From: Treponema sp.
Lineage (GTDB): Bacteria; Spirochaetota; Spirochaetia; Treponematales; Breznakiellaceae
Assembly (NCBI GenBank): GCA_031256035.1
Contig: JAIRRJ010000087.1
Location: 62,001-126,000 of the forward strand
Direction: 5' to 3'
DNA: 64,000 bases
Part shown: positions 1-64,000 of the stretch, one piece after another
How the letters are laid out: each line of letters starts with the position of its first letter
How positions within the stretch are numbered: position 1 is the first letter of the stretch
The notes under the pieces: generated by a model
What the model saw: the letters and a program-made list of their open reading frames with translations, nothing else
Databases searched by the model: none
Told to the model about the DNA's origin: nothing
Position numbers and translations under genes: made by a program

Positions 1-54
1 TCATTTCATCACCTCTTTGTTTATGGTAACAGTGCCATACACTGTTTTTTCTCA

Positions 55-234
55 TTACTCTTTTCGTAACTCTTTGAGAATTTCCTTTGCAAGAATGTTG
101 TCTATTTCACCATGCCGGGGAACAGACACTTTTTTTCCTGTTGTGATTTGCCGGTAAATGTCATGTCTCGAACCGCTGCGAAAAAAGACCACATCGTTTG
201 CGGTAAGAATCTTAATGAACTCGTTGCGTTTCAT
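55..234 (-). CDS. hicA: HicA-type toxin (mRNA interferase)
   Basis: 59-residue protein too short for most gene callers. It carries the HicA pattern: a GSRHDIYR segment (residues 21-28) with the His expected at the active site, then a basic VSVPRH strand and a C-terminal helix ending KELRKE. HicA toxins are small dsRBD-fold RNases that cleave mRNA until bound by HicB. Its ATG overlaps the stop of the antitoxin gene by one base (TGATG), so the two are translationally coupled. The order is antitoxin first, the less common arrangement for this family. Just downstream, at 1-20, an AGAGGTGATGAA sequence precedes an ATG at positions 4-2, suggesting another minus-strand gene that begins at the window edge. 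Function is inferred from motif and context. Confidence 0.8.
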   Translation of the reverse strand: MKRNEFIKILTANDVVFFRSGSRHDIYRQITTGKKVSVPRHGEIDNILAKEILKELRKE

Positions 235-419
235 CAGGCAATTTTTAAGACACCGTGATATTTTGGTTCAAGTGTACCGTCCTGTATCATCTCATAAATA
301 TCTCTTAAGTGGTCTTCCAAATCGTTTATATCTTCGCCTTGCGTCGGATATTCGGGATAATGATCAAGGTGGCCTACTAAATATTTCTCGCCTTTTTCAT
401 ACGTGTAAGACAATTCCAT
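234..419 (-). CDS. hicB: HicB-type antitoxin
   Basis: 61 residues with the HicB N-terminal fold: a YLVGHLDHYPEYPTQGE segment (residues 13-29) followed by a helix of the EDINDLEDHLRDIYE type. In HicB proteins this partly degraded RNase-H-like domain binds the toxin. It lacks a separate C-terminal DNA-binding domain, so autoregulation, if any, must come from the short form or the complex. The start is supported by a strong GGGGGTG ribosome site eight bases upstream and by a promoter-like pair at 438-466. It is immediately followed by hicA with a one-base overlap. Confidence 0.82.
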   Translation of the reverse strand: MELSYTYEKGEKYLVGHLDHYPEYPTQGEDINDLEDHLRDIYEMIQDGTLEPKYHGVLKIA

Positions 420-437
420 GATGCACCCCCTTTTTTG

Positions 438-466
438 AATATACCTGTAATTGGAGATTTGGGCAA
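438..466 (-). promoter_or_regulatory. Candidate sigma70 promoter of hicBA
   Basis: On the minus strand TTGCCC (461-466) is followed after exactly 17 bases by TATATT (438-443), about 20 bases before the hicB start. Spacing and position fit a housekeeping promoter. Not tested. Confidence 0.5.
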
Positions 467-508
467 GTAAATTAGCAGGGAATTGATGTTGTGCCGGACA
501 CCGAGACC

Positions 509-913
509 TTACTCTCCCATCACCCGCACATAAACTTTTCTTGATCTGGGGCCATCGTACTCATTGAACCATATCCCCTGCCATGTTCCCAGGAGCAGTC
601 TGCTGCCTGTTACAATCAGGGTGAGTGAAGGTCCGACAAGGCTTGTCTTAGTGTGCGCTGCGGAATTGCCTTCACCATGGCGGAATTCACGCCGATCGGG
701 GGAAATCATGTCGAGGGCAAAGCCCACATCGCGGGGGACATCGGGATCGGCATTTTCGTTGACCGTTACCGCCGCGGTTGTATGCGGCACAAAGACCACG
801 CATATCCCTTCGCGCACACCTGAAGCGGCGACCGCTTTCTGCACCTCGCCGGTGATGTTTAGCCATTCACTTTGTTTTGAGGTATGGACGCTGAATTCGG
901 ACAGATTAATCAT
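509..913 (-). CDS. yjbQ: YjbQ / UPF0047 family protein
   Basis: 134 residues, the normal length of the family. Diagnostic segments are FVPHTTAAVTVNENADPDV (residues 41-59), GEGNSAAHTKTSLVG (79-93) with family His residues, and the C-terminal LLLGTWQGIWFNEYDGPR. Members are small trimeric beta-sandwich proteins; the E. coli protein has weak thiamine-phosphate synthase activity, but the cellular role is unsettled. The gene is divergent from the EF-G gene, and the region between them (914-1020) must carry both promoters. No operon partner is seen. Confidence 0.9.
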   Translation of the reverse strand: MINLSEFSVHTSKQSEWLNITGEVQKAVAASGVREGICVVFVPHTTAAVTVNENADPDVPRDVGFALDMISPDRREFRHGEGNSAAHTKTSLVGPSLTLIVTGSRLLLGTWQGIWFNEYDGPRSRKVYVRVMGE

Positions 914-914
914 A

Positions 915-943
915 TTGCAACTCTTTGTAAATCTTACTATATT
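915..943 (+). promoter_or_regulatory. Candidate sigma70 promoter of the EF-G gene
   Basis: TTGCAA (915-920), a 17-base spacer and TATATT (938-943) lie about 80 bases before the EF-G start. The match to consensus is good at both hexamers. The -35 element lies directly beside the yjbQ start codon, so the two divergent genes share a compact control region. Confidence 0.5.
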
Positions 944-1020
944 TTATCGTATAGAGGCAATTTTAACTTCCTCTTTTTTACGGCCGGTTGGCTGGATTTA
1001 GTTTTAAGGAGTATTTAGTA

Positions 1021-3108
1021 ATGGGCATCGACATCAGCAAAATGCGAAACATCGGAATCAGCGCGCATATTGATTCGGGGAAAACCACCCTTTCAGAACG
1101 CATTTTGTTTTACAGCAAAAAAATTCACGCCATTCACGAAGTCCGGGGCAAGGACGGAGTGGGGGCGACTATGGATCACATGGAACTTGAGAGGGAGCGG
1201 GGCATCACAATTCAGTCCGCCGCAACCCAGATTGAGTGGAAAAATCATACCGTCAACGTAATCGACACGCCGGGGCACGTTGACTTCACCATCGAGGTTG
1301 AGCGTTCCCTGCGGGTGCTGGACGGGGCGATTCTTGTCCTGTGCGCGGTGGGCGGGGTGCAGTCCCAGTCCATCACAGTTGACCGCCAGCTAAAGCGCTA
1401 CCATGTGCCGCGCATCGCGTTTGTGAACAAGTGCGACCGTACCGGGGCAAATCCTTTCAAGGTGCGGCTTCAGTTACGTGAAAAGCTGGGATTGAACGCC
1501 GTACTGATTCAAATCCCCATCGGGCTTGAAGATAAACTTGAGGGCGTTGTCGATCTTATCACCATGAAGGCGGTCTACTTTGACGGCGATCATGGCGAGA
1601 CAATCCGCCACGCGGAGATTCCCGCGCACCTGAAAGCGGACGCTGAAAAGCACCGCGAAGAAATGCTCGATGCGGTTTCAATGTTTTCTGATGAGCTTGC
1701 GGAAAAATTTCTCGGCGGCGAGGCAATCCCCGAAGAGATGATTCACTCGGCAATCCGCAAGGGAACACTTAGCGAAAAATTTGTGCCGGTGATGATGGGT
1801 TCCGCCTATAAGTTCAAGGGGATTCAGCCCCTGCTGGACGGTGTAACAAATTACCTGCCCAATCCCACCGAGGTGAAAAATTACGCCCTCGACCTTGATA
1901 ACAACGAAGAGCAAAAAGAACTTTCCGCCGATGAGAAAAGCCCCACTGTCGCTCTTGGCTTCAAGCTGGAAGACGGTCAGTACGGGCAGCTAACATACGT
2001 ACGGATTTATCAGGGAGCGTTGAAAAAAGGCGATGAACTGCAAAACACCCGCGCCCGAAGAAAATTCAAAGTGGGGCGGTTGGTGCGTATGCACTCAGAC
2101 AGCATGGAAGATATTAACGAAGGTTCCCCCGGCGACATTGTCGCTCTGTTCGGGATCGACTGCGCATCGGGCGACACTTTCTGCGGCGGCGGCCTCAACT
2201 ACGCGATGACTTCGATGTATGTGCCTGCTCCGGTCATTTCGCTGGCGCTTGCGCCCAAAGACAAAAAGAGCGCGGATCAGATGGCAAAAGCCCTGAACCG
2301 TTTTACCAAGGAAGACCCCACCTTTCAAACTTATGTTGACCCCGAATCAAATCAGTGCATCATCAAAGGCATGGGGGAACTTCACCTTGAAGTTTACATT
2401 GAGCGGATGCGCCGCGAGTACAAGTGCGAAGTGGAGACGGGTATGCCGCAGGTCGCCTTCCGCGAGACAATTACGCAGAGGTCGGATTTCAACTACACTC
2501 ACAGAAAACAAACAGGCGGCGCCGGCCAATTCGGCAAGGTTGCAGGTTACATGGAGCCTTACGCGGACGGCGATTACGAGTTCGTAAATATGATCAAGGG
2601 CGGCGCAATCCCCACTGAATATGTGCCGAGCTGCGACAAGGGTTTCAAAGAGGCAACTAAAAGAGGCAGCCTGATCGGATTCCCAATCGTCAATATCCGC
2701 TGTTTGATCAATGACGGACAGAGCCACCCGGTGGACTCATCGGACATTGCCTTCCAGTCAGCGGCAATCGGCGCATTCCGCGAAGCATACAACAAGGCAA
2801 AGCCCGTTATTCTTGAACCGATTATGAAAGTTACGGTGGAAGGCCCGACTGAATTTCAGGGAAACATTTTCGGCTCAATTAACCAAAGACGCGGTATAAT
2901 CTTATCGTCCACCGAGGACGGAAGTTTCTCCCGTGTTGAAGCCGAAGTCCCATTAAGCGAAATGTTCGGCTACTCCACAACACTGCGTTCGCTTACTCAG
3001 GGCAAGGCGGAGTTTTCGATGGAATTTGAAAAGTACAGCAAAGTTCCCCAGAGCATATCCGAAGCGCTGATCAAAACAGCCGATGAAAAACGGAAGAAAG
3101 AAAGATGA
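1021..3108 (+). CDS. fusA: Elongation factor G paralogue, mitochondrial/spirochaete type
   Basis: 695-residue translational GTPase. G1 is AHIDSGKTT (residues 15-23), followed by the RGITIQSAA switch [10 protein letters not shown]3 and NKCDR G4 motifs. Domain II, the III-V module and the late [12 protein letters not shown] region follow in EF-G order. The G1 His-Ile-Asp-Ser form and the overall sequence resemble mitochondrial EF-G1 and the 'spd' EF-G of spirochaetes rather than canonical bacterial FusA (inference from memory of the family). The ATG at 1021 is chosen because AAGGAG lies nine bases upstream; an in-frame start at 988 lacks one. It may act in translocation or ribosome recycling. 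A RecA-like ATPase follows 10 bases downstream and is probably co-transcribed. Confidence 0.9.
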
Positions 3109-3118
3109 GGAGGATGAA

Positions 3119-3823
3119 ATGATATTGAATGAACTTATCAAACGCAGTCCCATTCGGATATTCGAACAATCCATTCACGGCGGGCTTAAACCCGGGGAAA
3201 TCGGAATTATCGCTTCGGCTAACGGAGTGGGAAAAACATCCGTGCTGGTTCAGCTTGCGCTGGATAAATTGCTTCAGTCGAAAAAAGTAATCCATGTTTC
3301 TTTCACACAGCACACCGATTATGTGCTTGCCTGGTATGAAGATATTTTTAACGAATTTATCAGCAGGAAAAATCTTGAAAATGCCGCCGATGTAAAAAAC
3401 GAAACGGTGAAAAACCGCGTGTTGATGAATTTTAATCAGGACGGAATGTCAAAGGATCAGATCATAAAAGGCCTGCGGGCAATGATCATCGGAGGAGGAT
3501 TTAAAGCAGAGTCGATAATCGTTGACGGTTTTGATTTTTCCCGTGCAGACAGGGAACGCATTGCCACTGTCAGAGATTTTGCAACAGAGCTGGGAGTTTC
3601 AGTGTGGTACAGTTGTTCGGTAAAAGATGAGGGTCAGCAGTACGATAAAGAGAATGTTCCCATCCTGTTTAAGGATTTTGCCGATCTTATTGATGTTGTA
3701 ATTGTGATGCAACCCAAACAGGATCATGTAGAACTTTCGGTTTCCAAAGACCGGGATTCCTGCATTTCCAAATCCGTTACAATGCGCCTTGATCCGAAGA
3801 CACTGTTGATTTTGGAAGCGTGA
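3119..3823 (+). CDS. RecA/KaiC-like P-loop ATPase
   Basis: 234 residues starting at the ATG preceded by GAGGAGG. An in-frame start at 3083 would overlap the EF-G gene and lacks a site. The protein shows a Walker A-like ASANGVGKT (residues 32-40), with Ala in place of the first Gly, and a Walker B strand SIIVDGFDF (132-140). The overall plan (GGLKPGEIGIIAS...VIHVSFTQ) is that of RecA-superfamily ATPases such as DnaB or KaiC domains. There is no helicase or DNA-binding extension. Its gene trails the EF-G gene by 10 bases, so the two are probably expressed together. The function is unknown; a role in translation or ribosome handling is only suggested by the neighbour. Confidence 0.7.
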   Translation: MILNELIKRSPIRIFEQSIHGGLKPGEIGIIASANGVGKTSVLVQLALDKLLQSKKVIHVSFTQHTDYVLAWYEDIFNEFISRKNLENAADVKNETVKNRVLMNFNQDGMSKDQIIKGLRAMIIGGGFKAESIIVDGFDFSRADRERIATVRDFATELGVSVWYSCSVKDEGQQYDKENVPILFKDFADLIDVVIVMQPKQDHVELSVSKDRDSCISKSVTMRLDPKTLLILEA

Positions 3824-3841
3824 GCCTGCATCCAGTGGTTT

Positions 3842-5089
3842 TCAAATCTCCCAAACAGGGACGCAGACTGCTTCACGGTTGATGGGGATACGGCTTTGAC
3901 TTAAACATAGAACCGCTCCCATGCCGGTTTTCTTGCCCAGTTTTTTGAGTGCGCTGAAATGTTTTATATCAGCCTCACCGGGCATGGCGCTCTTTTTTAC
4001 TTCCACCGGATACAGGGTCATATTTTTTTCTATTACAAAATCTATTTCCTTTTGGTCTGTATCCCGGTAAAAATAAATCAGCGGGTTAATACCGTTGTGC
4101 CAGTAGCTTTTCATTATTTCGCCGAAACACCATGTTTCCAGTATTGCGCCGTCCATTGCCCCCGCGTAAAGGGTTTCCGGCGTTTCCCATCGGCATAGGT
4201 AGGCGCACAATCCTGTGTCCAGAAAGTATACTTTAGGCGTTTTGATGATCCGTTTGGTAACATTCGGGGAGTAAGGCTGCAAGAGGTACACAAGACCCGA
4301 ACGTTCCAGAATGCCCATCCAGGTCTGTGCGGTTTTAACGTCGATGCCTATGTCACTGGCAAGGCTGCTGTAATTGACAAGGTTGCCGGTTCGTGCTGCC
4401 ACCGATGACAAAAATTTGTAAAACTGCAGAGGCTTTTCAATATTGTAAAAATCCCGCACGTCCCGCTCAATATATGATTGAATGTATGAAGAATAAAAAG
4501 CTTCGCGGTTTAACTTTTTACTCACAACAGGTTCCGGCAGAGAACCTTCCCAAATGTGCCGGTACACCGCTTTTGGTGTGAGAGGTTTGCTGACATTTTG
4601 CTTTTTCTGCGCGGGAAGCTTCGCTGCATTATGTGCGGATAGCAGTTCCGGCACGAAAGGTTTGCCGCTGTGCGGAAGTTTTATTCTTTCACGATAGGAA
4701 AGACCCAGCAGGTCAAGGACGACAATGCGCCCTGCAAGGGATTCCTGTATTCCTTTCATCAAGCTGAACTTCTGTGAGCCGGTAAGCCAAAAAGCGCCTT
4801 TTTGGTTTTTGTGGGTATCGACATAAATCTTGATATACGGAAAAAGCTCCGGTGCGTATTGAACTTCATCGATCAGGATTGGGGGAGGGTTTTCCTGTAA
4901 AAAAAGTTCCGGATCGTTTTGCGCCAAATTGCGGAGTTTGGTATTGTCCAAAGTGATATACTTCCGTTTCCCATTTGCCAGTTTTTCAAGCATGGTTGTT
5001 TTGCCCACTTGCCGCTGGCCGGTCAATAAAATAACCCTGAAGGTTTTGGAGTATTCTTCAATAACTTTGATCATTGTCCGTTCAATCAT
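3842..5089 (-). CDS. AAA ATPase with C-terminal DUF4143 domain
   Basis: 415 residues. The N-terminal AAA_14-type ATPase has Walker A GQRQVGKTT (24-32) and Walker B PPPILIDEVQ (68-77). After a Gly-Ser sensor segment (WLTGSQKFS) comes the DUF4143 region with the ASDIGIDVKTAQTWMGILERS-type helix-turn-helix stretch and a PD-(D/E)XK-like EIDFVIEK...YPVEVKKS core near the C-terminus. Such genes are multi-copy, patchily distributed and often called archaeal-type ATPases; their role is unknown, though the nuclease-like core hints at nucleic-acid processing or toxin-like activity. It is isolated in orientation and has two 31-bp palindromes just upstream. A decayed relative lies at 54184-54806. Confidence 0.85.
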   Translation of the reverse strand: MIERTMIKVIEEYSKTFRVILLTGQRQVGKTTMLEKLANGKRKYITLDNTKLRNLAQNDPELFLQENPPPILIDEVQYAPELFPYIKIYVDTHKNQKGAFWLTGSQKFSLMKGIQESLAGRIVVLDLLGLSYRERIKLPHSGKPFVPELLSAHNAAKLPAQKKQNVSKPLTPKAVYRHIWEGSLPEPVVSKKLNREAFYSSYIQSYIERDVRDFYNIEKPLQFYKFLSSVAARTGNLVNYSSLASDIGIDVKTAQTWMGILERSGLVYLLQPYSPNVTKRIIKTPKVYFLDTGLCAYLCRWETPETLYAGAMDGAILETWCFGEIMKSYWHNGINPLIYFYRDTDQKEIDFVIEKNMTLYPVEVKKSAMPGEADIKHFSALKKLGKKTGMGAVLCLSQSRIPINREAVCVPVWEI

Positions 5090-5100
5090 TTTTACACTCC

Positions 5101-5131
5101 GTTTAATTTGGAATCTGATTCCAGATTAAAC
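5101..5131. promoter_or_regulatory. Large palindrome upstream of AAA/DUF4143 gene, copy 1
   Basis: Arms GTTTAATTTGGAAT and ATTCCAGATTAAAC flank a CTG centre; 13 of 14 positions pair. It begins 12 bases before the ATPase start codon, so a bound protein would block transcription or translation. Confidence 0.6.
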
Positions 5132-5171
5132 GAAAAGTCCAAAGCTGTCAAGCGCCTGCGAAAATACCTTC

Positions 5172-5202
5172 GTTCAATTTGGAATCTGACTCCAAATTAA
5201 AC
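5172..5202. promoter_or_regulatory. Large palindrome upstream of AAA/DUF4143 gene, copy 2
   Basis: A second copy of the same 31-bp palindrome (GTTCAATTTGGAATC...CCAAATTAAAC), start to start 71 bases from copy 1, roughly seven helical turns. The pair looks like a double operator, possibly autoregulatory. The remaining gap to uvrB (5203-5311) shows no other feature. Confidence 0.55.
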
Positions 5203-5311
5203 GGCTCAAATTTTCCCCATCGGCCATTTGATTTTACTCTGACAATTACATTTTTTGGGCCTCTCGCTGTGCTGCTTTATCCAAACGACACGCTCAATGT
5301 ATCGCGTGCAT

Positions 5312-7297
5312 TCATAGAGCGTCTTTAATTTTCGCAATTTCATCGCGGATTGCCGCCGCCTGCTCAAACTCAAGGTTTTTGGCGTGTTCGAGCATTTCGT
5401 TTTCCAGCGCCTTGATGAGCTGTTTGCGCTGGGCGGGGATCAACACATTGTAGGATTTTTTCAGCACGTCAATGGAAGCCGCCGCCGCGTTGTCCGCTTC
5501 TTCGATGTGGCGGGTGAGTATGTCGGCAATCGCTTTTTTCACTGTTGCGGGAGTGATGCCGTGCTTTTTGTTGTACGCGACTTGAATCTCGCGGCGGCGG
5601 TTGGTTTCGGCGATTGCCTGCTCCATTGCGCTGCTCATGCGATCAGCGTACATGATCACCTTGCCTGCCGCGTTACGCGCAGCCCGTCCGATGATCTGCA
5701 CAAGGCTCGTAAGCGAGCGCAAAAAGCCAATTTTGTCCGCGTCAAGAATCGCTATAAACGACACCTCCGGCAGATCGATACCTTCGCGTAACAGATTTAT
5801 CCCGACAAGAATGTCAAAATCCCCCTGCCGCAGCTGGGTGAGTATTTCCACCCGCTCAATGGTTTCAACTTCGCTGTGAATGTAGCGGACTCTCAAGCCC
5901 AGACCGGAAAGGTAATCGGTTAAATCTTCCGCCATTTTTTTTGTCAGAGTAAGGATGAGGGAGCGTTCTCCTGCCTTGATCCGTTTCTGCACTTCGCCGT
6001 AGATGTCTTCCATTTGACCTTCGCTGGGACGCACCTCGATCTCCGGGTCCAAAAGGCCGGTGGGTCGTATTAGCTGCTGCACTACCCGTGCGCTCTGCTC
6101 AATTTCGGTCTTGCCGGGAGTAGCGGAGACAAAAACAGTTTTATCAAGCCGCTCGACAAATTCATCGTAGCGCAGGGGACGGTTGTCCAGGGCGCAGGGC
6201 AGGCGGAAACCGTAGTCAACAAGACTCTGTTTGCGGCTGCGGTCGCCCGCGTACATGGCGCCAAGCTGGGGAAGGGTAACATGGCTTTCGTCAATGAACG
6301 TTAGGTGCGCTTTGGGAAGGTAATCGACAAGGGTGTCAGGAGATTCTCCCGGTTTACGGTTTGCTAAAAGCGCGGAATAATTTTCAATTCCCGGGCAGTA
6401 GCCCATCTCGGTGAGCATTTCAATATCGTATTCGACGCGGGTTTTAAGCCGCTCGGCTTCAACTAATTTGCCCGCGTTTTGGAAATACTCAAGCCGCGCG
6501 GCAAGTTCGTCTCTGATCGGCTGCATCGCGTTATGCACCATGTCGGCGGGCATGACAAATTGCTTGGCGGGATAAATCAGCGCACGGTCAATTTCTTCCA
6601 GCATTTCACCTGACACGGGATTGAAGCGCCGTATCCGTTCAACGCAGTCCCAGTCAAGGTCGATGCGGTAGGCTTCTTCCATGTAGGCGGGATAAATCTC
6701 CAGCGTATCTCCCCGGCGGCGGAAACGCCCTCGATCCAGCACCGCATCGTTGCGTTCGTACTGCAATTCCACAAAGCGGCGCATCAGCGCGTCAACGTCA
6801 ATAGTTTCGCCCCTTGAACAGGTGGCGGTCATCTTGCGGTATACCTCGGGCGTTACCATGCCGTAGATGCACGACACGGTCGCCACGATAATCACATCCT
6901 CGCGTTCCATCAAACTCCGCGCTGCGGAGAGCCGCATCCGTTCAATCTCTGCGTTTATTGAAGCGTCTTTTTCGATGTATAGATCGCGGCTTGCGACATA
7001 CGCTTCCGGCTGGTAGTAGTCGTAGTACGAGACAAAATATTCAACCGCGTTGTGCGGGAAAAATCCTTTGAATTCGCGGTACAACTGCGCCGCCAGCGTC
7101 TTGTTGTGGCTGACGACCAGAGTGGGCATCTGCACCGCCTCGATGATCTTCGCCATGGTAAATGTTTTTCCCGAACCGGTAACACCTTGCAATACCTGAT
7201 ACCTGTCTCCGGCTTTGATGCCGTCCGCAAGCGCGGCAATAGCCTCGCCCTGGTCGCCAGCGGGTTTGAACGGCGATACTACTTCAAATTGACGCAT
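5312..7297 (-). CDS. uvrB: UvrABC excinuclease subunit B
   Basis: 661 residues from the ATG at 7297. UvrB loads damaged DNA from UvrA and recruits UvrC in nucleotide-excision repair. It shows Walker A GVTGSGKTFTMA, the NKTLAAQL segment, the YFVSYYDYYQPEAY beta-hairpin used for damage verification, the DESHVT box, the SATPG motif, helicase motifs V/VI (GINLLREGIDLPE, QIIGRAARN) and a C-terminal UVR domain (about residues 620-661) for UvrC contact. A GTG at 7312 in frame is possible, but it falls in a likely promoter area: TTGACA on the minus strand at 7326-7331. It stands alone; no uvrA or uvrC is adjacent. Confidence 0.97.
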   Translation of the reverse strand: MRQFEVVSPFKPAGDQGEAIAALADGIKAGDRYQVLQGVTGSGKTFTMAKIIEAVQMPTLVVSHNKTLAAQLYREFKGFFPHNAVEYFVSYYDYYQPEAYVASRDLYIEKDASINAEIERMRLSAARSLMEREDVIIVATVSCIYGMVTPEVYRKMTATCSRGETIDVDALMRRFVELQYERNDAVLDRGRFRRRGDTLEIYPAYMEEAYRIDLDWDCVERIRRFNPVSGEMLEEIDRALIYPAKQFVMPADMVHNAMQPIRDELAARLEYFQNAGKLVEAERLKTRVEYDIEMLTEMGYCPGIENYSALLANRKPGESPDTLVDYLPKAHLTFIDESHVTLPQLGAMYAGDRSRKQSLVDYGFRLPCALDNRPLRYDEFVERLDKTVFVSATPGKTEIEQSARVVQQLIRPTGLLDPEIEVRPSEGQMEDIYGEVQKRIKAGERSLILTLTKKMAEDLTDYLSGLGLRVRYIHSEVETIERVEILTQLRQGDFDILVGINLLREGIDLPEVSFIAILDADKIGFLRSLTSLVQIIGRAARNAAGKVIMYADRMSSAMEQAIAETNRRREIQVAYNKKHGITPATVKKAIADILTRHIEEADNAAAASIDVLKKSYNVLIPAQRKQLIKALENEMLEHAKNLEFEQAAAIRDEIAKIKDAL

Positions 7298-7357
7298 ATT
7301 TTGTGGTATCACAGCGCAATAGTCTTGTCAAATAGGGCTTTTTGGGCATTAAATCGG

Positions 7358-7450
7358 TTCTGCCCAAAACACTTGCGTTCTGCATAAATTTGTAGTAGAA
7401 TTAGGCAGAACGGAGAAAAATTGGGCAGAATTGGTGTTCTATCGAACACC
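7358..7450. promoter_or_regulatory. Inverted repeats between uvrB and the Fic remnant
   Basis: Two nested structures. TTCTGCCCAA (7358-7367) is perfectly inverted as TTGGGCAGAA (7421-7430), with further partial copies (TTCTGC, GGCAGAA) between. Immediately before the ATG at 7453 lies the perfect palindrome GGTGTTC-TATC-GAACACC (7433-7450), which has the form of a repressor operator. It is not in the GAAC-N4-GTTC orientation of the Gram-positive LexA box, so I do not call it an SOS box. Confidence 0.45.
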
Positions 7451-7452
7451 TT

Positions 7453-7619
7453 ATGAGACGAGAATTTGACTATTCCATGCTGCCTCGATCCCTTGTTTGC
7501 AGTGAAATCATGGATTTGCTCTCCGCAGTGCATGATACAGGGGTAAACAAGACCTTTTTGTTGAAGCGAGGGCAGATGTCCTTAAACGGACATACTATGT
7601 CCGGCGGCATCACCCTTGA
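7453..7619 (+). pseudogene. Decayed Fic-family protein, N-terminal remnant
   Basis: The first 35 codons read EFDYSMLPRSLVCSEIMDLL...VHDTG, which resembles the Fic_N start found in Fic/DOC proteins (F-x-Y-x-x-[IL]-P-x-x-[LV]...EIM.L...IHE). The similarity then shifts frame near 7558: FVEARADVLK, typical of the next Fic_N segment, is read in the +2 frame from about 7557. The second frame stops at 7619 and no HPFxxGNGR active-site motif follows. I take it as a truncated, frameshifted relic. The homology is judged by eye and could be wrong. Confidence 0.45.
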
Positions 7620-7699
7620 GAATTCAAACCAAAGAGCCGTTCAAAGTGCATATCCACATCGGCGTTAATGTCCGCTTTCATGTCCTGCCGTAATTTTAG

Positions 7700-7786
7700 C
7701 AATGAGCAGTTATCAGTGAACAGTGAAAGCGGACTAAAGTTCAAGCCCTCTTCCACTGTTCCCTGCTCACTATTCACTGCTCATTG
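7700..7786. repeat. Imperfect inverted repeat at the 3' end of the lipoprotein gene
   Basis: CAATGAGCAGT (7700-7710) pairs with ACTGCTCATTG (7776-7786), and GAACAGTG (7718-7725) pairs with CACTGTTC (7754-7761). The fold lies 16 bases past the stop of the minus-strand lipoprotein gene. It could end transcription but lacks a U tract; the sequence itself looks like a small duplicated-and-inverted repeat. Confidence 0.5.
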
Positions 7787-7802
7787 TCCGTGATCTTTCC
7801 TT

Positions 7803-9254
7803 TTAGAACCGTTCCAACTGTGTTTTGCCAGCACCCGTCAAATCAAGGTTTCTTGCCTGATCCAGCGTCTGGTAGATAATTGAGGGAAATGTCCATTTAG
7901 TGGGATCTTTATCAGTGCAGTCGCCTTCGACAAAATCGTAAGCTATTTGGTCGGTATACACTAATACGGTTCTTTCTTCATCTACGGCTCCTACGGTTTT
8001 AAATTCAAAGTGCCCCTTGGTGTAGGCTATGCCGACTTCCCGCGGCGGGAGGCGGGGATCACGCATTAGGAATGCACCGAGCGCTCCGACGCTCGCCACT
8101 TGAGTATAGGGTAATTCTACATCGTTGATAATCCAGTTATTTTCCGTCGGCATACCCTTGTACTTCCTTTTGATCTTTATGCCGTTCCATGGTATCGTGT
8201 ATTCGCCGCCGTCTGTTTCCTGGATGGCAATAAGACTCTGTACTGCGTTCATTACGAGATCCGAACTGGTGAAGTCGTATAGTCTGTTGTAACCGATAAA
8301 TTCATACGCATCGCCAACCGTCTTCCCCTCCAGGAAATTGAACTCGCCCCCGCTCATCGACATTTTTTCCGTCTTCGTCACATTTGCCTTAAAAGCGGCT
8401 TCAAACGCGGCTGCTGACGCGTACCCATAAGCTTTTGCCACATTGGCTTGAGAAGTCTCCGGCCCAAGGGATCCCCAAGCCATGTCAAGCTCATTGTCAA
8501 TCCTATCCTGGACTTGTTCAAAGAATATGCTACCCTTCCAGTCCGCTACTTTGGAAATGCTGAGCGGCGTTATGACGTATGCGGTACTGGGGCCGGCTGG
8601 CGCGCTCCCTATGACGGGCGGCTTCCATTCCCACTTTCCATGAAATTTGTCGGGAATGCTTCCGGCAATCGGGCTTGCCGCCCCGCTTATCGAAGCAGCA
8701 TCATCCCGCGTAAAAGGCGCCAGTATGGCTCCCCATTTTTCGCCTGTTACATCGGGTATGCCCGGTATATCCGCAATGCTCGCAGGCGCGGAAGGCCCTT
8801 GTAATTCCGGCAAATGCGGTAAACCCTGTATGCCTGCTAAACTCGATACGCCGGATGGTACGCGGAATTTAAAGTCAATCTCCCCGAATTGCATTACGCC
8901 GTTCTCGATATGCCCATTGATTTCAACCTTCCGCTCGTTGTTACCGCCTGAAAGGAAAAAATTCCCGGTATCGGGGTCGCTAAAGCCGGATACTTCAAAA
9001 ACAGTGCTGCCGTCCTGTATCTTTCCTTCCAGCGGGTCAAGGCGGGATGTCCATTCAACATCTGCATTCCGCGCGCTTCTCTGGGCGTTCGCGACCTTGA
9101 CGGCGTTGAACTTGATGTTATTGCCGATTTTGCCGCCGATAAAGGCCTTCTTGCCCGGGGGGGGGGGGTCTGATGGAGGATTGTCATCGCAGACCGTGAG
9201 CGACCATACCAGCAATACGCTGAGTATCCCGAAAATTGCTTTCTTCATTCTCAT
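7803..9254 (-). CDS. Putative lipoprotein with poly-Pro/poly-C tract
   Basis: 483 residues from the ATG at 9254, which has AAGGAG six bases upstream; open frame further upstream has no such site. A signal peptide (MRMKKAIFGILSVLLVWSL) ends in the relaxed lipobox LTVC, giving Cys22. Then comes NPPSDPPPPGKK, the four prolines being encoded by a run of 12 C on the coding strand. The rest is soluble with no family I recognise: a beta-rich N-terminal third (HIENGVMQFGEIDFKFRV) and a helical to mixed C-terminal half. Probably surface- or periplasm-facing. The homopolymer right after the lipobox would switch the frame if it slipped. It is flanked by gaps and has no operon partner. Confidence 0.75.
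   Translation of the reverse strand: MRMKKAIFGILSVLLVWSLTVCDDNPPSDPPPPGKKAFIGGKIGNNIKFNAVKVANAQRSARNADVEWTSRLDPLEGKIQDGSTVFEVSGFSDPDTGNFFLSGGNNERKVEINGHIENGVMQFGEIDFKFRVPSGVSSLAGIQGLPHLPELQGPSAPASIADIPGIPDVTGEKWGAILAPFTRDDAASISGAASPIAGSIPDKFHGKWEWKPPVIGSAPAGPSTAYVITPLSISKVADWKGSIFFEQVQDRIDNELDMAWGSLGPETSQANVAKAYGYASAAAFEAAFKANVTKTEKMSMSGGEFNFLEGKTVGDAYEFIGYNRLYDFTSSDLVMNAVQSLIAIQETDGGEYTIPWNGIKIKRKYKGMPTENNWIINDVELPYTQVASVGALGAFLMRDPRLPPREVGIAYTKGHFEFKTVGAVDEERTVLVYTDQIAYDFVEGDCTDKDPTKWTFPSIIYQTLDQARNLDLTGAGKTQLERF
9157..9168. repeat. Homopolymeric G12 tract
   Basis: Twelve consecutive G on the plus strand, inside the lipoprotein coding sequence at about codon 30. Tracts of this length in spirochaetes and other host-associated bacteria mutate by slippage. 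Gain or loss of one base here would remove almost the whole mature protein. Confidence 0.85.
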
Positions 9255-9757
9255 AATTGCTCCTTCGGGCTTGTTGCGTGAACGCAACACCACCCGCGCA
9301 GTCTTTCCCGCTGTCAAATTAGTTTGTCTTCCTACAATGTTAAGGCAAGAAAAAGCGAATTTGGGCGAAATGGTACAGAATGACCTTGAAATGGCGCAGA
9401 AAGATTCGAGAAGGGGAGAAATGGGCAGAAAACAGAGAAAAATGAGAAAAGTAAACAATGAACAGGGAATAATGGTAACATTGGAAGTTAACGCAAGGGT
9501 GACTGACACTTTTTTGAGAAGGGTTTCCGCCGGTATGCGCTGTGGTGACAGGCACTTAAAAGCTGTAGTGCCGGTGTCTGCCCCCTGCGCTATATGTAGC
9601 GGTTATGCAATAGAAGGCGCGGTGGTGTCAATCACTTTTTTTCCTTCGTGAGCTTGGCGTGTTTGCGAGTAAACGCAAAGGTGATAGTCACCGATTGATT
9701 TATCTTGCGGTGCGAAAAGTATAGCAAGGGATTACAGGCGGGTTTATAATACGGGCA
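9255..9757. other. 503-bp gap, non-coding with degenerate palindromic repeats
   Basis: No gene could be supported here. A long plus-strand open frame across it is the shadow of the lipoprotein gene. The gap holds a set of degenerate palindromes of the form GGTGAC-x-G-x-CAC: 9498-9509, 9544-9555, 9624-9635 and 9681-9692. Two of them lie in longer direct repeats (9487-9509 and 9669-9692, both with AACGCAA(R)GGTGA). A palindromic CTATATGTAGC at 9590-9600 recurs at 12814-12824. Confidence 0.5.
9722..9750 (+). promoter_or_regulatory. Promoter with consensus -10 box just before a start codon
   Basis: TAGCAA (9722-9727), 17 bases, then a perfect TATAAT (9745-9750). The ATG of the next gene is only seven bases after the -10 box, so transcription would begin at or next to the start codon. 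No ribosome-binding site is present, which fits a leaderless mRNA. Confidence 0.5.
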
Positions 9758-10015
9758 ATGACAAACTTAATCGGGCAAATGGTAACATTCGATAACAACT
9801 CATACCTTGTTATCAGTAAGGAAAAAATAAACACACTTGAGCTTTATATTGCGGCTATTGCTGACCCTTTGCCGGAATTCAAACTTCTGGACATGTGTGA
9901 GGACAGCAATGACCAACTCGAGGGGTGCCTGTATACCGGAGAAGACGGTCATAAATTTCTTAGGGAATCTGAACAAGAAATCAGGGAAGAAATGACAAAG
10001 ATTCTGAGCCGGTAA
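9758..10015 (+). CDS. Small acidic protein of unknown function
   Basis: 85 residues, no signal peptide or membrane segment. The first half (GQMVTFDNNSYLVISKE) looks like a short beta-barrel strand pattern; the second half is acidic and helical, ending EEMTKILSR. I do not recognise the family. Evidence that it is real: a consensus promoter at 9722-9750 and coding on its own strand with no competing gene. The absence of a Shine-Dalgarno site fits the leaderless arrangement. Confidence 0.55.
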   Translation: MTNLIGQMVTFDNNSYLVISKEKINTLELYIAAIADPLPEFKLLDMCEDSNDQLEGCLYTGEDGHKFLRESEQEIREEMTKILSR

Positions 10016-10043
10016 AAAGAGCGGTAAAAGGGTTATTGAAAGT

Positions 10044-11285
10044 CTATGTTAATTCCACCTCAAGCGCCCCGCTGTTTTTTGAAAGGGTGAAGGCGGCTTT
10101 TTTGCCGTTATACTCTATCTCATAATCGCCCCGGAAACCTTCAAAAAATATTCCCCCCGATGCGTCAGTAACCGGAGCCGCCTCCGTCCTCCATTCGCCG
10201 TTTATCTTTTTTTCCAGCTCGGAAAAAACCGGCTTTATGCTGTTGTCTTCGCGGAGGAGGCCTGACGGGGCTTTTAGCCACCTGCCGTCCGTTATGTCCC
10301 ATGTTGTAACCGCTTCGACAAGGGGGTGGGCGAACAGATTCGTGTACAATTCGACAATTTCCCGCGCCTGGCGTTCTTCGCCTTCCGGCGTGGTAGGCCA
10401 TGAATCAACCTGCCAGTCATTAAGGTCAACGATGTGCGGCGGCATTATCTCGCCGGAGATGATTGTGTTTTCGGTAAAATGCAGAGGCAGACCGAATTGC
10501 GAATAACGCTCAAGGATTGAATGAGTTATTTCCGCGCCCCAGTAGCCCTGATGCTGGTGAGACTGTATCCCGATAACGTCAATGGGTATGCCGGACTGGA
10601 GGCATCCGTCAATGAGAATGACATATTTATCTGAAAGATCAAAATCGTTCAGTAAGAGTGTTGCGCCGGGGTTTGTGGCGCGGGCGGCGGAAAAAACCTC
10701 CCTCACCATGGACACCCTGCCCAATTCCTTGCAGACGCGGGTAACTGCGTTGTCGTATTTGTCAAAAACCGGCATGATTACCACTTCGTTGATCACATCC
10801 CAACTGTCAATAAGCCCTTTGAAACAAGTTACGTCCCGCTCAATCCGCCTGCGCAGTTTTTCAAGTATCTGCGTGTTGGAATACGTCATCAGCCAATCAG
10901 CGCAGACCGTATGCCACACAAGGGGATGGCCCTTGGTCTTTACGCCCTTTGCGCGGAAATACTCAGCAGCCGCAATGGTGCGCTTATCATCGGGACGGCC
11001 TTCAACCGGCTCATAATTCCCAAGATAGAACGGCAGGGTGGCATAGTTCATCACGGAAAAAACTTTATCCAGCCGTTCTTCAAGAAAATTTTTTCGTTTG
11101 GTATCAATGGGGCTGCCATTGGGTTTTCCGCCGCACATCTCAACCGCATCAAAACCGCCAACGCCGAACAGAAACTCATGCTTTGTCTGCGTTATTTTAA
11201 CGGGCTGGTTTGCAAGAGGTTTGCCCTCCGCCATTATCTGTAACTTGACACCGGACTTGCGGTGCTGAAAAGGATTGGTACTCAT
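10044..11285 (-). CDS. Glycoside hydrolase family 10, endo-1,4-beta-xylanase
   Basis: 413 residues. After an about 65-residue N-terminal beta domain (VKLQIMAEGKPLANQPVKI) comes a GH10 TIM barrel: GHPLVWHT (119-126), acid/base Glu167 in DSWDVINEV, the GIQSHQHQGYW strand (239-249), and nucleophile Glu272 in LHFTENTI. The usual context at the nucleophile is ITELD; here the residue after Glu is Asn. It hydrolyses xylan or xylo-oligosaccharides by the retaining mechanism. No signal peptide or lipobox is visible, so it may act inside the cell on imported oligosaccharides. A C-terminal beta segment (330-413) follows the barrel. The N-terminal region resembles that of Bacteroidetes/Treponema GH10 variants (inference). 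Confidence 0.88.
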   Translation of the reverse strand: MSTNPFQHRKSGVKLQIMAEGKPLANQPVKITQTKHEFLFGVGGFDAVEMCGGKPNGSPIDTKRKNFLEERLDKVFSVMNYATLPFYLGNYEPVEGRPDDKRTIAAAEYFRAKGVKTKGHPLVWHTVCADWLMTYSNTQILEKLRRRIERDVTCFKGLIDSWDVINEVVIMPVFDKYDNAVTRVCKELGRVSMVREVFSAARATNPGATLLLNDFDLSDKYVILIDGCLQSGIPIDVIGIQSHQHQGYWGAEITHSILERYSQFGLPLHFTENTIISGEIMPPHIVDLNDWQVDSWPTTPEGEERQAREIVELYTNLFAHPLVEAVTTWDITDGRWLKAPSGLLREDNSIKPVFSELEKKINGEWRTEAAPVTDASGGIFFEGFRGDYEIEYNGKKAAFTLSKNSGALEVELT

Positions 11286-11307
11286 TTTTTAATTATATCA
11301 TGAATCA

Positions 11308-11361
11308 AAAAACCCTGCGGCAGACCACGTTTTGCAACGAAGTTTCCCGCGCAGGGTTTTT
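11308..11361 (-). terminator. Rho-independent terminator after the M48 protease gene
   Basis: A perfect 12-bp stem, AAAAACCCTGCG (11308-11319) with CGCAGGGTTTTT (11350-11361), encloses 30 bases. On the minus strand it ends in a T run and lies 20 bases past the protease stop. The loop contains a copy of the 20-nt repeat described at 11332-11353. The A/T symmetry means it could also work on the other strand. Confidence 0.7.
11332..11353 (-). repeat. Repeat element copy (in terminator loop)
   Basis: On the minus strand reads GCGCGGGAAACTTCGTTGCA with one more matching base on each side. It is identical in core to copies at 14316-14337, 22653-22674 and 57491-57510. Confidence 0.8.
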
Positions 11362-11380
11362 GACTTTTAGTGTGTCTCGA

Positions 11381-12238
11381 CTACTTGTTAAAAAATCTTG
11401 TTCTTCTGTTAGGCTGCGTAGTGTTGACCTGATACTTGCTGACGCTGCTGTTCGCACGGGAAATACGATCAGCCGGAGTGGGATGCGTGCTGTTAAACCC
11501 TCCCCTTTGTCCCGATTGTACCCGCTGCAGTACCTGCAGCATACTTATGAGCGCCCGCGGGTCATAGCCTGCGGCGTTCAATAATTCCAGCGCTCTGGCA
11601 TCTGCCGCATATTCCTGATCGCGGCTGAAACCGTTTTTCATCATTGTGTCTACAATCGAAGAAGTTGCCTTGCGCAATGCCAACACTTTTTGCGCTGACT
11701 GGGAATTTCCGGCGAGTGCGGCGGCTTGGCTCGCAATGGAGTCAAGCTGATTGGCAAGAGACATCCCATCAATTATTTCGGCGGCATGACGCAGGACAAT
11801 GTGAGCCAGTTCATGGGCAATCAGCGCGGCAAGTTCGTCTTCTGAATTGGCGGCTTCCACCAAGCCTTTGGTTATGAAGATGTGTCCGCCGGGAGTGGCA
11901 AAGGCGTTGTATTCCTGTGTATTGAGAATCATTACATGATAGCCGTTATAACTTGCCGGGTTTGTTGAATTGATCACAATGGCTTGGCAAATCCGGTTTA
12001 CATAATCGGTCAATTTGGCGTTTGCGGTATATGGGCGGTATTGAGCCAGAATATTGGCGGCTACCGTGCGGCCAAGATAGTAATCATCTTCAAGATTAAT
12101 TTCCGGGTTCGCTTTGTTGAACGCATTACTCATGGCGCTAAAAGGATCGTTCCCCCCAACAGCGCCCCACTGTCCCCAAACAGCGGCTGCCGATATAAAA
12201 ATATAACTCAGTAAAATTGCAAATGTAAGTTTACGCAT
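11381..12238 (-). CDS. M48-family zinc metalloprotease, exported
   Basis: 285 residues with an N-terminal signal peptide (RKLTFAILLSYIFISAAAVWG). The catalytic helix has HELAH at 142-146, and the third zinc ligand is Glu209 in DQEYAADARAL. NAFATPGGHIFITKGLV (111-127) precedes the active site as in LoiP/BepA/YcaL-type M48 proteases, which handle misfolded outer-membrane proteins in the periplasm. There is no TPR domain, so it is the short form. The start codon overlaps the stop of the upstream SH3 gene by one base (TAATG), so the pair is translationally coupled. A strong terminator follows. Confidence 0.9.
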   Translation of the reverse strand: MRKLTFAILLSYIFISAAAVWGQWGAVGGNDPFSAMSNAFNKANPEINLEDDYYLGRTVAANILAQYRPYTANAKLTDYVNRICQAIVINSTNPASYNGYHVMILNTQEYNAFATPGGHIFITKGLVEAANSEDELAALIAHELAHIVLRHAAEIIDGMSLANQLDSIASQAAALAGNSQSAQKVLALRKATSSIVDTMMKNGFSRDQEYAADARALELLNAAGYDPRALISMLQVLQRVQSGQRGGFNSTHPTPADRISRANSSVSKYQVNTTQPNRRTRFFNK

Positions 12239-12690
12239 TATTTCCCCTCCTTTAACCGGCCGTCTTTTACGAATTTTTCAAGATCCGCCAGAGGAACGAC
12301 CGTCCGTTCCATTGCGTCTACCTGAGAATAATCCAGCCCTTCTTTGCGGTATTCTATCTCTGTTTCAGCGGAAAAACCTTTTCCCGCCAAAGCCACTTCT
12401 TTCGCTGTGGCGGAGCCTGAGGCAACTACCACTCTGGAGCTGAAATTATCGCTCTGCGCCCAGCCGGTCAGCCTCGCTGGGGAACGTACCTGAAGCCATT
12501 TTCCGTTTACGCTGACCACGGTTACAGCGTCTCCCTGCTTCAATGTTTCCACTTTTCCGGCAAAAAACCCCGTACCATTCTTCAAATCAATAGTTTTAAC
12601 CGCCACATACATTGTACTTCCGGCAGCTTGGGAAAAACATATTCCGGTAACAATGACCAATAAAAAGCCAATAAGAACCAACTTTTTCAT
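12238..12690 (-). CDS. Exported bacterial SH3-domain protein
   Basis: 150 residues from the ATG at 12690, preceded by AGGAGG at four bases; an open extension to 12714 lacks this. A signal peptide (MKKLVLIGFLLVIVTGICFS) is followed by an SH3_3-like domain (about residues 25-75: GKVETLKQGDAVTVVSVNGKWLQVR, then GWAQSDNF). Such domains bind peptidoglycan or partner proteins. The C-terminal half is short and mixed, with no clear domain. It is co-translated with the M48 protease and may guide it to the cell wall; that is inference from the coupling. Confidence 0.82.
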   Translation of the reverse strand: MKKLVLIGFLLVIVTGICFSQAAGSTMYVAVKTIDLKNGTGFFAGKVETLKQGDAVTVVSVNGKWLQVRSPARLTGWAQSDNFSSRVVVASGSATAKEVALAGKGFSAETEIEYRKEGLDYSQVDAMERTVVPLADLEKFVKDGRLKEGK

Positions 12691-12812
12691 GAAACCTCCT
12701 AGGTTAAGTATCATATTACTATAGCCTGCAATATATCCTTAATATATCAATATAAGTATGATTTGTCAATTTTTTCCGGCGGGTGTCGAACCGGAGGTTC
12801 GATGACAACTAC

Positions 12813-12865
12813 ACTATATGTAGCAATGGTGTCTCCATATATAGCGTGAGTGCCTGGCACCATTT
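12813..12865. repeat. Palindromic repeat cluster upstream of the MATE gene
   Basis: Contains ACTATATGTAGC (12813-12824), sharing 11 bases with 9590-9600, then AATGGTG (12825-12831) inverted as CACCATT (12859-12865). A separate hairpin GTCGAACC...GGTTCGAT lies at 12785-12803. The cluster belongs to the same degenerate family as the 9.5-9.7 kb gap. Confidence 0.4.
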
Positions 12866-12897
12866 ACAAAAAAATACACAAATGTAAAACTTAGAGC

Positions 12898-14310
12898 ATG
12901 ATTAATAAACCCGATGCTGCTGCCCGTTTAGGAACAGAGCCAATCAGCAAACTCCTGCTTCGGTTTTCCATTCCCGCCATAACCGGAATGTTGGTCAACG
13001 CCCTGTACAATGTGGTTGACCGTATTTTTGTCGGTCAGGGCGTGAATGAAATCGCGCTGGGGGGGCTTTCGCTGGTGCTTCCCCTGATGACCATCAGTAT
13101 GGCTTTTGCCATGCTTTTCGGCATCGGCGCGGCGAACATGATCTCCATGCGTTTGGGGCAGGGGAAGCGGCAGGAGGCGGAAAACGCCTTAAATCACTGT
13201 TTTTTCCTGCTGGTTGGCATTGGTTTTTTGATGATGGCTGTCGGGCTTATTTTTCTCGACCCAATTCTTTCATTGATGGGCGCGCAGAAGGGCAGCGAGG
13301 CGCTGGGTTATGCCAGGGATTACCTGCAGATTATCCTTTACGGGTCGGTTTTTTTCATGGTGGGGTTCGGCCTCTCCCATTGTACAAGGGCGCAGGGTTT
13401 CCCCACTGTTACCATGATCGGCATGATCATGGGCGCGGTTCTCAATATGATTCTTGATCCGATTTTTATCTTTGTGTTTCATTGGGGAGTTAAGGGCGCG
13501 GCTTGGGCGACTATCATTTCACAGTTTGCTTCGTTTATTTTCATAATCAGCTTTATCATGAGCAAGAAGACGGTGGTAAAACTTAAACCGCGCATTTTCA
13601 TGCCAAATATTGAAATCATCATGCAGATTATGGCATTTGGTTCCGCGCAATTCCTGTTGCAATTTTTGATGTCCGCGGTACAGCTTTTGTATAACATGAG
13701 CATGGGCTGGTACGGCGCGGCGGCGCTTGGAGTCGCCAACGGCGGCGATGTCGCGCTTTCGGGAATGAACATTAATGGTTCCATTCTGATGCTGATACTC
13801 ATGCCTGTGTTCGGCATTAATCAGGGGGCGCAGCCGATACTCGGATATAATTACGGCGCAAAACAATTCAGCCGTGTGTTACGCGCATATCTGGGCGCGA
13901 TAGCCGCCGCCACTTCGATCTGTGTGTTTGGGTTTGCGGCAGTTCAGCTTTTCACGGTGCAGCTTGTCAGGATCTTTGCGCCGCAGGGAAGTTCAGCGCT
14001 GATGGAATTTGCCCCCAGAGCCATGCGCACCATAATGCTTCTGCTGCCGCTTGCCGGTTTTCAGATAGTTTCAACTAACTTCTTTGTGGTTACAGGCCGC
14101 CCGAAAGTATCAATTTTTCTTTCCATGCTGAGGCAGTGCCTCGTTGTTATTCCCTGCATACTCATCTTCGGAAAATTCTGGGGGCTGTGGGGCGTGATTG
14201 CCTCCGGGCCTGTGGCTGACGGTTTTTCTTTTCTCGTTACCGGCGCCTTTATTTTCTTTGAAATAAGAAAACTCCGTCTGACTGGTGTTGCAGGACAAGC
14301 GGCGGGCTGA
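12898..14310 (+). CDS. MATE-family multidrug/Na+ antiporter
   Basis: 470 residues with twelve predicted membrane segments in two six-helix halves. The first helix region has the MATE pattern LLRFSIPAITGMLVNALYNVVDR (residues 20-42), with VGQG and GLSLVLPLM following. The second half begins near residue 235 (FGSAQFLLQFLMSAVQLLYN) and contains GINQGAQPILGYNYGAK. It exports cationic drugs or metabolites using Na+ or H+. No Shine-Dalgarno is obvious before the ATG. The HAD-phosphatase gene follows 28 bases after its stop. Confidence 0.93.
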   Translation: MINKPDAAARLGTEPISKLLLRFSIPAITGMLVNALYNVVDRIFVGQGVNEIALGGLSLVLPLMTISMAFAMLFGIGAANMISMRLGQGKRQEAENALNHCFFLLVGIGFLMMAVGLIFLDPILSLMGAQKGSEALGYARDYLQIILYGSVFFMVGFGLSHCTRAQGFPTVTMIGMIMGAVLNMILDPIFIFVFHWGVKGAAWATIISQFASFIFIISFIMSKKTVVKLKPRIFMPNIEIIMQIMAFGSAQFLLQFLMSAVQLLYNMSMGWYGAAALGVANGGDVALSGMNINGSILMLILMPVFGINQGAQPILGYNYGAKQFSRVLRAYLGAIAAATSICVFGFAAVQLFTVQLVRIFAPQGSSALMEFAPRAMRTIMLLLPLAGFQIVSTNFFVVTGRPKVSIFLSMLRQCLVVIPCILIFGKFWGLWGVIASGPVADGFSFLVTGAFIFFEIRKLRLTGVAGQAAG

Positions 14311-14315
14311 CGTTA

Positions 14316-14337
14316 TGCGCGGGGAACTTCGTTGCAA
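14316..14337 (+). repeat. Repeat element copy (before HAD gene start)
   Basis: Reads GCGCGGGGAACTTCGTTGCA plus flanking matches; it ends one base before the ATG at 14339. Read through in frame it would add Met-Arg-Gly-Glu-Leu-Arg-Cys to the protein, which is why a longer start is tempting. Confidence 0.85.
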
Positions 14338-14338
14338 T

Positions 14339-14992
14339 ATGCGCTACTCATGCGTTATTTTTGACTGCGATGGCACACTGGTAGACAAGCGGGAAGACAT
14401 TGCCGCCGCGATGAGCCAGGCGCTTACTCTTCACGGCTTTCCGTCCGTTCCGCTTGAGAACATGGAGGCAATGATGGGCAGGGGTATTAAAAAATTTGCC
14501 CACCTTGCCCTGCCTGAAGAAGCGCGGACAGAGCAGAATGTTCAGACTGTCGCCACTGATGCGCAGAGGATTTACTTTGAAAATCCTCTTGTTAAGTCAA
14601 AACCGTATCCCGGCATTGCGGAAATGATTGCGCAAATGAAAACCAAAAAGATAAAGACAGCGGTTCTCAGCAACAAGCCCGAAGAAGTACTGCACCGGGT
14701 AACCGGCAGCCTTTTTGCTCCGGGGAGTTTTGACGTTGTCCGGGGCGGATTGTCTGAACATGGGCAAAAACCCGATCCTTCATTTGTTTGGGAACTGTTA
14801 GTTGATATTGACCGCAGCCCCAGAGATACAATTTTCGCGGGCGATTCTGAAACCGACATGGAAACTGCCCGCAGCGCCGGTTGTTGTCCCCTCGGAATAA
14901 GCTGGGGTTTCCGTACGCGGGAAGAACTGGAAGCCGCAGGCGCCGCGTATGTTATTGACAGCCCTAAAGAGATTTGGGAGATTATAAGATAA
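14339..14992 (+). CDS. HAD-superfamily phosphatase (phosphoglycolate phosphatase-like)
   Basis: 217 residues from the ATG at 14339. Motif I is FDCDGTLVD (residues 7-15) with both catalytic Asp residues, motif II is AVLSNKPEE, and motif IV is FAGDSETDMETA. The helical cap (KREDIAAAMSQAL...) is of the C1/Gph type, so 2-phosphoglycolate or a similar phosphate ester is the likely substrate. Starts upstream (14285, 14315) would translate the repeat element and are judged false because HAD proteins begin directly with the strand before motif I. Its TAA overlaps the proA ATG. Confidence 0.88.
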   Translation: MRYSCVIFDCDGTLVDKREDIAAAMSQALTLHGFPSVPLENMEAMMGRGIKKFAHLALPEEARTEQNVQTVATDAQRIYFENPLVKSKPYPGIAEMIAQMKTKKIKTAVLSNKPEEVLHRVTGSLFAPGSFDVVRGGLSEHGQKPDPSFVWELLVDIDRSPRDTIFAGDSETDMETARSAGCCPLGISWGFRTREELEAAGAAYVIDSPKEIWEIIR

Positions 14993-16242
14993 TGGATGCA
15001 ATATTTTCTTCACTCAAACTGGCGCAGGAAAAGCTGGCGCAGGAAAACCGTGCCGCAAAAGACAGGGCGCTTTCCGCCGCCGCCGCCGCCATTAACCGCG
15101 ACCGCGCCGCCATTTTGGAAGCAAATGCCCGCGATGTGGAACAGGCGCGTAAGGGCGGCATGAAGGAGAGCCTTGTTGACCGCCTGCTTTTGAATGACAA
15201 GCGCATAGACGGCATTATCGAAGGGATTGAAACCGTAATCAGGCAGGAAGACCCCATCGGCAAGGTGCAGGCGGGCTGGACACTGCCCAACGGCCTTCAA
15301 ATTGAAAGAGTAACCGTACCTCTTGGCGTTGCGGCAATTATCTATGAATCGCGTCCTAATGTTACCGCCGACTGCGCGGCTCTTGCGTACAAGGCGGGCT
15401 GCTCCATTTTACTGAGGGGTTCTTCCTCGGCGCTTGAGTCTAACAGGGCGCTAGTGCGTTCTATCAAAGCGGGACTTGCTGAAGGCGGCGGCATTGCGGA
15501 CGCTGTCGCCCTTGCGGAATCTGGCAGCAGGGACGAAGTTGATGTGATCCTAAAAGCTCGCGGCTGGATAGACGCGGTTCTTCCCCGAGGAGGGCGTGAG
15601 CTGATCCGCCGCGTTGTAGATAACGCCCGCGTTCCGGTAATCGAAACAGGCGAAGGCAACTGCCACATCTATGTTGAACCCAGCGCGGACATTGATCAGG
15701 CGGTGTTGATAATCGCCAATGCCAAACTGCAAAAGCCCGGCGTATGCAATGCAGTGGAAACCTTGCTGGTGCATAAAGACGCGCTTGTCGCGCTTATGCC
15801 GAATGTGGCAGCCGCTCTTGCCGGCAAAGCGGAACTTCGCTGTGATGCGCAATCGAAGGCTGCCATCGGAGCAACTCCCGCCGGACTTGCGCTGACTGAT
15901 GCTGTCGAAGAAGACTGGGAGACTGAGTTCCTCGATTACATTCTCGCGGTAAAGACGGTGAGTTCCTGCGATGAAGCGATTGCGCACATCAACCGCCATG
16001 GGACAAAACATTCGGAGGCAATTCTTACCAACGATCTGAAATCAGCGGAAAAGTTCCGTGCGTTAGTGGATGCCGCCTGCGTATATGTCAACGCATCGAC
16101 ACGTTTTACAGACGGCGGAGAGTTCGGCTTCGGTGCGGAGCTTGGGATCAGTACGCAGAAATTCCACGCGCGCGGTCCCATGGGGCTTGAGGCTCTCACC
16201 ACAATAAAGTACCTTGTAAACGGCAGCGGGCAGATACGGTGA
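14992..16242 (+). CDS. proA: Gamma-glutamyl phosphate reductase
   Basis: 416 residues starting at the ATG inside the overlapping TAATG with the preceding gene. It reduces glutamyl-5-phosphate to glutamate-5-semialdehyde with NADPH, the second step of proline synthesis. It shows YESRPNVTADCAALAYK, LLRGSSSALESNRAL, the catalytic Cys in KPGVCNAVETLLVHK, and the C-terminal FTDGGEFGFGAELGIST. All are ProA hallmarks, and the length is typical. proB follows four bases later, giving the order proA-proB instead of the common proB-proA. Confidence 0.97.
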   Translation: MDAIFSSLKLAQEKLAQENRAAKDRALSAAAAAINRDRAAILEANARDVEQARKGGMKESLVDRLLLNDKRIDGIIEGIETVIRQEDPIGKVQAGWTLPNGLQIERVTVPLGVAAIIYESRPNVTADCAALAYKAGCSILLRGSSSALESNRALVRSIKAGLAEGGGIADAVALAESGSRDEVDVILKARGWIDAVLPRGGRELIRRVVDNARVPVIETGEGNCHIYVEPSADIDQAVLIIANAKLQKPGVCNAVETLLVHKDALVALMPNVAAALAGKAELRCDAQSKAAIGATPAGLALTDAVEEDWETEFLDYILAVKTVSSCDEAIAHINRHGTKHSEAILTNDLKSAEKFRALVDAACVYVNASTRFTDGGEFGFGAELGISTQKFHARGPMGLEALTTIKYLVNGSGQIR

Positions 16243-16246
16243 AAAC

Positions 16247-17035
16247 ATGACAGCACAGCTTATTGCGGATGCGCGCAAAATTATAATCAAGTTCGGTTCC
16301 AATACCCTCGCCAACAAGGAAGGCAAAATCAATTCAGACTTGCTTGCAGAATTTGCCGATCAAGCGGCGGCGCTCATGAAAAACGGCAAACAGATTGTCA
16401 TTGTTTCTTCCGGGGCGCAGGTGGCAGGGCTTTCCACCATGGACAAGTGGGCGCGTAAACGGGACATTCACTACAGGCAGGCATTGTGCGCCGTGGGGCA
16501 GGTAGAACTTATGGGCGCATGGCGCCGCGCATTTGACAAACACGGTCTGCACATCGCGCAAATTCTTTTGACGCGGGAAGATTTTACCGATTCAAACAGA
16601 ACCCTGAATATGCGGAACACACTCTTCACGCTGGTAGACGAAGGCATAATCCCCATCATCAACGAAAACGACACTGTCTCTGTGGAAGAAATAAAAATCG
16701 GCGATAACGACACGCTGGCGGCGCAGTCGGCTATTCTCTGGAGCGCGGATTTACTGATCCTCTTCAGCGACATTGACGGACTGTTTGATAAAAACCCGAA
16801 AGAATTCTCCAACGCCCAATTGGTTGAAGAAGTGCGGGACATTGAGGCGGTACGCAATAACATCACCATCGGCGCCGCCAACAATTTCGGCACAGGAGGC
16901 ATTGCCACGAAGCTGGACGCCGCCCAGTTGGCTTTTGGTTACAGTATCCCCACGATTCTGGCGCACGGAGGCAGACCCCGCAGTCTGGAAGCCCTCGCGG
17001 CAGGCAGCCAAAAAGCAACTGCGTTTTTGATTTGA
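16247..17035 (+). CDS. proB: Glutamate 5-kinase, short form without PUA domain
   Basis: 262 residues of the amino-acid kinase fold. Seen are IIIKFGSNTLANKEG (P-loop equivalent), IVSSGAQVAGL, IPIINENDTVS, and FGTGGIATKLDAAQLA near the nucleotide site. It phosphorylates glutamate to start proline synthesis. Full-length ProB has about 370 residues with a C-terminal PUA domain; here the protein ends after the kinase domain, as in many short ProB enzymes. Feedback inhibition by proline is still possible, since that site lies in the kinase domain. It is translated directly after proA. Confidence 0.95.
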   Translation: MTAQLIADARKIIIKFGSNTLANKEGKINSDLLAEFADQAAALMKNGKQIVIVSSGAQVAGLSTMDKWARKRDIHYRQALCAVGQVELMGAWRRAFDKHGLHIAQILLTREDFTDSNRTLNMRNTLFTLVDEGIIPIINENDTVSVEEIKIGDNDTLAAQSAILWSADLLILFSDIDGLFDKNPKEFSNAQLVEEVRDIEAVRNNITIGAANNFGTGGIATKLDAAQLAFGYSIPTILAHGGRPRSLEALAAGSQKATAFLI

Positions 17036-17046
17036 CCTTTTGTTTA

Positions 17047-17703
17047 TTAACGTATTCCGTTCCAGATTTCTTTGGCTTCTCGCGCTCTTTTAGTGATCTC
17101 TTTCCAGTCCTGAGTCTTGATCAGTTCTTTGTTTGCAATCCATGTACCGCCGACCGCAAGCACGGGGTTGAATTGCGCATAACCGATGAGATTGCTTGGG
17201 GTAATGCCTCCCAGAGGAATATATTTTATGCCCAGATGATTGTAGGGGCCGTTTATGTTTTTCAGATAATTTATTCCTCCCATGCTTTCGGCGGGGAAAA
17301 ATTTCACCGTGCGGCATCCAAGGCAGACTGCCTGATCCAGTTCGCTCGGTGTCGCTATTCCGGGGGCGAACGGCAGATCAGCTGCAATCGCTTCCCTGAC
17401 AATTTCAGGATTGACACCCGGAGAAACGCCGAAACATCCACCGCTCTGTTTCGCCATCGCCGCCTGTCCGCTCTCAATTACCGTTCCGGCTCCGATGAAC
17501 ATTTGCGGAACTTCTTTTGCAATGAGCGCGATTGAAGGAAGCGCCGCTGGTGTGCGCAGCGCAAGTTCAATTACGGTAATCCCTCCTTCCAGAAGAGCCC
17601 TTGCTGTTGGTACCGCATTTTGTTCGGATTCAATTTCCAGAACCGCGATGATGCCTCCATCCGCGATCTTCTTTTGAATCTCCGCCGGCATAACAAGTTT
17701 CAT
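17047..17703 (-). CDS. eda: KDPG/KHG aldolase
   Basis: 218-residue class I aldolase. Active-site features are the base Glu in VIELALRTP (near residue 45), the phosphate-binding GAGTV (71-75) and FGVSPG, and the Schiff-base Lys in CRTVKFFPAE, followed by PLGGITPSN. It cleaves 2-keto-3-deoxy-6-phosphogluconate to pyruvate and glyceraldehyde-3-phosphate, for hexuronate or Entner-Doudoroff use. The gene starts one base after the stop of the P-type ATPase gene, so they are likely co-transcribed, though no functional link is known. The 3' end converges on proB with an 11-bp gap. Confidence 0.93.
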   Translation of the reverse strand: MKLVMPAEIQKKIADGGIIAVLEIESEQNAVPTARALLEGGITVIELALRTPAALPSIALIAKEVPQMFIGAGTVIESGQAAMAKQSGGCFGVSPGVNPEIVREAIAADLPFAPGIATPSELDQAVCLGCRTVKFFPAESMGGINYLKNINGPYNHLGIKYIPLGGITPSNLIGYAQFNPVLAVGGTWIANKELIKTQDWKEITKRAREAKEIWNGIR

Positions 17704-17704
17704 A

Positions 17705-20377
17705 CTAGCCGATTTTCTGCTGCGCTACGCGGTTTTTTTCGGCAGTATGGAATTTATAGTTATCCCAAAACTTTCCGTATTCCGCGACTATTAAAGGAAT
17801 AACTGATAACCCCAGCGCAATCAGCCAATGATACCCGTCCAGAAGCGCAAATCCCATGGAAGATGCAATCGCCGGTATGCCGACCAGAGCCGCCATCATG
17901 AGGAACATCGCAGCCGCGCTTACCGGCAGTTGAGGATTGTCCCTTACCGTGCGCCTGAAAACGGACATTCTGCTTCTGACGGTAAAAATATGTATCAGCG
18001 AAGTCCAGCCCAAAACAAGGAAAGCCATTGACTGCCCCATGTCGTGTGACGGGAATGCGGCATGGGGAACTTGAACAAATTTGCCGATGTAAAAAGCCGC
18101 CAGCACCGCAATACTGCACATGATTGTCTGCTGGATGATAACTTCCATAAGCCCGCCGGCAAAAAAACTTTCTTCGCGGTCAATCGGTTTTCTGTTCATG
18201 ATGCGCGTATCGGATTGTTCTTTTGCCAGAGCAAGGCCGGGGATACCGTCCCCCAGCACGTTGACGATGAGCAGCATCATGGGAGTTACGGGGACCCCCC
18301 ATCCTGAAACCTGCCCGAAGATCATCACGACAATTTCGGAAATGTTGCACACAATCAAAAAGTAAACGAGTTTTTTGATGTTGGCAAACACTTTCCGTCC
18401 CTCGCTTACCGCCTCCACAATTGTCGAAAAATTATCATCGGTCAGGATCATGTCGGAGGCGCTCTTCGCCACTTCGGTTCCGTTGATGCCCATTGATACG
18501 CCGACATCGGCGGCTTTGAGCGCTGGTGCGTCGTTTACGCCGTCTCCGGTCATCGACACAACCGCGCCGCGGCTTTGCCATGCCTGCACTATGCGGATTT
18601 TATCTGACGGCGAAACTCTCGCGTACACGGAATAATATTCGATGCTGTCGAAAAATTCATCATCTGAAAGTTTCGCAAGCTCTTCGCCGGTGATGATGCC
18701 TTCCTTTGCGGCGATTATGCGCAAATCACGCGCAATTGCAGCCGCAGTTTCCGCATGATCGCCTGTGATCATTATTGTGCGGACGCCTGCTTTTTTCGCG
18801 CGGGCTATCGCGGCTGCAGCTTCGGGCCGCGGCGGATCGATCAAGCCGATAAAACCTTCAAATGCAAGATTGGTTTCCAGTTTGACTAGTTCGTCTTTCG
18901 GAGGCAATGTGTCTATTTCTTTTGATGCAAGCGTTATTACGCGCAATGCGTCATGGGCGAATGAATTGTGTACGTCTTCCAGTTCTTTCATGAAATTATG
19001 ATCTTTTTTGATAAACGGAATTTTGTCAAAAGCGCCCTTGGTTAATACCAGATAACGCCCGTCCGGTTTTTTCAGGACAGTCGTCATCATTTTTCTCGCC
19101 GATGAGAACGGGATTTCGGCAGCTTTTTCATATCCCGCGCCGGGTTCTTCCCTCTTTAGTCCCTTTTCAATTGAAAGGCGCATAATTGCTGTCTCAGTCG
19201 GGTCGCCGATAATTTTTTCTTCTTCGCCGGTTTTTTCTACTGTAACATTGCTTGCAAGCAAAAATCTTTTTAACAACCCGAGGTGTTCACTTGAAGAGGC
19301 TTCAGTCTCACTGACCGGCGTTCCTCCGTAAACCCAAAGCCGCTTGATGGTCATTTTATTTTGGGTGAGTGTTCCCGTTTTATCAGAACAAATAACCGAT
19401 GTGCTGCCCAATGTTTCAACCGCCTGCAATTTGCGAATGAGGGCGTTTTTACCGACCATCTTTTTCACACCGTGGGTAAGCATGAGTGTAACGATGAGCG
19501 CCAGCGTTTCGGGAACTGCCGCAACCGCGAGCGTTACCGCCAGTAAAATCAAATGCCAGATTTCCTGTTTTTGTATCAGCCCGATCATGAGCAGGGTAAA
19601 AGCCGCCACTACCGCGATGGCGCTGATCATCTTGCCGAGTTTATCCAGCCTGACCTGAAGCGGTGTTTTATTCTTTTTAGTGTAATTGAGATAACCCGCA
19701 ATTTTTCCGATTTGCGTATGCATTCCTGTTGCAATAACAACCGCATTCGCATGTCCGTTCACCACAAGGCAGCCGGAGAAAACCATGTTTATGCGGTCTC
19801 CCAGCGGGGCGTTTTCTTTGGTCAAGGCATCAGTATTTTTTTCGGAGGGTTCGCTTTCACCGGTTAAAGACGCTTCGTCAACAGCAAAACTTTCACAGTC
19901 CAGAATACGCGCGTCAGCAGGCACAAGGTCGCCGCTTTTCAGAACAACAATATCGCCGGGTACAACAAGCGTTGTATCAATTTCCTGCTTAACGCCGCCT
20001 CTGATCACAAAACAAGTCGGGCTGTTCAGTACCGATAACGCTTCAAGCGCTTTTTCCGCGCCGCGCTCCTGAGTGATTGCCAAAATCATGTTCATTATAA
20101 CAATGGAAACAATTACAACAGGTTCGATAAATCCATACCCTTCGCTTATCGCAAGCGCCAAAGACAGACCTGCTGCCAATAACAGAATGATTACCGCGAC
20201 ATCCTTTAATTGACGCAGCATTTGCATTACCAGACTTTCTTTCTTTTTTTCGGCGAATTTATTCAGTCCGAATTTAGCTTGTCTTTCTACAGCTTCTTTT
20301 TGAGTTAATCCTTTCTGCCCGTCCGTATTTTGTTCTTTTAATACGGTTTCTTTGGTCATGTTGTACCAATTATCCAT
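17705..20377 (-). CDS. P2-type Ca2+-transporting ATPase
   Basis: 890 residues. Order: actuator domain with DEASLTGES, M4, phosphorylation site SDKTGTLTQ (about residue 333), nucleotide domain (KGAFDKIP), TGDGVNDAPALK hinge, and six C-terminal helices. M5 has NISEIV and M6 has NVLGDGIPG, preserving the Asn/Glu and Asn/Asp positions that bind Ca2+ in SERCA. M4 reads AAVPETLALIVT where SERCA-type pumps usually have PEGLPAVVT, so the ion-binding kink differs. An N-terminal cation-ATPase domain is present (DNWYNMTKETVLKEQ...GL). It pumps Ca2+ or a similar cation out of the cytoplasm. eda follows. Confidence 0.92.
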   Translation of the reverse strand: MDNWYNMTKETVLKEQNTDGQKGLTQKEAVERQAKFGLNKFAEKKKESLVMQMLRQLKDVAVIILLLAAGLSLALAISEGYGFIEPVVIVSIVIMNMILAITQERGAEKALEALSVLNSPTCFVIRGGVKQEIDTTLVVPGDIVVLKSGDLVPADARILDCESFAVDEASLTGESEPSEKNTDALTKENAPLGDRINMVFSGCLVVNGHANAVVIATGMHTQIGKIAGYLNYTKKNKTPLQVRLDKLGKMISAIAVVAAFTLLMIGLIQKQEIWHLILLAVTLAVAAVPETLALIVTLMLTHGVKKMVGKNALIRKLQAVETLGSTSVICSDKTGTLTQNKMTIKRLWVYGGTPVSETEASSSEHLGLLKRFLLASNVTVEKTGEEEKIIGDPTETAIMRLSIEKGLKREEPGAGYEKAAEIPFSSARKMMTTVLKKPDGRYLVLTKGAFDKIPFIKKDHNFMKELEDVHNSFAHDALRVITLASKEIDTLPPKDELVKLETNLAFEGFIGLIDPPRPEAAAAIARAKKAGVRTIMITGDHAETAAAIARDLRIIAAKEGIITGEELAKLSDDEFFDSIEYYSVYARVSPSDKIRIVQAWQSRGAVVSMTGDGVNDAPALKAADVGVSMGINGTEVAKSASDMILTDDNFSTIVEAVSEGRKVFANIKKLVYFLIVCNISEIVVMIFGQVSGWGVPVTPMMLLIVNVLGDGIPGLALAKEQSDTRIMNRKPIDREESFFAGGLMEVIIQQTIMCSIAVLAAFYIGKFVQVPHAAFPSHDMGQSMAFLVLGWTSLIHIFTVRSRMSVFRRTVRDNPQLPVSAAAMFLMMAALVGIPAIASSMGFALLDGYHWLIALGLSVIPLIVAEYGKFWDNYKFHTAEKNRVAQQKIG

Positions 20378-20406
20378 TGCTGTCCCTCCAATATAACAAC
20401 GCCGGC

Positions 20407-20435
20407 TTGACAGAGACCCATCATCCGGCTAGACT
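20407..20435 (+). promoter_or_regulatory. Promoter of tRNA-Gly
   Basis: Consensus TTGACA (20407-20412), 17-base spacer, TAGACT (20430-20435); the tRNA begins 12 bases further on. This is the best -35/-10 match in the window. Confidence 0.75.
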
Positions 20436-20447
20436 GAAATCCCTTGT

Positions 20448-20518
20448 GCGGCCGTCGTATAACGGCATTACCCTAGCTTCCCAAGCTCGTGACGCGGGTT
20501 CGACTCCCGTCGGCCGCT
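20448..20518 (+). tRNA. tRNA-Gly (anticodon CCC)
   Basis: 71 nt. The acceptor stem GCGGCCG/CGGCCGC is perfect, the D arm is GTAT...TTAC, and the T arm GCGGG-TTCGACT-CCCGT is normal. The anticodon loop TTCCCAA gives CCC, which reads GGG. The anticodon stem CTAGC/GCTCG has one T-C mismatch at its second pair. The discriminator is T and CCA is not encoded. A strong promoter precedes it. Confidence 0.93.
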
Positions 20519-20544
20519 GTTGATTTTCATTAAAGAGTTTCAGA

Positions 20545-20662
20545 GTTGTTCGGAAACATCAGTTTACGAACAACTTCCTTATTATAAAAGCAGTTTTGTC
20601 GGACTTTTGTCCGATAAAACTGCAAGACTTGTGAGACAACCAACCGGGTTGTCGAACAAGTC
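20545..20662. other. Three consecutive hairpins between convergent tRNA genes
   Basis: Hairpin A, 20545-20574: GTTGTTCG/CGAACAAC with an inner AAAC/GTTT and a four-base loop. Hairpin B, 20590-20623: 15-bp stem GCAGTTTTGTCGGAC with one G-T pair and a TTTT loop. Hairpin C, 20626-20662: GACTTGT/ACAAGTC, then a symmetric GA/GA internal loop, then GACAACC/GGTTGTC. They could act as back-to-back terminators for the two tRNA genes, although none has a clear T tail, or form a structured RNA. Confidence 0.6.
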
Positions 20663-20664
20663 AT

Positions 20665-20737
20665 TGATCCAGGGCCGAATCGAACGGCCGACCTGCCGCT
20701 TAGGAGGCGGCCGCTCTATCCCCTGAGCTACTGGACC
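20665..20737 (-). tRNA. tRNA-Arg (anticodon CCT)
   Basis: 73 nt on the minus strand. Acceptor GGTCCAG/CTGGATC, D arm with AGCTCAGGGGATAGAGC, anticodon stem GCCGC/GCGGC around CTCCTAA, T arm GGCCG-TTCGATT-CGGCC. Anticodon CCT reads AGG. No CCA is encoded. Confidence 0.93.
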
Positions 20738-20845
20738 GGATAGCATAGATTAGCACTCAGGGCGGTCAATGTCAACTTTTGGCGCCTCTTGCTTTTGACC
20801 GGCTTTTTTACTAGACTGGAAATATTGAATTTATTGAGGATTGCA

Positions 20846-21520
20846 ATGCCAAGACAAAGATTTCTCCTGTTTTTTTTATTGATTTTTAACGTCTCTTTTA
20901 TTTTCGCACAGGAGATAATTACCGCGGAGCGGTATTTGGAAACGGTATCGGAACGGTATGCCCTAATCAAGGATTACGAAGCCAACATCGTCATGCGTTC
21001 CAGTAACACCGATATGACCGGAAGAGTGAGCCACCTTGCGCCGTCTTTTTTGCGGATTGATTTTTCAAGGCCTGCGGAACAGGTGATTGTTTTTAACGGC
21101 GAAATGCTCACTGTTTATCTGCCGGAGTTCAGGGCAGTGTTGAGTCAGAGCATCAACCGAAGATCAGGAGCTTCATTCGCAAGCGCTCAAGGGCTTAACC
21201 AGCTCAGGCGCGGTTATGTTCCGACTTTTGTTACCGATCCCGAGCCTGTCCCGCTGGATAGTAATTCCAGGGAGAAGGCGGTAAAATTGCGCCTGACAAG
21301 ACGTTCTGTTTCGGAAGGATTTCGGGAGATAATTTTAAGCATCGATCCGGATACAAAATTGATACGCCGTATCGAAGGACGCACAATTGCAGACGGCGAG
21401 GTACGTTTCGATTTTACAAATATCAGAATCAATCAGGGAATTCCGGAACAGCGTTTTATTTATGATTCTCCGGCATCGGCAAATATGTTTAACAATTTTC
21501 TTTTCAGGGATTCTGATTAA
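20846..21520 (+). CDS. LolA-like periplasmic lipoprotein carrier
   Basis: 224 residues from the ATG at 20846, which follows GAGG at a suitable distance; a longer frame from 20789 has no site. The signal peptide is PRQRFLLFFLLIFNVSFIFA. The mature part has the LolA half-barrel pattern: YALIKDYEANIVMRSS, TGRVSHLAPSFLRIDFSRPAEQVIVFNGE, and the late beta-hairpin LSIDPDTKLIRRIEG...VRFDFTNIRINQGIPEQRFIYD. LolA shuttles lipoproteins across the periplasm. The gene is followed 15 bases later by the rodZ-like gene. Confidence 0.82.
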   Translation: MPRQRFLLFFLLIFNVSFIFAQEIITAERYLETVSERYALIKDYEANIVMRSSNTDMTGRVSHLAPSFLRIDFSRPAEQVIVFNGEMLTVYLPEFRAVLSQSINRRSGASFASAQGLNQLRRGYVPTFVTDPEPVPLDSNSREKAVKLRLTRRSVSEGFREIILSIDPDTKLIRRIEGRTIADGEVRFDFTNIRINQGIPEQRFIYDSPASANMFNNFLFRDSD

Positions 21521-21535
21521 GGTTCGGAGGATATT

Positions 21536-22645
21536 GTGGAATCTCTGGGTGAAAAACTGCGAACCGCCCGTAATGAAAAAGGGCTTAGTTTTGATCAGGT
21601 CAGCCGCGAAACAAATATTTCGATTCGGTATATTGAAGCCATGGAAACGGAAAATTTTTCCGATTTCCCCGGCGAACCGTATATTTTAGGCTTTCTAAAA
21701 AATTACGGCGCGTATCTTGATCTTGATGTTCAAAAATTGCTTTCACTTTACAGGGCGCTCAGAATTCAGGAACAGCCTGTTCCGGTTGAGCAGCTTTTAA
21801 AACCTCGCTCGAATCTTCCGAAAATTCTCATAACTATCGCGGTTGTTCTTTTTGTTTTGGGCGCGGGAGGCGGAGGCGTTTATTATCTGCTCCGTGTCAG
21901 GCCGAAAAAGCCGCCAGTTGTTGCACCTGTTAGCCGGTCTCCTGTGGAGCACGTAATGGAAGGCAGTTCAATGGACAGGCGGTTATACAAAAATGATTCG
22001 ATACTGATACCGATAGATACCGATATGTACAAACTGGAACTTTCCAATCTGGGTGAAGCGGTAACAATCCGCACTCCGGGAGGTTCGGTAATTCTAGATC
22101 TCAGTCAGGAAGCAAATGTCGATCTTAATAATGACGGAATTCCCGATTTACGCATAACGGTAGCTGATTTCGCAAAAAACAACGCTGATGTGGGAGTATT
22201 GCTCCATTTTTACAGAATCGAGAGCGTTTCAATTCAAGATACAATGGCAGATGTTCCGGGAAATACAGCCGGAATAATGAATGTCCCGATTTCCGCAAGT
22301 ACTACAGTGATTCCATCGACACCTAACGCATATCCGTTTACCTTGCAGTCAAGTTTTCAGGGTTACTGCATGTTCCGCTGGGAAGTTCTTCATGAGCGCG
22401 ACAGGCGGGACAGAAACGAGCGGTATTTCAGGCGTTCGGATGAACTCAATATTCAGGCGCAAAACGGCATCCGCCTCTGGGCGTCAAATGCTCAGGCGGC
22501 AAAATTCCAGGTCATAGGCGGCGGACGGACAGTGCCGGTGGAACTTGGCGCCGCCGGAGAAATTGTGGTAGCTGAAATCCGCTGGGTTCGCGGTGATGAC
22601 AACCAATTTCGCCTGGTGCTTGTCCGGCTTGAGACCGGCAGCTAA
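21536..22645 (+). CDS. RodZ-like membrane-anchored helix-turn-helix protein
   Basis: 369 residues from a GTG with GGAGG seven bases upstream. Residues 3-70 are the RodZ cytoplasmic HTH (LGEKLRTARNEKGLSFDQVSRETNISIRYIEAME...GEPYILGFLKNYGAYLDLD). A single membrane segment lies at about 97-117 (ILITIAVVLFVLGAGGGGVYYLL), and a periplasmic region with a C-terminal DUF4115-like beta domain (about 265-369) follows. RodZ links MreB to the wall-synthesis machinery and sets cell shape. A middle acidic segment, DLNNDGIPDLRITV, resembles a Ca2+-binding loop. Confidence 0.85.
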   Translation: MESLGEKLRTARNEKGLSFDQVSRETNISIRYIEAMETENFSDFPGEPYILGFLKNYGAYLDLDVQKLLSLYRALRIQEQPVPVEQLLKPRSNLPKILITIAVVLFVLGAGGGGVYYLLRVRPKKPPVVAPVSRSPVEHVMEGSSMDRRLYKNDSILIPIDTDMYKLELSNLGEAVTIRTPGGSVILDLSQEANVDLNNDGIPDLRITVADFAKNNADVGVLLHFYRIESVSIQDTMADVPGNTAGIMNVPISASTTVIPSTPNAYPFTLQSSFQGYCMFRWEVLHERDRRDRNERYFRRSDELNIQAQNGIRLWASNAQAAKFQVIGGGRTVPVELGAAGEIVVAEIRWVRGDDNQFRLVLVRLETGS

Positions 22646-22652
22646 CATTCTT

Positions 22653-22674
22653 TGCGCGGGGAACTTCGTTGCAA
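22653..22674 (+). repeat. Repeat element copy (before rimO start)
   Basis: Same 22 bases as at 14316-14337, core GCGCGGGGAACTTCGTTGCA, again ending one base before an ATG (22676). The two genes are otherwise unrelated. Confidence 0.85.
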
Positions 22675-22675
22675 G

Positions 22676-24055
22676 ATGTACTATTTTCTTGATCCCTTCG
22701 GCTGTGTAAAAAATCAAGTCGATGCCGAAAACATGATGGCGCATCTTAATAATGCGGGGTGGGAGATCGCGCCTGATGCCGAAAATGCCAATCTTATCAT
22801 AGTTAATTCCTGCGGTTTTATCGAAAGCGCCAAGAAGGAATCCATTAACGCAGTCCTGAACTGGCGAAAACTCTATCCTGAAAAAAAAATACTCCTCGCA
22901 GGCTGCCTTTCACAGCGTTACGCGAATGAACTGGCGGAAACTCTTCCTGAAACTGATGGTTTTTTTGGTGTTGATGACATTTCGAGAATAGTTGAAAAAG
23001 TAGAATTGATAACAGGGAACAGGGGGTTGCCACCACAGAAAAACAGCGACACCTTTTCAAGACCACTGCTCTCTCTGCCCGGTTCGGCTTACGTAAAAAT
23101 CAGCGAAGGCTGCGACAACCGCTGTTCTTTCTGCGCCATTCCGCTTATTCGTGGCGGCCTTCACTGCCGGACAATTCCCGAAATTTTAGCTGAATGTAAG
23201 GGGCTGCTGGATCGAGATATAAGGGAACTGTGCATCATCGGGCAGGACATCGGCTCCTATCATTCGGCGAACGGCGATTATTCGGCGAACGGCGGCTTGC
23301 CGGAACTGCTGGGAGCAATTTCTACGTTGAAAGGCAAGGGTCAATTCTGGGTGCGCCTCTTGTACATTCACCCCGATCATTTTCCACTACCCATTCTCGA
23401 CATCATGGAAAAAGATGCGCGTTTTCTTCCTTACTTTGACATTCCATTCCAGCACGCTTCGGCAAAAATTCTTGCCGCCATGAACCGGCGCGGCACAGCG
23501 GAATCACACCTTGCGTTAGTTGAAACCATCCGCCGCCGCCTTCCGCGCGCTGTTATACGCTCAACATTTTTGCTGGGGTTCCCCGGCGAAACAGAAGAAG
23601 ATTTTGCCAGTCTGCTGGATTTTCAGGAAAAGGCGCGCCTTGACTGGCTTGGCTGCTTTGCCTACTCGCGGGAGGAAGATACGGCGGCGTATTCCATGCA
23701 GGCGCAGGTTCCAAAAAAAACAGCCGCCCGCCGGAAACAAATTATCGAAGAGCGGCAGATACCTATATCAGAAAAAAACATGGATCGCTTTGCTGGTCAA
23801 ACAGTTGATGTGCTGATTGAAGAAAAATTTGGAAGCAATGCAGATAACGCAATATCATCAGACAGCACACTGTCAGAAAACAATGAAATCTACTGGCTCG
23901 GGCGGCTCTACTGCCAGGCCCCGGACATTGACGGCGCAGCGGTAATAGTCAGCAATGATGCAGAGAACGCAAATTTGACACCGGGGACTTTTGTTTCCTG
24001 CAAGGTCATTGCCCGCCGGGGGATTGATCTTTTGGTTAGTAATAATGTTCTGTAA
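22676..24055 (+). CDS. rimO: Ribosomal protein S12 methylthiotransferase RimO
   Basis: 459 residues from the ATG at 22676. The N-terminal MTTase domain has Cys10 (FGCVKNQVDAENM), Cys46 (NSCGFIESA) and Cys77 (LAGCLSQRY), which bind the auxiliary Fe-S cluster. The radical-SAM site is GCDNRCSFCAIPLIRG, with Cys146, Cys150 and Cys153. A C-terminal TRAM-like region follows (about 375-459). RimO adds a methylthio group to Asp88 of S12. The N-terminal LDPFGCVKNQVD is the RimO rather than the MiaB pattern. The start after the repeat element is preferred to the in-frame TTG at 22652. Confidence 0.93.
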   Translation: MYYFLDPFGCVKNQVDAENMMAHLNNAGWEIAPDAENANLIIVNSCGFIESAKKESINAVLNWRKLYPEKKILLAGCLSQRYANELAETLPETDGFFGVDDISRIVEKVELITGNRGLPPQKNSDTFSRPLLSLPGSAYVKISEGCDNRCSFCAIPLIRGGLHCRTIPEILAECKGLLDRDIRELCIIGQDIGSYHSANGDYSANGGLPELLGAISTLKGKGQFWVRLLYIHPDHFPLPILDIMEKDARFLPYFDIPFQHASAKILAAMNRRGTAESHLALVETIRRRLPRAVIRSTFLLGFPGETEEDFASLLDFQEKARLDWLGCFAYSREEDTAAYSMQAQVPKKTAARRKQIIEERQIPISEKNMDRFAGQTVDVLIEEKFGSNADNAISSDSTLSENNEIYWLGRLYCQAPDIDGAAVIVSNDAENANLTPGTFVSCKVIARRGIDLLVSNNVL

Positions 24056-24093
24056 ATATTTAGAACTTACCCCCCTATGACCGCAGCGCGTAC

Positions 24094-24111
24094 GGCTTGC
24101 TGAAGCAAGCC
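24094..24111. terminator. Hairpin between convergent rimO and methyltransferase genes
   Basis: GGCTTGC-TGAA-GCAAGCC (7-bp stem, tetraloop) followed by TTCGTTT. It lies 39 bases after rimO. A weak U tract follows on the plus strand. The bases after it (CTTCGTTTACTCG) resemble the tail of the repeat at 54806-54960. Confidence 0.5.
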
Positions 24112-24168
24112 TTCGTTTACTCGTCATGTTAGCCTCTTCCGGCGCTGGGACGTTTAGAATTTACTCAG

Positions 24169-25029
24169 CTACACCCCTGCGGGTGCAACCGATTGTCCCC
24201 ACTTTTGCATAACAATTCCAAAAGCCACAGAAACATTGAGAGAGCCTTTTGCGCCGTAACAAGGGATTGATACTCTGCCCAGAGACGCGTCCGCCACAGC
24301 AAGAGCCTGCGGACTGAGCCCCAATTCTTCGGAACCGGCGATGAGCAGCCCCTGGCGCGGAAAAGGGAATTCAGCCAGCGGGATACCTCCGGTCTCAAGC
24401 GCGAAAACAGGGACGGTCAATTCATCCGCAGTAAAAAGTTCGCGGCGTTCCCAGGGCAAAACTTCCACGCAGCCCATCGCTGTCCGATTTGCCCGTTTGT
24501 GCAGCGGATCGGCGCAGAATGGCGACAAAAATATCTTTTCCGCGCCGAAACTTTCGGCGGTGCGGAACATGGCGCCCACATTGAAGGGTGAGCGTATGTC
24601 TTCAAGATAAACCATCATCCCCGCAAAGACGCGCCGCCGGGAGGGATCAAGACGCCCATCGCTGCCGGTAAAATCCCAGTCCGCCTGACTGCGTCCGGTT
24701 TCAGCTAACAGAAGATGTTTTACGGTGTTGAGGGCGCGTATGAGCATAGCGGCGGTATTTTCGGCGGATTCAAGACCCGCCGTCAGTTCGAAAATTTTTG
24801 CCGCGCTGGTAAGAGCCTTCTGTTTTTTCGCCGAAAAAAGCGCGTCTCCTGCAAGCGATTTGGCGGCATTTGCAAAAAATTCCAGTTCGGAGGCGCTTAG
24901 GTTTATGCGCGTAACAGATGAAGATTTCTCTGTGAGGCAGAGCCGGTTTTCCGCCTCGGCAAAGATTTTCGCTGTTTTCCGCAGCCGCAGAGAGCGGGGC
25001 AGTTTTTCCAGTTTTTGCAGAGGTATCAT
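24169..25029 (-). CDS. SpoU/TrmH-family RNA ribose methyltransferase
   Basis: 286 residues from the ATG at 25029; a GTG at 25050 would overlap the preceding gene. The C-terminal SPOUT domain shows motif 1 (SPFNVGAMFRTAESFGAEKIFL), motif 2 (GLLIAGSEELGLS) and motif 3 (VSIPCYGAKGSLNVSVAFGIVM). These enzymes 2'-O-methylate ribose in tRNA or rRNA using AdoMet bound in a trefoil knot. The N-terminal about 110 residues form a helical substrate-recognition domain unlike the short L30-like domain of RlmB. It is downstream of the RNase H and RNA-ligase genes and likely in one transcript. Confidence 0.85.
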   Translation of the reverse strand: MIPLQKLEKLPRSLRLRKTAKIFAEAENRLCLTEKSSSVTRINLSASELEFFANAAKSLAGDALFSAKKQKALTSAAKIFELTAGLESAENTAAMLIRALNTVKHLLLAETGRSQADWDFTGSDGRLDPSRRRVFAGMMVYLEDIRSPFNVGAMFRTAESFGAEKIFLSPFCADPLHKRANRTAMGCVEVLPWERRELFTADELTVPVFALETGGIPLAEFPFPRQGLLIAGSEELGLSPQALAVADASLGRVSIPCYGAKGSLNVSVAFGIVMQKWGQSVAPAGV

Positions 25030-25037
25030 ATTTAAGC

Positions 25038-25439
25038 TTACCCCCTGCACAAAAAATCAGCACGTTTCATAAATTCGTTTGATAACCGTTTTTCCCACTT
25101 CATCGCAAAACTTACCGGTGCAGGCGATTCGTTAAATTCTTTCAGTATCGTTTGAATCCCCCTGATATTGGGGTTTCTCGTAACGTTGGCAATATTTCCG
25201 TTCACCTTGGCGATCATCGCCTGTGAATCGGTGGTTAGTATATAATTTGCCGGATGATCTTTGGCGTATTGCAACGCCCTGAAAATTCCTTCGGACTCGG
25301 TATCATCGTTGCTGGTAGAGGCGGAAATACCGAATGTTCCCGATTCTTCATGGATGATTTTCTCGTCCTGCACAACCACAAAAGCCCATTTTTCAGGACC
25401 GCCGTCTGTGTAAATATAAACATATTTTTTAGAAGCCAT
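25038..25439 (-). CDS. RNase HI-fold protein
   Basis: 133 residues. The acidic residues expected for an RNase H fold are present: Asp in YIYTDGG (residue 12), Glu in DTESEGIFRAL, Asp in YILTTDSQAM, and Asp near the C-terminus in KRADFL. The shape (strands 1-3, helix, strand 4, helix) fits RNase HI, as in domains found in some bacterial operons and in retroelement or ligase contexts. It may cleave RNA in RNA-DNA hybrids or process an RNA substrate. It starts six bases after the RNA-ligase stop. The ATG lacks a clear site, so it is probably coupled to the ligase. Confidence 0.78.
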   Translation of the reverse strand: MASKKYVYIYTDGGPEKWAFVVVQDEKIIHEESGTFGISASTSNDDTESEGIFRALQYAKDHPANYILTTDSQAMIAKVNGNIANVTRNPNIRGIQTILKEFNESPAPVSFAMKWEKRLSNEFMKRADFLCRG

Positions 25440-25445
25440 TTGTTA

Positions 25446-26657
25446 CTAAACACCTTCCACGGCAGGTATCCAATGGCTTTTCAACTCTTTGTATTCGATT
25501 TTATTGTAAAGAGTTTCAAGATCGGCGTCTTCCTTGATCGTTTCAAAAAGAAAAGATGAAATGGGCTTGTATTGGGTCAGGACAAACATGGCGTATCGCT
25601 TCTTCGCCTCTTTTGGATTGTCCGTGCAATCCTGTTTGCATTGATTGTAATGAGCGGCGGCTTTTTCGCAAAGGTTTGCGACATTGTTTCTGAACCCAAC
25701 CCACTCGGCGATAATTTCTTCGGTCTTGGGACGGATTTCCGGCCACGCGGCAAGGGCATCGTCAATGCTTCCCTGTTTTATCGCCATAAAAATCCGCTCA
25801 TTGGAAAAATGATCTTCACCTTTCAGGAAAAAAAGACTCCGGTAGTGATCGGTTTTAATTTTGATGCGGTTAAAATTTCCGTCCTGCACAACAACTCCCT
25901 CACGGTCATTGGTGTCGATGGACTTGCACAAAGCGATAACCTCATCAATGTTTTTCAGCGGATAAATCTTCGGTGTCGCGAACGTCATCCCGAAATTTTC
26001 TACTGCCCATTCGGGAGTATGCTCCTGCCCCTGAGGATCGCGGCAGCCGAGAAGGATCAGTTTTGTTTCGCGGTAGGGTACAATAATTTTATTGTAGGGG
26101 GATGTCAGCTCAAACATGAATGTCCACATCACAGGCAGGCGCTCAATTTCTTTTTCATGCCCGCGCAGGGCGTAATCCCGAAGAGAGGCAAAAGTGTAGG
26201 GCGGACTTTGGTTCTCATCGGTTGGCGCGGGAAACAGTTCGGGAACTTCAACCCCAATATCAAAACTTCCGTTGGTTGTCCACAGATCATTGCCGTCTTT
26301 TTCTTTCAGCAGCTTCAACAGCGAGCCGTCAAGCTTGTCCCGCACATACAGGGTGTTGTTCCAGTCGATGGGGTCGGCTCCGTTTTCACCGTAGTTGGTA
26401 AATTTAAAAAACGGCATCAGGTAGGGTTTGATCGTTCCATCCTCACGAAAATCATAAACCGAACCTCTGCAGCAACGGACAATGGGATTTGTAAAATCAG
26501 ATTCAAATTGGCTGTATTTGAACATGACAAGATTGGGACGGATTTGATGGCGCTTAACTTTCACGCAGTATGGCGGCTTAGCGAGTTCCGCTTCAAAGCT
26601 ATCAGGATTTTTTTTTATAAAATTGGTCAAGTAATCCCAACTGTCATACTGTCCCAT
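25446..26657 (-). CDS. T4 Rnl1-like ATP-dependent RNA ligase
   Basis: 403 residues. Nucleotidyl-transferase motifs occur in order: motif I DKLDGS with the adenylated Lys108, motif III MFELTSPYNKIIV, motif IV REGVVVQ, and motif V RIKIKTDHY. The RGSVYDF segment before motif I (residues 64-70) is typical of RNA ligases of the T4 Rnl1 group. The C-terminal about 110 residues are helical. It seals 5'-phosphate to 3'-OH RNA ends, as in tRNA repair. No polynucleotide kinase/phosphatase gene is adjacent. Just downstream are RNase HI and a SpoU methylase, an all-RNA-acting trio. It is divergent from the UvrD-family helicase. Confidence 0.88.
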   Translation of the reverse strand: MGQYDSWDYLTNFIKKNPDSFEAELAKPPYCVKVKRHQIRPNLVMFKYSQFESDFTNPIVRCCRGSVYDFREDGTIKPYLMPFFKFTNYGENGADPIDWNNTLYVRDKLDGSLLKLLKEKDGNDLWTTNGSFDIGVEVPELFPAPTDENQSPPYTFASLRDYALRGHEKEIERLPVMWTFMFELTSPYNKIIVPYRETKLILLGCRDPQGQEHTPEWAVENFGMTFATPKIYPLKNIDEVIALCKSIDTNDREGVVVQDGNFNRIKIKTDHYRSLFFLKGEDHFSNERIFMAIKQGSIDDALAAWPEIRPKTEEIIAEWVGFRNNVANLCEKAAAHYNQCKQDCTDNPKEAKKRYAMFVLTQYKPISSFLFETIKEDADLETLYNKIEYKELKSHWIPAVEGV

Positions 26658-26707
26658 GCAGGCAGTATACAGTGGATAGCAGTTATCGGATAGTGGTATG
26701 ATAAATT

Positions 26708-29056
26708 ATGAGTGATTATCCCACTTACCTTGAAGTCCTCAACCCTGAGCAGCGGCAGGCGGTACTGCATACCGGGAAACCGTTGTTGATACTTGCCGGC
26801 GCGGGTTCGGGCAAGACGAGAGTGATCACCACAAAGATCGCGTGGTTTATCCGTGAGCGCGGCGTTGATCCCCGCTCAATACTGGCGGTTACATTTACCA
26901 ACAAGGCGGCGCGGGAAATGGCGACAAGGGCGCGGCAGATTGATGAGCGGGCAGGGGACGCCATGCTACGGACTTTTCACTCATTCGGCGCGTGGTTTTT
27001 GCGGCGCAACGGCAGTCTTGCCGGTCTTGATTCGGGATTTGTTATTTATGATGATGATGATGTCGTTTCCCTCCTTTCTACAATTATGGAAAACTCTCCG
27101 AAGGCCGAAGTGAAAGAGTGCGCATACAATATTTCCCGTGCGAAGGATTATTTTTTTGACCCTGATGATCCGCAGCTTATAAAAATCGACACCCGGAAAA
27201 AATTCCGTGAGATTTACGCGCGTTACGAGCAGCGCATGGCGGAGATTGGCAATGTTGATTTTGGGGATTTAATCAAAAAACCTGTGGAGATTCTTCGCAG
27301 TCAGCCGGAAGTGGCGCGGCGTTTTCGCGAGCGATTTTCGGTGATAATGGTGGACGAGTATCAGGACGCAAATGTGGCGCAGTTCCGCCTGCTCAAGGAA
27401 TTGTGCGGCGCGGAGACTTATGTGTGCGTGGTAGGTGACGATGATCAATCGATCTACCGTTTTCGCGGCGCGGAAGTAAAAAACATTCTTGAGTTTCCCG
27501 ACCGATTTTCCGGTGCGGACATTATCCGCCTTGAACGGAATTACCGCTCCACAGCTCCCATTCTGAAAGCGGCATCTTCTGTGGTGAATTGTAACAACGA
27601 TCGTTTGGGGAAGACCCTCCGCGCCGAAAAGGGGGACGGCCCTCTGCCGGTTCTCGCCTACCTGCCGGATCAGGAGCATGAAGCGTCCTTCTGCGCTGAG
27701 AAAATAGAAAAGTCGGTAAAGAGTGAAAAGGCGAAGTGGTCTGACTGGGCGGTGCTTTACCGCACAAATGCCCAGTCTTTGGGATTTGAAACCCTGTTTT
27801 TGCGCAGGGGAATTCCCTACCGTGTAGTAGGTTCACTTAAATTTTACGAGCGTGAGGAAATAAAAGACGCTCTCGCGCTTTTGTCGTTCCTGATAAATCC
27901 CCGTGATGAAGTCGCTTTCCGCCGCGTGGTGAATAAGCCGACAAGGGGCGTGGGGCCGGTAACAGTGGACAAAATTGTCGAAGCATCGGCAAATGAAGGC
28001 GGCGATTTACTGAAAACAGGCTACAAGATGGAATTGGCGGCAAAAGCGCGTTCAGGGCTGAACGAATTTTTCAAGGTGATTGAAAACGCGCAGTCGTTAC
28101 TTGACAAGGCAGACGGCGCAGTTGCAGAACCTACCGCCGAGCCGCGAAGCGACGAAGGTTCCCCTCCGGATAACAAAGTGAAAAAATCCGGCGGCAAAAA
28201 AGGCAAGACGAAAAAACACGAAGAACTGGTTTCCGGCGAAGGGCTTTCGGTTTGCGTTACGCAAATTGTCAAAGATTCAGGGATTGCTGAATATCACAGG
28301 ACGCAGGATGAAGTTACAGCTAACCAGCGGCTTAACAATTTGCAGGAACTGGTAAACGCGGCAAGTTTGTACGCACAGAGCCGCGAGGGGCTTTTGGAAT
28401 TTCTTGAACATATTGAACTTGACCGTTCTATCGATGATCGCGCGAATGCATCCGCGGACACATCCGGCGATCCCGAAAACTCGGTAACGCTTATCACTTT
28501 TCACAATACCAAGGGGCTGGAATTCCGGCGGGTAATAATGACCGGGCTTGAACAGGGCGTTTTCCCCAGAGACGGCAAAAACGGCGAAGAAATGGAAGAG
28601 GAGCGCAGGCTCTTTTATGTGGGAGCTACAAGGGCTATGGACGAACTCTATCTGACATCCTGCGCCGTGCGCCGGATGTACGGGAGGACAATGCCGTCAA
28701 ACCCGTCTGTTTTTTTGCGGGAAATTGACAGAAGTTGTCTGCGGATAACCGGTGAAAAATCTTATGGTTACGGAACCGGGCAAAGGCCGCCCTGGGAACA
28801 GAATTCGGATACATCCGGCGCAACATACAGCCGTTATGCACAAACATCACAGAGAGAAAATGATGCCGAAAAAAAAGCCGGCTGGCGGCGCGGGCAGCGG
28901 CTTTTCCATGATGATCACGGTTACGGGGCGGTGATGGAAGTAAGAGACAGCGAAGACGGACCAATAGTGCGCGTCCGTTTTGACACCGGAAGGGAAACGC
29001 GCTTTTTAAGCGAGCATCAGGGCAGGGCTTATGAAAAAATGGGAGATGATGTTTGA
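26708..29056 (+). CDS. UvrD/PcrA-family DNA helicase
   Basis: 782 residues, SF1A helicase. Walker A is LAGAGSGKT (29-37); LAVTFTNKAAREM is motif Ia, VDEYQDAN motif II, GDDDQSIYRFRGA motif III, LERNYRST motif IV, LITFHNTKGLEF motif V, and LFYVGATRAMDELYL motif VI. A C-terminal Tudor-like region follows (YGAVMEVRDSEDGPIVRVRF), as in PcrA. It unwinds DNA 3'-5' in repair and displaces RecA or polymerase. Unusual: an about 45-residue low-complexity insert in domain 2B (residues about 465-510, rich in Pro, Glu, Lys), encoded near a GC-rich repeat-like sequence. Which paralogue (uvrD, pcrA, rep) cannot be decided. Confidence 0.92.
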   Translation: MSDYPTYLEVLNPEQRQAVLHTGKPLLILAGAGSGKTRVITTKIAWFIRERGVDPRSILAVTFTNKAAREMATRARQIDERAGDAMLRTFHSFGAWFLRRNGSLAGLDSGFVIYDDDDVVSLLSTIMENSPKAEVKECAYNISRAKDYFFDPDDPQLIKIDTRKKFREIYARYEQRMAEIGNVDFGDLIKKPVEILRSQPEVARRFRERFSVIMVDEYQDANVAQFRLLKELCGAETYVCVVGDDDQSIYRFRGAEVKNILEFPDRFSGADIIRLERNYRSTAPILKAASSVVNCNNDRLGKTLRAEKGDGPLPVLAYLPDQEHEASFCAEKIEKSVKSEKAKWSDWAVLYRTNAQSLGFETLFLRRGIPYRVVGSLKFYEREEIKDALALLSFLINPRDEVAFRRVVNKPTRGVGPVTVDKIVEASANEGGDLLKTGYKMELAAKARSGLNEFFKVIENAQSLLDKADGAVAEPTAEPRSDEGSPPDNKVKKSGGKKGKTKKHEELVSGEGLSVCVTQIVKDSGIAEYHRTQDEVTANQRLNNLQELVNAASLYAQSREGLLEFLEHIELDRSIDDRANASADTSGDPENSVTLITFHNTKGLEFRRVIMTGLEQGVFPRDGKNGEEMEEERRLFYVGATRAMDELYLTSCAVRRMYGRTMPSNPSVFLREIDRSCLRITGEKSYGYGTGQRPPWEQNSDTSGATYSRYAQTSQRENDAEKKAGWRRGQRLFHDDHGYGAVMEVRDSEDGPIVRVRFDTGRETRFLSEHQGRAYEKMGDDV

Positions 29057-29071
29057 GTTGGAATCGGAATT

Positions 29072-29102
29072 TACCGGAGCGGCACAAGCTGCCGCCCCGG
29101 TA
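29072..29102. terminator. Hairpin between helicase and lipoprotein genes
   Basis: TACCGGAGCGGC and GCCGCCCCGGTA form a 12-bp stem with one A-C mismatch and a 7-base loop, 15 bases after the helicase stop. It lacks a U tract on either side. It separates two convergent genes, so it may limit read-through in both directions. Confidence 0.5.
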
Positions 29103-29113
29103 TGAAATCAGGG

Positions 29114-29926
29114 TCATAAACCAAAGATGTATTTCTCTATTAGTTCAGGATTCGTTGCCACATCCAGCCCTGTAAGATTTTCCCGCGCCAGATCGGGTAC
29201 TATTTCAAAATAACCATAATCCTTCCACTTATTCACGTTACCTGGATTATGAATTATCGAATAAACATTCCGCACATACAGGTTGTTGGTTCTGTTAGGC
29301 TCTTTTATGGTAACCATCCTTTGCAGTTCCTCTGACAGAATCGTGTCGTTAATGGGCCTTTTGGTAAACCCCTCTTCGCCTATATCGTCAATCCTGATAA
29401 AATCAACGGTATACGGGCGTTCCACAAAAAACATCCCTTTATTGATGCGCCAATCCTTTGTTCTGTCCGTAACAATTGCATAAATGGTAATACAGACCAT
29501 GCCGTTGACTACTTCCCAGATCCCGACTGCTTTGTCAAAATAGGTTTCATCTGCGCTGTCAATTTGAATGCGGACAAGTCCATAACTTAAAATGAAAAGA
29601 TTATTGGGGAAAAATGAATAAGAACTACTTGCTATTTGCATACCCCATGTTGCATTCATCCACACCCCCAACAGCCTGGATTCATTGTGCGGTAAAGCGT
29701 ACTGCGCTTCAAATTCTTTAAATTCTTCCCAAAAATATGTACCTATTGGAATGTCGAACACAGAAAAAGATTCTTTGAATTCAGCTCGAAATTCTTCAAA
29801 GGTGTAGCCTCCATTCTCCTGCTCCAGCCCGGCGTTATTTTCGATAACGGCATTCCCGTCCTTTCCCTTCGCTTTGCACGAAACGCACAATAATGAAAGA
29901 ATGACAAGCAATAAAATCTTTCTCAT
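29114..29926 (-). CDS. Lipoprotein downstream of the giant protein; candidate immunity protein
   Basis: 270 residues with signal MRKILLLVILSLL and lipobox LCVSC (Cys17). The mature part has two zones: an N-terminal helical segment (TFEEFRAEFKESFSVF) and a beta-rich zone (SRLLGVWMNATWGMQIASSSYSFFPNNLFILSY...) resembling lipocalin-like lipoproteins seen in treponemes. No catalytic motif. Its ribosome site, AAGGAGG, lies in the last codons of the giant gene and its ATG follows the giant's TAG by two bases, so the two are translated together. In that position a lipid-anchored partner or immunity protein for the giant's hydrolase-like end is plausible, but unproven. Confidence 0.8.
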   Translation of the reverse strand: MRKILLLVILSLLCVSCKAKGKDGNAVIENNAGLEQENGGYTFEEFRAEFKESFSVFDIPIGTYFWEEFKEFEAQYALPHNESRLLGVWMNATWGMQIASSSYSFFPNNLFILSYGLVRIQIDSADETYFDKAVGIWEVVNGMVCITIYAIVTDRTKDWRINKGMFFVERPYTVDFIRIDDIGEEGFTKRPINDTILSEELQRMVTIKEPNRTNNLYVRNVYSIIHNPGNVNKWKDYGYFEIVPDLARENLTGLDVATNPELIEKYIFGL

Positions 29927-29928
29927 AC

Positions 29929-32900
29929 CTACCTCCTTACCCTGAAAAAAAACATAGATTCATTTAATTGTTTTCTGCGTTCTTCAGGTATAGTCCACTT
30001 CGTTGTTGTAAAGCTAGTGCAGGAAGCCCCCGGGAACGCACCTGCATGGAGAACAGCCAATTCATAAGCGGGCAACTGCGATGCCATCATTCCCTGATAA
30101 CGCTGCTTCCCATCAGGAGTCCAGCCCTTCATTTCTGGAAAAGTGCCTAATTTCAAATCTTCTCTGGGTACAACGAGCGCTATATGCCCCGGATTTCCAT
30201 CTTTTCCCTGGACTATCTGAACAACCATATCTCCGTTTTTAACCATTTCATTTATATGCAATAAGTTGTTGGCGTCAGGAACTGGTATCGGTTCCAGATT
30301 ATTGTTGCGTAGGAGAAAATCATACAATTGTTTTGTATCCCCATTCCACCCATTGAAGATGGTATTATATGCGCCATCTTCATTAAGATATTGTTTATTC
30401 ATGGCAATAAAAAATGTGAGACATTTATATAGTATATCACCATTTGGTAAAGTTTCAGGTAAATATGGTTTTCTTGTTTCAGGGTCCGTTATCAGATCAT
30501 ATATTGCTTTTATAGCGCCTTCAGGACATTCAACGTACGGGTTCCAATTTTCAAAGCTTTCTCCTACCAGTGTTGTTCCTGAATCGTCCACAGGAGAGTT
30601 TTGAACAAGAGAACGCCACGATTGTGCAATCCCCTCAAGGAATTCCTCCGGAGTCTTTGTTGATTCCTGTTCACGGACAAGAGGAACATTGGGTATATAT
30701 TTCTCTTTGTCATTTTCATGCTGTAATTCGGGTGCAGATGTCATGTCATCCATTTGTTGAACCACACCATCTCTATTCAACTCCATATTGCTCTCTTGTT
30801 GAACCACGTCATCTTTACTATACTCCAAATTGACCTCAGGTGTATCCCACTCCGGGTTACCAATGTCAGGCTCGTATTGGGACAGCGATGCATATAATTC
30901 ATTCAACATATCAAGATAGAGACTATGCGTGGATTTCACGATTTCGTTATTTCGGTTCCATGCCATAGCTCCTTTGACAATGTTTATCAAATTATCAATG
31001 CTGACGTTTGCGCCGCCCGTACCGATGTTCATTGACGCGCCGTCGTGGCCAAGGTGCAATTCAAGTAACCCGCTTTTCATTTCTCCGCCGGTAAACAGGC
31101 TGAGATTGAGTACATTTAATGTAAAATCACCTCCCATGGCGTAGTTTACTCCCTGTCCCACCAAAGAACCTGCCAGTTCATTAAACTTTGAAATATTTTC
31201 CTTTTCCATTTCGGTTAATAGCAGTGACAACTTTTCCTCGTTTATGCCGCTGTTGATGGCTTTCAGGGTTCCGCTGGTTAATGCAGTTGCCATGGATGTC
31301 AATGCGCCTGATACTATACTGTCAGCATTAAAAACTTTTGTAGAATAACCCCAGCCATCATCTCGGTTGTAGGTAATTCCGCTGAAGGCGCTGGTAGCCA
31401 AAGTTGTTGTAATTGACTGAACTCCTGCCATTGCGGTTTGCGCTGCAATTATACCTGCTGTGCTGTTTCCAACTTTGTTCATGACAGTATCGGTAAGTCC
31501 CCGCCAGACAGTATCACCATTACTAATGCCATTGAATAATCCAGAACTAAAGCTGCTTACAGTATTGATTGTCAGTGCCTTGCCTAAGTTAAACGCTGCT
31601 TCATCAATGGTTTTATAACCAAATCCGAAATCAAGAGCCGCAAACACTAAATCGCCGGCGGTACTCATACGTATCCCCTGAACTATCGTTCCAAGTGCAA
31701 TTGCTCCGCTGCCGCCGGTAATGACTGAGGCTGCTATTGCTCCGGCAATTTGAACTGTTGAACGGATTGTTGGCGCCTTAAAAAAACTGTCCCGGTCATC
31801 CCACATCGGTTTGTCCCAGAAGGGCAAACCGAGTTCAGCATTACCTCTTGAATCAGTTACTAACCAATAGGTATATTCAGTGATTAGACGTCCGATTTCT
31901 CCTTTGCCCTCGTCATAGAACATCGAATCTCTGGAACTGTCCATCTCTTCACTGGGTTTCATCGCAGGACTGTATCCAAGATGAACTCCGAATTTTCCGG
32001 GAGACTGTTCCCGTTCTTCTTTTATTCCCTTTTTCTTTATTTTTATTGGGTCTTTACCAATGCCGAATGTTTCTTTTACGATGTCTTCAATTTCAGAAAA
32101 TGCATTTTCTATTAAACCTATCACTGCCAAAGAGTTCAAAGTTGCAAGATAATTTTCGTCAAGATTTGTTTTCAGCGTTACCTTTTCCATCCGGTAATCT
32201 CTGTATCCGTTTATTTTTTTTGTTTCAGAGACTACGGGTTGAAAGAGGGTAGAACCCATTATTATGTCTTTTACATAATCTTTTCCGCTTCTTCTCCAAA
32301 GTCCGTTTAAGATAAATGTGTCATCCATATTTTCCCGAAAACCATTGTTTGCCGATTCAACATTGCTGGCAAGATTCTTCATCGCTTCATCTACAGCATT
32401 GCCGGCGCTTCTGGCCAGTTTTCTGGATTCTCTTTCAGCAATTTCAGCGTTGGTCTTTCTCGCCAGATCAGAAGCGGCGGCTTTTACAAGGGCGGCATCA
32501 CCTGTAAAGACACCTCCCATTCCCCGCCTTACAAGGGGAGACGGGGTAACATTATTTAACGAGCCGAAAGCGCCGGCCATATTGACAATTCCCGAAGCCT
32601 GCAAAAGGCCGGACATCAAATCATCCGCAACAGGTGCGGCATTTCGTATGCCAAATGGTTCTCTGGTGTCCATGAACCGCGCCAGCCGTTCTCCCTCTGT
32701 TCCTACAAGTAACAGAAAGGATTCCGCGGATGCCTGATTGGCTGCTTCCGCAGCCTGTTCCAGCCATTTCTCTTTGTCCTCAAGACCCGCTAAATACGCT
32801 TCAGCCCATTCATCACTGACGCGGTTATATTCATTTTGGAAATTGATGTTCCACTGTTTGTAGGCATCTTCCATTTTTTTGATGCCGGCACTCCAGTCCA

Positions 32901-35900
32901 TCCTGCCGGCTTCAAGTAAATTAGCCGCAGAATTCCGCCATTCAAGATGTTTTTCTCTTATATCCTGACGCATCTGATTCCATTCAATCTCTCTCGCCGC
33001 AAATTCAGCCATGTATCTGTTTTCCAGAGTGTTGGCTGTCATTAATATTATTTCATTCCCAAGCAGATAATACTCTTTGTAGAAATTGTTATCACTGTTT
33101 ACATACAATGAAAAATTATCCAACAAAGTTTTTTGAATATTCCCAAAATGATTTTTCCATGCCGGAGCATTTTGTCCGAAAGCTTTCTCTGCCGCATTTC
33201 GCAGAGTCTCAATGCTGATGGTTCCTGCAATATAGCCTTCTACAGCTTTATGATATTCGATTTCATTCTGCTGCCGGATTTCTTCGTCTTCAAGATATTG
33301 TTTTTCCAATGCGTTTTTACTCTTCCTTTCCTGTTCATCCGCCCATTTAATCAGGCTGTCAAGCGCGGCATATACGGTTTGATGGGTTCCGTTGTTTTCG
33401 CTTTGCATTTTGTCCCAGAATGTTTTGAGGGTTGCAATATCCCTGGAGTTTATTGTTCTGGTCTGTCTCAGAGCAGCGTTGATTTCATTCCATCCAACGC
33501 TTTGTCCGGCTTCTTTTTTCCCCTCAAGAATATCAAGAGCATTGCAGGATTTTATATACTCAGAAGCATTTTTTTTGATTGTATCCAGGTTATTAATTAA
33601 TCCGCTTTGCCATTTTAAAACAGAAGAAAAAGCTTCAGAAAAGCCGGGACTAATTCGGGATAAAGCGCTCTTGTTAATATCTCTCATTTCAAAATATAGT
33701 AAATTTGGAAGAAGCCACCATTCATCCACTTTTTTTTGTGCCAGTTTATATTTGTCATTTACGTAGCTGTGAGCAACAGAGTATACATCGAAAGTATGCA
33801 TTAATGAAAACCCCTTGATATAATCGTTGCATTTGCCTGACAATGTTAATATTACATAGAATTCAAGATCAGCTTTTTCTTCTTTGCTCAGCCCGTCCCA
33901 TGCCCAGCGATATAGCGTGTCATAGTTGCTTAATACAAAATCATTTACGGCACTGTACAGGCTTTCAGGGGGGTCGAATAATTCTCCTTTTACTGTAACT
34001 ACACCCCATGAACCGTCTTTCTTCATCTGTCCCAATCCCGAATAGCAATTTTTCAAAAAATTGATATCTGAATTGGCTTTTATCAATGAACTCAAAAGAT
34101 AATCTCTTGCATAGCTCCATTGTTTGAATTTACTGTAATCCGTAAAATAGCCGGTCATTCTTTGACTTAATTCTCTTAGAGCTTCATCAAACAAGCTGAT
34201 TTCATTTCTCTCGCCATTCGGCATTACGGTTTTATTGAAATATTCATCAAGAGTTTTAGCGCTGGAAGCGTTAACCCCCGTAATCCTCATTGAATCATCT
34301 TTTGAAAAAGCAAGACGTCCATCCTTTACAGTAATGATGTCTTTTACTGTCCATGATGCTCTGGAACCGGGAGATGTGTAGTTTGAATATTTTTGATCTA
34401 CTCCTCCAAGATTATAGAGAGAATGTTCATATTGAGCTAATATTTTTTCATTGTTGATTAGTTCCTTTTCAGTTGCTGATAATACAGCCTCCAGAGCTTC
34501 AAGTGTCAGCAGTTTCCTTTGAAAACTTTTTTCATATTCAGAAAACAGCGCATTATATTCAGCGTTAACATAAGGGCGTTTTTTTTCATTGTTGTAGATG
34601 TCAGAAAGTACAGTGAGAACCATTTTGGCTTTTTCGAGTTTATTCCTGCAGTAATCGGGATCAACTTCATTGATGCTTAAGTAAGCAGTGCTTGCCCATC
34701 TTCGGATCGCGTCCTGTAACTCATATTCAAACCGCGCTTTTTCCATATCTTCATATTTTTTCTTGAGTATGCTGTATTGATTATCATACTTATTACTGCT
34801 GTCAAGAAAATTTTCTGCCTCTTTTAAGTATTCATCCGTTAATGCTTTATGAATACTTTCCTGGGTTTTCAGAATATCATACTGGCTGTCAAGTTTCTTT
34901 TTGGCTTCCGCCGCAGACATCCTGGAAATTTCCAATGCGCCGCCGAGTCGTGATATTTCGCCGTATTCGGATTTTAGTATGTATAAATAACGCTCGTTTC
35001 TCGAGACTTCATCCCTGTAGAAATCATAAAATTGTTTTGCTGTTCCATCAGCAATTATGTTGTCTCTTTGTGAAAACAGTTCAATTGCATCATTCAGGCA
35101 GTTGGAAAAATAAACGGCAGAATCCAGTGCATCCAGCATCATGCCTTCTTTCCATGAAGACGCAGAAATTATCGCACGATCATATACTTCAAGGTTTTCG
35201 CGAGTCAAATGACTGCGCCAATGTTTTTCCTTGCCCCAAATATTCATTTCATCGCCGCATTTATCCCATGCCCCGGTGATTTGAAGCCTACAGTTAATCA
35301 GATTAACCTTTTTAATTATTTCCGTGAAAGAATCATTGATTTTCGCAATTTCATCATCGTCCAAATAATTCAGTGAATTGGCATAATCAGATAAATCTTT
35401 CCATTCCGTCATCAATCCTTCATATTCAAGTTCAAGCGCCTTAACATCAAATGATACATTCAAATTGTAGAAAAACGCATAAGCTCCAATGTATTCAATG
35501 ACGGCTCTTTTCCAATTAATGAGTTCATTTTCAAACCATTCAGGAATCAGCAGAAAGCAGTTTTCAAATTCAAGCAGAAATTGCGCCGCATTTTGAATGA
35601 AATCACCGGATTTATACAGAATTGATTCACAGATGGTTTGAGGCTTGGGCAGCAAAAAATTAGTCGAATCAAGATCATAATTGTCGTATAAATTTTTTAG
35701 GGAATCAAGAGAGTTCTGCCAAATCTCATTTTGTCCGAATGAACTGATAGCGGCATAGTTATTGTATAAATTAAGCAGTCCCAGACAGAGATAATAATCA
35801 TTTATATAATCTGTCAAATATTTTTCTGATTCCGTAAAGAACGAATTTCCCGAAAGAAAAAAGCCGATAAATTTATTTTCTTCATCAGTATCGGTGTAGG

Positions 35901-38718
35901 CTTCTTTTCCTGAATACAATCTTTCTTTCAGTTCCGTTAAGATTTGGTAAGCTTTCGCGGCTAATTCATCATTTATTTTGCATGATTTTGATAAAGCATA
36001 ACCATTACTGCCCGGCGCACCTCCATTTAGAAAGCAATTCAATGCATTCAGTTCCAGTTCAATTCGTTTTTCTACTAAAACTCCGTAACTGTTTTTATAA
36101 TCAGACATAAGCCGCGCATTTAAATTTTCTCCGTACAGTGTCTCTGCTTCCGTTGTGGGAATAATGCCTTTTGCCTTGAAATACCAATCCGCACCGCTGT
36201 ATTTTGAATCACTTGATCGCAGCTGCCCTCCGTAGTTATCGGCAAACAAATCTATTGCGGCAAGACGTATTTTTTTGTCAATTTCAGATTCGATTCCGTA
36301 AGGGAAATTATCTCTCAATTCAGATAAAAACAACGTTTCATCATCTCCGTTTATCAATAAGGCAAGTATTTTTTCAGCTTCCTCTTTTTGCTCTGCAATT
36401 CCCCATTTCACGCCATACTCAAGCGTTTTGACGTAAATTGCTTCATTTCCTGTTATGAGTAATTTTCTGTATTCTTCGGCCAGCAATTTATACTTGGCAT
36501 TAAATTCCTGAAATAAAAAACTTTCACGATTGATTATGCTGGCAGCCACAAGAGAGGAGTAATCGGCGGTTAATTTGTCCAGAATAAATTCCGCCTCTTT
36601 CATTTTTTCAGCCAATCTGTCAAGTTCTATCTGCTTTTCATGAATGTCCGCGCTGATGTCATTCAATTTTTTTAATTCGTTTTCGTACTGTACAACAGAT
36701 TCATCGTATGCTGTTTTCGCGTTTTCCCATGCCATTACTCCTTCTGCATCGGTCATTCTTCCCGCATCAATTTCCTGCGCGTAATTCATTACAGCCTCAG
36801 CAATGGATGTTTTCCTCTCCCAATACAAGACAAGAGTCTTTGCCCTGATTAATTCAATTTGATATTCGTCAAGGCAAAAATCTTCACTTGACGCATCCGG
36901 TGAAAGAATATCTTTTAAAGCTCCGGATACGATAAGTTCATTGTAATCGGTCAGAATCCTGTTCCGCACATCTATTGCTTTGGCGTTGTAGGAAACATAT
37001 AGATTATACGATTTTTCCATTTCCAGAAGTGTTTCAAAATCTTTCTTTCTAAAAAGATCAGAATTAGTTATTTTTTTTGCAATTTCGGTTTGCCTGGCAA
37101 GAGTTAAATTTCCGGTATTTACTGACCGTATCAAAGACAAATCATTCTGCAAAATAATATATTCTTCCAAAAGTTGCCGGTAGTTTTTTTCGGCATTTAC
37201 TTTCACACTTGAATCAACATCTGCTTTTCTTAATACATCCCAGGCGTTTAAAAATAATGATAGATATGCAGATTGATTTATGTAGGCATCTTCAGCCTCT
37301 ATCCAGATATTCTTTCGCTCCTTTTCAAGCCATGCCTGAAAGTCTAAATCTTTTGGGTTTTTTATGCTGGAACTGCTGTATTGTTTTTGCCAAAACTGAA
37401 TGTTTTCTTTCGCGGTAATTGCCGCTGAGCAGCATGTAAGGTACATGTTGATTAACGCCTGAGCCTTTGCTGTTCCTGCTCCAATGCGCATTGTCATGTT
37501 GTATTCAAATTCTTTTTTAGTCTCGGCAATGCTTCTTTCAAGGGTTTCAGATAAATTTTTAAAAAGCAGTTCGCCGGATTCAAATAATTCTTTAGCGGTT
37601 AATTCCCAGCGCTGTCGTTCATTTTCGAATTCTCTGAAAGCCGTAAGCCAGATTTCTTCGCCTTCAGAATACAACCGGAAAGATTCCTGTTCCCATTCAA
37701 TACGGCGCATAAAGAAACGCTCTTCGGCATCTTCCCATGCTTTAAGGCCTCTCTCAAACTGTTCTTTATATAATCGAAGCCATTCTTCGCCCATTATTGC
37801 AAGATCGCCAGTACCAGCTGAGGCTTCTTCAATTTTTACGGTAAGCTCTTCAATTCCCCTTGCGCATACTGTTTCGGTTTCACTGATCAAACGTTCTGTA
37901 AATATCCGCGCAGCTTCATCATCGCTTTTTTTGCGCAGACTCCAAATGTCTCTGGTTCGCCGGCTGGTAAAAATTCTTTCTTCTCTGGCGGCGATATTTT
38001 CAAATTCCGTTTTTATAAGTCCGCCCAAATGCACGCCGGTTTCATGTATTACAGCGCCCATGGTTGCGCGTAACACAACGGGAATATACACCAATAGTTC
38101 GGGATAAATGAGGGTAAGAATATTTTCAAAAGAAAGGCTGCTGGTATTTATATTTTCTTCAGCCTCTCCGCGCCACTTTAACAAATCCTGTGAAAACTCC
38201 CTGCCATCTTCACCTGGACGCACAATCAATGGATCGCCTGTTTTATCATCAAAAAAAATGTTTCCATCATCATCCAGATACCATGAATAATTCTTTTGTG
38301 TCTCATCAAACATTGAGTGAATACTAATTACCGCTTCTTCTGCGGCAGCTCCGAAAAAACGTCCGATGAGCCATTGGGAAAAACGAGCTTCAAGCTCCTC
38401 ATCGCTCCATTTGATAATTTGCATCCTTGCTTCTTCAAAAAGAAACGGATTTTCATACAGACCCGAAGCGATAAATTCCCAGGCGCAAATCGCCTGTGTC
38501 ATTCCCAGTCTTGCTTCAGCAAGCCAGCGGTTAGTGTCAATTTCCCTGTCCGCTCTGCTGAAGTGATAATCAAATACCGATCTGTTAAAGCCTTTTACAT
38601 CGGTAACCGGTGAAGGAGCGGGATTTGTCTGGGCAAATGCAGCAGAAGGAATTAAACCAAAAATAAATATAAACATTAACCCAACAGAAATAATTTTATT
38701 CGTAATAATTTTTTCCAT
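29929..38718 (-). CDS. Giant secreted protein (2,929 aa) with papain-like C-terminal domain
   Basis: One uninterrupted frame. A signal peptide (IISVGLMFIFIFGLIPSAAFA) ends at about residue 29. Residues about 300-400 and 1910-1990 are long helical segments studded with Trp at regular spacing (AWEDAEERF, RIEWEQ, EEIWLTA; then IEWNQ, LEWRNSA, MDWSAG, KQWNIN), and most of 30-2000 is predicted helix/coiled coil. A Gly/Ala-rich hydrophobic stretch lies near 2330-2350, and a Gly-rich beta segment (LHLGHDGASMNIGTGG) near 2555. The last about 200 residues resemble CHAP/NlpC-P60 amidases: Cys2766 (KCLTFFIAM), then NGDMVVQIVQ and His2845 (GHIALVVP). The architecture recalls the long variable-tail proteins of Leptospira and Treponema (TIGR04388 type, from memory). 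It ends the RND gene cluster. Confidence 0.85.
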   Translation of the reverse strand: MEKIITNKIISVGLMFIFIFGLIPSAAFAQTNPAPSPVTDVKGFNRSVFDYHFSRADREIDTNRWLAEARLGMTQAICAWEFIASGLYENPFLFEEARMQIIKWSDEELEARFSQWLIGRFFGAAAEEAVISIHSMFDETQKNYSWYLDDDGNIFFDDKTGDPLIVRPGEDGREFSQDLLKWRGEAEENINTSSLSFENILTLIYPELLVYIPVVLRATMGAVIHETGVHLGGLIKTEFENIAAREERIFTSRRTRDIWSLRKKSDDEAARIFTERLISETETVCARGIEELTVKIEEASAGTGDLAIMGEEWLRLYKEQFERGLKAWEDAEERFFMRRIEWEQESFRLYSEGEEIWLTAFREFENERQRWELTAKELFESGELLFKNLSETLERSIAETKKEFEYNMTMRIGAGTAKAQALINMYLTCCSAAITAKENIQFWQKQYSSSSIKNPKDLDFQAWLEKERKNIWIEAEDAYINQSAYLSLFLNAWDVLRKADVDSSVKVNAEKNYRQLLEEYIILQNDLSLIRSVNTGNLTLARQTEIAKKITNSDLFRKKDFETLLEMEKSYNLYVSYNAKAIDVRNRILTDYNELIVSGALKDILSPDASSEDFCLDEYQIELIRAKTLVLYWERKTSIAEAVMNYAQEIDAGRMTDAEGVMAWENAKTAYDESVVQYENELKKLNDISADIHEKQIELDRLAEKMKEAEFILDKLTADYSSLVAASIINRESFLFQEFNAKYKLLAEEYRKLLITGNEAIYVKTLEYGVKWGIAEQKEEAEKILALLINGDDETLFLSELRDNFPYGIESEIDKKIRLAAIDLFADNYGGQLRSSDSKYSGADWYFKAKGIIPTTEAETLYGENLNARLMSDYKNSYGVLVEKRIELELNALNCFLNGGAPGSNGYALSKSCKINDELAAKAYQILTELKERLYSGKEAYTDTDEENKFIGFFLSGNSFFTESEKYLTDYINDYYLCLGLLNLYNNYAAISSFGQNEIWQNSLDSLKNLYDNYDLDSTNFLLPKPQTICESILYKSGDFIQNAAQFLLEFENCFLLIPEWFENELINWKRAVIEYIGAYAFFYNLNVSFDVKALELEYEGLMTEWKDLSDYANSLNYLDDDEIAKINDSFTEIIKKVNLINCRLQITGAWDKCGDEMNIWGKEKHWRSHLTRENLEVYDRAIISASSWKEGMMLDALDSAVYFSNCLNDAIELFSQRDNIIADGTAKQFYDFYRDEVSRNERYLYILKSEYGEISRLGGALEISRMSAAEAKKKLDSQYDILKTQESIHKALTDEYLKEAENFLDSSNKYDNQYSILKKKYEDMEKARFEYELQDAIRRWASTAYLSINEVDPDYCRNKLEKAKMVLTVLSDIYNNEKKRPYVNAEYNALFSEYEKSFQRKLLTLEALEAVLSATEKELINNEKILAQYEHSLYNLGGVDQKYSNYTSPGSRASWTVKDIITVKDGRLAFSKDDSMRITGVNASSAKTLDEYFNKTVMPNGERNEISLFDEALRELSQRMTGYFTDYSKFKQWSYARDYLLSSLIKANSDINFLKNCYSGLGQMKKDGSWGVVTVKGELFDPPESLYSAVNDFVLSNYDTLYRWAWDGLSKEEKADLEFYVILTLSGKCNDYIKGFSLMHTFDVYSVAHSYVNDKYKLAQKKVDEWWLLPNLLYFEMRDINKSALSRISPGFSEAFSSVLKWQSGLINNLDTIKKNASEYIKSCNALDILEGKKEAGQSVGWNEINAALRQTRTINSRDIATLKTFWDKMQSENNGTHQTVYAALDSLIKWADEQERKSKNALEKQYLEDEEIRQQNEIEYHKAVEGYIAGTISIETLRNAAEKAFGQNAPAWKNHFGNIQKTLLDNFSLYVNSDNNFYKEYYLLGNEIILMTANTLENRYMAEFAAREIEWNQMRQDIREKHLEWRNSAANLLEAGRMDWSAGIKKMEDAYKQWNINFQNEYNRVSDEWAEAYLAGLEDKEKWLEQAAEAANQASAESFLLLVGTEGERLARFMDTREPFGIRNAAPVADDLMSGLLQASGIVNMAGAFGSLNNVTPSPLVRRGMGGVFTGDAALVKAAASDLARKTNAEIAERESRKLARSAGNAVDEAMKNLASNVESANNGFRENMDDTFILNGLWRRSGKDYVKDIIMGSTLFQPVVSETKKINGYRDYRMEKVTLKTNLDENYLATLNSLAVIGLIENAFSEIEDIVKETFGIGKDPIKIKKKGIKEEREQSPGKFGVHLGYSPAMKPSEEMDSSRDSMFYDEGKGEIGRLITEYTYWLVTDSRGNAELGLPFWDKPMWDDRDSFFKAPTIRSTVQIAGAIAASVITGGSGAIALGTIVQGIRMSTAGDLVFAALDFGFGYKTIDEAAFNLGKALTINTVSSFSSGLFNGISNGDTVWRGLTDTVMNKVGNSTAGIIAAQTAMAGVQSITTTLATSAFSGITYNRDDGWGYSTKVFNADSIVSGALTSMATALTSGTLKAINSGINEEKLSLLLTEMEKENISKFNELAGSLVGQGVNYAMGGDFTLNVLNLSLFTGGEMKSGLLELHLGHDGASMNIGTGGANVSIDNLINIVKGAMAWNRNNEIVKSTHSLYLDMLNELYASLSQYEPDIGNPEWDTPEVNLEYSKDDVVQQESNMELNRDGVVQQMDDMTSAPELQHENDKEKYIPNVPLVREQESTKTPEEFLEGIAQSWRSLVQNSPVDDSGTTLVGESFENWNPYVECPEGAIKAIYDLITDPETRKPYLPETLPNGDILYKCLTFFIAMNKQYLNEDGAYNTIFNGWNGDTKQLYDFLLRNNNLEPIPVPDANNLLHINEMVKNGDMVVQIVQGKDGNPGHIALVVPREDLKLGTFPEMKGWTPDGKQRYQGMMASQLPAYELAVLHAGAFPGASCTSFTTTKWTIPEERRKQLNESMFFFRVRR
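32513..32549. repeat. Palindromic repeat translated inside the giant protein
   Basis: ATTCCCCGCCTTACAAGGGG and the following bases form an inverted repeat with CCCC/GGGG arms. On the coding strand it is read as TPSPLVRRGMGGVF, near residues 2056-2069. The same peptide type is typical of short dispersed palindromic repeats that insert in frame (as RPE in Rickettsia). It interrupts an otherwise helical, charged region. Confidence 0.6.
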
Positions 38719-38722
38719 TTTT

Positions 38723-41700
38723 TTAATCCTTATTTTTCATTGAAAAAGAATTCTTTCCGCACAAGCGGAACTCAATTTTTCCCCGAAGGTTTCGATCAAT
38801 TGCAAAAAACCAAAAAAGAGACGGTATTATTGTTATGGAACAAATACAGGAGCATATAACTCCCAGACCGCCTACCAGAGACAATGTTCTTATCAGGGTG
38901 TTTGCTCCCTCTCTCAGAAAAAGAAAAGGAAACGCACCTGCGACTGTAGTGCCTGTAGTAGCGAGCAGAGCGGGCATTTTTCGTCTGAGAGCCGAATAAA
39001 CAGCGGCCATTTTAACATTTTCTGTTTTAAAACTTGCCCGTAAGCCGTCCGTACAAAGAACTGCGGCGTTAATGGTCATGCCGCTTACAGCAATAAAGGA
39101 ACAGGCGATAGCGGAATTATACGCGCTGCCGGAAAAGACCATGCAGAGCGCTGGGATTGCCAAAGAAGGCGGAACCGCAGAAAGTACAAGAAGCGGAACG
39201 GTAAATGATTCGTTAATTGAGGCAATAATCATGTAACAAAAAATAATAGCCATAATAAGAGAAATGACCGTTCTCGAAAGAGCCTGCGCAGCCTGTATTG
39301 CGTCAGGATCAAATTCAATGGAATAACCGGGCGGCAATTCCAGTTTTCTGAATATTCCGGTAAGCTCGTGTTTAATCCTTCTTGGGTCTTTGGGCGCGGT
39401 AGTAATTGTAATGGAAGCGGTTCTTCGGCGATCTACTCTTCTGATGCTTGCAGGTTCAATCTCTTCTATCGTTTTCACTATAGAATCAATGGGCAATGAA
39501 AACATGTTCTCACTGTTTCCTGCGGAGACCAGAATGTTCATTAGCTCATCCTTTGTTTTACGCATAACATTTTTTAACAGATCGTTGCCGCTGCCGGTTC
39601 TGATCCGCACATCAGTTTCGCCTTTTGAATCTACTCTCTTGTATGCTACAGGTCCGTAAACGCCCATGCGAACGGTGGAAGCGGCTGATGAAAAACCGGC
39701 ATTTGATTTGGCAAATGCTTTTGCAAAGAGATCTCTGTCCGGCTGTAAAATCAATTTTTTCGAGCCTTGTTTGAAATTAAGCACCAGCTCCCGAATCAAA
39801 GGATGTCCTGCGCAAATTTGCGCCAGTTCATTCGCGATTTCCCTGCATTTGGATTCTTCATCTCCCGATATTCTGATTTCCCAGTAACGATCTTTGTTTG
39901 TATTTTCATGGAAGAACAAAAAACCGCTGGGTATCGGTATTTGCCTTGCCATGTCCCTGACAAGATGTGTCTTTGTCTGTACAGGATCAAAAGAAACAAG
40001 CAGAGAACCAGAACCGGTTCTGGCACCGGTTTCAACATTTTTAATTCCTTTGCAGCCCGCCAATTTGACACTGTATTCAGCTAACAGACGATCCGCTTCT
40101 TCTGCAAGCAATCCTCCGTCAAATTCCACCTGGGCATACACTGAATTCTCCGAACCATGTCGTCCTGTATCCACTCCCTTTGCGAATAACGCGATAACCG
40201 CCGCTGCTGTAATCAAAATCGCAGATGACGCTATTTGGATTGGATAACGAATACAAAATTTTACATCGGCGGCAAGAAACCTGTGCATAAGTCGCGAAAC
40301 ATGCTTGTGTGTACACCTGAAAGATTCAAGTACCTTGAGCAACGAATGTTCACGCGAATTCATTCCCCAAAGCAGCAGCGGCGGCAAGAGCGAAAGACTG
40401 ATGCAAAGAGCGGTCAATGTTACTGCCGCTATGCCTGCGGCGATGATTCCCGTTTCACCGTCCTTTATTGACGATAACGGCACTAAAGCCACGACAGTAG
40501 TCGCTGCTCCTGCAATCAGCGGTCCGGATAATTCCGACAGTGATTCTGACGCCCTGCCGTAGTCACTGCATTTGCGCAGTTTTTCAGAACAAAGAATAAC
40601 AGCATCAACAGCCGTACCCACTCCTGCGGCAATGCCTGCCAATACTGTCCGGTTAATCCGAAAACCGCACATTGAAAGAATTGCGGCGGATAACAGACAA
40701 ATCACCGGAATAGCCAAAGCGCAAAAAAAGCCTGAATAATTTCCTGATTTATTCCCGCCAAGCAGAAAACTGATAACCGCTACCATGATTGCGCCTAACA
40801 TAGCTGCATTGAAAACAGAACGGAAGGCAGCGGCTTCTTCCGCACCAAGATCAGATAACACTGTAAATTCCAGCGGCAAAGACAGCGTGGATAATTCTTT
40901 TTTTATGTCCCTGGAAAGCTTGCGCAGATCGGCTTCGTGCCGTCCCATTATTGAGATAACCGCTGCTTTTCTGCCGTTTAATCTTGAAATAATATCCGGC
41001 GTTCTCTCCTGTTCGGTTATCAGTGCAATTTCCGAAAGTTCAACTATTTTCCCTTCTCCGAGAGGAATAAGCGCCTTTTCGAGTGAAGGTTTATCACGCG
41101 ATCCGTAAATGCCCGGCTGCGCGTATCTGCCATCCACAGTGATGATAATTTCACGCTTGTTCTGAACAATTATTCCGCCGGAAAAAATCGAATCGTTCAT
41201 TCCAAGAACTTCAGCAATCATTGATGGTTCCAAATCAAGAGAGGCAAGTTTTTCCTGATCAAGTACAATGACTATTTCTTTCTGACCGACACCATAAACC
41301 ATTATTTCTCCGGCGCCTTCAAGACTTTCCAGCCTTGGTTTCACAATTTTTTCCAGCATCTGCACGGTTAAAATATTTTCTTTTACATCATCAAAACCGG
41401 ATGAAAAAACCGCGGCTGACCAGACCGGAACCATTGAATTGGCGGAGCTGAAAATTTCAGGCCTTTGCGCCGATGATGGCAGGTTTTCATATACCCTTTG
41501 AGCGGCGTCACAAACAGCTTCATACCTGCCTCTCCCTCCCGGAAAACGGACATATACTCTTGAAAGGCTGTTTTCGCTGGAACTTTGCACAGCCATGATC
41601 CCCGGAATGGCGGAAAGAGCGTCTTCCAGTGGGATAGTAATACTCCTTTCTATCTCACTGATGTCAAGGCCGTAATGTTTGATTTTTACAACGAAAGAAC

Positions 41701-41824
41701 CTCCTGTATTTTCATTGTTTTTTTCATTTGAGTTGATAATGACGAATAACGAAAAAGAGCAGATTCCGATCAGTATGCATAGGCTAGCTTTTTTTCTTTT
41801 AAGCCAGAAAACAACATTTTTCAT
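38723..41824 (-). CDS. RND-family permease, second subunit
   Basis: 1,033 residues with the RND plan: one N-terminal helix, a large periplasmic loop, helices 2-6, a second loop, helices 8-12. Porter-domain features include GLDISEIERSITIPLEDALSAIPGI (53-77) and LDQEKLASLDL. In helix 4 the AcrB motif VDDA is reduced to AVDAVIL, keeping one Asp; in helix 10 the usual Lys position reads GMTINAAVLC. So the proton relay differs from HAE1 pumps and resembles the heavy-metal/RND minor types. Its start overlaps the stop of the first permease by four bases (ATGA). Two non-identical permeases suggest a heteromeric trimer as in MdtBC. The giant-protein gene follows after four bases. Confidence 0.87.
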   Translation of the reverse strand: MKNVVFWLKRKKASLCILIGICSFSLFVIINSNEKNNENTGGSFVVKIKHYGLDISEIERSITIPLEDALSAIPGIMAVQSSSENSLSRVYVRFPGGRGRYEAVCDAAQRVYENLPSSAQRPEIFSSANSMVPVWSAAVFSSGFDDVKENILTVQMLEKIVKPRLESLEGAGEIMVYGVGQKEIVIVLDQEKLASLDLEPSMIAEVLGMNDSIFSGGIIVQNKREIIITVDGRYAQPGIYGSRDKPSLEKALIPLGEGKIVELSEIALITEQERTPDIISRLNGRKAAVISIMGRHEADLRKLSRDIKKELSTLSLPLEFTVLSDLGAEEAAAFRSVFNAAMLGAIMVAVISFLLGGNKSGNYSGFFCALAIPVICLLSAAILSMCGFRINRTVLAGIAAGVGTAVDAVILCSEKLRKCSDYGRASESLSELSGPLIAGAATTVVALVPLSSIKDGETGIIAAGIAAVTLTALCISLSLLPPLLLWGMNSREHSLLKVLESFRCTHKHVSRLMHRFLAADVKFCIRYPIQIASSAILITAAAVIALFAKGVDTGRHGSENSVYAQVEFDGGLLAEEADRLLAEYSVKLAGCKGIKNVETGARTGSGSLLVSFDPVQTKTHLVRDMARQIPIPSGFLFFHENTNKDRYWEIRISGDEESKCREIANELAQICAGHPLIRELVLNFKQGSKKLILQPDRDLFAKAFAKSNAGFSSAASTVRMGVYGPVAYKRVDSKGETDVRIRTGSGNDLLKNVMRKTKDELMNILVSAGNSENMFSLPIDSIVKTIEEIEPASIRRVDRRRTASITITTAPKDPRRIKHELTGIFRKLELPPGYSIEFDPDAIQAAQALSRTVISLIMAIIFCYMIIASINESFTVPLLVLSAVPPSLAIPALCMVFSGSAYNSAIACSFIAVSGMTINAAVLCTDGLRASFKTENVKMAAVYSALRRKMPALLATTGTTVAGAFPFLFLREGANTLIRTLSLVGGLGVICSCICSITIIPSLFWFFAIDRNLRGKIEFRLCGKNSFSMKNKD

Positions 41825-44800
41825 TTTGCTCTCCAGTTAAAGAATCTGATCAAGACCGGCGGAATGGCAAAAAGACTGAGCATAGTTGACGCCGCAAGTC
41901 CGCCCAGCATGGCGAGAGACATTGATTTCTGTGAGTTTCCAAGTGGACTGAGAATCAAAGGCAGAAGAGCCAGAATTGTTGTTGTCGTTGTAATCAATAT
42001 CGCCTGTAGCCGCTCGGAAGCTCCCCGGTAAACGGCGGCAGTCACAGTACAGCCGGCTTGAATCTTTTCATTACTGATTTCAAAAAGAACGAGGGAGTTA
42101 TTCACCACAAGACCAAAAAGAGCGGTTAATCCGAGAACAGCGCCTGAGTCAATCTTTGTACGGGTAATCATCAATGCGGCTCCCGCACCTGCCAAAGAAA
42201 AAGGAATGCTTATCATGAGTATCAGCGGAAGAAGAAAGGATTCAAACTGAGCGCCCATGCTTATGTAGAGCATTATCAGCACCAAAAAAATGTAAAGCAG
42301 CAGTGAATTACGATATCTGCTAAAAACCGATTCATCCGCTCCTGTAAACCATGGATACTGCGCGGCAAATTTCACTGCCGTTACGGGATTTTTCTTGTCC
42401 GGCGAAATATCCGCGTAAATAACATCGCTGCGATCAAGCCGCGCCAGAGACGCTTCCGCTTCACTGCGCTCTATCCTGCCGAGAGAGCCAAGGTATACTG
42501 TTTTCCCCTGCGGTGTTATTAAGGGAATTTGTTCAAGCCATTTTACCGGTTCATTAATTCCATTGTCTCTTTTTTGTCCTGTTACACGCACATCAAGCGG
42601 TCTGCCTTCTATTTCCAGTGTAACTGCGACAATTCCCTCGTTAAGAACGTATAAAGTTTCGGCAATTCCTGCCGCAGACATTGAAAGATACGCGGCAGCT
42701 TCCCTGTTTGGGTACAGCTTCAGTTCCGGTCTTTGTCCTCTGGGTCTGTAATTCACGGGAATTGACGCATTTTTAAACGTGTTCTCCGCTATCTCAATCC
42801 GTTGAAGCATTTCATTTCTGTCTTTCCCTTTAATTACAAAAGTGCGTTCTCGTGAAAGCCCCAGTAAATTTTCAATTCTGTCTCTGGGAAAATATACAGA
42901 GAACGGATAAACAAAATTTTGTTTCATGGCAGAATTTATTTCGGCTAACGCTTTTTCAGGTTTTACCTCCCTGTTAATTGCACAGCGCAAAATCAATTCC
43001 TCTCTTCTGTAATCAATATCTGCTCTGCGGCCTATGTCCTCTTCTTCGGCGCCCGCTCTTCCATGGACATTCCTTATTGACGGTAAACCCGAAACAAACC
43101 GTGAAATTTCAGCTCCGGCGGAACCCGCCGATTCAAGTAAAGCGCCGGGCGGGAAAATCACCGAAATCTGCACTTCTTCCGCTTCATCAGAATTTATGAA
43201 AACCATTGGTCTCAATAAAAGCATGATTGTCCCCGTAAGACTTACCAGTACAGCAATAGCAATAACTCTTACCGGGCGGCGAATAATGACAGAAAGGAAG
43301 GTTCTGTATTTTTTTTCAAGTAAGCCGTCTCTGAGCGTGTGTAAAATTTTCATAAATGGATTTTTATTAATAGTTCTTGATTTTTCCATAACGTTCATGT
43401 TAGCTGTCATATACGTTACAAAAAACATTCTGAATAATGAAGGGAGAAAGAATTGCGCGTAAATCCATCCTGTGAATACCGAAGTTACCAGCGAAGTCGC
43501 TATGTCTCCAAAGAGGCTTCCCAATGGACCTGGCAGAAAAATGATGGGCGCAAAAACAAGCGATGTAGTCAAAGTAGATGCAAAACTTGAACCAGCGATT
43601 GAAAATACCTTGTTTCCGATTTCTTCCGGTACGGGCGTACAATTTCTTTTTCCGAAGGTTCGATGAAGCAAATCCAGTACGATCACACCTGTATCGGACA
43701 CTAGGCCTATACCCATTGCCAATCCGCCCAGGCTCATGCCGTTAAGTGATTTTCCCGTAACGGACAGGACGCAAATACCAGCAGCTACTGATACAGGGAT
43801 CGAAAGGGCAGTAAGCAGCGAGAACCGCAGACGCCGGATGAAAATAAGAAGCACCGACATCACCGCAGCGGCTCCCAGAGCAGCTGAAATTGACAGGCTG
43901 GTTATTCCTTTGATTAACGAGGGAGTAGAATCGCTGACAATTTCTATTTGCGCATCACGCGAAAATAGAGAAACGGCTTCATCTATTGTTTTCTTTATTT
44001 CCCTGGAAAGCCGTATAGGATCAGCTCCCGGTCTTCGAAAAACTTCCAGAGCTGTGGTTTCCGTTCCGTTATAAACGAATATACTCTCTCTCCGGCTGGT
44101 AGTCTGGCAAAGATCCCCGGCATCTTCTACTTTTAAAGTTCCGTCTCCCACAGGCAGGATCAAACGTGAAAGTGACGCTGTTGAATCAGGTCTGCCGGAA
44201 CCAACCACCACGAGTTCCATATTTCCCTCACGGGCATTCCCGGCGGGAATATCCGCGGTCTCCCTTGCCAGCAGCCTGACAAATTCAGCAGGACTTAAAC
44301 CAAGAGCGGCAAGGCGTGATGCGTCAAGCGAAAGTTGTTCTTCTGTGAGTTCTCCGCCCACAAGAACAACCAAACCAACTCCGTCTATTCTCCTTAACCG
44401 TGCGCGAAGTTCATATTCCGCTAATTTGCGGGCAAACCCGCAATTCCCGTTATGCGAACTTATCGCTATTACAGCGTGAGGCTCGTTTGCAGAATCACCC
44501 GATGTTACCGTGGGTTTGCGAATTCCTTCAGGAAGTCCCGGGTACACCGCGTCAACAGCTTCACGTACAAGAACCGACACTGCCATTGGATCAATTCCCC
44601 AGCGGAAATCCAGGCTGATAATTGAACGGTTGTCGCGTGATATGCTGCGCATCCTTTCAATGCCTTTTATCGGAGAAAGACCATCCTCAAGCGGTATTGT
44701 AATCAGAGTTCTTATATCGTTAGCTGCCATGCCATAATATACAGTCTCTACCGTTACCCTTGGCACAGAAAATTCCGGCAGCCGGTTAACAGGCAAAGCA

Positions 44801-44892
44801 ACAAGAGAAAAAATCGCCGCAATAATCAGCGCCGCCAATATCATGATTACCGTAACCGGACGGCGGATAAAAAGATTTATAAGTCCTTTCAT
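41821..44892 (-). CDS. RND-family permease, first subunit
   Basis: 1,023 residues, closer to canonical RND than its partner. The N-terminus, KGLINLFIRRPVTVIMILAALIIAA, is classical. PLEDGLSPIKGIERMRS and DPMAVSVLVREAVDAVYPGLPEG mark the porter domain. Helix 4 reads GIGLVSDTGVIVLD, where AcrB has VDDAIVV, so only one of the two Asp residues is kept. Helix 10 has FGLVVNNSLVLFE, with Asn in place of the AcrB Lys. It sits in the inner membrane and would pass substrate to the adaptor and TolC protein encoded upstream. The lipoprotein gene before it ends seven bases upstream. Confidence 0.88.
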   Translation of the reverse strand: MKGLINLFIRRPVTVIMILAALIIAAIFSLVALPVNRLPEFSVPRVTVETVYYGMAANDIRTLITIPLEDGLSPIKGIERMRSISRDNRSIISLDFRWGIDPMAVSVLVREAVDAVYPGLPEGIRKPTVTSGDSANEPHAVIAISSHNGNCGFARKLAEYELRARLRRIDGVGLVVLVGGELTEEQLSLDASRLAALGLSPAEFVRLLARETADIPAGNAREGNMELVVVGSGRPDSTASLSRLILPVGDGTLKVEDAGDLCQTTSRRESIFVYNGTETTALEVFRRPGADPIRLSREIKKTIDEAVSLFSRDAQIEIVSDSTPSLIKGITSLSISAALGAAAVMSVLLIFIRRLRFSLLTALSIPVSVAAGICVLSVTGKSLNGMSLGGLAMGIGLVSDTGVIVLDLLHRTFGKRNCTPVPEEIGNKVFSIAGSSFASTLTTSLVFAPIIFLPGPLGSLFGDIATSLVTSVFTGWIYAQFFLPSLFRMFFVTYMTANMNVMEKSRTINKNPFMKILHTLRDGLLEKKYRTFLSVIIRRPVRVIAIAVLVSLTGTIMLLLRPMVFINSDEAEEVQISVIFPPGALLESAGSAGAEISRFVSGLPSIRNVHGRAGAEEEDIGRRADIDYRREELILRCAINREVKPEKALAEINSAMKQNFVYPFSVYFPRDRIENLLGLSRERTFVIKGKDRNEMLQRIEIAENTFKNASIPVNYRPRGQRPELKLYPNREAAAYLSMSAAGIAETLYVLNEGIVAVTLEIEGRPLDVRVTGQKRDNGINEPVKWLEQIPLITPQGKTVYLGSLGRIERSEAEASLARLDRSDVIYADISPDKKNPVTAVKFAAQYPWFTGADESVFSRYRNSLLLYIFLVLIMLYISMGAQFESFLLPLILMISIPFSLAGAGAALMITRTKIDSGAVLGLTALFGLVVNNSLVLFEISNEKIQAGCTVTAAVYRGASERLQAILITTTTTILALLPLILSPLGNSQKSMSLAMLGGLAASTMLSLFAIPPVLIRFFNWRAK

Positions 44893-44899
44893 TACTATC

Positions 44900-46429
44900 C
44901 TACTTAATCAGGGAAATCCTGAATGATTTTTCATTTTTGTTTCCCAGACTGTCTTTTAACCCCGAAGCGACAAGAAAATTCACAACTCCGAAATTAACCG
45001 TATTGGTGAGAACACCCGCAATTTCAATGCGTTCCATATTTTTCCAAAGCGGATGCTTTTCCCCGGCGGAAAAACCGCTTGTTTTCACCTGACGCGGTGA
45101 AAAGTTCAGCACACTATTGCTTGTTTCAATTCTGAAAAGCTCCATTACAGAAAACGCATCAATTGACGCGCCTTCCGCTGTGTCAAAGTACAGTTCAATC
45201 CATGTTTTTACACTTTCATTTGATGGATAATTATTTCTTCCGTCTTTAATGGGGAGATATTCAAACACCGAATCTATTCCAAACCCGGCAAGTTCATAAT
45301 CTGTTTCACTGCCTGGCGCCATTGGCATTCTTATTCCAGCAAGAGCGGGCGGTTTTGATAATTTCCCGTTTGCGAATACCCGATAAACATATTCATTTTT
45401 ACTTTCATTTCCTGCACTGTCCTTTATTCCTGATTTCAGCCTGAATACAAACCTGCTCTCATATGTTGGTCTTGTTTCAAAATGAAAAAGAAATTCGTTT
45501 TTATAATCAGGTTCGGTTTCCATAACAAGATTTGGCGCGCCTTCAACGCTCAGGCAATTTTTTACTGATATGCCGTCTACCGGTTTGGAAAACACCAAAG
45601 AAAGCCTGTCATCTTTTTCCCAGTCATGCGTTTCAACTAATGTTTCCGTTCCGTAAATAAAATTACTTATGTCAAGAGCAAGAGGTTTATAACCTCCGTT
45701 TTTCATAATACGGCTGGCATTTACAAGGTACGGAGCTTCATGATCCGTACCGGTTGTAAATATGCTGATAAATTCTTTCCCCATGTTTATTCCGGTCTTG
45801 TCTGTTAAAGCGGCAGAAACGCGGATTTCGTAACGTTTGTTTTGCAGCCAGGGTTCTGCGGGCGTGAAAATTGCAAGATTGCCGTTTTTTTCCAATTGCC
45901 AGAAACCTGTCATTGACGGAGTAAAAGAAACATTATCGTATAACGTGTCAAGCTGCACAGGCAGCGAAAAAACAAGACGCACCTCAGTTCTGGGATCAAT
46001 AACTTCGGTGTACGTTGCAGGATAACAGGAAAGCAGAACAGGGCGTGTATTACCGGGTCTGGTGGTGAATTTGCCTTCAAAAGGGGCATCCATATTAAGT
46101 CCGCCGGTATCATGAGTTTCGGCGGAGAGATTTATCGTATAATTCGTATTTGTTTCAAGCGGAGCAAACGGAACAAAAATCATTTTTTTGTCTTCCCAGA
46201 TAAAGCTGCCTTTTATCCGTCCATTGTCATCGTAGAGCGAGAAGTGACGCTCTACGCTTGATTTATCAGGCTCATGTGAAAAAACCATGGATATTATTAT
46301 TTCCGATGATTGTAAATGATACCCGCTTCCCGGTGTCCATGATGAAACTTCAAATTGAGATGACCTTAATATGTCGCAGGAATTAAAATGAAATATTATG
46401 AAAGCAACTAAAATCAATTTGCGAATCAT
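44900..46429 (-). CDS. Lipoprotein with Ig-like (Big_5/SbsA type) repeats, second
   Basis: 509 residues. Signal RKLILVAFIIFHF and lipobox FNSC (Cys18). Two or three Ig-like modules of the SbsA/Big_5 pattern follow: ...SSEIIISMVFSHEPDKSSVERHFS, then FVPFAPLETNTNYTINLS, and RPVLLSCYPATYTEVIDPRTEVRLVFSLPV with YEIRVSAALTDKTGINMG. Such domains make rigid beta rods on cell surfaces. The start overlaps the stop of the related upstream lipoprotein by four bases (ATGA). It is sandwiched between transport genes, so a periplasmic or outer-membrane accessory role in the exporter is inferred. Confidence 0.82.
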   Translation of the reverse strand: MIRKLILVAFIIFHFNSCDILRSSQFEVSSWTPGSGYHLQSSEIIISMVFSHEPDKSSVERHFSLYDDNGRIKGSFIWEDKKMIFVPFAPLETNTNYTINLSAETHDTGGLNMDAPFEGKFTTRPGNTRPVLLSCYPATYTEVIDPRTEVRLVFSLPVQLDTLYDNVSFTPSMTGFWQLEKNGNLAIFTPAEPWLQNKRYEIRVSAALTDKTGINMGKEFISIFTTGTDHEAPYLVNASRIMKNGGYKPLALDISNFIYGTETLVETHDWEKDDRLSLVFSKPVDGISVKNCLSVEGAPNLVMETEPDYKNEFLFHFETRPTYESRFVFRLKSGIKDSAGNESKNEYVYRVFANGKLSKPPALAGIRMPMAPGSETDYELAGFGIDSVFEYLPIKDGRNNYPSNESVKTWIELYFDTAEGASIDAFSVMELFRIETSNSVLNFSPRQVKTSGFSAGEKHPLWKNMERIEIAGVLTNTVNFGVVNFLVASGLKDSLGNKNEKSFRISLIK

Positions 46430-47865
46430 TTAATTACCCTCAGAAAAAGTGTTGCATCTTCTTTCATATAAATTCCTGCACCTGAACTAATTCCGTTTTT
46501 GCCGCCTGGAATTGTCAGTTTATAAAAATGAGCCTCATCGTTGTTTTCGGCTGTCAAGCCTCCCCATGTCATAAAGAGCCTGTCATTTGAAATCCAGTGT
46601 ACTGATTGAAGAGCGACAGGCGGCAGAGTTCTCGGGAAAAATGCGGCAAGCAAAACCAATAAAGCGGAATTTTTCTTTTCTTCATCGCCGAATGGCTGCG
46701 AAAAATAAATGGAAAAAGACAGTTCGCCTGTCGCAGGATCAATCGGAATAATCACTGGGTTTGCAGCGGAAAAATTTTCAACGATCGTACCATTGTCGAA
46801 CCTCAGTGATAAAATGTTCAGATGTGGAATATCGGGAATAAAATTAATCCTGTAATCGGATCCAATTTTAAGTCCCTCGCTGTCTTTTGTGTCTCCTGAA
46901 ACAAACAGGGTATACATTATCTCCGGTTCAGGGTCTTTGGTAAAAATATAGACAATACTTTTTTCAGTCAGGATTTCCGTTCTTCCTGAAAGAGAAGGTT
47001 CGAAGCGCAAAGAACGGAGAACATTTTCACCCATTGCTTTGTGGAATTCAACGGCGATTCCCTGCCCCGGCCCCAAACCTGTTTCTATATTCGCGCCGGT
47101 AGGAAACCACTGGCCATCGGAAAATAAAACAGGGAAAACTTTATTCACTTTTGGCAGGATTTGATCTTTATCAGTGGTAAATTGACCTGAAAACACTTTT
47201 GGCAGCGGTACGCCATCGCGGCTTTTTGCGCTTTCTTTTAAATTCCAACGATATGCTGTCCAGGGAGATAAAGCCTTGTCGGGAATGAGTTTGAGTGTTT
47301 TATCGTCAGCTAACCATTCAAAAGATTTATTTCCAAATCCGTCAACCGTTAACCCTGTTTCAACAGATATTTTTTCCATAGGACAGGAAAAATAAAATTC
47401 CAAAATTACATTTTCTGTTCCGGCAGATGCGCCGTTGGCAGGATAGTGCCCTGTCAATAACGGCGGAGCGTTTTTATTCATCGCATAGAATGAGACAAAA
47501 TGTTCAATCCGCAGTTCTCTGCCGTCAACCGATCTTACTGTTCCAAGAAGACTCATGGTGTAACGAATTCCGGCTGTCCAGCCCGCTATCGGAACAAAAT
47601 AAAGATCATTGTCTTTCCAGAATCGATCTCCGCTGATCACTCCGGCATCGGAACTTATCTGTAAAATACTTTCAGTTCCGCTTTTTTCCATTTCAGTGTC
47701 AAAACTGAGTTTCACCGGAGAATTCGGATAAGGTAATATGGAATCCGCGGTGTCAGGATAAATGATCATTCCAATCGGACGGAAATCAAAAAGACCACAT
47801 GATAACTCTGTCAGCGACAGCGAAATTGCGCATAACAAAGCAATTTTAATCCACAAGCGAAACAT
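46426..47865 (-). CDS. Lipoprotein with Ig-like (Big_5/SbsA type) repeats, first
   Basis: 479 residues. Signal FRLWIKIALLCAISLSLTE and lipobox ELSC (Cys23). Ig-like repeats: SPVKLSFDTEMEKSGTESILQIS and LYFVPIAGWTAGIRYTMSLLG, then PANGASAGTENVILEFYFSCPMEKISVETGL with LIPDKALSPWTAYRWNLKESAKSRDGVPLP. The modules match those of the following gene, so the pair arose by duplication. The start lies 20 bases inside the end of the adaptor gene. I see no binding or catalytic motif. A structural or substrate-guiding surface role is inferred. Confidence 0.82.
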   Translation of the reverse strand: MFRLWIKIALLCAISLSLTELSCGLFDFRPIGMIIYPDTADSILPYPNSPVKLSFDTEMEKSGTESILQISSDAGVISGDRFWKDNDLYFVPIAGWTAGIRYTMSLLGTVRSVDGRELRIEHFVSFYAMNKNAPPLLTGHYPANGASAGTENVILEFYFSCPMEKISVETGLTVDGFGNKSFEWLADDKTLKLIPDKALSPWTAYRWNLKESAKSRDGVPLPKVFSGQFTTDKDQILPKVNKVFPVLFSDGQWFPTGANIETGLGPGQGIAVEFHKAMGENVLRSLRFEPSLSGRTEILTEKSIVYIFTKDPEPEIMYTLFVSGDTKDSEGLKIGSDYRINFIPDIPHLNILSLRFDNGTIVENFSAANPVIIPIDPATGELSFSIYFSQPFGDEEKKNSALLVLLAAFFPRTLPPVALQSVHWISNDRLFMTWGGLTAENNDEAHFYKLTIPGGKNGISSGAGIYMKEDATLFLRVIK

Positions 47866-49198
47866 GGCTTCCCTCCCGCAAATTGGAATCCGGTCTCAGC
47901 ACAACCATTTCTTTTATATTCAAACCGGCGGTTATTTCACGATCTTCGCCATGAACTGCGCCCAGAACAATTTTTCGTTCGGTCAGAACGCTGCCGTTAA
48001 TAATAAAAACGCTACCTTCGTTATTTTTTTGATTGAAAATCGCAGATTCAGGAATGCAGATTATATGCTTTGGAGGGCCGATAATCACAGTAACACGCGC
48101 AAACATGCCCGGTTTTAGTTTTTCTGTGGTTTCGCCGTTTGTACTATCATGTAAGAGCACCCGTATCAGAAAACTCAAACTCTGGCTGTCCGCCTGAGGA
48201 TAAACCAAATCCACAAGACCTTCGCGATATTCTCCCGTTCCGTCTATCAGCACATTTGCTTTCATTCCCTTTTCGATGCGCAAAGCATCTTTCTCGCGTA
48301 CCGGGAAAAATGCGTATAACGAAGATGTGTCCATAAGGCTGAATATTTTATCCTGAAAGCGTACCCGCTCTCCTTCTTCCAGATAACGCGCTCCCACTAT
48401 GCCGGATGCGGGGCTTTTCACTGTCAACTCGGCAAATGCAATGTTAGCTGATGACAGTTCTTTTTCTGCTGCATCAAGTCTGGCGCGGGCTGCTTCCAGT
48501 TCCGCCCTGAGGCTTGAGGTCATGAGCGAAACAAGCGCATTTTGACATTCATTCTCATCCGCCGGAATTGCAATTCCCGCTTTAACAAGGTCCTGAGTAC
48601 GGCAGCCGATTTTTCGAATTTCAAGTTCTCTTTTCATAAGCAGGATTTGTTCCCATTCCGTATCAATGGCAAAACGGCCTGCGAGTATGGCTTCAGTATG
48701 AATGCCGCCCGCTTCATAAAGCGTTTCCTGATGTTGATGTTTGCGTTTGTCTTCTTCCCATTTTCGCCTTGCGAGAGCCAGTTCCGCTTCGGCTTTATCA
48801 AGCGCAAGCAATTGCGCTTCTGCCTGAAATGTCCCTTCCAATAACTTTGAGCCTGCCAGATCACAGGCGGCCAAAGCCTGCGAATAATTGTTTTCCGCTC
48901 TTTCTACAGAAAGTTTTATCTGCGGATTATCAATTAACAGCGCCACTGCTCCATGCTTTATAAAATCACCTTCACGAAAATAAAGTTTACTGATTACACC
49001 GTCATGCGGAGAGGTAATATCTACTCTGCTGATAAATGAAAGGCTGCCAAAACCGGATACTTCATCCGGCAGTTCACGTGTAGCTGCCGCCGCCCCTCTT
49101 ACGTTTTTTACATCAATGTCGCCGGCAGAAACAGGTTTCCCGCATGAAAAACAAAGTAACATTGTCATTTGAATTAATAAAATTTTTTTTATTTTCAT
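47846..49198 (-). CDS. RND periplasmic adaptor (membrane-fusion protein), lipoprotein
   Basis: 450 residues. Signal KIKKILLIQMTMLL and lipobox CFSC (Cys19). The HlyD-type lipoyl half-motifs are SRVDITSPHDGVISKLYFREGDFIKHG (about 57-83) and FAELTVKSPASGIVGARYLEEGERV (about 255-279), separated by an about 170-residue coiled-coil hairpin. A beta-barrel domain follows (ALRIEKGMKANVLIDG, LKPGMFARVTVIIG), then the membrane-proximal end. It bridges the RND permeases and the TolC-type channel. Lipid anchoring is the AcrA pattern. It overlaps the outer-membrane gene by four bases upstream and the Ig-like lipoprotein gene downstream. Confidence 0.9.
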   Translation of the reverse strand: MKIKKILLIQMTMLLCFSCGKPVSAGDIDVKNVRGAAAATRELPDEVSGFGSLSFISRVDITSPHDGVISKLYFREGDFIKHGAVALLIDNPQIKLSVERAENNYSQALAACDLAGSKLLEGTFQAEAQLLALDKAEAELALARRKWEEDKRKHQHQETLYEAGGIHTEAILAGRFAIDTEWEQILLMKRELEIRKIGCRTQDLVKAGIAIPADENECQNALVSLMTSSLRAELEAARARLDAAEKELSSANIAFAELTVKSPASGIVGARYLEEGERVRFQDKIFSLMDTSSLYAFFPVREKDALRIEKGMKANVLIDGTGEYREGLVDLVYPQADSQSLSFLIRVLLHDSTNGETTEKLKPGMFARVTVIIGPPKHIICIPESAIFNQKNNEGSVFIINGSVLTERKIVLGAVHGEDREITAGLNIKEMVVLRPDSNLREGSHVSLVD

Positions 49199-50625
49199 AA
49201 ATTATTTCCTTTTGATAATGTTTCATTGACAGAAGCTGTAAAAGCTGTCGCGGCTGCAAATGCCGTGAGTTCTCCGGGTCTAAGATCGAGAAAATATTCC
49301 AGTTCACGTTCGGCCTCCAGCAGAGCGGCTGCCGTCTGCGCCAGAGCGATCTCCCTTTGGGTTTTTTCGATATAGGTCTCCATAAGTTTCAACCTTGTGA
49401 TGTGTCCAAGATTCAGCCTTAGTTCATCAAGCCGGCAGCGTTCCGCAGATAGTTCAGCAGCGCCAAGAGCCAAATTTCTCTTTTGTTCAGCAAGAGCACA
49501 TTTTTCCACGGCGTTAGCCGCCATGCGACCTGTTTTTTCAAGAATAATGTTGTATTTATCCCGTTCCAGAGACAATGCAAGCATGGCTTGTTTTTTCCCG
49601 AACCCTGCCGCCGGGTTTGGTAAAGGGTTAAAATTGTTTTGAATCATTGCACTTCTGTCATGCGGAGGTTCCCAGCCAGACTGGGCAGCAAATTGATTTT
49701 GAAACCAGGGACTTGAGAAATCGATTAGTAATCCGACTGACCAGTTGTAGCGTGTTAGCGGATATTGCTGGCCGGTAATTGCGAAATTTCCGGTAACCCT
49801 AAGACTCGGTATCCATGAATGAGACGCGTATTTCAATTCAGCCTGCTTTTTTGTTATGGAAAAACGCGTTTCTATTAATTCAGGGTTACGCTCTTTTGCA
49901 AGGTTGCCGGCAGCAGCAGCGGCAGGTAATGTAACAGAATGGTTTATTTCAATTTTTTCCGTTAATGTGGGAAGTGTTTCAAATCCAAGAAGTTCGGCAA
50001 ACTGCCGCTCCATTTCGGATAAATCCAGTTTAAGGGAGTAAATATCCAGTTTTGCGTCAGCCAGATTGATGTCCGCATCTACAAGATCGAGTTGTAATGC
50101 AAGACCAAGCTCAACTTCTTCATTCAAAATCCGCCTTTGTTCTTCCAGCGCCGTCAAAGCCGATTCTTTTATTTCCAGTATTAATCTTGACAACAACACG
50201 TTACGGTAAGCTGAAATCGCTGACTCGGCAATTTGCGAAGCCATTCTGTCCAATCCCGAAAACGAAAGATCAAGATCCATCCGTTCAAGTCTTCTGGACA
50301 TTGAAGTTTTGCCGCCGTCCCAGACAAGCTGATCCATGTTGATACCGTAATTTTTGATAAACGAATCCGCGCCAATTCCCTGTAAACGGTCGTTTTCCGA
50401 GACGCTTAAACCAAGATTCGGAAAATATGCGCGTAATCCCCACCTCCATGCTCCTTCTCTGACATTTTGCAAAGCGCGGGCATATCTCAAATCAGATGAT
50501 GACGCAAGAGCAAAGTTCGCAGCTTTCGCGTATGTCAGATAATTATTGTCATCTCCGTGAACGGCGGCGGCCGCGAGCAATAACAAAAAAAGAATAAAAA
50601 AATTCACATTTATTTTACGCATCAT
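49195..50625 (-). CDS. TolC-family outer-membrane efflux protein
   Basis: 476 residues starting at the ATGATG at 50625; a frame open to 50649 would overlap more of the preceding gene. Signal peptide RKINVNFFILFLLLLAAAAVHG. It shows the two repeated OEP halves of TolC: LTYAKAANFALASSSDLRYARALQNVREGAWRWGLRAYFPNLGLSVS, and LAKERNPELIETRFSITKKQAELKYASHSWIPSLRVTGNF (around 250-290). It forms the trimeric channel through the outer membrane. Neighbours are the adaptor gene downstream and two lipoprotein genes upstream. Confidence 0.9.
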   Translation of the reverse strand: MMRKINVNFFILFLLLLAAAAVHGDDNNYLTYAKAANFALASSSDLRYARALQNVREGAWRWGLRAYFPNLGLSVSENDRLQGIGADSFIKNYGINMDQLVWDGGKTSMSRRLERMDLDLSFSGLDRMASQIAESAISAYRNVLLSRLILEIKESALTALEEQRRILNEEVELGLALQLDLVDADINLADAKLDIYSLKLDLSEMERQFAELLGFETLPTLTEKIEINHSVTLPAAAAAGNLAKERNPELIETRFSITKKQAELKYASHSWIPSLRVTGNFAITGQQYPLTRYNWSVGLLIDFSSPWFQNQFAAQSGWEPPHDRSAMIQNNFNPLPNPAAGFGKKQAMLALSLERDKYNIILEKTGRMAANAVEKCALAEQKRNLALGAAELSAERCRLDELRLNLGHITRLKLMETYIEKTQREIALAQTAAALLEAERELEYFLDLRPGELTAFAAATAFTASVNETLSKGNNL

Positions 50626-51163
50626 TTTTCTGCCTTTCATACAGAACAAGTTCTTTTACCGCTTTCTTGATTGCTTTTGAAAGCAGTTTCCCCGTTGTTT
50701 CAGAAGATGAAAAACTCCTGTCTCCCATGGCGGTAATCCGCCCCGCAGCCACCGGCAGTTTCTGATACAATGAAGCGTCATTTTCTGCCGCATCTTCATA
50801 ACCCCAAATGCGGACTTCCACGGATAAAGACCTTTTTGTCCGCCAGCCAAGACTGAATTCCCGTTCCCTCAATTGAATTGCAGCCGCATATTCCGGTCGT
50901 TCACCTGCCGAAGCAATTTTGCAGCGGTTATTCCAGAAGTAAAGCGGAACAAGCGAAGAGGCTTCCCTTTCTATTGAGTCCCAGCCGCCGTTTCGATCAA
51001 TCTGCACACCTAAAAGAACAAAAGTGGTCACATCAACTTCCGGTGTCTTTTCAGTAATGAGCCATGACTGGCTTTTTGAATAATTGACAGGTAATGCTTC
51101 ACAGGAAAGAAAAAGCGCCGGAATACAAATCATTATGATTTTTCTTGTTAACGTAATTGTCAT
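50615..51163 (-). CDS. Lipoprotein of unknown function in the RND operon
   Basis: 182 residues. Signal TRKIIMICIPALF and lipobox FLSC (Cys21). The mature part is a single small domain with VTTFVLLGVQIDRNGGWDS, FWNNRCKIASAG and LSVEVRIWGYEDAAEND; the C-terminal helix (KLLSKAIKKAVKELVLYE) is amphipathic. I do not recognise the family. Its start overlaps the preceding TPR lipoprotein by one base, and its end overlaps the TolC gene by 11. Such tight packing implies a part in the same machine, possibly at the outer-membrane channel. Confidence 0.78.
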   Translation of the reverse strand: MTITLTRKIIMICIPALFLSCEALPVNYSKSQSWLITEKTPEVDVTTFVLLGVQIDRNGGWDSIEREASSLVPLYFWNNRCKIASAGERPEYAAAIQLREREFSLGWRTKRSLSVEVRIWGYEDAAENDASLYQKLPVAAGRITAMGDRSFSSSETTGKLLSKAIKKAVKELVLYERQKNDA

Positions 51164-51810
51164 TACATTGCCTCTTTGATTCGGTTTTCAAGATTTATAA
51201 TCGAACGCAAAAGGGGAGTGTCCCAGGGAAGCATTGCTTTTGCGCGGCTCAGATCGTTCAGCGCTTCGATTCCTCTGCCGGCTACCCAGCGTATTCTTGC
51301 CCTGTCCAGCAGAACCATAGCGCTTTCGGCGGAAAGTTCCGCTGCCTTGTCCAGCAAAATCGCAGCTTCGTCGCTTTTTCCGTTTTCTTCAGCAAGCTCA
51401 GAAGCAAGCCGCAAAGCGCGAATATCCTGTGGATTGTCAGCCAACAAGGATTCCACCGACCGTACCGCGCTGTAAAGATCACCCTTCTCGCGGAGAATCC
51501 TTGCAAGATACAATCTCGCTTCAAAAGAAGATGGCCTGTATTTCAGAGTCTGACGGCAGGATTTTTCCGCTTTTTCAAGGTCTCCTGAAAAATATTCAGC
51601 CTTTGCACGCAGCATCAGTGCGGGAGGAAATTTTTTCACTCTGTGCAGAATTTCTATTGTTTCAGCAAGTCTGCCCTGGGCGTATTCATCGCCGGCGCGG
51701 GCATAAAGGCGGATCGTCTCTTCTTGTTTATCTTTGGAGCATGAAATAAAAAACAGAATAACAAAAACAGCCGCTGCTATTATGCGCAATACAAATTTTT
51801 TGTCTCTCAT
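51163..51810 (-). CDS. TPR-repeat lipoprotein
   Basis: 215 residues. Signal RDKKFVLRIIAAAVFVILF and lipobox FISC (Cys24). About five tetratricopeptide repeats follow (RLYARAGDEYAQGRLAETIEIL; ALMLRAKAEYFSGDLEKAEKSCRQTLKYRP; EARLYLARILREKGDLYSAVRSVESLLADNP; ALRLASELAEENGKSDEAAILLDKA). TPR solenoids scaffold protein contacts; here probably at the periplasmic face of the inner or outer membrane. Its ATG lies one base after the upstream stop, so the two are co-translated. Confidence 0.85.
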   Translation of the reverse strand: MRDKKFVLRIIAAAVFVILFFISCSKDKQEETIRLYARAGDEYAQGRLAETIEILHRVKKFPPALMLRAKAEYFSGDLEKAEKSCRQTLKYRPSSFEARLYLARILREKGDLYSAVRSVESLLADNPQDIRALRLASELAEENGKSDEAAILLDKAAELSAESAMVLLDRARIRWVAGRGIEALNDLSRAKAMLPWDTPLLRSIINLENRIKEAM

Positions 51811-51811
51811 G

Positions 51812-52822
51812 TTAACCTCTGCAAATGTAGGATAGCCGTTCAGCCAGCCGGCCTTTGGAAACCCTTGCCTGTCCGTCGAAGTAGTCCCGGTATCCGGGAA
51901 CTGAAGTCAGCGCCCTTAGCGCGCCCATAGCGTAAACCGTGTACGGGTTATCCGGCAGTGAGATAAGGGGAAGCAGGACATCAAGAAGCTGCGGATTTCC
52001 CGCGTTTACCGACTCTGAAATGATTAATTCGATTTCTGTTTTTGTTTTTATAGAGAAACCATCTTCTCTTTTTAAGCCGTTGTAAGCTGCCAGTATGTTC
52101 CGGCATTCGGACGCAAATGGTCCCTGCGGCGCGGCGTTGATGCAGTTTTCAGCGTATTCAGCGGCGATAATGCCGGGAAAAGCCCTCGCTCCGCGATACC
52201 AGTACTCAGGAAAATTCACATAACGTGCGCGTATGGCTTTGTAAGCCGCCGCCGCTTGTCTGTTTTCACGGTTTTTTTCCAGCGCACAGGACAAGACCAT
52301 CCAGCGGCCAAAACCGTCAGGTTCTTCCAGTTCGTCAAAGAGTGCGCCAAGACCGGTGGCAGCTGCATCCCACTGTTCACGTGTAAACGCAAGAACCGCA
52401 TCTGCTGCGAAAACAACCGAATCATCGTTATTTTGGGAAAGCAGATTCAAAAGACCCTGTTCAACATCGGTTTTTTGAATTAAGCCCCTGCCGTAAGCCC
52501 AGGCGAGTTCTTTATAAGCCGCCGCCACCGCTCCCGTATAATCTCCTGCTTTTTCCCGCATACCGGATTCCGCCAGAGCCATGCCTTGAAACCAGTTCCC
52601 CGCTCTTTCAAGTTCCGCAAGCTCATCCAGCGAATTGCGAATACCGGCAGCCTCATCCACAGCCGCTCTTGAGGGCTTTGCTGCCCATGTTTTTTCCGCC
52701 GCTGAAAGTGATGTTTGTGAAAGCGCCGCTTGTAAAAGCGAATTTTCTTCCCTTCCGCAGGCCGTGAATAGCGCCGCAGCTGTTAATAACAAACAAGACA
52801 ATGTTTGATAAATGATTTTCAT
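51812..52822 (-). CDS. Alpha-helical repeat lipoprotein, first gene of the RND operon
   Basis: 336 residues from the ATG at 52822, which has GGAG seven bases upstream; the frame is open to 52852. Signal KIIYQTLSCLLLTAAALFT and lipobox FTAC. The rest is helical, TPR-like but irregular (ALAESGMREKAGDYTGAVAAAYKELAWAYGRG; FAADAVLAFTREQWDAAATGLGALFDEL; AAAYKAIRARYVNFPEYWYRGARAF). No catalytic motif. It is the first gene of the cluster and divergent from the tetR gene, so its leader (52823-52948) holds the likely operator. Confidence 0.8.
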   Translation of the reverse strand: MKIIYQTLSCLLLTAAALFTACGREENSLLQAALSQTSLSAAEKTWAAKPSRAAVDEAAGIRNSLDELAELERAGNWFQGMALAESGMREKAGDYTGAVAAAYKELAWAYGRGLIQKTDVEQGLLNLLSQNNDDSVVFAADAVLAFTREQWDAAATGLGALFDELEEPDGFGRWMVLSCALEKNRENRQAAAAYKAIRARYVNFPEYWYRGARAFPGIIAAEYAENCINAAPQGPFASECRNILAAYNGLKREDGFSIKTKTEIELIISESVNAGNPQLLDVLLPLISLPDNPYTVYAMGALRALTSVPGYRDYFDGQARVSKGRLAERLSYICRG

Positions 52823-52948
52823 AAGCAACTCCATGAAAAAAATTGATAACATATATATGGCGCGTAGATGTGTGGCGCTTTAGTGAAGAGAGAAAATACT
52901 TATTTTTTTCTGGAATTTCTTAGCATTTTCTGATAAAATACAGAAACA

Positions 52949-53617
52949 ATGGGAATATCGGAACGCAGAGAGAGAGAAAAACTTGAACGCCGCAAGACGA
53001 TCCTTGCCTGTGCAAAGGAGCTGATCCTTTCGCAGGGGGTAGAACACATAAATATGGAGGAAATTGCCCGTAAGGCGGAATTATCCAAAGCTACGGTTTA
53101 TTTGTATTTTTCCAGCAAGGAAATCTTATTAAACGAAATTTGTGAAGACGCAGCCAGGAATTTTTTGTATCATGTTAAGCCTTTTCTGGATACCGGTCTT
53201 ACCGGCATGGCAGCCCTTAAATGTTTTTGGGGCGGTTTTTTGGAACTGTTCGGCAACTCCGATGAAATGATAATAATCTTTAAGGTGCGCAATTACTTAA
53301 ATTCAAGTTTACCGGTTTTTTTGCTGAAAGAACAAAGCAAGTCTCAGCATGTAGATGAAATTCTGGTAGCGATGGGAAAATTAATCGATCAGTGTAAAGC
53401 TGAAGGATTTTTTGATCCCAATCTGGATTCTGTTACGGCAACACGGCTTCTTCTCTCAGTGTTTTCCATTACTGTTGAAAAAGCCGCCTGTATACCGCTG
53501 GAAGCAAGAAAATCTCCGGCTTTTATCGAGGAAATGACGAACACCTTTCAAATCATCATCCGCGGTTTTGCCGGAGACGGCGTTGACCGTTCATACCTCA
53601 ATATTGCCGGCGTCTGA
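52949..53617 (+). CDS. TetR-family transcriptional regulator
   Basis: 222 residues. The N-terminal DNA-binding domain fits TetR: RKTILACAKELILSQGVEHINMEEIARKAELSKATVYLYFSSKEILLNEI (about 14-63), with its helix-turn-helix at EEIARKAELSKATVYLYF. The C-terminal ligand domain is unassigned. It is divergent from the 11-gene RND cluster with 126 bases between the starts, the usual layout for a local repressor. That gap holds a palindrome CATATATATG (about 52850) and a direct repeat of GGCGC, candidates for the operator. A -10-like TAAAAT sits 12 bases before the ATG and no ribosome site is seen. The FliL-like gene follows seven bases downstream. Confidence 0.88.
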   Translation: MGISERREREKLERRKTILACAKELILSQGVEHINMEEIARKAELSKATVYLYFSSKEILLNEICEDAARNFLYHVKPFLDTGLTGMAALKCFWGGFLELFGNSDEMIIIFKVRNYLNSSLPVFLLKEQSKSQHVDEILVAMGKLIDQCKAEGFFDPNLDSVTATRLLLSVFSITVEKAACIPLEARKSPAFIEEMTNTFQIIIRGFAGDGVDRSYLNIAGV

Positions 53618-53624
53618 GGAAATC

Positions 53625-54125
53625 ATGAAGCGAATTTATACCCCCATGCCGCAAAAACCGCCGGTTGCTATCCGTGTGATGATCCTGCTGATCATTGCCC
53701 TGATTGGGGTGTTGATTATAGGTACCATCTACGGATTTGCCCGTTCTCCGAATGCCAGCCCTATTCTCCGGCTGGGCAGATCCGGCGGAACTGAGCAAAC
53801 CGACGTAAGAGCGAATGGAGACATTCAGATTTTTTCCGGTATCGGGCAGCTCAGAATCCCCCTCAAAAACTCATCAACCTTGATACTTTCCATTGCTTTT
53901 CCCTACCCTTCCAATGACCGTACATTTACAGAAGAACTCGCCGGCAAAATCGGCGATTTCAGGACTATAGCAAGCGAGTATTTTTCTAACCTTGCCGCTG
54001 AAAACCTGATCTATCTGGACGAAGAAGCCGCAAAAACCGAGATTCTCAGGCGTTACAATGCCGGTTTACGTTTGGGGAAGATCGAAGCCCTGTATTTCAG
54101 CGAAATGCTTGTGATAGATGGCTAA
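53625..54125 (+). CDS. FliL-like membrane protein
   Basis: 166 residues from the ATG at 53625, preceded by GAGGAAATC. A single N-terminal membrane helix (VMILLIIALIGVLIIGTIYGF, about 18-38) and a periplasmic domain with the FliL pattern: LRIPLKNSSTLILSIAFPYP, then a helical stretch LAGKIGDFRTIASEYFSNLAAENL and the terminal RRYNAGLRLGKIEALYFSEMLVI. FliL helps the flagellar stator; spirochaetes carry several paralogues. It is in one transcript with the TetR gene and far from other flagellar genes, so a different role is possible. Confidence 0.72.
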   Translation: MKRIYTPMPQKPPVAIRVMILLIIALIGVLIIGTIYGFARSPNASPILRLGRSGGTEQTDVRANGDIQIFSGIGQLRIPLKNSSTLILSIAFPYPSNDRTFTEELAGKIGDFRTIASEYFSNLAAENLIYLDEEAAKTEILRRYNAGLRLGKIEALYFSEMLVIDG

Positions 54126-54183
54126 AACGTATCGGTATGTAAAATGGTCTTGACTTTTCCGCAAAGTGGTTTATAATAGTCGT

Positions 54184-54806
54184 ATGACCAGAAGGCGAAA
54201 AGCTCAAATTATTAAAGACCTTGATTCAAAAATTGTCTTCCTTTTAAATCGCTAAAACTGTGCCTTGAAATGCTGAGGAGCCGTGTCGGTTCTCCGGTTT
54301 CATATACATCCATCGCCCGCGACATAGGAATCTCCCCGAACACGGTCAAAAAATATATTCAGGTTTTTGAGGAACTTTACATTGTGTTCCGGGTTACTCC
54401 GTATTCAATAAATATCGCGCGTTCCCTGCTCAAAGAGCCGAAAATCTACTTTTTCGACACTGCCCTTGTCGATGGGGATAACGGAATAAAATTTGAAAAT
54501 CTCGCGGCGCTGTCGCTGGCAAAAGAAGCCGCCGCCGATGAAGACCTTCGGGGAATTTCCGCAGCCCTTCAATATATCAGGACGAAAGACGGGCGGGAAG
54601 TTGATTTTTGCTATGTCAGGGACGGCAAAGCGCAATTTCTGGCGGAGGCAAAATACTCCGATTCAAGCATCAGCAAAAATCTTCACTATTTTTGCGCCGG
54701 TTACGATATTCCGGGAGTGCAGTTGGTTAAGGATTTGAAAAGAGAAAGGCAGGAGGGCAATATTGAAGTGCGCTCCGCTGATACCTGGCTTACAAAACTG
54801 GAATGA
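54184..54806 (+). pseudogene. AAA/DUF4143 ATPase gene with internal deletion
   Basis: The beginning at 54184 reads TRRRKAQIIKDLDSKIVFLLNR then stops, matching the typical N-terminus of the second kind of AAA/DUF4143 protein, which should continue into a VGPRQVGKT P-loop. Instead the frame resumes at about 54270 in the C-terminal DUF4143 half: SIARDIGISPNTVKKYIQVFEELYIVFRVTP, KIYFFDTALVDGD, and REVDFCYVRDGKAQFLAEAKYSD. About 200 codons, including the ATPase core, are missing. The 3' part could still make a 178-residue fragment, but it has no site or promoter of its own. Confidence 0.75.
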
Positions 54807-54960
54807 AGGGTATCAATACCGCAGGGCAAGCCCTGCACCCGGCGACTGCGTCGCCTTCCGCGGCAAGCCGCGGGGTATTGACCCCTTCGTTTCCTCACTC
54901 GCTCGGTCATGGCTGTGTAAGCACAGCCGCGACACTCGCTTCGTTCGTCAATAATTAACA
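54806..54960. repeat. Multi-hairpin repeat module
   Basis: An outer stem, AAGGG + TCAATACC (54806-54820) with GGTATTGA + CCCTT (54874-54887), encloses three hairpins: GCAGGGC/GCCCTGC (54821-54836), GGCGAC-TGC-GTCGCC (54841-54855) and CCGCGG-CAAG-CCGCGG (54858-54873). This folds as a four-way junction in DNA or RNA. A tail follows with GGCTGTG...CACAGCC and many CTCG/CTTCG units (54888-54953). It begins at the stop of the damaged ATPase gene. The tail motif also occurs at 24111-24123. No function known. Confidence 0.65.
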
Positions 54961-55042
54961 GCCGCAACCTCCCCATTGTTCAAGTGTCAAAACATGGACG
55001 GAAGGGCGAAAAAAGGTTAAAATGGAAGGCAAGGAGCTTTTA

Positions 55043-55390
55043 ATGGAGCAAATAACCTCCGCCGCCGCACAGGTTATCATCGCCGTCATTCCCATTGTGG
55101 GAATTGTGATGGGGTCGGTAGTGATCTTTTTCTATTTTTTGTGGAATCACCGGCGAAGAACCCTGCTGATTAAAGCCGGGCAATACAACCGTCCGGATTT
55201 TAACCTGCGGTCTTTCAGCCTGTTATGCGGCTTGCTTTTGAGTAGTGTGGGTGTGGCTTTAACCGTGCTATTATCAATAATTGAGGGGGCTTCCTACGGC
55301 CTGTTGGGCGGTATAATCCCCTTGTCGATGGGCTTTGGCCTTTTAGCCTATTATATGATAATGCGCGGTCATAAGCTTGAAGGCTGTTGA
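55043..55390 (+). CDS. Small two- to three-helix membrane protein
   Basis: 115 residues from the ATG at 55043, which has AAGGAG six bases upstream; the earlier in-frame ATG at 55022 lacks one. Membrane segments: about 12-34 (VIIAVIPIVGIVMGSVVIFFYFL), 60-80 (LLCGLLLSSVGVALTVLLSII) and 83-105 (ASYGLLGGIIPLSMGFGLLAYYMI). A basic loop WNHRRRTLLIKAGQYNRPDF lies between the first two. It resembles DUF6249-type proteins that commonly accompany ECF sigma factors (inference). Its end overlaps the sigma-factor start by 14 bases. Confidence 0.75.
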   Translation: MEQITSAAAQVIIAVIPIVGIVMGSVVIFFYFLWNHRRRTLLIKAGQYNRPDFNLRSFSLLCGLLLSSVGVALTVLLSIIEGASYGLLGGIIPLSMGFGLLAYYMIMRGHKLEGC

Positions 55391-55973
55391 ATCCCCGCTT
55401 GAAGAAGGCGGTGAATCCGATTTTGACGATCAGTTGATTGTCAGCCAGATCGTTTCGGGTCAGAAGGATTTGTTCCGGCTGCTGGTAAGGCGATACGAAA
55501 GGGCGGTGTACGGAATGGGCTTAAGCTTTTTCCGTAATACCGAGGATGCTTCCGATTTTACACAGGAAGTCTTCCTGAAAGTGTACCGTAATCTTTCCCG
55601 CTTTGAGGGAAGAAGCCGGTTTTCAACATGGCTTTACAAAATAGCCTACAACACGGCTGTGAATGGGGTGAACAGGAGGAAGGAATACCAGAGCCTTGCC
55701 GAAGAAGAAGCCGATAAACTGAACACCGGCGGTACGCCTTGCGACACGCCGGAGCGGATTCTGCTTCGCAATGCGGCGCGTGAAGCTGTTCAGGCGGCGA
55801 TGACGGAACTGCCCGAACGTTTCAGGATTTGTGTAGACCTGTTCTTTTTTTATGACCGCTCCTATCAGGAGATTGAAGTGATTACCGGTTTTCCGGTGAA
55901 CACTATTAAGTCTCATGTGTTTAGAGCGAAGAAATTGTTGAGGGAAAAGCTGGAGCTTTTACCGGAGGATTGA
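55377..55973 (+). CDS. ECF (sigma-70 family group IV) RNA polymerase sigma factor
   Basis: 198 residues from a TTG start. Region 2: LLVRRYERAVYGMGLSFFRNTEDASDFTQEVFLKVYRNLSRFEGRSRFSTWLYKIAYNTAVNGV (about 36-98). Region 4: ELPERFRICVDLFFFYDRSYQEIEVITGFPVNTIKSHVFRAKKLLREKL (about 143-192). The spacer lacks region 3, as in ECF sigmas. It directs RNA polymerase to stress-type promoters when released from its anti-sigma factor, encoded seven bases downstream. The start overlaps the small membrane-protein gene. Confidence 0.92.
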   Translation: MKAVESPLEEGGESDFDDQLIVSQIVSGQKDLFRLLVRRYERAVYGMGLSFFRNTEDASDFTQEVFLKVYRNLSRFEGRSRFSTWLYKIAYNTAVNGVNRRKEYQSLAEEEADKLNTGGTPCDTPERILLRNAAREAVQAAMTELPERFRICVDLFFFYDRSYQEIEVITGFPVNTIKSHVFRAKKLLREKLELLPED

Positions 55974-55980
55974 GGTTGTC

Positions 55981-56475
55981 ATGAATTGTTCGAAGATTTT
56001 GGACATGGTTTATGAATACTCAGGTGAGGAGGAAAGCTCCGTGCCATTGCTCAGTCAGATACAGATATGGCTGCATACCCTCATCTGCCCGGACTGCGCC
56101 CAGGAGATAGAGCGTTTTGAAGTAAGCAGGGAAATCCTGCGTGAAGATTTTTTCCCGTTTTCGCCGGGACTCGAAGACTCGATCATGGCAAGGGTTGCCG
56201 CCGAAGAAGAGTTGCCGGAAGCATCGGCAACTGCCGGAGAAATTTTCGCTGTTCCCGGCGGCCTGTCTACACGCGGCTGGGTAATTGCGGGTCTCATCAT
56301 TCTGGTATCTCTTGCGACCGTCTTTTTTGGGCTTGATTTTCAAAAACTGGCGCATGAAACGGGAATGTCCTTCTTGCTGCCGGTGGGCATCACTATTGGC
56401 ATTGTGCTGACTACTTATGGCGCGCTTTTTATCGGCAGCCACCTCAAGGAACTTTCCGAACGCTTTGGACTTTAA
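55981..56475 (+). CDS. Anti-sigma factor with zinc-binding ZAS motif
   Basis: 164 residues. The N-terminal cytoplasmic domain has HTLICPDC (residues 32-39), the HxxxCxxC zinc motif of ZAS anti-sigma factors, flanked by helices (SQIQIWL, AQEIERFEVS). Two membrane segments follow (about 99-118, WVIAGLIILVSLATVFFGLDF; and about 131-152). It would hold the upstream ECF sigma factor at the membrane and release it on a signal. The apbE start lies inside its last 11 bases. Confidence 0.85.
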   Translation: MNCSKILDMVYEYSGEEESSVPLLSQIQIWLHTLICPDCAQEIERFEVSREILREDFFPFSPGLEDSIMARVAAEEELPEASATAGEIFAVPGGLSTRGWVIAGLIILVSLATVFFGLDFQKLAHETGMSFLLPVGITIGIVLTTYGALFIGSHLKELSERFGL

Positions 56476-57514
56476 ACGATGCCGGGCACCATTTTGCGCA
56501 GCGCTATTTGTCCTTTTACTTGCAGCTTGTTCACAGGCGGAGTCTTCACGCGCTGAATTTGTACTTGGCACTGTTTGTTCTGTTACACTTTTCGATCAGG
56601 CGAAAGACCGCATATATCAGGATATTTTCAATCGAATCCGCGAAATAGAAAACCGTATGAGCGTAAACATACCGGTGTCGGATGTTTCCCGCATCAACGC
56701 CGCCGCTGGAATTGAGCCGGTACAAGTCCATGACGAAACATTCAAAGTGATTGAGCGGGCGCTGCATTTCGCGGAACAATCCGGCGGCGCTTTTGATCCG
56801 ACTGTAGAGCCGCTAGTTTCACTCTGGGGTGTGCCGGGAAGTAATGATCGCCTTCAATTGAATGTGAGAGTTCCTTCGCAAACGGAAATTGACGCTGTCC
56901 TGCCGCTGATAAATTGGCGTAATGTTGAACTGGATCACCATACGCGCAGTGTTTTCCTGAGACGCCGGGGCATGGCGCTGGATTTGGGCGCCATTGCCAA
57001 AGGTTACGCCGCGGACGAAGCGGCGGCGATTATAAGGAGCGCGGGCGTTAAACGGGCTATTATCGATCTGGGCGGGAATATTTTTACCGTTGGTGTTAAA
57101 AAAAACAAAAGCCCCTGGAGGGTGGGTATTCAGCACCCGCTTGAAGAACGCGGCTTTACTATCGGGATGGTGCAGACAACAGAGCAAACTGTGGTAACAT
57201 CCGGCGTGTATGAGCGTTTTTTTGAAGCGGACAGCGTGAAGTATCATCACATCTTTTCGCCTTCGCGGGGATACCCGGTTAATAACGGTCTGTTGTCGGT
57301 TACGGTAATATGTTCAGTCTCAATGGACGCGGACGCTCTTTCAACCGCGGCTTTTGTCATGGGTTATGCGAGGGGCAGGGCATTAGTTGAATCCTTTCCA
57401 GGGGCAGAAGCGGTTTTTGTTTTTGAAGATTTAAGTGTGTGGAAAACGCTGGGTGTGAATTTTACCCTCACCGATAAATCATTCCGGCTGGCGCGGGAAA
57501 CTTCGTTGCATTAA
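56465..57514 (+). CDS. apbE: FAD:protein FMN transferase (ApbE), lipoprotein
   Basis: 349 residues if started at the TTG at 56465; an in-frame ATG at 56417 would need a long overlap with the anti-sigma gene. Signal DFKRCRAPFCAALFVLLLAAC with lipobox LAAC. ApbE motifs: GTVCSVTLF, SVNIPVSDVSRINAAAG, GGAFDPTVEPLVSLWGV, MALDLGAIAKGYAADEA, AIIDLGGNIFTVG, and the late CSVSMDADALSTAAFVMG with the Mg-binding Asp residues. It attaches FMN to Thr or Ser of redox proteins such as Rnf or Nqr subunits. The last codons (ARETSLH) are encoded by a repeat element. The final TTAA also ends the opposite gene. Confidence 0.92.
   Translation: MDFKRCRAPFCAALFVLLLAACSQAESSRAEFVLGTVCSVTLFDQAKDRIYQDIFNRIREIENRMSVNIPVSDVSRINAAAGIEPVQVHDETFKVIERALHFAEQSGGAFDPTVEPLVSLWGVPGSNDRLQLNVRVPSQTEIDAVLPLINWRNVELDHHTRSVFLRRRGMALDLGAIAKGYAADEAAAIIRSAGVKRAIIDLGGNIFTVGVKKNKSPWRVGIQHPLEERGFTIGMVQTTEQTVVTSGVYERFFEADSVKYHHIFSPSRGYPVNNGLLSVTVICSVSMDADALSTAAFVMGYARGRALVESFPGAEAVFVFEDLSVWKTLGVNFTLTDKSFRLARETSLH
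57491..57510 (+). repeat. Repeat element copy (end of apbE)
   Basis: GCGCGGGAAACTTCGTTGCA, 20 bases, forming the last codons before the apbE stop. Same core as the copies at 11332, 14316 and 22653. Confidence 0.8.
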
Positions 57515-58683
57515 GCGCAATGATTTTTTATCAACATTCCGCCGGCAAAGACGGTAAGGGGAGCAACCAGCGTCAGCCCGAAACAGCCTACCAATGTATG
57601 CACTATCTCGGAAGAGACCCATACCATGTTGATTATATTTTCTAAGGGAATGCCCTGAGCGATAAATGTCATAATCATGGCGGTGTATTCGGCGGAATAG
57701 GCAAGCAGCAATGTCGTGGACATCGTACCGGCTGCCTGCCGCGCAACGGTGTAACCGGATTTCATTAGCTGTAATCTTGTAATTGCCGGCTGCTGTTTTT
57801 TGATTTCGTCCATAGCTGCGGCAGTATCCATTGACAGATCCATCATTGCGCCTGAAGCGGCAATAAAAATCCCTGCGATAAAAAGATGAGCAAGATTCAA
57901 ATGACCGTAGCCGGAGTATAAAAGCATCTCCGCAAATGGCCGCACCGCGCCGTGGATTTTGAACCAATATGTAAATGCAAAAGACAAAACTGCAGTAAAT
58001 ATGATACCGCTTGCTGTCCCCAAAAATGCGGTTAATGCCCGGCGTGAAAGGCCGCCCACCAAAAAAAGGATAACCGCCGAAATTACCGTTGTTATGATCA
58101 ACGCTCCGATTATAGGGTCAAAACCATGTAAGGCAAGAGGATAGAGAACTTTAATAAGCATGACGGCAGAAAAAACAAATGTTACGAGGATTTTTAATCC
58201 CATCCAGCCCATGATAATTATTGTTAAGATGATATAAAGAACAACAAGAATAATGGTTTTGTCAGTACGGTAATGATCCATGACACGGATCATAGAAACA
58301 TTTTCGTCATCTGCCAATGTCAATACTACTAACGCATTTTCTCCTTCTACAAAGGCTTTGTCCATTTCCATTTTTCCCACGAGGTTATTTGTTGTAGAAA
58401 AAACTTTGCCCTTGAAACGCCCTGAAAGCACTTGGATTTCCAGTTTTTGATGTCCATACCTTACAGGACCTATGGTTGTAAGATATTCATTATCTACCTG
58501 AACAATACGCGCTTTGCATCTAACGGAATTTGACTGTATTCCACTTTCTTCAAAACCTGTCGGTATAATAAAAACTAAGACTGTTAAAAGACAGGAAACA
58601 ATAATAAAAACGATGTCCTTTCCGGATTCTTTAAAAGAACCCAGAAAGGACAATCGCGCAATCGTTTTTTTAAATACGTTCAT
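57511..58683 (-). CDS. YibE/F-family membrane protein
   Basis: 390 residues taking the ATG at 58683; a TTG start at 58719 is possible. A first membrane helix (about 15-35) is followed by an extracytoplasmic beta domain (RCKARIVQVDNEYLTTIG...VLVVLTLADDE), then seven or so helices of the YibE/F domain: IILVVLYIILTIIIMGWMGLK, DPIIGALIITTVISAVILFLVGG, SGAMMDLSMDTAAAMDEIKKQQP, and the NHxx end. The role is unknown; a small-molecule transport function is proposed for the family. It converges with apbE, sharing the bases TTAA as both stop codons. It lies just downstream of the alkaline-phosphatase gene. Confidence 0.85.
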   Translation of the reverse strand: MNVFKKTIARLSFLGSFKESGKDIVFIIVSCLLTVLVFIIPTGFEESGIQSNSVRCKARIVQVDNEYLTTIGPVRYGHQKLEIQVLSGRFKGKVFSTTNNLVGKMEMDKAFVEGENALVVLTLADDENVSMIRVMDHYRTDKTIILVVLYIILTIIIMGWMGLKILVTFVFSAVMLIKVLYPLALHGFDPIIGALIITTVISAVILFLVGGLSRRALTAFLGTASGIIFTAVLSFAFTYWFKIHGAVRPFAEMLLYSGYGHLNLAHLFIAGIFIAASGAMMDLSMDTAAAMDEIKKQQPAITRLQLMKSGYTVARQAAGTMSTTLLLAYSAEYTAMIMTFIAQGIPLENIINMVWVSSEIVHTLVGCFGLTLVAPLTVFAGGMLIKNHCA

Positions 58684-58715
58684 ATCTTTATCTTTAGGAG
58701 GTAAAAGAATAAAGA

Positions 58716-60266
58716 TCAATCCACCTTAATGTTCATCGCACTTGCCAGCTTGAAAAATATTTGCGTGTTGTCATAGTACCCGCTGAATATCTCCTGATGC
58801 ACGCCGGTCGCGAAAGTAGCGACAGGAGTTGCTGTATGAGAATAAGATGTCCAGCCAATACCTGCCGTCTGGTTTAGTATCTGGGTTAATTTTACCGATA
58901 GGGGTTCATAGCTTGAGTGAAATACTCTCCATCCTTCCTGAGGTTCGGTTACCGGCTGCTCCATTGAACGCTTAAACGCAATCTCAATTTGGTTTTTCTG
59001 AAATTCGGAAACATTAAGGCTTCCGGGGCGCAAGTCAATGCCAAAAGATTGCAAAATGTCAGCATACAAGTCCTCAATCTTTCTTTGAGAAACATTACCC
59101 ACCCTTGCTTTATAGGGATTTATCACTTCATCATCAAACGCAACATAAGACCTTGTTTGTCTCGATATTTTCTCAAAGTACATGGAATAACCCATGCCCA
59201 AGTTTGCGGACACTCCGGGCTGTGCCGGGATTCCGGCTGTTCCTGCCCAGCCAACTCCCATACCGCCTGTTTCATGATCGCCGATTACCACGATAAGTGT
59301 TTCTTTTGGATACCTTTTTTGAAATGCAAGAGCTTCTTCGATTGCTTTATCAAAGATGAGCATATCATGGATGAGCGCGCCTGCATCATTGGCATGACCT
59401 GCCCAGTCGATTTTTCCGCTTTCCACCATGAAGAAAAAACCTTTAGGATTTTCCAGTAATTCAATTCCCTTTTTGGTAAAATCAACAATAGAAAGGTCGG
59501 TCGGCTTGCGATCAATTTCATAATGCATAGCCCCTGAATCCTGCACTCTTTCCGCAAGCGCGATAACTTTGCCGCTGGTCTTCGTCAATCCGTTAAAAGC
59601 GGCGGGTGTGCGGGTAACGGTATACCCCGATTGTTTTGCGTCTTCTACATATTTGTCGTTATTGGCGCTGTTTCCTACTATCCAGCCGCCGCCATAATAA
59701 TCAAAGCCGCTTTCCACCAACTGTTTCGCCAGACCTACCACTTCGGGTGTTCCGTCTGTATTGTTTCTGTTGTTGGTTTTTCCATAGAAGGAAGCCGGTG
59801 TCGCATGAGTTAAGGTAACAGTTGAGACTATGCCTATTTTCATACCTGCTTCTCTGGCATACTCGGCAATTGTTTTGTACGGCGATTTTCCGTCTTTTGG
59901 ATCAACATTGATCATGCTTGATAATGTTTTTTTGCCTGAGGCAAATGCAGTACCGGCAGAAGCTGAGTCAGTAATCAATGAGCCGTAATCATGAGTGTTT
60001 GAAATACCCGCTGCCGGAAATTGGGTAAAGTTAAGACGGGTAATGCCATAGTTTGTGATACTGTCTTTTGATGCCAGATAATACTCCGCTGCGCTGAACT
60101 GCGATGCCGCCATACCATCGGCTACAAAAAGAAACACATACTTTGCCTGTCCTTTTCCTGTAACGATGCCGGTATCATTCGCGCTTTTTTCGCGTAATCC
60201 TCCGGCAAACAACGACTGGAAAACAAACGCCAATGCAATAAAAACAAATAGAATCCTCTTTTTCAT
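58716..60266 (-). CDS. phoA: Alkaline phosphatase, PhoA family
   Basis: 516 residues from the ATG at 60266, which has AGGAG ten bases upstream. Signal peptide KKRILFVFIALAFVFQSLFA. The phosphoryl-accepting Ser is in TDSASAGTAFASGKKT (Asp-Ser-Ala). Zinc and magnesium ligands occur in FLFVADGMA, ESGKIDWAGHANDAGA and GDHETGGMG, and a His in SHTATPVATFATG near the end. It cleaves phosphate esters in the periplasm to supply phosphate. Divergent from it is another exported phosphatase at 60504; the 237-bp gap probably holds joint control. A YibE/F-like gene follows. Confidence 0.94.
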   Translation of the reverse strand: MKKRILFVFIALAFVFQSLFAGGLREKSANDTGIVTGKGQAKYVFLFVADGMAASQFSAAEYYLASKDSITNYGITRLNFTQFPAAGISNTHDYGSLITDSASAGTAFASGKKTLSSMINVDPKDGKSPYKTIAEYAREAGMKIGIVSTVTLTHATPASFYGKTNNRNNTDGTPEVVGLAKQLVESGFDYYGGGWIVGNSANNDKYVEDAKQSGYTVTRTPAAFNGLTKTSGKVIALAERVQDSGAMHYEIDRKPTDLSIVDFTKKGIELLENPKGFFFMVESGKIDWAGHANDAGALIHDMLIFDKAIEEALAFQKRYPKETLIVVIGDHETGGMGVGWAGTAGIPAQPGVSANLGMGYSMYFEKISRQTRSYVAFDDEVINPYKARVGNVSQRKIEDLYADILQSFGIDLRPGSLNVSEFQKNQIEIAFKRSMEQPVTEPQEGWRVFHSSYEPLSVKLTQILNQTAGIGWTSYSHTATPVATFATGVHQEIFSGYYDNTQIFFKLASAMNIKVD

Positions 60267-60371
60267 AACAATAATACTCCTCTTATTTTTATCTCTGCAC
60301 AAGCGGAGATAATTAAATATTGAACAAAGGATGAAATTTATTTGTAAAAAATTGATTTTTGAATTGTTAAA

Positions 60372-60487
60372 TTTTGGTTAATTGATCTACAAATAAATAC
60401 CTTAATTACCCCGCAAAAAATTTTATCAGTTATAAACAGAATATTAACCAAAACCTCATATAGCCTTGTCATATTTTTTTCATATTT
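60372..60487. promoter_or_regulatory. Control region between the two phosphatase genes
   Basis: An 11-bp perfect inverted repeat TTTTGGTTAAT (60372-60382)/ATTAACCAAAA (60443-60453). Further on, TTGTCAT-ATTT-TTTTCAT-ATTT at 60466-60487 has the 11-bp-period form of an enterobacterial Pho box (CTGTCAT repeats, 6/7 and 5/7). The second is close to the gene start, so a promoter role there would need a very short leader. PhoB/PhoR-like control is only a guess. Confidence 0.4.
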
Positions 60488-60503
60488 TTTTGGAGGAATC
60501 AAC

Positions 60504-62009
60504 ATGAAACGTTTTGTATGGCTTGGCATCTTAATTGCCATTTTAGGAATCTATGCGTGTACGTCAAGTCCTGCCGTAGATACAGCTTCTTTTGAAGCTG
60601 AGACCCTCACCCTTACACCGGGAAAAACCACAAGTGAAATCAATATTACTTGGTACGGTGACACAGCAGACGGAAAGTCAGGCAAGGTAAAGTTCGCGCT
60701 TGTTTCGTCAATGAAACGCGGCGCATTTACTGCCAAAGCACAGATAGTCGATGCAACAGGCATTGATGCAAGTACCGGTAAAGTTTCCCACAAGGTAACA
60801 CTTGCCGGGCTTACACCAAATACGGAATACGCTTACAGCGTGTCAAACGATGGAACAAATTTCAGCAATGTCTATACATACAAGACACCGGCAACGGGAG
60901 CTTTCACTTTTGTCGCCGTGGGCGACCCGCAGCTTACAGAACCGGGTGTTTCACCGGATGCTGAAGGTGTTCCCGGCGGTTATCAGGAAAACAACAACGC
61001 CAAAACAACAATGCAGGGTTGGCAGGAAACGATGACCCTCATTATGAAGCAGATACCGAAAGTAAGTTTTATAGCCGGAATAGGCGACCAAATTGACAGA
61101 AACCTCGTGAGTGAACTGGGAACACCGGAAAACTCAAGCGATCCGCATGAACCCAAATATGTAAATTTTTTCGCACCATCCGCTCTGCGAAGCATACCAT
61201 TTGCGCCTGTAATGGGCAATCATGAAGGCAGATCAAGTTACGGCTTTTTGTATCATTACAACATACCTAACGAACAAATATTTACTCCGGTCAATACCGG
61301 ACGCAGCGGCTCCCGGCACGAAATGGAATCCAGGGGAAATTATTATTACCTGTACAATAACGTCTTGTTTGTAGTGCTGAGTACTGCTCCGTACCCACGA
61401 AGCAAGGATGAAGCGGCGCAAATTATTACTGAACATTTCAATGAAACGCTCAAAGCTGCGGCAGAACAGCATAAGGGTCAATACCAGTGGTTATTTGTGC
61501 AGACTCACAAATCCATTGCCGGCCTTGCCGACCATGCCGCAGATACCGACATTCAGTATTATGTGGAAGCGGGTTTTGGGCAGTTGATGGATACATACAA
61601 AGTGGACTTTGTGCTGGCAGGGCATGATCATATCTTTGCCAGAAGCTACCCGATGTTCAACGGCAAAAGGGTTGAGGGCAAGGCAGGCAATACAATAACT
61701 GATGTTGGCGGAACCGTTTACTTTACATTGAATTCTTCCAGCGGGCAGAAATTCTATAAGGAATTTGTACCGGACATCAAGAACAATGCCGAATATCCGT
61801 ATTTTGAAGACGGGACAACGGGCAGCGCCATGTTAATGTCAGGGAAAAAACCGTATGCAGTCAATGTGTATCATCAGGATCATAAACCGATGTTCATGGG
61901 AATAGATGTTAGCGCCAACAATGTTGTATTCAAAACCTATGAGGTGCAGGATGATCTAACTACAAAAGTTATTGACACATACACGGTTTCTAAAACAATT
62001 TCCAAATGA
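60504..62009 (+). CDS. Purple-acid-phosphatase-like metallophosphoesterase, lipoprotein
   Basis: 501 residues with GGAGG upstream of the ATG. Signal KRFVWLGILIAILG and lipobox IYAC (Cys19). A fibronectin-like N-terminal domain (about 35-125, ITWYGDTADG...LAGLTPNTEYAYSVSND) precedes the calcineurin-type catalytic domain: AVGDPQL, GIGDQID, MGNHEGR, QTHKS and LAGHDHIFAR, which supply the metal-ligand Asp, Asn and His residues. This is the layout of plant-type purple acid phosphatases. It is extracytoplasmic and lipid-anchored and likely scavenges phosphate along with the divergent alkaline phosphatase. Confidence 0.9.
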   Translation: MKRFVWLGILIAILGIYACTSSPAVDTASFEAETLTLTPGKTTSEINITWYGDTADGKSGKVKFALVSSMKRGAFTAKAQIVDATGIDASTGKVSHKVTLAGLTPNTEYAYSVSNDGTNFSNVYTYKTPATGAFTFVAVGDPQLTEPGVSPDAEGVPGGYQENNNAKTTMQGWQETMTLIMKQIPKVSFIAGIGDQIDRNLVSELGTPENSSDPHEPKYVNFFAPSALRSIPFAPVMGNHEGRSSYGFLYHYNIPNEQIFTPVNTGRSGSRHEMESRGNYYYLYNNVLFVVLSTAPYPRSKDEAAQIITEHFNETLKAAAEQHKGQYQWLFVQTHKSIAGLADHAADTDIQYYVEAGFGQLMDTYKVDFVLAGHDHIFARSYPMFNGKRVEGKAGNTITDVGGTVYFTLNSSSGQKFYKEFVPDIKNNAEYPYFEDGTTGSAMLMSGKKPYAVNVYHQDHKPMFMGIDVSANNVVFKTYEVQDDLTTKVIDTYTVSKTISK

Positions 62010-62046
62010 AGATGGATATGGGCAAAGATTATCTAACTCAACATAA

Positions 62047-62094
62047 GCCGCGTGAGCGGCGATGTCAAAACGTACATGAAACGAAGTTTCATGT
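62047..62094. terminator. Two hairpins between convergent phosphatase and kinase genes
   Basis: GCCGC-GTGA-GCGGC (62047-62060) with flanking ACAT/ATGT, then ACATGAAAC-GAA-GTTTCATGT (62074-62094, 9-bp perfect stem). No long U tract. The second contains the core GAAACTTCGTT of the repeat element on the minus strand. Confidence 0.55.
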
Positions 62095-62115
62095 AATTAC
62101 TTTGCTCATTCCATT

Positions 62116-64000
62116 TTAATTAAAAGGGAAAATGATATTGAATGTTGTCCCTTTTCCGGACTCAGTCTTTAACTTGATGGAACCTTTTATACTGCGCACC
62201 CGATCCTTTACCAGACTGAGTCCGATGCCGCGGCCTGCATGGATTCCTTCGGTTTCGGCAGTACTGAACCCCGGTGAAAAAACCGCCTTGAGCAGCGCCT
62301 TTTTGTCTTTTTCATCATCTTTTTTTATCAGACCCAGGAGCAGGGCTTTTTTGGCTATTTTGCGGTAATCAAGCCCACGGCCATTATCCTCCAGCTTGAC
62401 GTGAATGTGACCATGCGTCTTTTTTATGGAAAGGCGGATAACGCCTTTTTCTTTTTTGCCGCTGGCAGTGCGTTCCTTTGGTGTTTCTATCCCATGCACT
62501 GCCGAATTTCGTATCAACTGCATGAGTACTTCTTTCATAATTCGCCGAGGTCCTTTTTTAATTGCTTCATCATCAATTTCACCCACTACGAATTTTATTT
62601 TTTTGTTCATGTCCTGCGAAACTTTATCGACGGTCTTGGTCAGAGATTCAACCAGAACATATTGTCCCTGACTGTGTTTATGATTCTTACCTTCTGCACT
62701 GTTGTCTGATTTGAAAGTTTTTATCTTCTTTGCCATTCTTTTTAACCCGTCTTTTTCCTGAAACAGCTTTTCAAGTTCCATGGAAATATTTAACATATCA
62801 TTAAATGGCACTTCTTCCAGTTCACGCAGTTTTTTGATTGATGATTCAAGGTTATGTACCTTATTGCCAAAAGTATTAAGCCCTAAAATAACCGCATTGG
62901 ACTTAATCGCATGAACAGATTGATAGACTTCTACCAGCGCTTCGTGAGCGGACTTTGTGTCATTTTTCAATATTTCATTGATCCGCTCAAATTCATATTC
63001 CGCGTCATCAAGGAAATCACCGAACACCTGCGGCTCTATGTGAATGAGTTCAAAAACAACCTTCATTTCTTCATGGCGCCTGCTTTCTTCCTCAGTCAAA
63101 CGCTGCTGTAATTCTACTCTGGCTGTTATGTCGTAGACAGACACGAGGGCAAAGACCTCTCCCCGCTTTCGCTCAATGGTGGCAAATCCGCACTGGAATA
63201 CTTTGCCGGCATAATGCAGCTCAGTGAGCGGGTTAAGATCATCTAACATACTTTGTTCAAAACTTCGATCAAGCAGCATATCAAAGTAATCTTTAATGCC
63301 GCCAAGTTCCCTGGCTGTAACCGATGATGCCAGCAGATCAATAAAACTTTTTCCGGCAAGACCGGATTGTGAAAATAATTCTTCCAGATAACAGGAATAC
63401 TGATCCTGAATGATGAAGCTGCGATCCATGAAAAAAAGGCCGATTTTTAAGTTGTCCCTCATAAGGGCAATTTCATCCCGCTCGGCTACAGCCATTCTCC
63501 TGATAGTGTCAAGCAGGTCTTTTACCGTTACAACACCGGCATAATTCCCTTCATGTTCGACTACGATTGGGTTGTACAGCCGCTCAAAAGTCCTCTGCAT
63601 CGCCAGTTTTGACACCCGATCCACAGGCATATCGTAATTTACCCGCAAAAAATCGGGCTTCATTATTTCCCGGATTGGATTTTTGGAATGAAGGGTAAAA
63701 CCGTATTTACCCCCAAGTATTTCGTTCAGGGTTGTTCTGGTCAAAAAACCAACGGCGGTATTGCCTTCGACAACCGTAAATTCGGTAATCCCGGGATTGA
63801 GCCGCATTGTTTCATAGATACTTTCCGCTTTTTCATCAGGAGCAAAACAATGTCCGGGTCTGGATAACTGCCCTATTACCGGATAACTCGATTTTTTAAT
63901 TCCGAAACCATCTTCGGATACGAAAATTTGCCCGTCAGTCAACGCCATAACAGGTTGATGTTCTGGCTTCTGTCTGCCTGTTAACATCCCATCAAGAATC
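62116..64000 (-). CDS. CBS-domain/HPt/CheA-like histidine kinase, probably incomplete at the edge
   Basis: The frame has an ATG at 63987 (623 residues) but stays open upstream to the window end (…ILDG before the Met), so the true start may lie outside. The N-terminal third has two CBS motifs: ITEFTVVEGNTAVGFLTRTTLNEIL and NPIVVEHEGNYAGVVTVKDLL. A PAS-like segment follows (GLFFMDRSFIIQDQYS...). An HPt-like helix bundle carries the His in VHAIKSNAVI (about residue 358). The HATPase_c domain at the C-terminus has RNSAVHGIE (N box), DNGRGLDYRKI (G1), GRGIGLSLVKDRV (G2) and GKGTTFNIIFPFN. No CheW-like domain or receiver is seen. CBS domains suggest nucleotide sensing (inference). Confidence 0.83.
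   Translation of the reverse strand, partial: ILDGMLTGRQKPEHQPVMALTDGQIFVSEDGFGIKKSSYPVIGQLSRPGHCFAPDEKAESIYETMRLNPGITEFTVVEGNTAVGFLTRTTLNEILGGKYGFTLHSKNPIREIMKPDFLRVNYDMPVDRVSKLAMQRTFERLYNPIVVEHEGNYAGVVTVKDLLDTIRRMAVAERDEIALMRDNLKIGLFFMDRSFIIQDQYSCYLEELFSQSGLAGKSFIDLLASSVTARELGGIKDYFDMLLDRSFEQSMLDDLNPLTELHYAGKVFQCGFATIERKRGEVFALVSVYDITARVELQQRLTEEESRRHEEMKVVFELIHIEPQVFGDFLDDAEYEFERINEILKNDTKSAHEALVEVYQSVHAIKSNAVILGLNTFGNKVHNLESSIKKLRELEEVPFNDMLNISMELEKLFQEKDGLKRMAKKIKTFKSDNSAEGKNHKHSQGQYVLVESLTKTVDKVSQDMNKKIKFVVGEIDDEAIKKGPRRIMKEVLMQLIRNSAVHGIETPKERTASGKKEKGVIRLSIKKTHGHIHVKLEDNGRGLDYRKIAKKALLLGLIKKDDEKDKKALLKAVFSPGFSTAETEGIHAGRGIGLSLVKDRVRSIKGSIKLKTESGKGTTFNIIFPFN

Follow-up and report, generated by a model that had tools for sequence, protein, structure and literature searches.

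The gene cluster described here probably represents a polymorphic-toxin delivery system, in which an RND-type machine would be the carrier of a giant secreted toxin. It consists of eleven genes, all on the minus strand at positions 29114-52852 of the window, the 64,000-nt stretch of DNA analysed from Treponema sp. (GCA_031256035.1, contig JAIRRJ010000087.1). The eleven tightly joined genes of the earlier note were all recovered as open reading frames, with junctions ranging from -35 to +7 bases. From the first gene to the last these are +1, -1, -35, -4, -20, -4, +7, -4, +4 and +2 bases; the -35 junction assumes a TTG start, and internal ATGs give a shorter overlap. A lipobox is found in seven of the eleven products. 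The genes are:

51812..52852, minus strand: TPR346, a 346-aa TPR-like lipoprotein, the first gene; relatives have a homologue in the same position; lipobox-like in 27 of 32 homologues
51163..51810, minus strand: TPR215, a 215-aa TPR lipoprotein (Pfam TPR); syntenic; lipobox-like in 35 of 39
50615..51163, minus strand: lipo182, a small 182-aa lipoprotein, recognisable in part of the relatives only
49195..50649, minus strand: TolC-type outer membrane channel (Pfam OEP, E 1.4e-24); syntenic
47846..49198, minus strand: RND periplasmic adaptor, lipid-anchored (HlyD_D23, 8.6e-20; TIGR01730 RND_mfp above cut-off); lipobox-like in 41 of 50
46426..47865, minus strand: Big5A, an Ig-like lipoprotein with a Big_5 domain; lipobox-like in 51 of 54
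44900..46429, minus strand: Big5B, an Ig-like lipoprotein with a Big_5 domain; syntenic; lipobox-like in 46 of 54
41821..44892, minus strand: RND1 permease (ACR_tran, E 3.3e-143); nearest solved structure MdtB
38723..41824, minus strand: RND2 permease (ACR_tran, E 1.7e-79)
29929..38718, minus strand: giant protein of 2,929 aa, read as a polymorphic toxin
29114..29926, minus strand: downstream lipoprotein of 270 aa, read as the immunity lipoprotein for the tip of the giant

The TPR346 reading frame also has an ATG at codon 11 (position 52822, where the earlier note ends the cluster), which is plausibly the better start. The RND, adaptor, TolC, Ig-like and tetR identities given by the earlier note agree with the Pfam matches ACR_tran, HlyD_D23, OEP, Big_5 (E-values of 5e-27 and 3e-12 for the two Ig-like lipoproteins) and TetR_N, the last for a gene on the strand opposite to the eleven. 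ACR_tran, RND_mfp (above cut-off) and OEP, the parts of a tripartite RND system, are encoded in one operon; the inner-membrane components are of the RND type, and no ABC transporter gene was found among the eleven genes. The lipobox Cys of Big5A is kept in at least 90% of its 34 homologues across the phylum. Where 1.5-2 kb of upstream sequence was readable in relatives, no tetR gene was found next to the machine, and tetR was rejected as a regulator of the system on this ground. Separate promoters and terminators inside the cluster had been named beforehand as evidence against a single unit. Promoter-like sites occur there at shuffled-sequence levels. Terminator-like sites are at the shuffled level in one half and in excess in the other, mostly on the opposite strand; one weak stem on the coding strand (38770-38755) lies within the last codons of RND2. 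The single unit is not contradicted by these sites.

The permeases have an altered proton relay. A single TM4 Asp and a TM10 Asn are invariant in all 51 copies of RND1, and RND2 has the TM4 Asp in 44/44 and the TM10 Asn in 43/43 copies. The HAE1 drug pumps have a relay of Asp-Asp in TM4 and Lys in TM10; whereas RND1 and RND2 have one Asp, and the TM10 Lys is replaced by Asn. Since one TM4 Asp is kept in all copies of both permeases, coupling of the machine to energy through the permeases is plausible.

Four regions of the giant protein could be distinguished:

38629..38718, minus strand: Sec signal peptide, about residues 1-30, hydrophobic peak at residues 4-30
36229..38628, minus strand: conserved N-terminal region, about residues 31-830, candidate machine-recognition part
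30919..32031, minus strand: conserved glycine-rich core ahead of the tip, about residues 2230-2600, 12% Gly and low charge
29932..30450, minus strand: variable C-terminal tip, about residues 2757-2929, candidate residues Cys2766 and His2845

The N-terminal hydrophobic segment is kept across homologues, and the N-terminal region co-evolves with the machine (r 0.91-0.95). Among 34 full-length giants, identity to the window giant is mostly 22-66% up to residue 2600 and then falls to 11-15%, and the glycine-rich core is the last conserved block ahead of this divergence. The giant has no Pfam family match at E up to 0.1, and profiles of its N-terminal, core and pre-tip parts gave nothing significant against the sequences of solved structures. 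In the structure model of residues 2060-2929 (mean pLDDT 62) the core is helical; the Foldseek search with this model gave nothing below E 0.6. The best VIA-align scores of the core (Z 6.2) were to helical membrane proteins, and were set aside as within the range of unrelated helical bundles. The pre-tip domain of relatives carries the motif HEAYRDG...E...H, with HEGTH in two copies, and is absent from the window giant. One weak match of this domain to Peptidase_M48 (E 0.011) was obtained, and a zincin-like self-processing protease was considered.

The tips of 51 giants fall into 21 clusters. M23 domains occur in 11 of the 51, and M15/VanY and CHAP cell-wall hydrolases are among the others. 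The window tip is shared with only one other of 149 relatives; its Cys and GHIA are kept. It has no significant family match (the best is a weak one to Pfam Amidase_6, E 0.077), and several Tse1/Tae1 entries showed a weak fold match (Z about 4 over 86-97 residues, rmsd about 4 Å). The window tip is likely a cysteine peptidase or amidase. In one complete genome (G067) the giant is followed by six orphan core-tip cassettes, which have 82-97% DNA identity and then become unrelated; the genome of the window itself contains three further tip fragments. The exchangeable C-terminus, the toxin-related tip domains in relatives and the orphan cassettes with recombination-ready homology are the marks of polymorphic toxins. 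That the giant is such a toxin, with exchangeable cell-wall hydrolase tips, had been missed in the earlier note.

The gene of the 270-aa lipoprotein begins 2 bases after the giant. In the sole relative whose tip is related, the lipoprotein encoded downstream is related as well (34% over 212 aa, E 2e-37). Most loci have a small gene within about 100 bases 3' of the giant; of 46 such products, 20 are lipoproteins and 20 others look secreted. Downstream products were similar in 24 of 90 pairs with the same tip, vs 10 of 945 pairs with different tips. Because the downstream gene changes together with the C-terminus of the giant, the last lipoprotein is best interpreted as an immunity protein rather than a machine part. 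Position and covariation thus point to a matching immunity gene, and on this sequence evidence the giant and the downstream gene are very likely toxin and immunity protein.

The gene order was compared among relatives. The giant directly follows RND1-RND2, in the gene order of the window, in 34 of 40 relative loci and down to about 30% identity. Among the remaining loci, one lacks only the RND pair, and four of the other five have the machine on another contig; machine and giant are unlinked in 5 of 40 loci in the sequence available. Among the more divergent giants, 13 of 20 loci still have the machine alongside. The giant is thus not confined to unrelated contexts elsewhere, the finding that would have spoken against the proposed unit, and the suggested search for the same gene order was positive among relatives. 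Judged by this recurrence, the gene arrangement is not due to chance. Of 149 relatives, 57 have both giant and machine, five the giant only, two the machine only and 85 neither, phylogeny being ignored in the test. Phylum-wide, the machine was found in 123 of 393 Spirochaetota genomes: in all 47 with a recognisable giant and in 76 further genomes without one. It is more widespread than the giant, again in co-occurrence tests that ignore phylogeny. Moreover, the evolutionary distances of the giant and the machine proteins are correlated (r 0.91-0.95). These patterns support a giant that relies on the machine and not vice versa, as a cargo or partner should. They also support the view that the lipoproteins, TolC, the adaptor, the RND pair and the giant form one old conserved unit. 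The earlier proposal that the lipoproteins and the giant are parts or substrates of one machine is borne out as regards the conserved unit and the dependence of the giant on the machine; the last lipoprotein has to be taken out of it as the immunity protein.

The cluster was also compared with known systems. Like the polymorphic toxin systems, it has a long secreted protein with a conserved trafficking part, a swappable C-terminal toxin, a downstream immunity gene and orphan cassettes; whereas its conserved partner is an RND-TolC-lipoprotein machine. The catalogue of Zhang et al. 2012 (PMC3482391) gives the routes T2SS, T5SS, T6SS, T7SS, PVC, TcdB/TcaC, PrsW and MuF, and the words 'TolC' and 'RND' are absent from it. 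The CdiA/CdiB proteins of CDI (type Vb) are similar in length (about 3,000 aa), Sec signal, variable C-terminal toxin, downstream immunity gene and orphan cassettes. However, the giant lacks any Pfam family, the operon has no CdiB-like product, and neither a TPS haemagglutination domain nor filamentous repeats with a CdiB-type partner were found. MdtABC-TolC shares the adaptor, TolC and two tandem RND permeases, with MdtB nearest to RND1; the window operon adds four or five lipoproteins, a giant partner and the changed proton relay. The TANFOR toxins of Bacteroidetes (PMC7073777) are likewise giant polymorphic toxins restricted to one phylum, and a tie to a secretion system specific to that phylum (T9SS) is suspected; the window giant has no NCBIfam match to such models, and its partner is an RND machine, not T9SS. 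The type VI amidase effector Tse1/Tae1 resembles the window tip in fold at a level below the safe one, with a tentative residue correspondence, and is delivered by T6SS. Type I secretion differs in its ABC energiser, in place of which the window operon uses RND permeases.

Very long secreted proteins of spirochaetes also include the TIGR04388 'Lepto_longest' family of Leptospirales, whose N-terminus is distantly homologous to that of the giant (overlapping hits; hhalign probability 90%, E 1.6e-6). Giants that match TIGR04388 adjoin the same machine in three genomes (G245, G286 and G186). As the family of the window giant itself TIGR04388 was rejected, because there was no direct match to the family model at E up to 1; it is a distant homologue only.

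In one alternative, the giant would still be a polymorphic toxin, without being carried by the RND machine. The machine would export a small molecule or lipid or remodel the outer membrane, which the giant would need for anchoring or folding, and the giant would cross the outer membrane otherwise. The solved RND relatives that were found are all small-molecule or metal pumps, and solved RND pumps export small molecules (PMC8277102). The wider distribution of the machine also favours this alternative. A second full machine with no giant beside it is encoded in the genome of the window (G000:C51, L133), which points to a function that does not require a linked giant. Together with the many machine-bearing genomes without a recognised giant, this suggests that the machine may have another job. 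On the other hand, the dependency is one-way and complete, the two are linked across the phylum, and the cluster does not consistently contain any other gene for an outer-membrane exporter. Moreover, the second machine groups with the machine of genome G119, and the extra giant fragments in the genome of the window are 59% identical to the giant of G119 vs 41% to the window giant, which hints at a separate giant type for each machine type. A machine that is not the carrier is a serious but rather unlikely explanation.

It is improbable that the giant has a structural role in the envelope and remodels the wall of its own cell, with hydrolase tips acting on self and the downstream lipoproteins as regulators. 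The identified tips are indeed wall hydrolases, and the distantly related TIGR04388 is named 'putative large structural protein'. However, housekeeping hydrolases keep their family between close relatives, and the number of tip clusters, the orphan cassette arrays and the covariation of tip and partner are traits of conflict systems. PADLOC defence models gave no match. Least probable is a mobile toxin cassette placed by chance after an efflux operon and functionally unlinked to it, for which the weak stem at the end of RND2 (despite the four-base junction) and the few genomes with a giant away from the machine could be cited, but against which stand the order conserved across families, the correlated divergence, the complete dependency and the absence of the giant from all 72,556 plasmid records searched.

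The preferred reading is delivery of the toxin by the RND machine; we infer that the machine moves or displays the giant, and rather favour it as the dedicated exporter or displayer. The sequence strongly indicates that the giant would enter the periplasm by its Sec signal peptide. The RND permeases, the lipid-anchored adaptor, TolC and the Big_5 and TPR lipoproteins may then form a trans-envelope machine, which would pick up the periplasmic giant by its conserved N-terminal region and bring it to the outer membrane or through it with the proton gradient as energy. The helical body might bring the C-terminal tip to a neighbouring cell, by display or delivery, and the glycine-rich core might assist entry across the outer membrane of that cell. 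In the target periplasm the tip would cut peptidoglycan, by homology for the relatives and putatively for the window copy. The downstream lipoprotein, as its covariation suggests, would shield the periplasm of the producer, and tips and immunity genes would be exchanged as cassettes. Some observations are counterpoints to RND export: the 320-kDa giant would need unfolding to pass TolC, the TM10 Lys of the proton relay is changed to Asn, and five loci are unlinked. To our knowledge no RND-TolC protein exporter has been described. In the literature searched, with most subscription papers and preprints outside it, no spirochaete toxin or secretion system with a link to RND was found. There is about an even chance that this is a new two-step protein secretion system, Spirochaetota-wide and including the 'longest protein' family of Leptospirales, in which the RND pair with the adaptor, TolC and the Ig-like and TPR lipoproteins surfaces a Sec-exported giant with exchangeable peptidoglycan-cutting toxins.

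Spirochaetes are diderm bacteria, and how they export large surface proteins and fight their neighbours is poorly known. The cluster looks like an undescribed route of antibacterial toxin delivery, from termite-gut treponemes to distant spirochaetes. If this is true, the phylum would gain a dedicated weapon and its longest proteins would be explained; RND machines could serve protein cargo, and polymorphic toxin systems would have one more trafficking route.

The earlier note had described an eleven-gene cluster in the window, and an open reading frame check bore out this composition (29114-52852), with all genes on the minus strand and junctions of -35 to +7 bases. The cluster encodes three lipoproteins (the TPR-like TPR346 and TPR215, and lipo182), TolC, a lipid-anchored adaptor, two Big_5 lipoproteins (Big5A and Big5B), RND1, RND2, a 2,929-residue giant protein and a last lipoprotein. 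The efflux-type components were confirmed by Pfam and NCBIfam; the same searches gave no family for the giant or the last lipoprotein. A weak terminator-like stem lies on the coding strand at 38755-38770, in the last codons of RND2 and directly before the giant; it could be due to chance, or could be an attenuator of the toxin gene. The window also contains two DUF4143-type genes (3842-5089 and 54270-54806), one with an AAA_14 domain and the second apparently start-shortened, and a 568-residue frame (7803-9509) without any Pfam match. The source is a draft genome of 3.12 Mb, and most of its named relatives are metagenome bins of Treponema and Spirochaetaceae; the sample codes of several of them are, we presume, those of termite-gut material.

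Upstream sequence of 40 giants from 39 relatives was compared. The order TPR346-TPR215-(lipo182)-TolC-adaptor-Big5A-Big5B-RND1-RND2-giant was found at 34 of the 40 loci, up to contig limits and always on a single strand. At one further locus (L073) the RND pair alone is missing, and a second full machine is present elsewhere in the same genome (L233). Among the remaining five loci, the contig ends with the giant in one; in the other four (genomes G028, G029, G041 and G052), machine genes lie on a different contig. In G029, the place of the machine before the giant (L042) is taken by a gene of TetR type, at 40% to that of the window, and by an RND-like exporter gene; the machine itself is split across other contigs. 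With shared ancestry ignored in both tests, giant and Big5A occurred together in 57 of 149 relatives (giant alone in 5, Big5A alone in 2, neither in 85), and distances among giant N-termini correlated with those of each machine protein at 0.91-0.95, matching the values among machine proteins.

A phylum-wide profile search revealed a recognisable giant in 47 of 393 genomes, from 13 families; Big5A is present in all 47 and in 123 genomes overall, again with shared ancestry ignored. At distant loci the machine still adjoins the giant in 13 of 20 cases, with altered gene order and orientation. In some divergent giants, the window-family profile and TIGR04388 ('Lepto_longest') match the same place, and comparison of the N-terminal profile with TIGR04388 gave 90% probability. 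The TIGR04388-matching giants of G245, G286 and G186 also adjoin the machine. A pre-toxin HINT domain has been noted in the large Leptospira protein LA_3725 (PMC4751964). Linkage of giant and machine over the divergence of these loci is difficult to account for unless the two are functionally connected.

Compared with the window giant, 34 full-length giants are mostly 22-66% identical until residue ~2600 and 11-15% identical after it, the level of unrelated sequences. Many relatives have a pre-tip domain of ~175 residues after the conserved core, absent from the window giant, and diverge beyond it. Most copies of this pre-tip domain (for which L110 and L116 are examples) carry HEAYRDG, and two carry HEGTH. 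The domain is possibly a zincin-like self-processing one, decayed in most copies. The 51 readable tips form 21 clusters; Pfam matches are to Peptidase_M23 in 11, to M15/VanY in the window's own genome and one other, and to CHAP in one, all peptidoglycan-cutting enzymes. Judged from its sequence, the giant is very probably a polymorphic toxin.

Tips also occur as orphan units in a relative with a complete genome (G067; 3,239,340 bases), and as fragments in the window's genome:

L117 and L118, G067:C1:1194200-1226000: six core-tip orphans in tandem, 3' of the giant

L002, L003 and L004, G000:C12 and C13: three giant-type C-terminal pieces on short contigs

The six open frames of G067 run in the same direction as the main giant. 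Their core/pre-tip part is 82-97% identical in DNA to the main copy or to one another, followed abruptly by an unrelated tip, and most have a small gene of their own behind them. The same orphan-cassette arrangement is found in CDI and Rhs loci. In the window's genome, the three pieces are 92-94% identical over their first 150 bases and diverge after; VanY (E 1e-13) forms the end of one of them. Since the contigs break at these pieces, the genome probably contains at least one additional giant, with an array of cassettes, that was left unassembled.

In most cases the gene 3' of the giant begins no more than about 100 bases away. Of the 46 genes in this position, a simple lipobox test classed the products of 20 as lipoproteins, and another 20 products are hydrophobic near the N-terminus. 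Partners were alike in 24 of 90 same-tip-cluster pairs, compared with 10 of 945 different-tip pairs. The window tip is common to only one of the 149 relatives, G088 (27% over 202 residues), where the giant is followed by a gene for a protein related to the last lipoprotein of the window (34% over 212 residues, E 2e-37). We infer that the last lipoprotein is an immunity protein.

The window tip itself has no significant family match, the best in Pfam being Amidase_6 (E 0.077). Cys 2766 ('KCLTFF') and His 2845 ('GHIALV') are kept in the G088 relative, a pattern resembling that of NlpC/P60- and CHAP-like cysteine peptidases. In the AlphaFold model, residues 2763-2929 align weakly (Z about 4) to the T6SS amidase Tse1/Tae1, in more than one of its structure entries. 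These individually weak signals combine to favour a cysteine amidase or endopeptidase.

The nearest solved structure to RND1 is MdtB. In TM4 one Asp is kept (AcrB D407 position) and the second is lost, and TM10 has Asn where AcrB has K940, in all 51 RND1 and all 44 RND2; the AcrB numbering is our assumed one, supplemented by alignment to MdtB. With this constant pattern, RND1 and RND2 differ consistently from drug pumps and retain one protonatable residue. Most Big5A, Big5B, TPR and adaptor homologues have a lipobox. The lipoprotein YbjP was recently found bound by E. coli TolC (PMC13082787), a precedent for lipoprotein partners of the TolC duct. The window's genome also has a second, complete machine:

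L133, G000:C51, 1352-15076: nine genes, no adjacent giant

Its content is TPR, TPR, small lipoprotein, TolC, adaptor, two Big_5 lipoproteins, RND1 and RND2, at about 25% identity. In the adaptor, RND1 and RND2 tree, it clusters with the giant-linked machine L150 of G119; both deep branches contain giant-linked copies, and giantless copies are scattered. The extra giant fragments of the window's genome are 59% identical to the G119 giant versus 41% to the window's, which suggests that machine type matches giant type.

None of the routes listed for polymorphic toxins in the reference catalogue (PMC3482391) is an RND or TolC route, and searches of mainly open-access literature found no such system. 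The parts are of known kinds, and their pairing is, as far as we can tell, undescribed. At the level of sequence, the analysis shows a signal peptide on the giant, linkage conserved among relatives, tips that are exchangeable and in relatives include wall hydrolases, secreted partners that vary with the tip, and arrays of cassettes. The main rival explanation is that the machine provides something else that the giant requires. In the proposed export mechanism, the RND machine would pick up the giant in the periplasm and then export or display it; the tip would be delivered to neighbouring cells, with the glycine-rich core aiding entry, and the last lipoprotein would serve in immunity.
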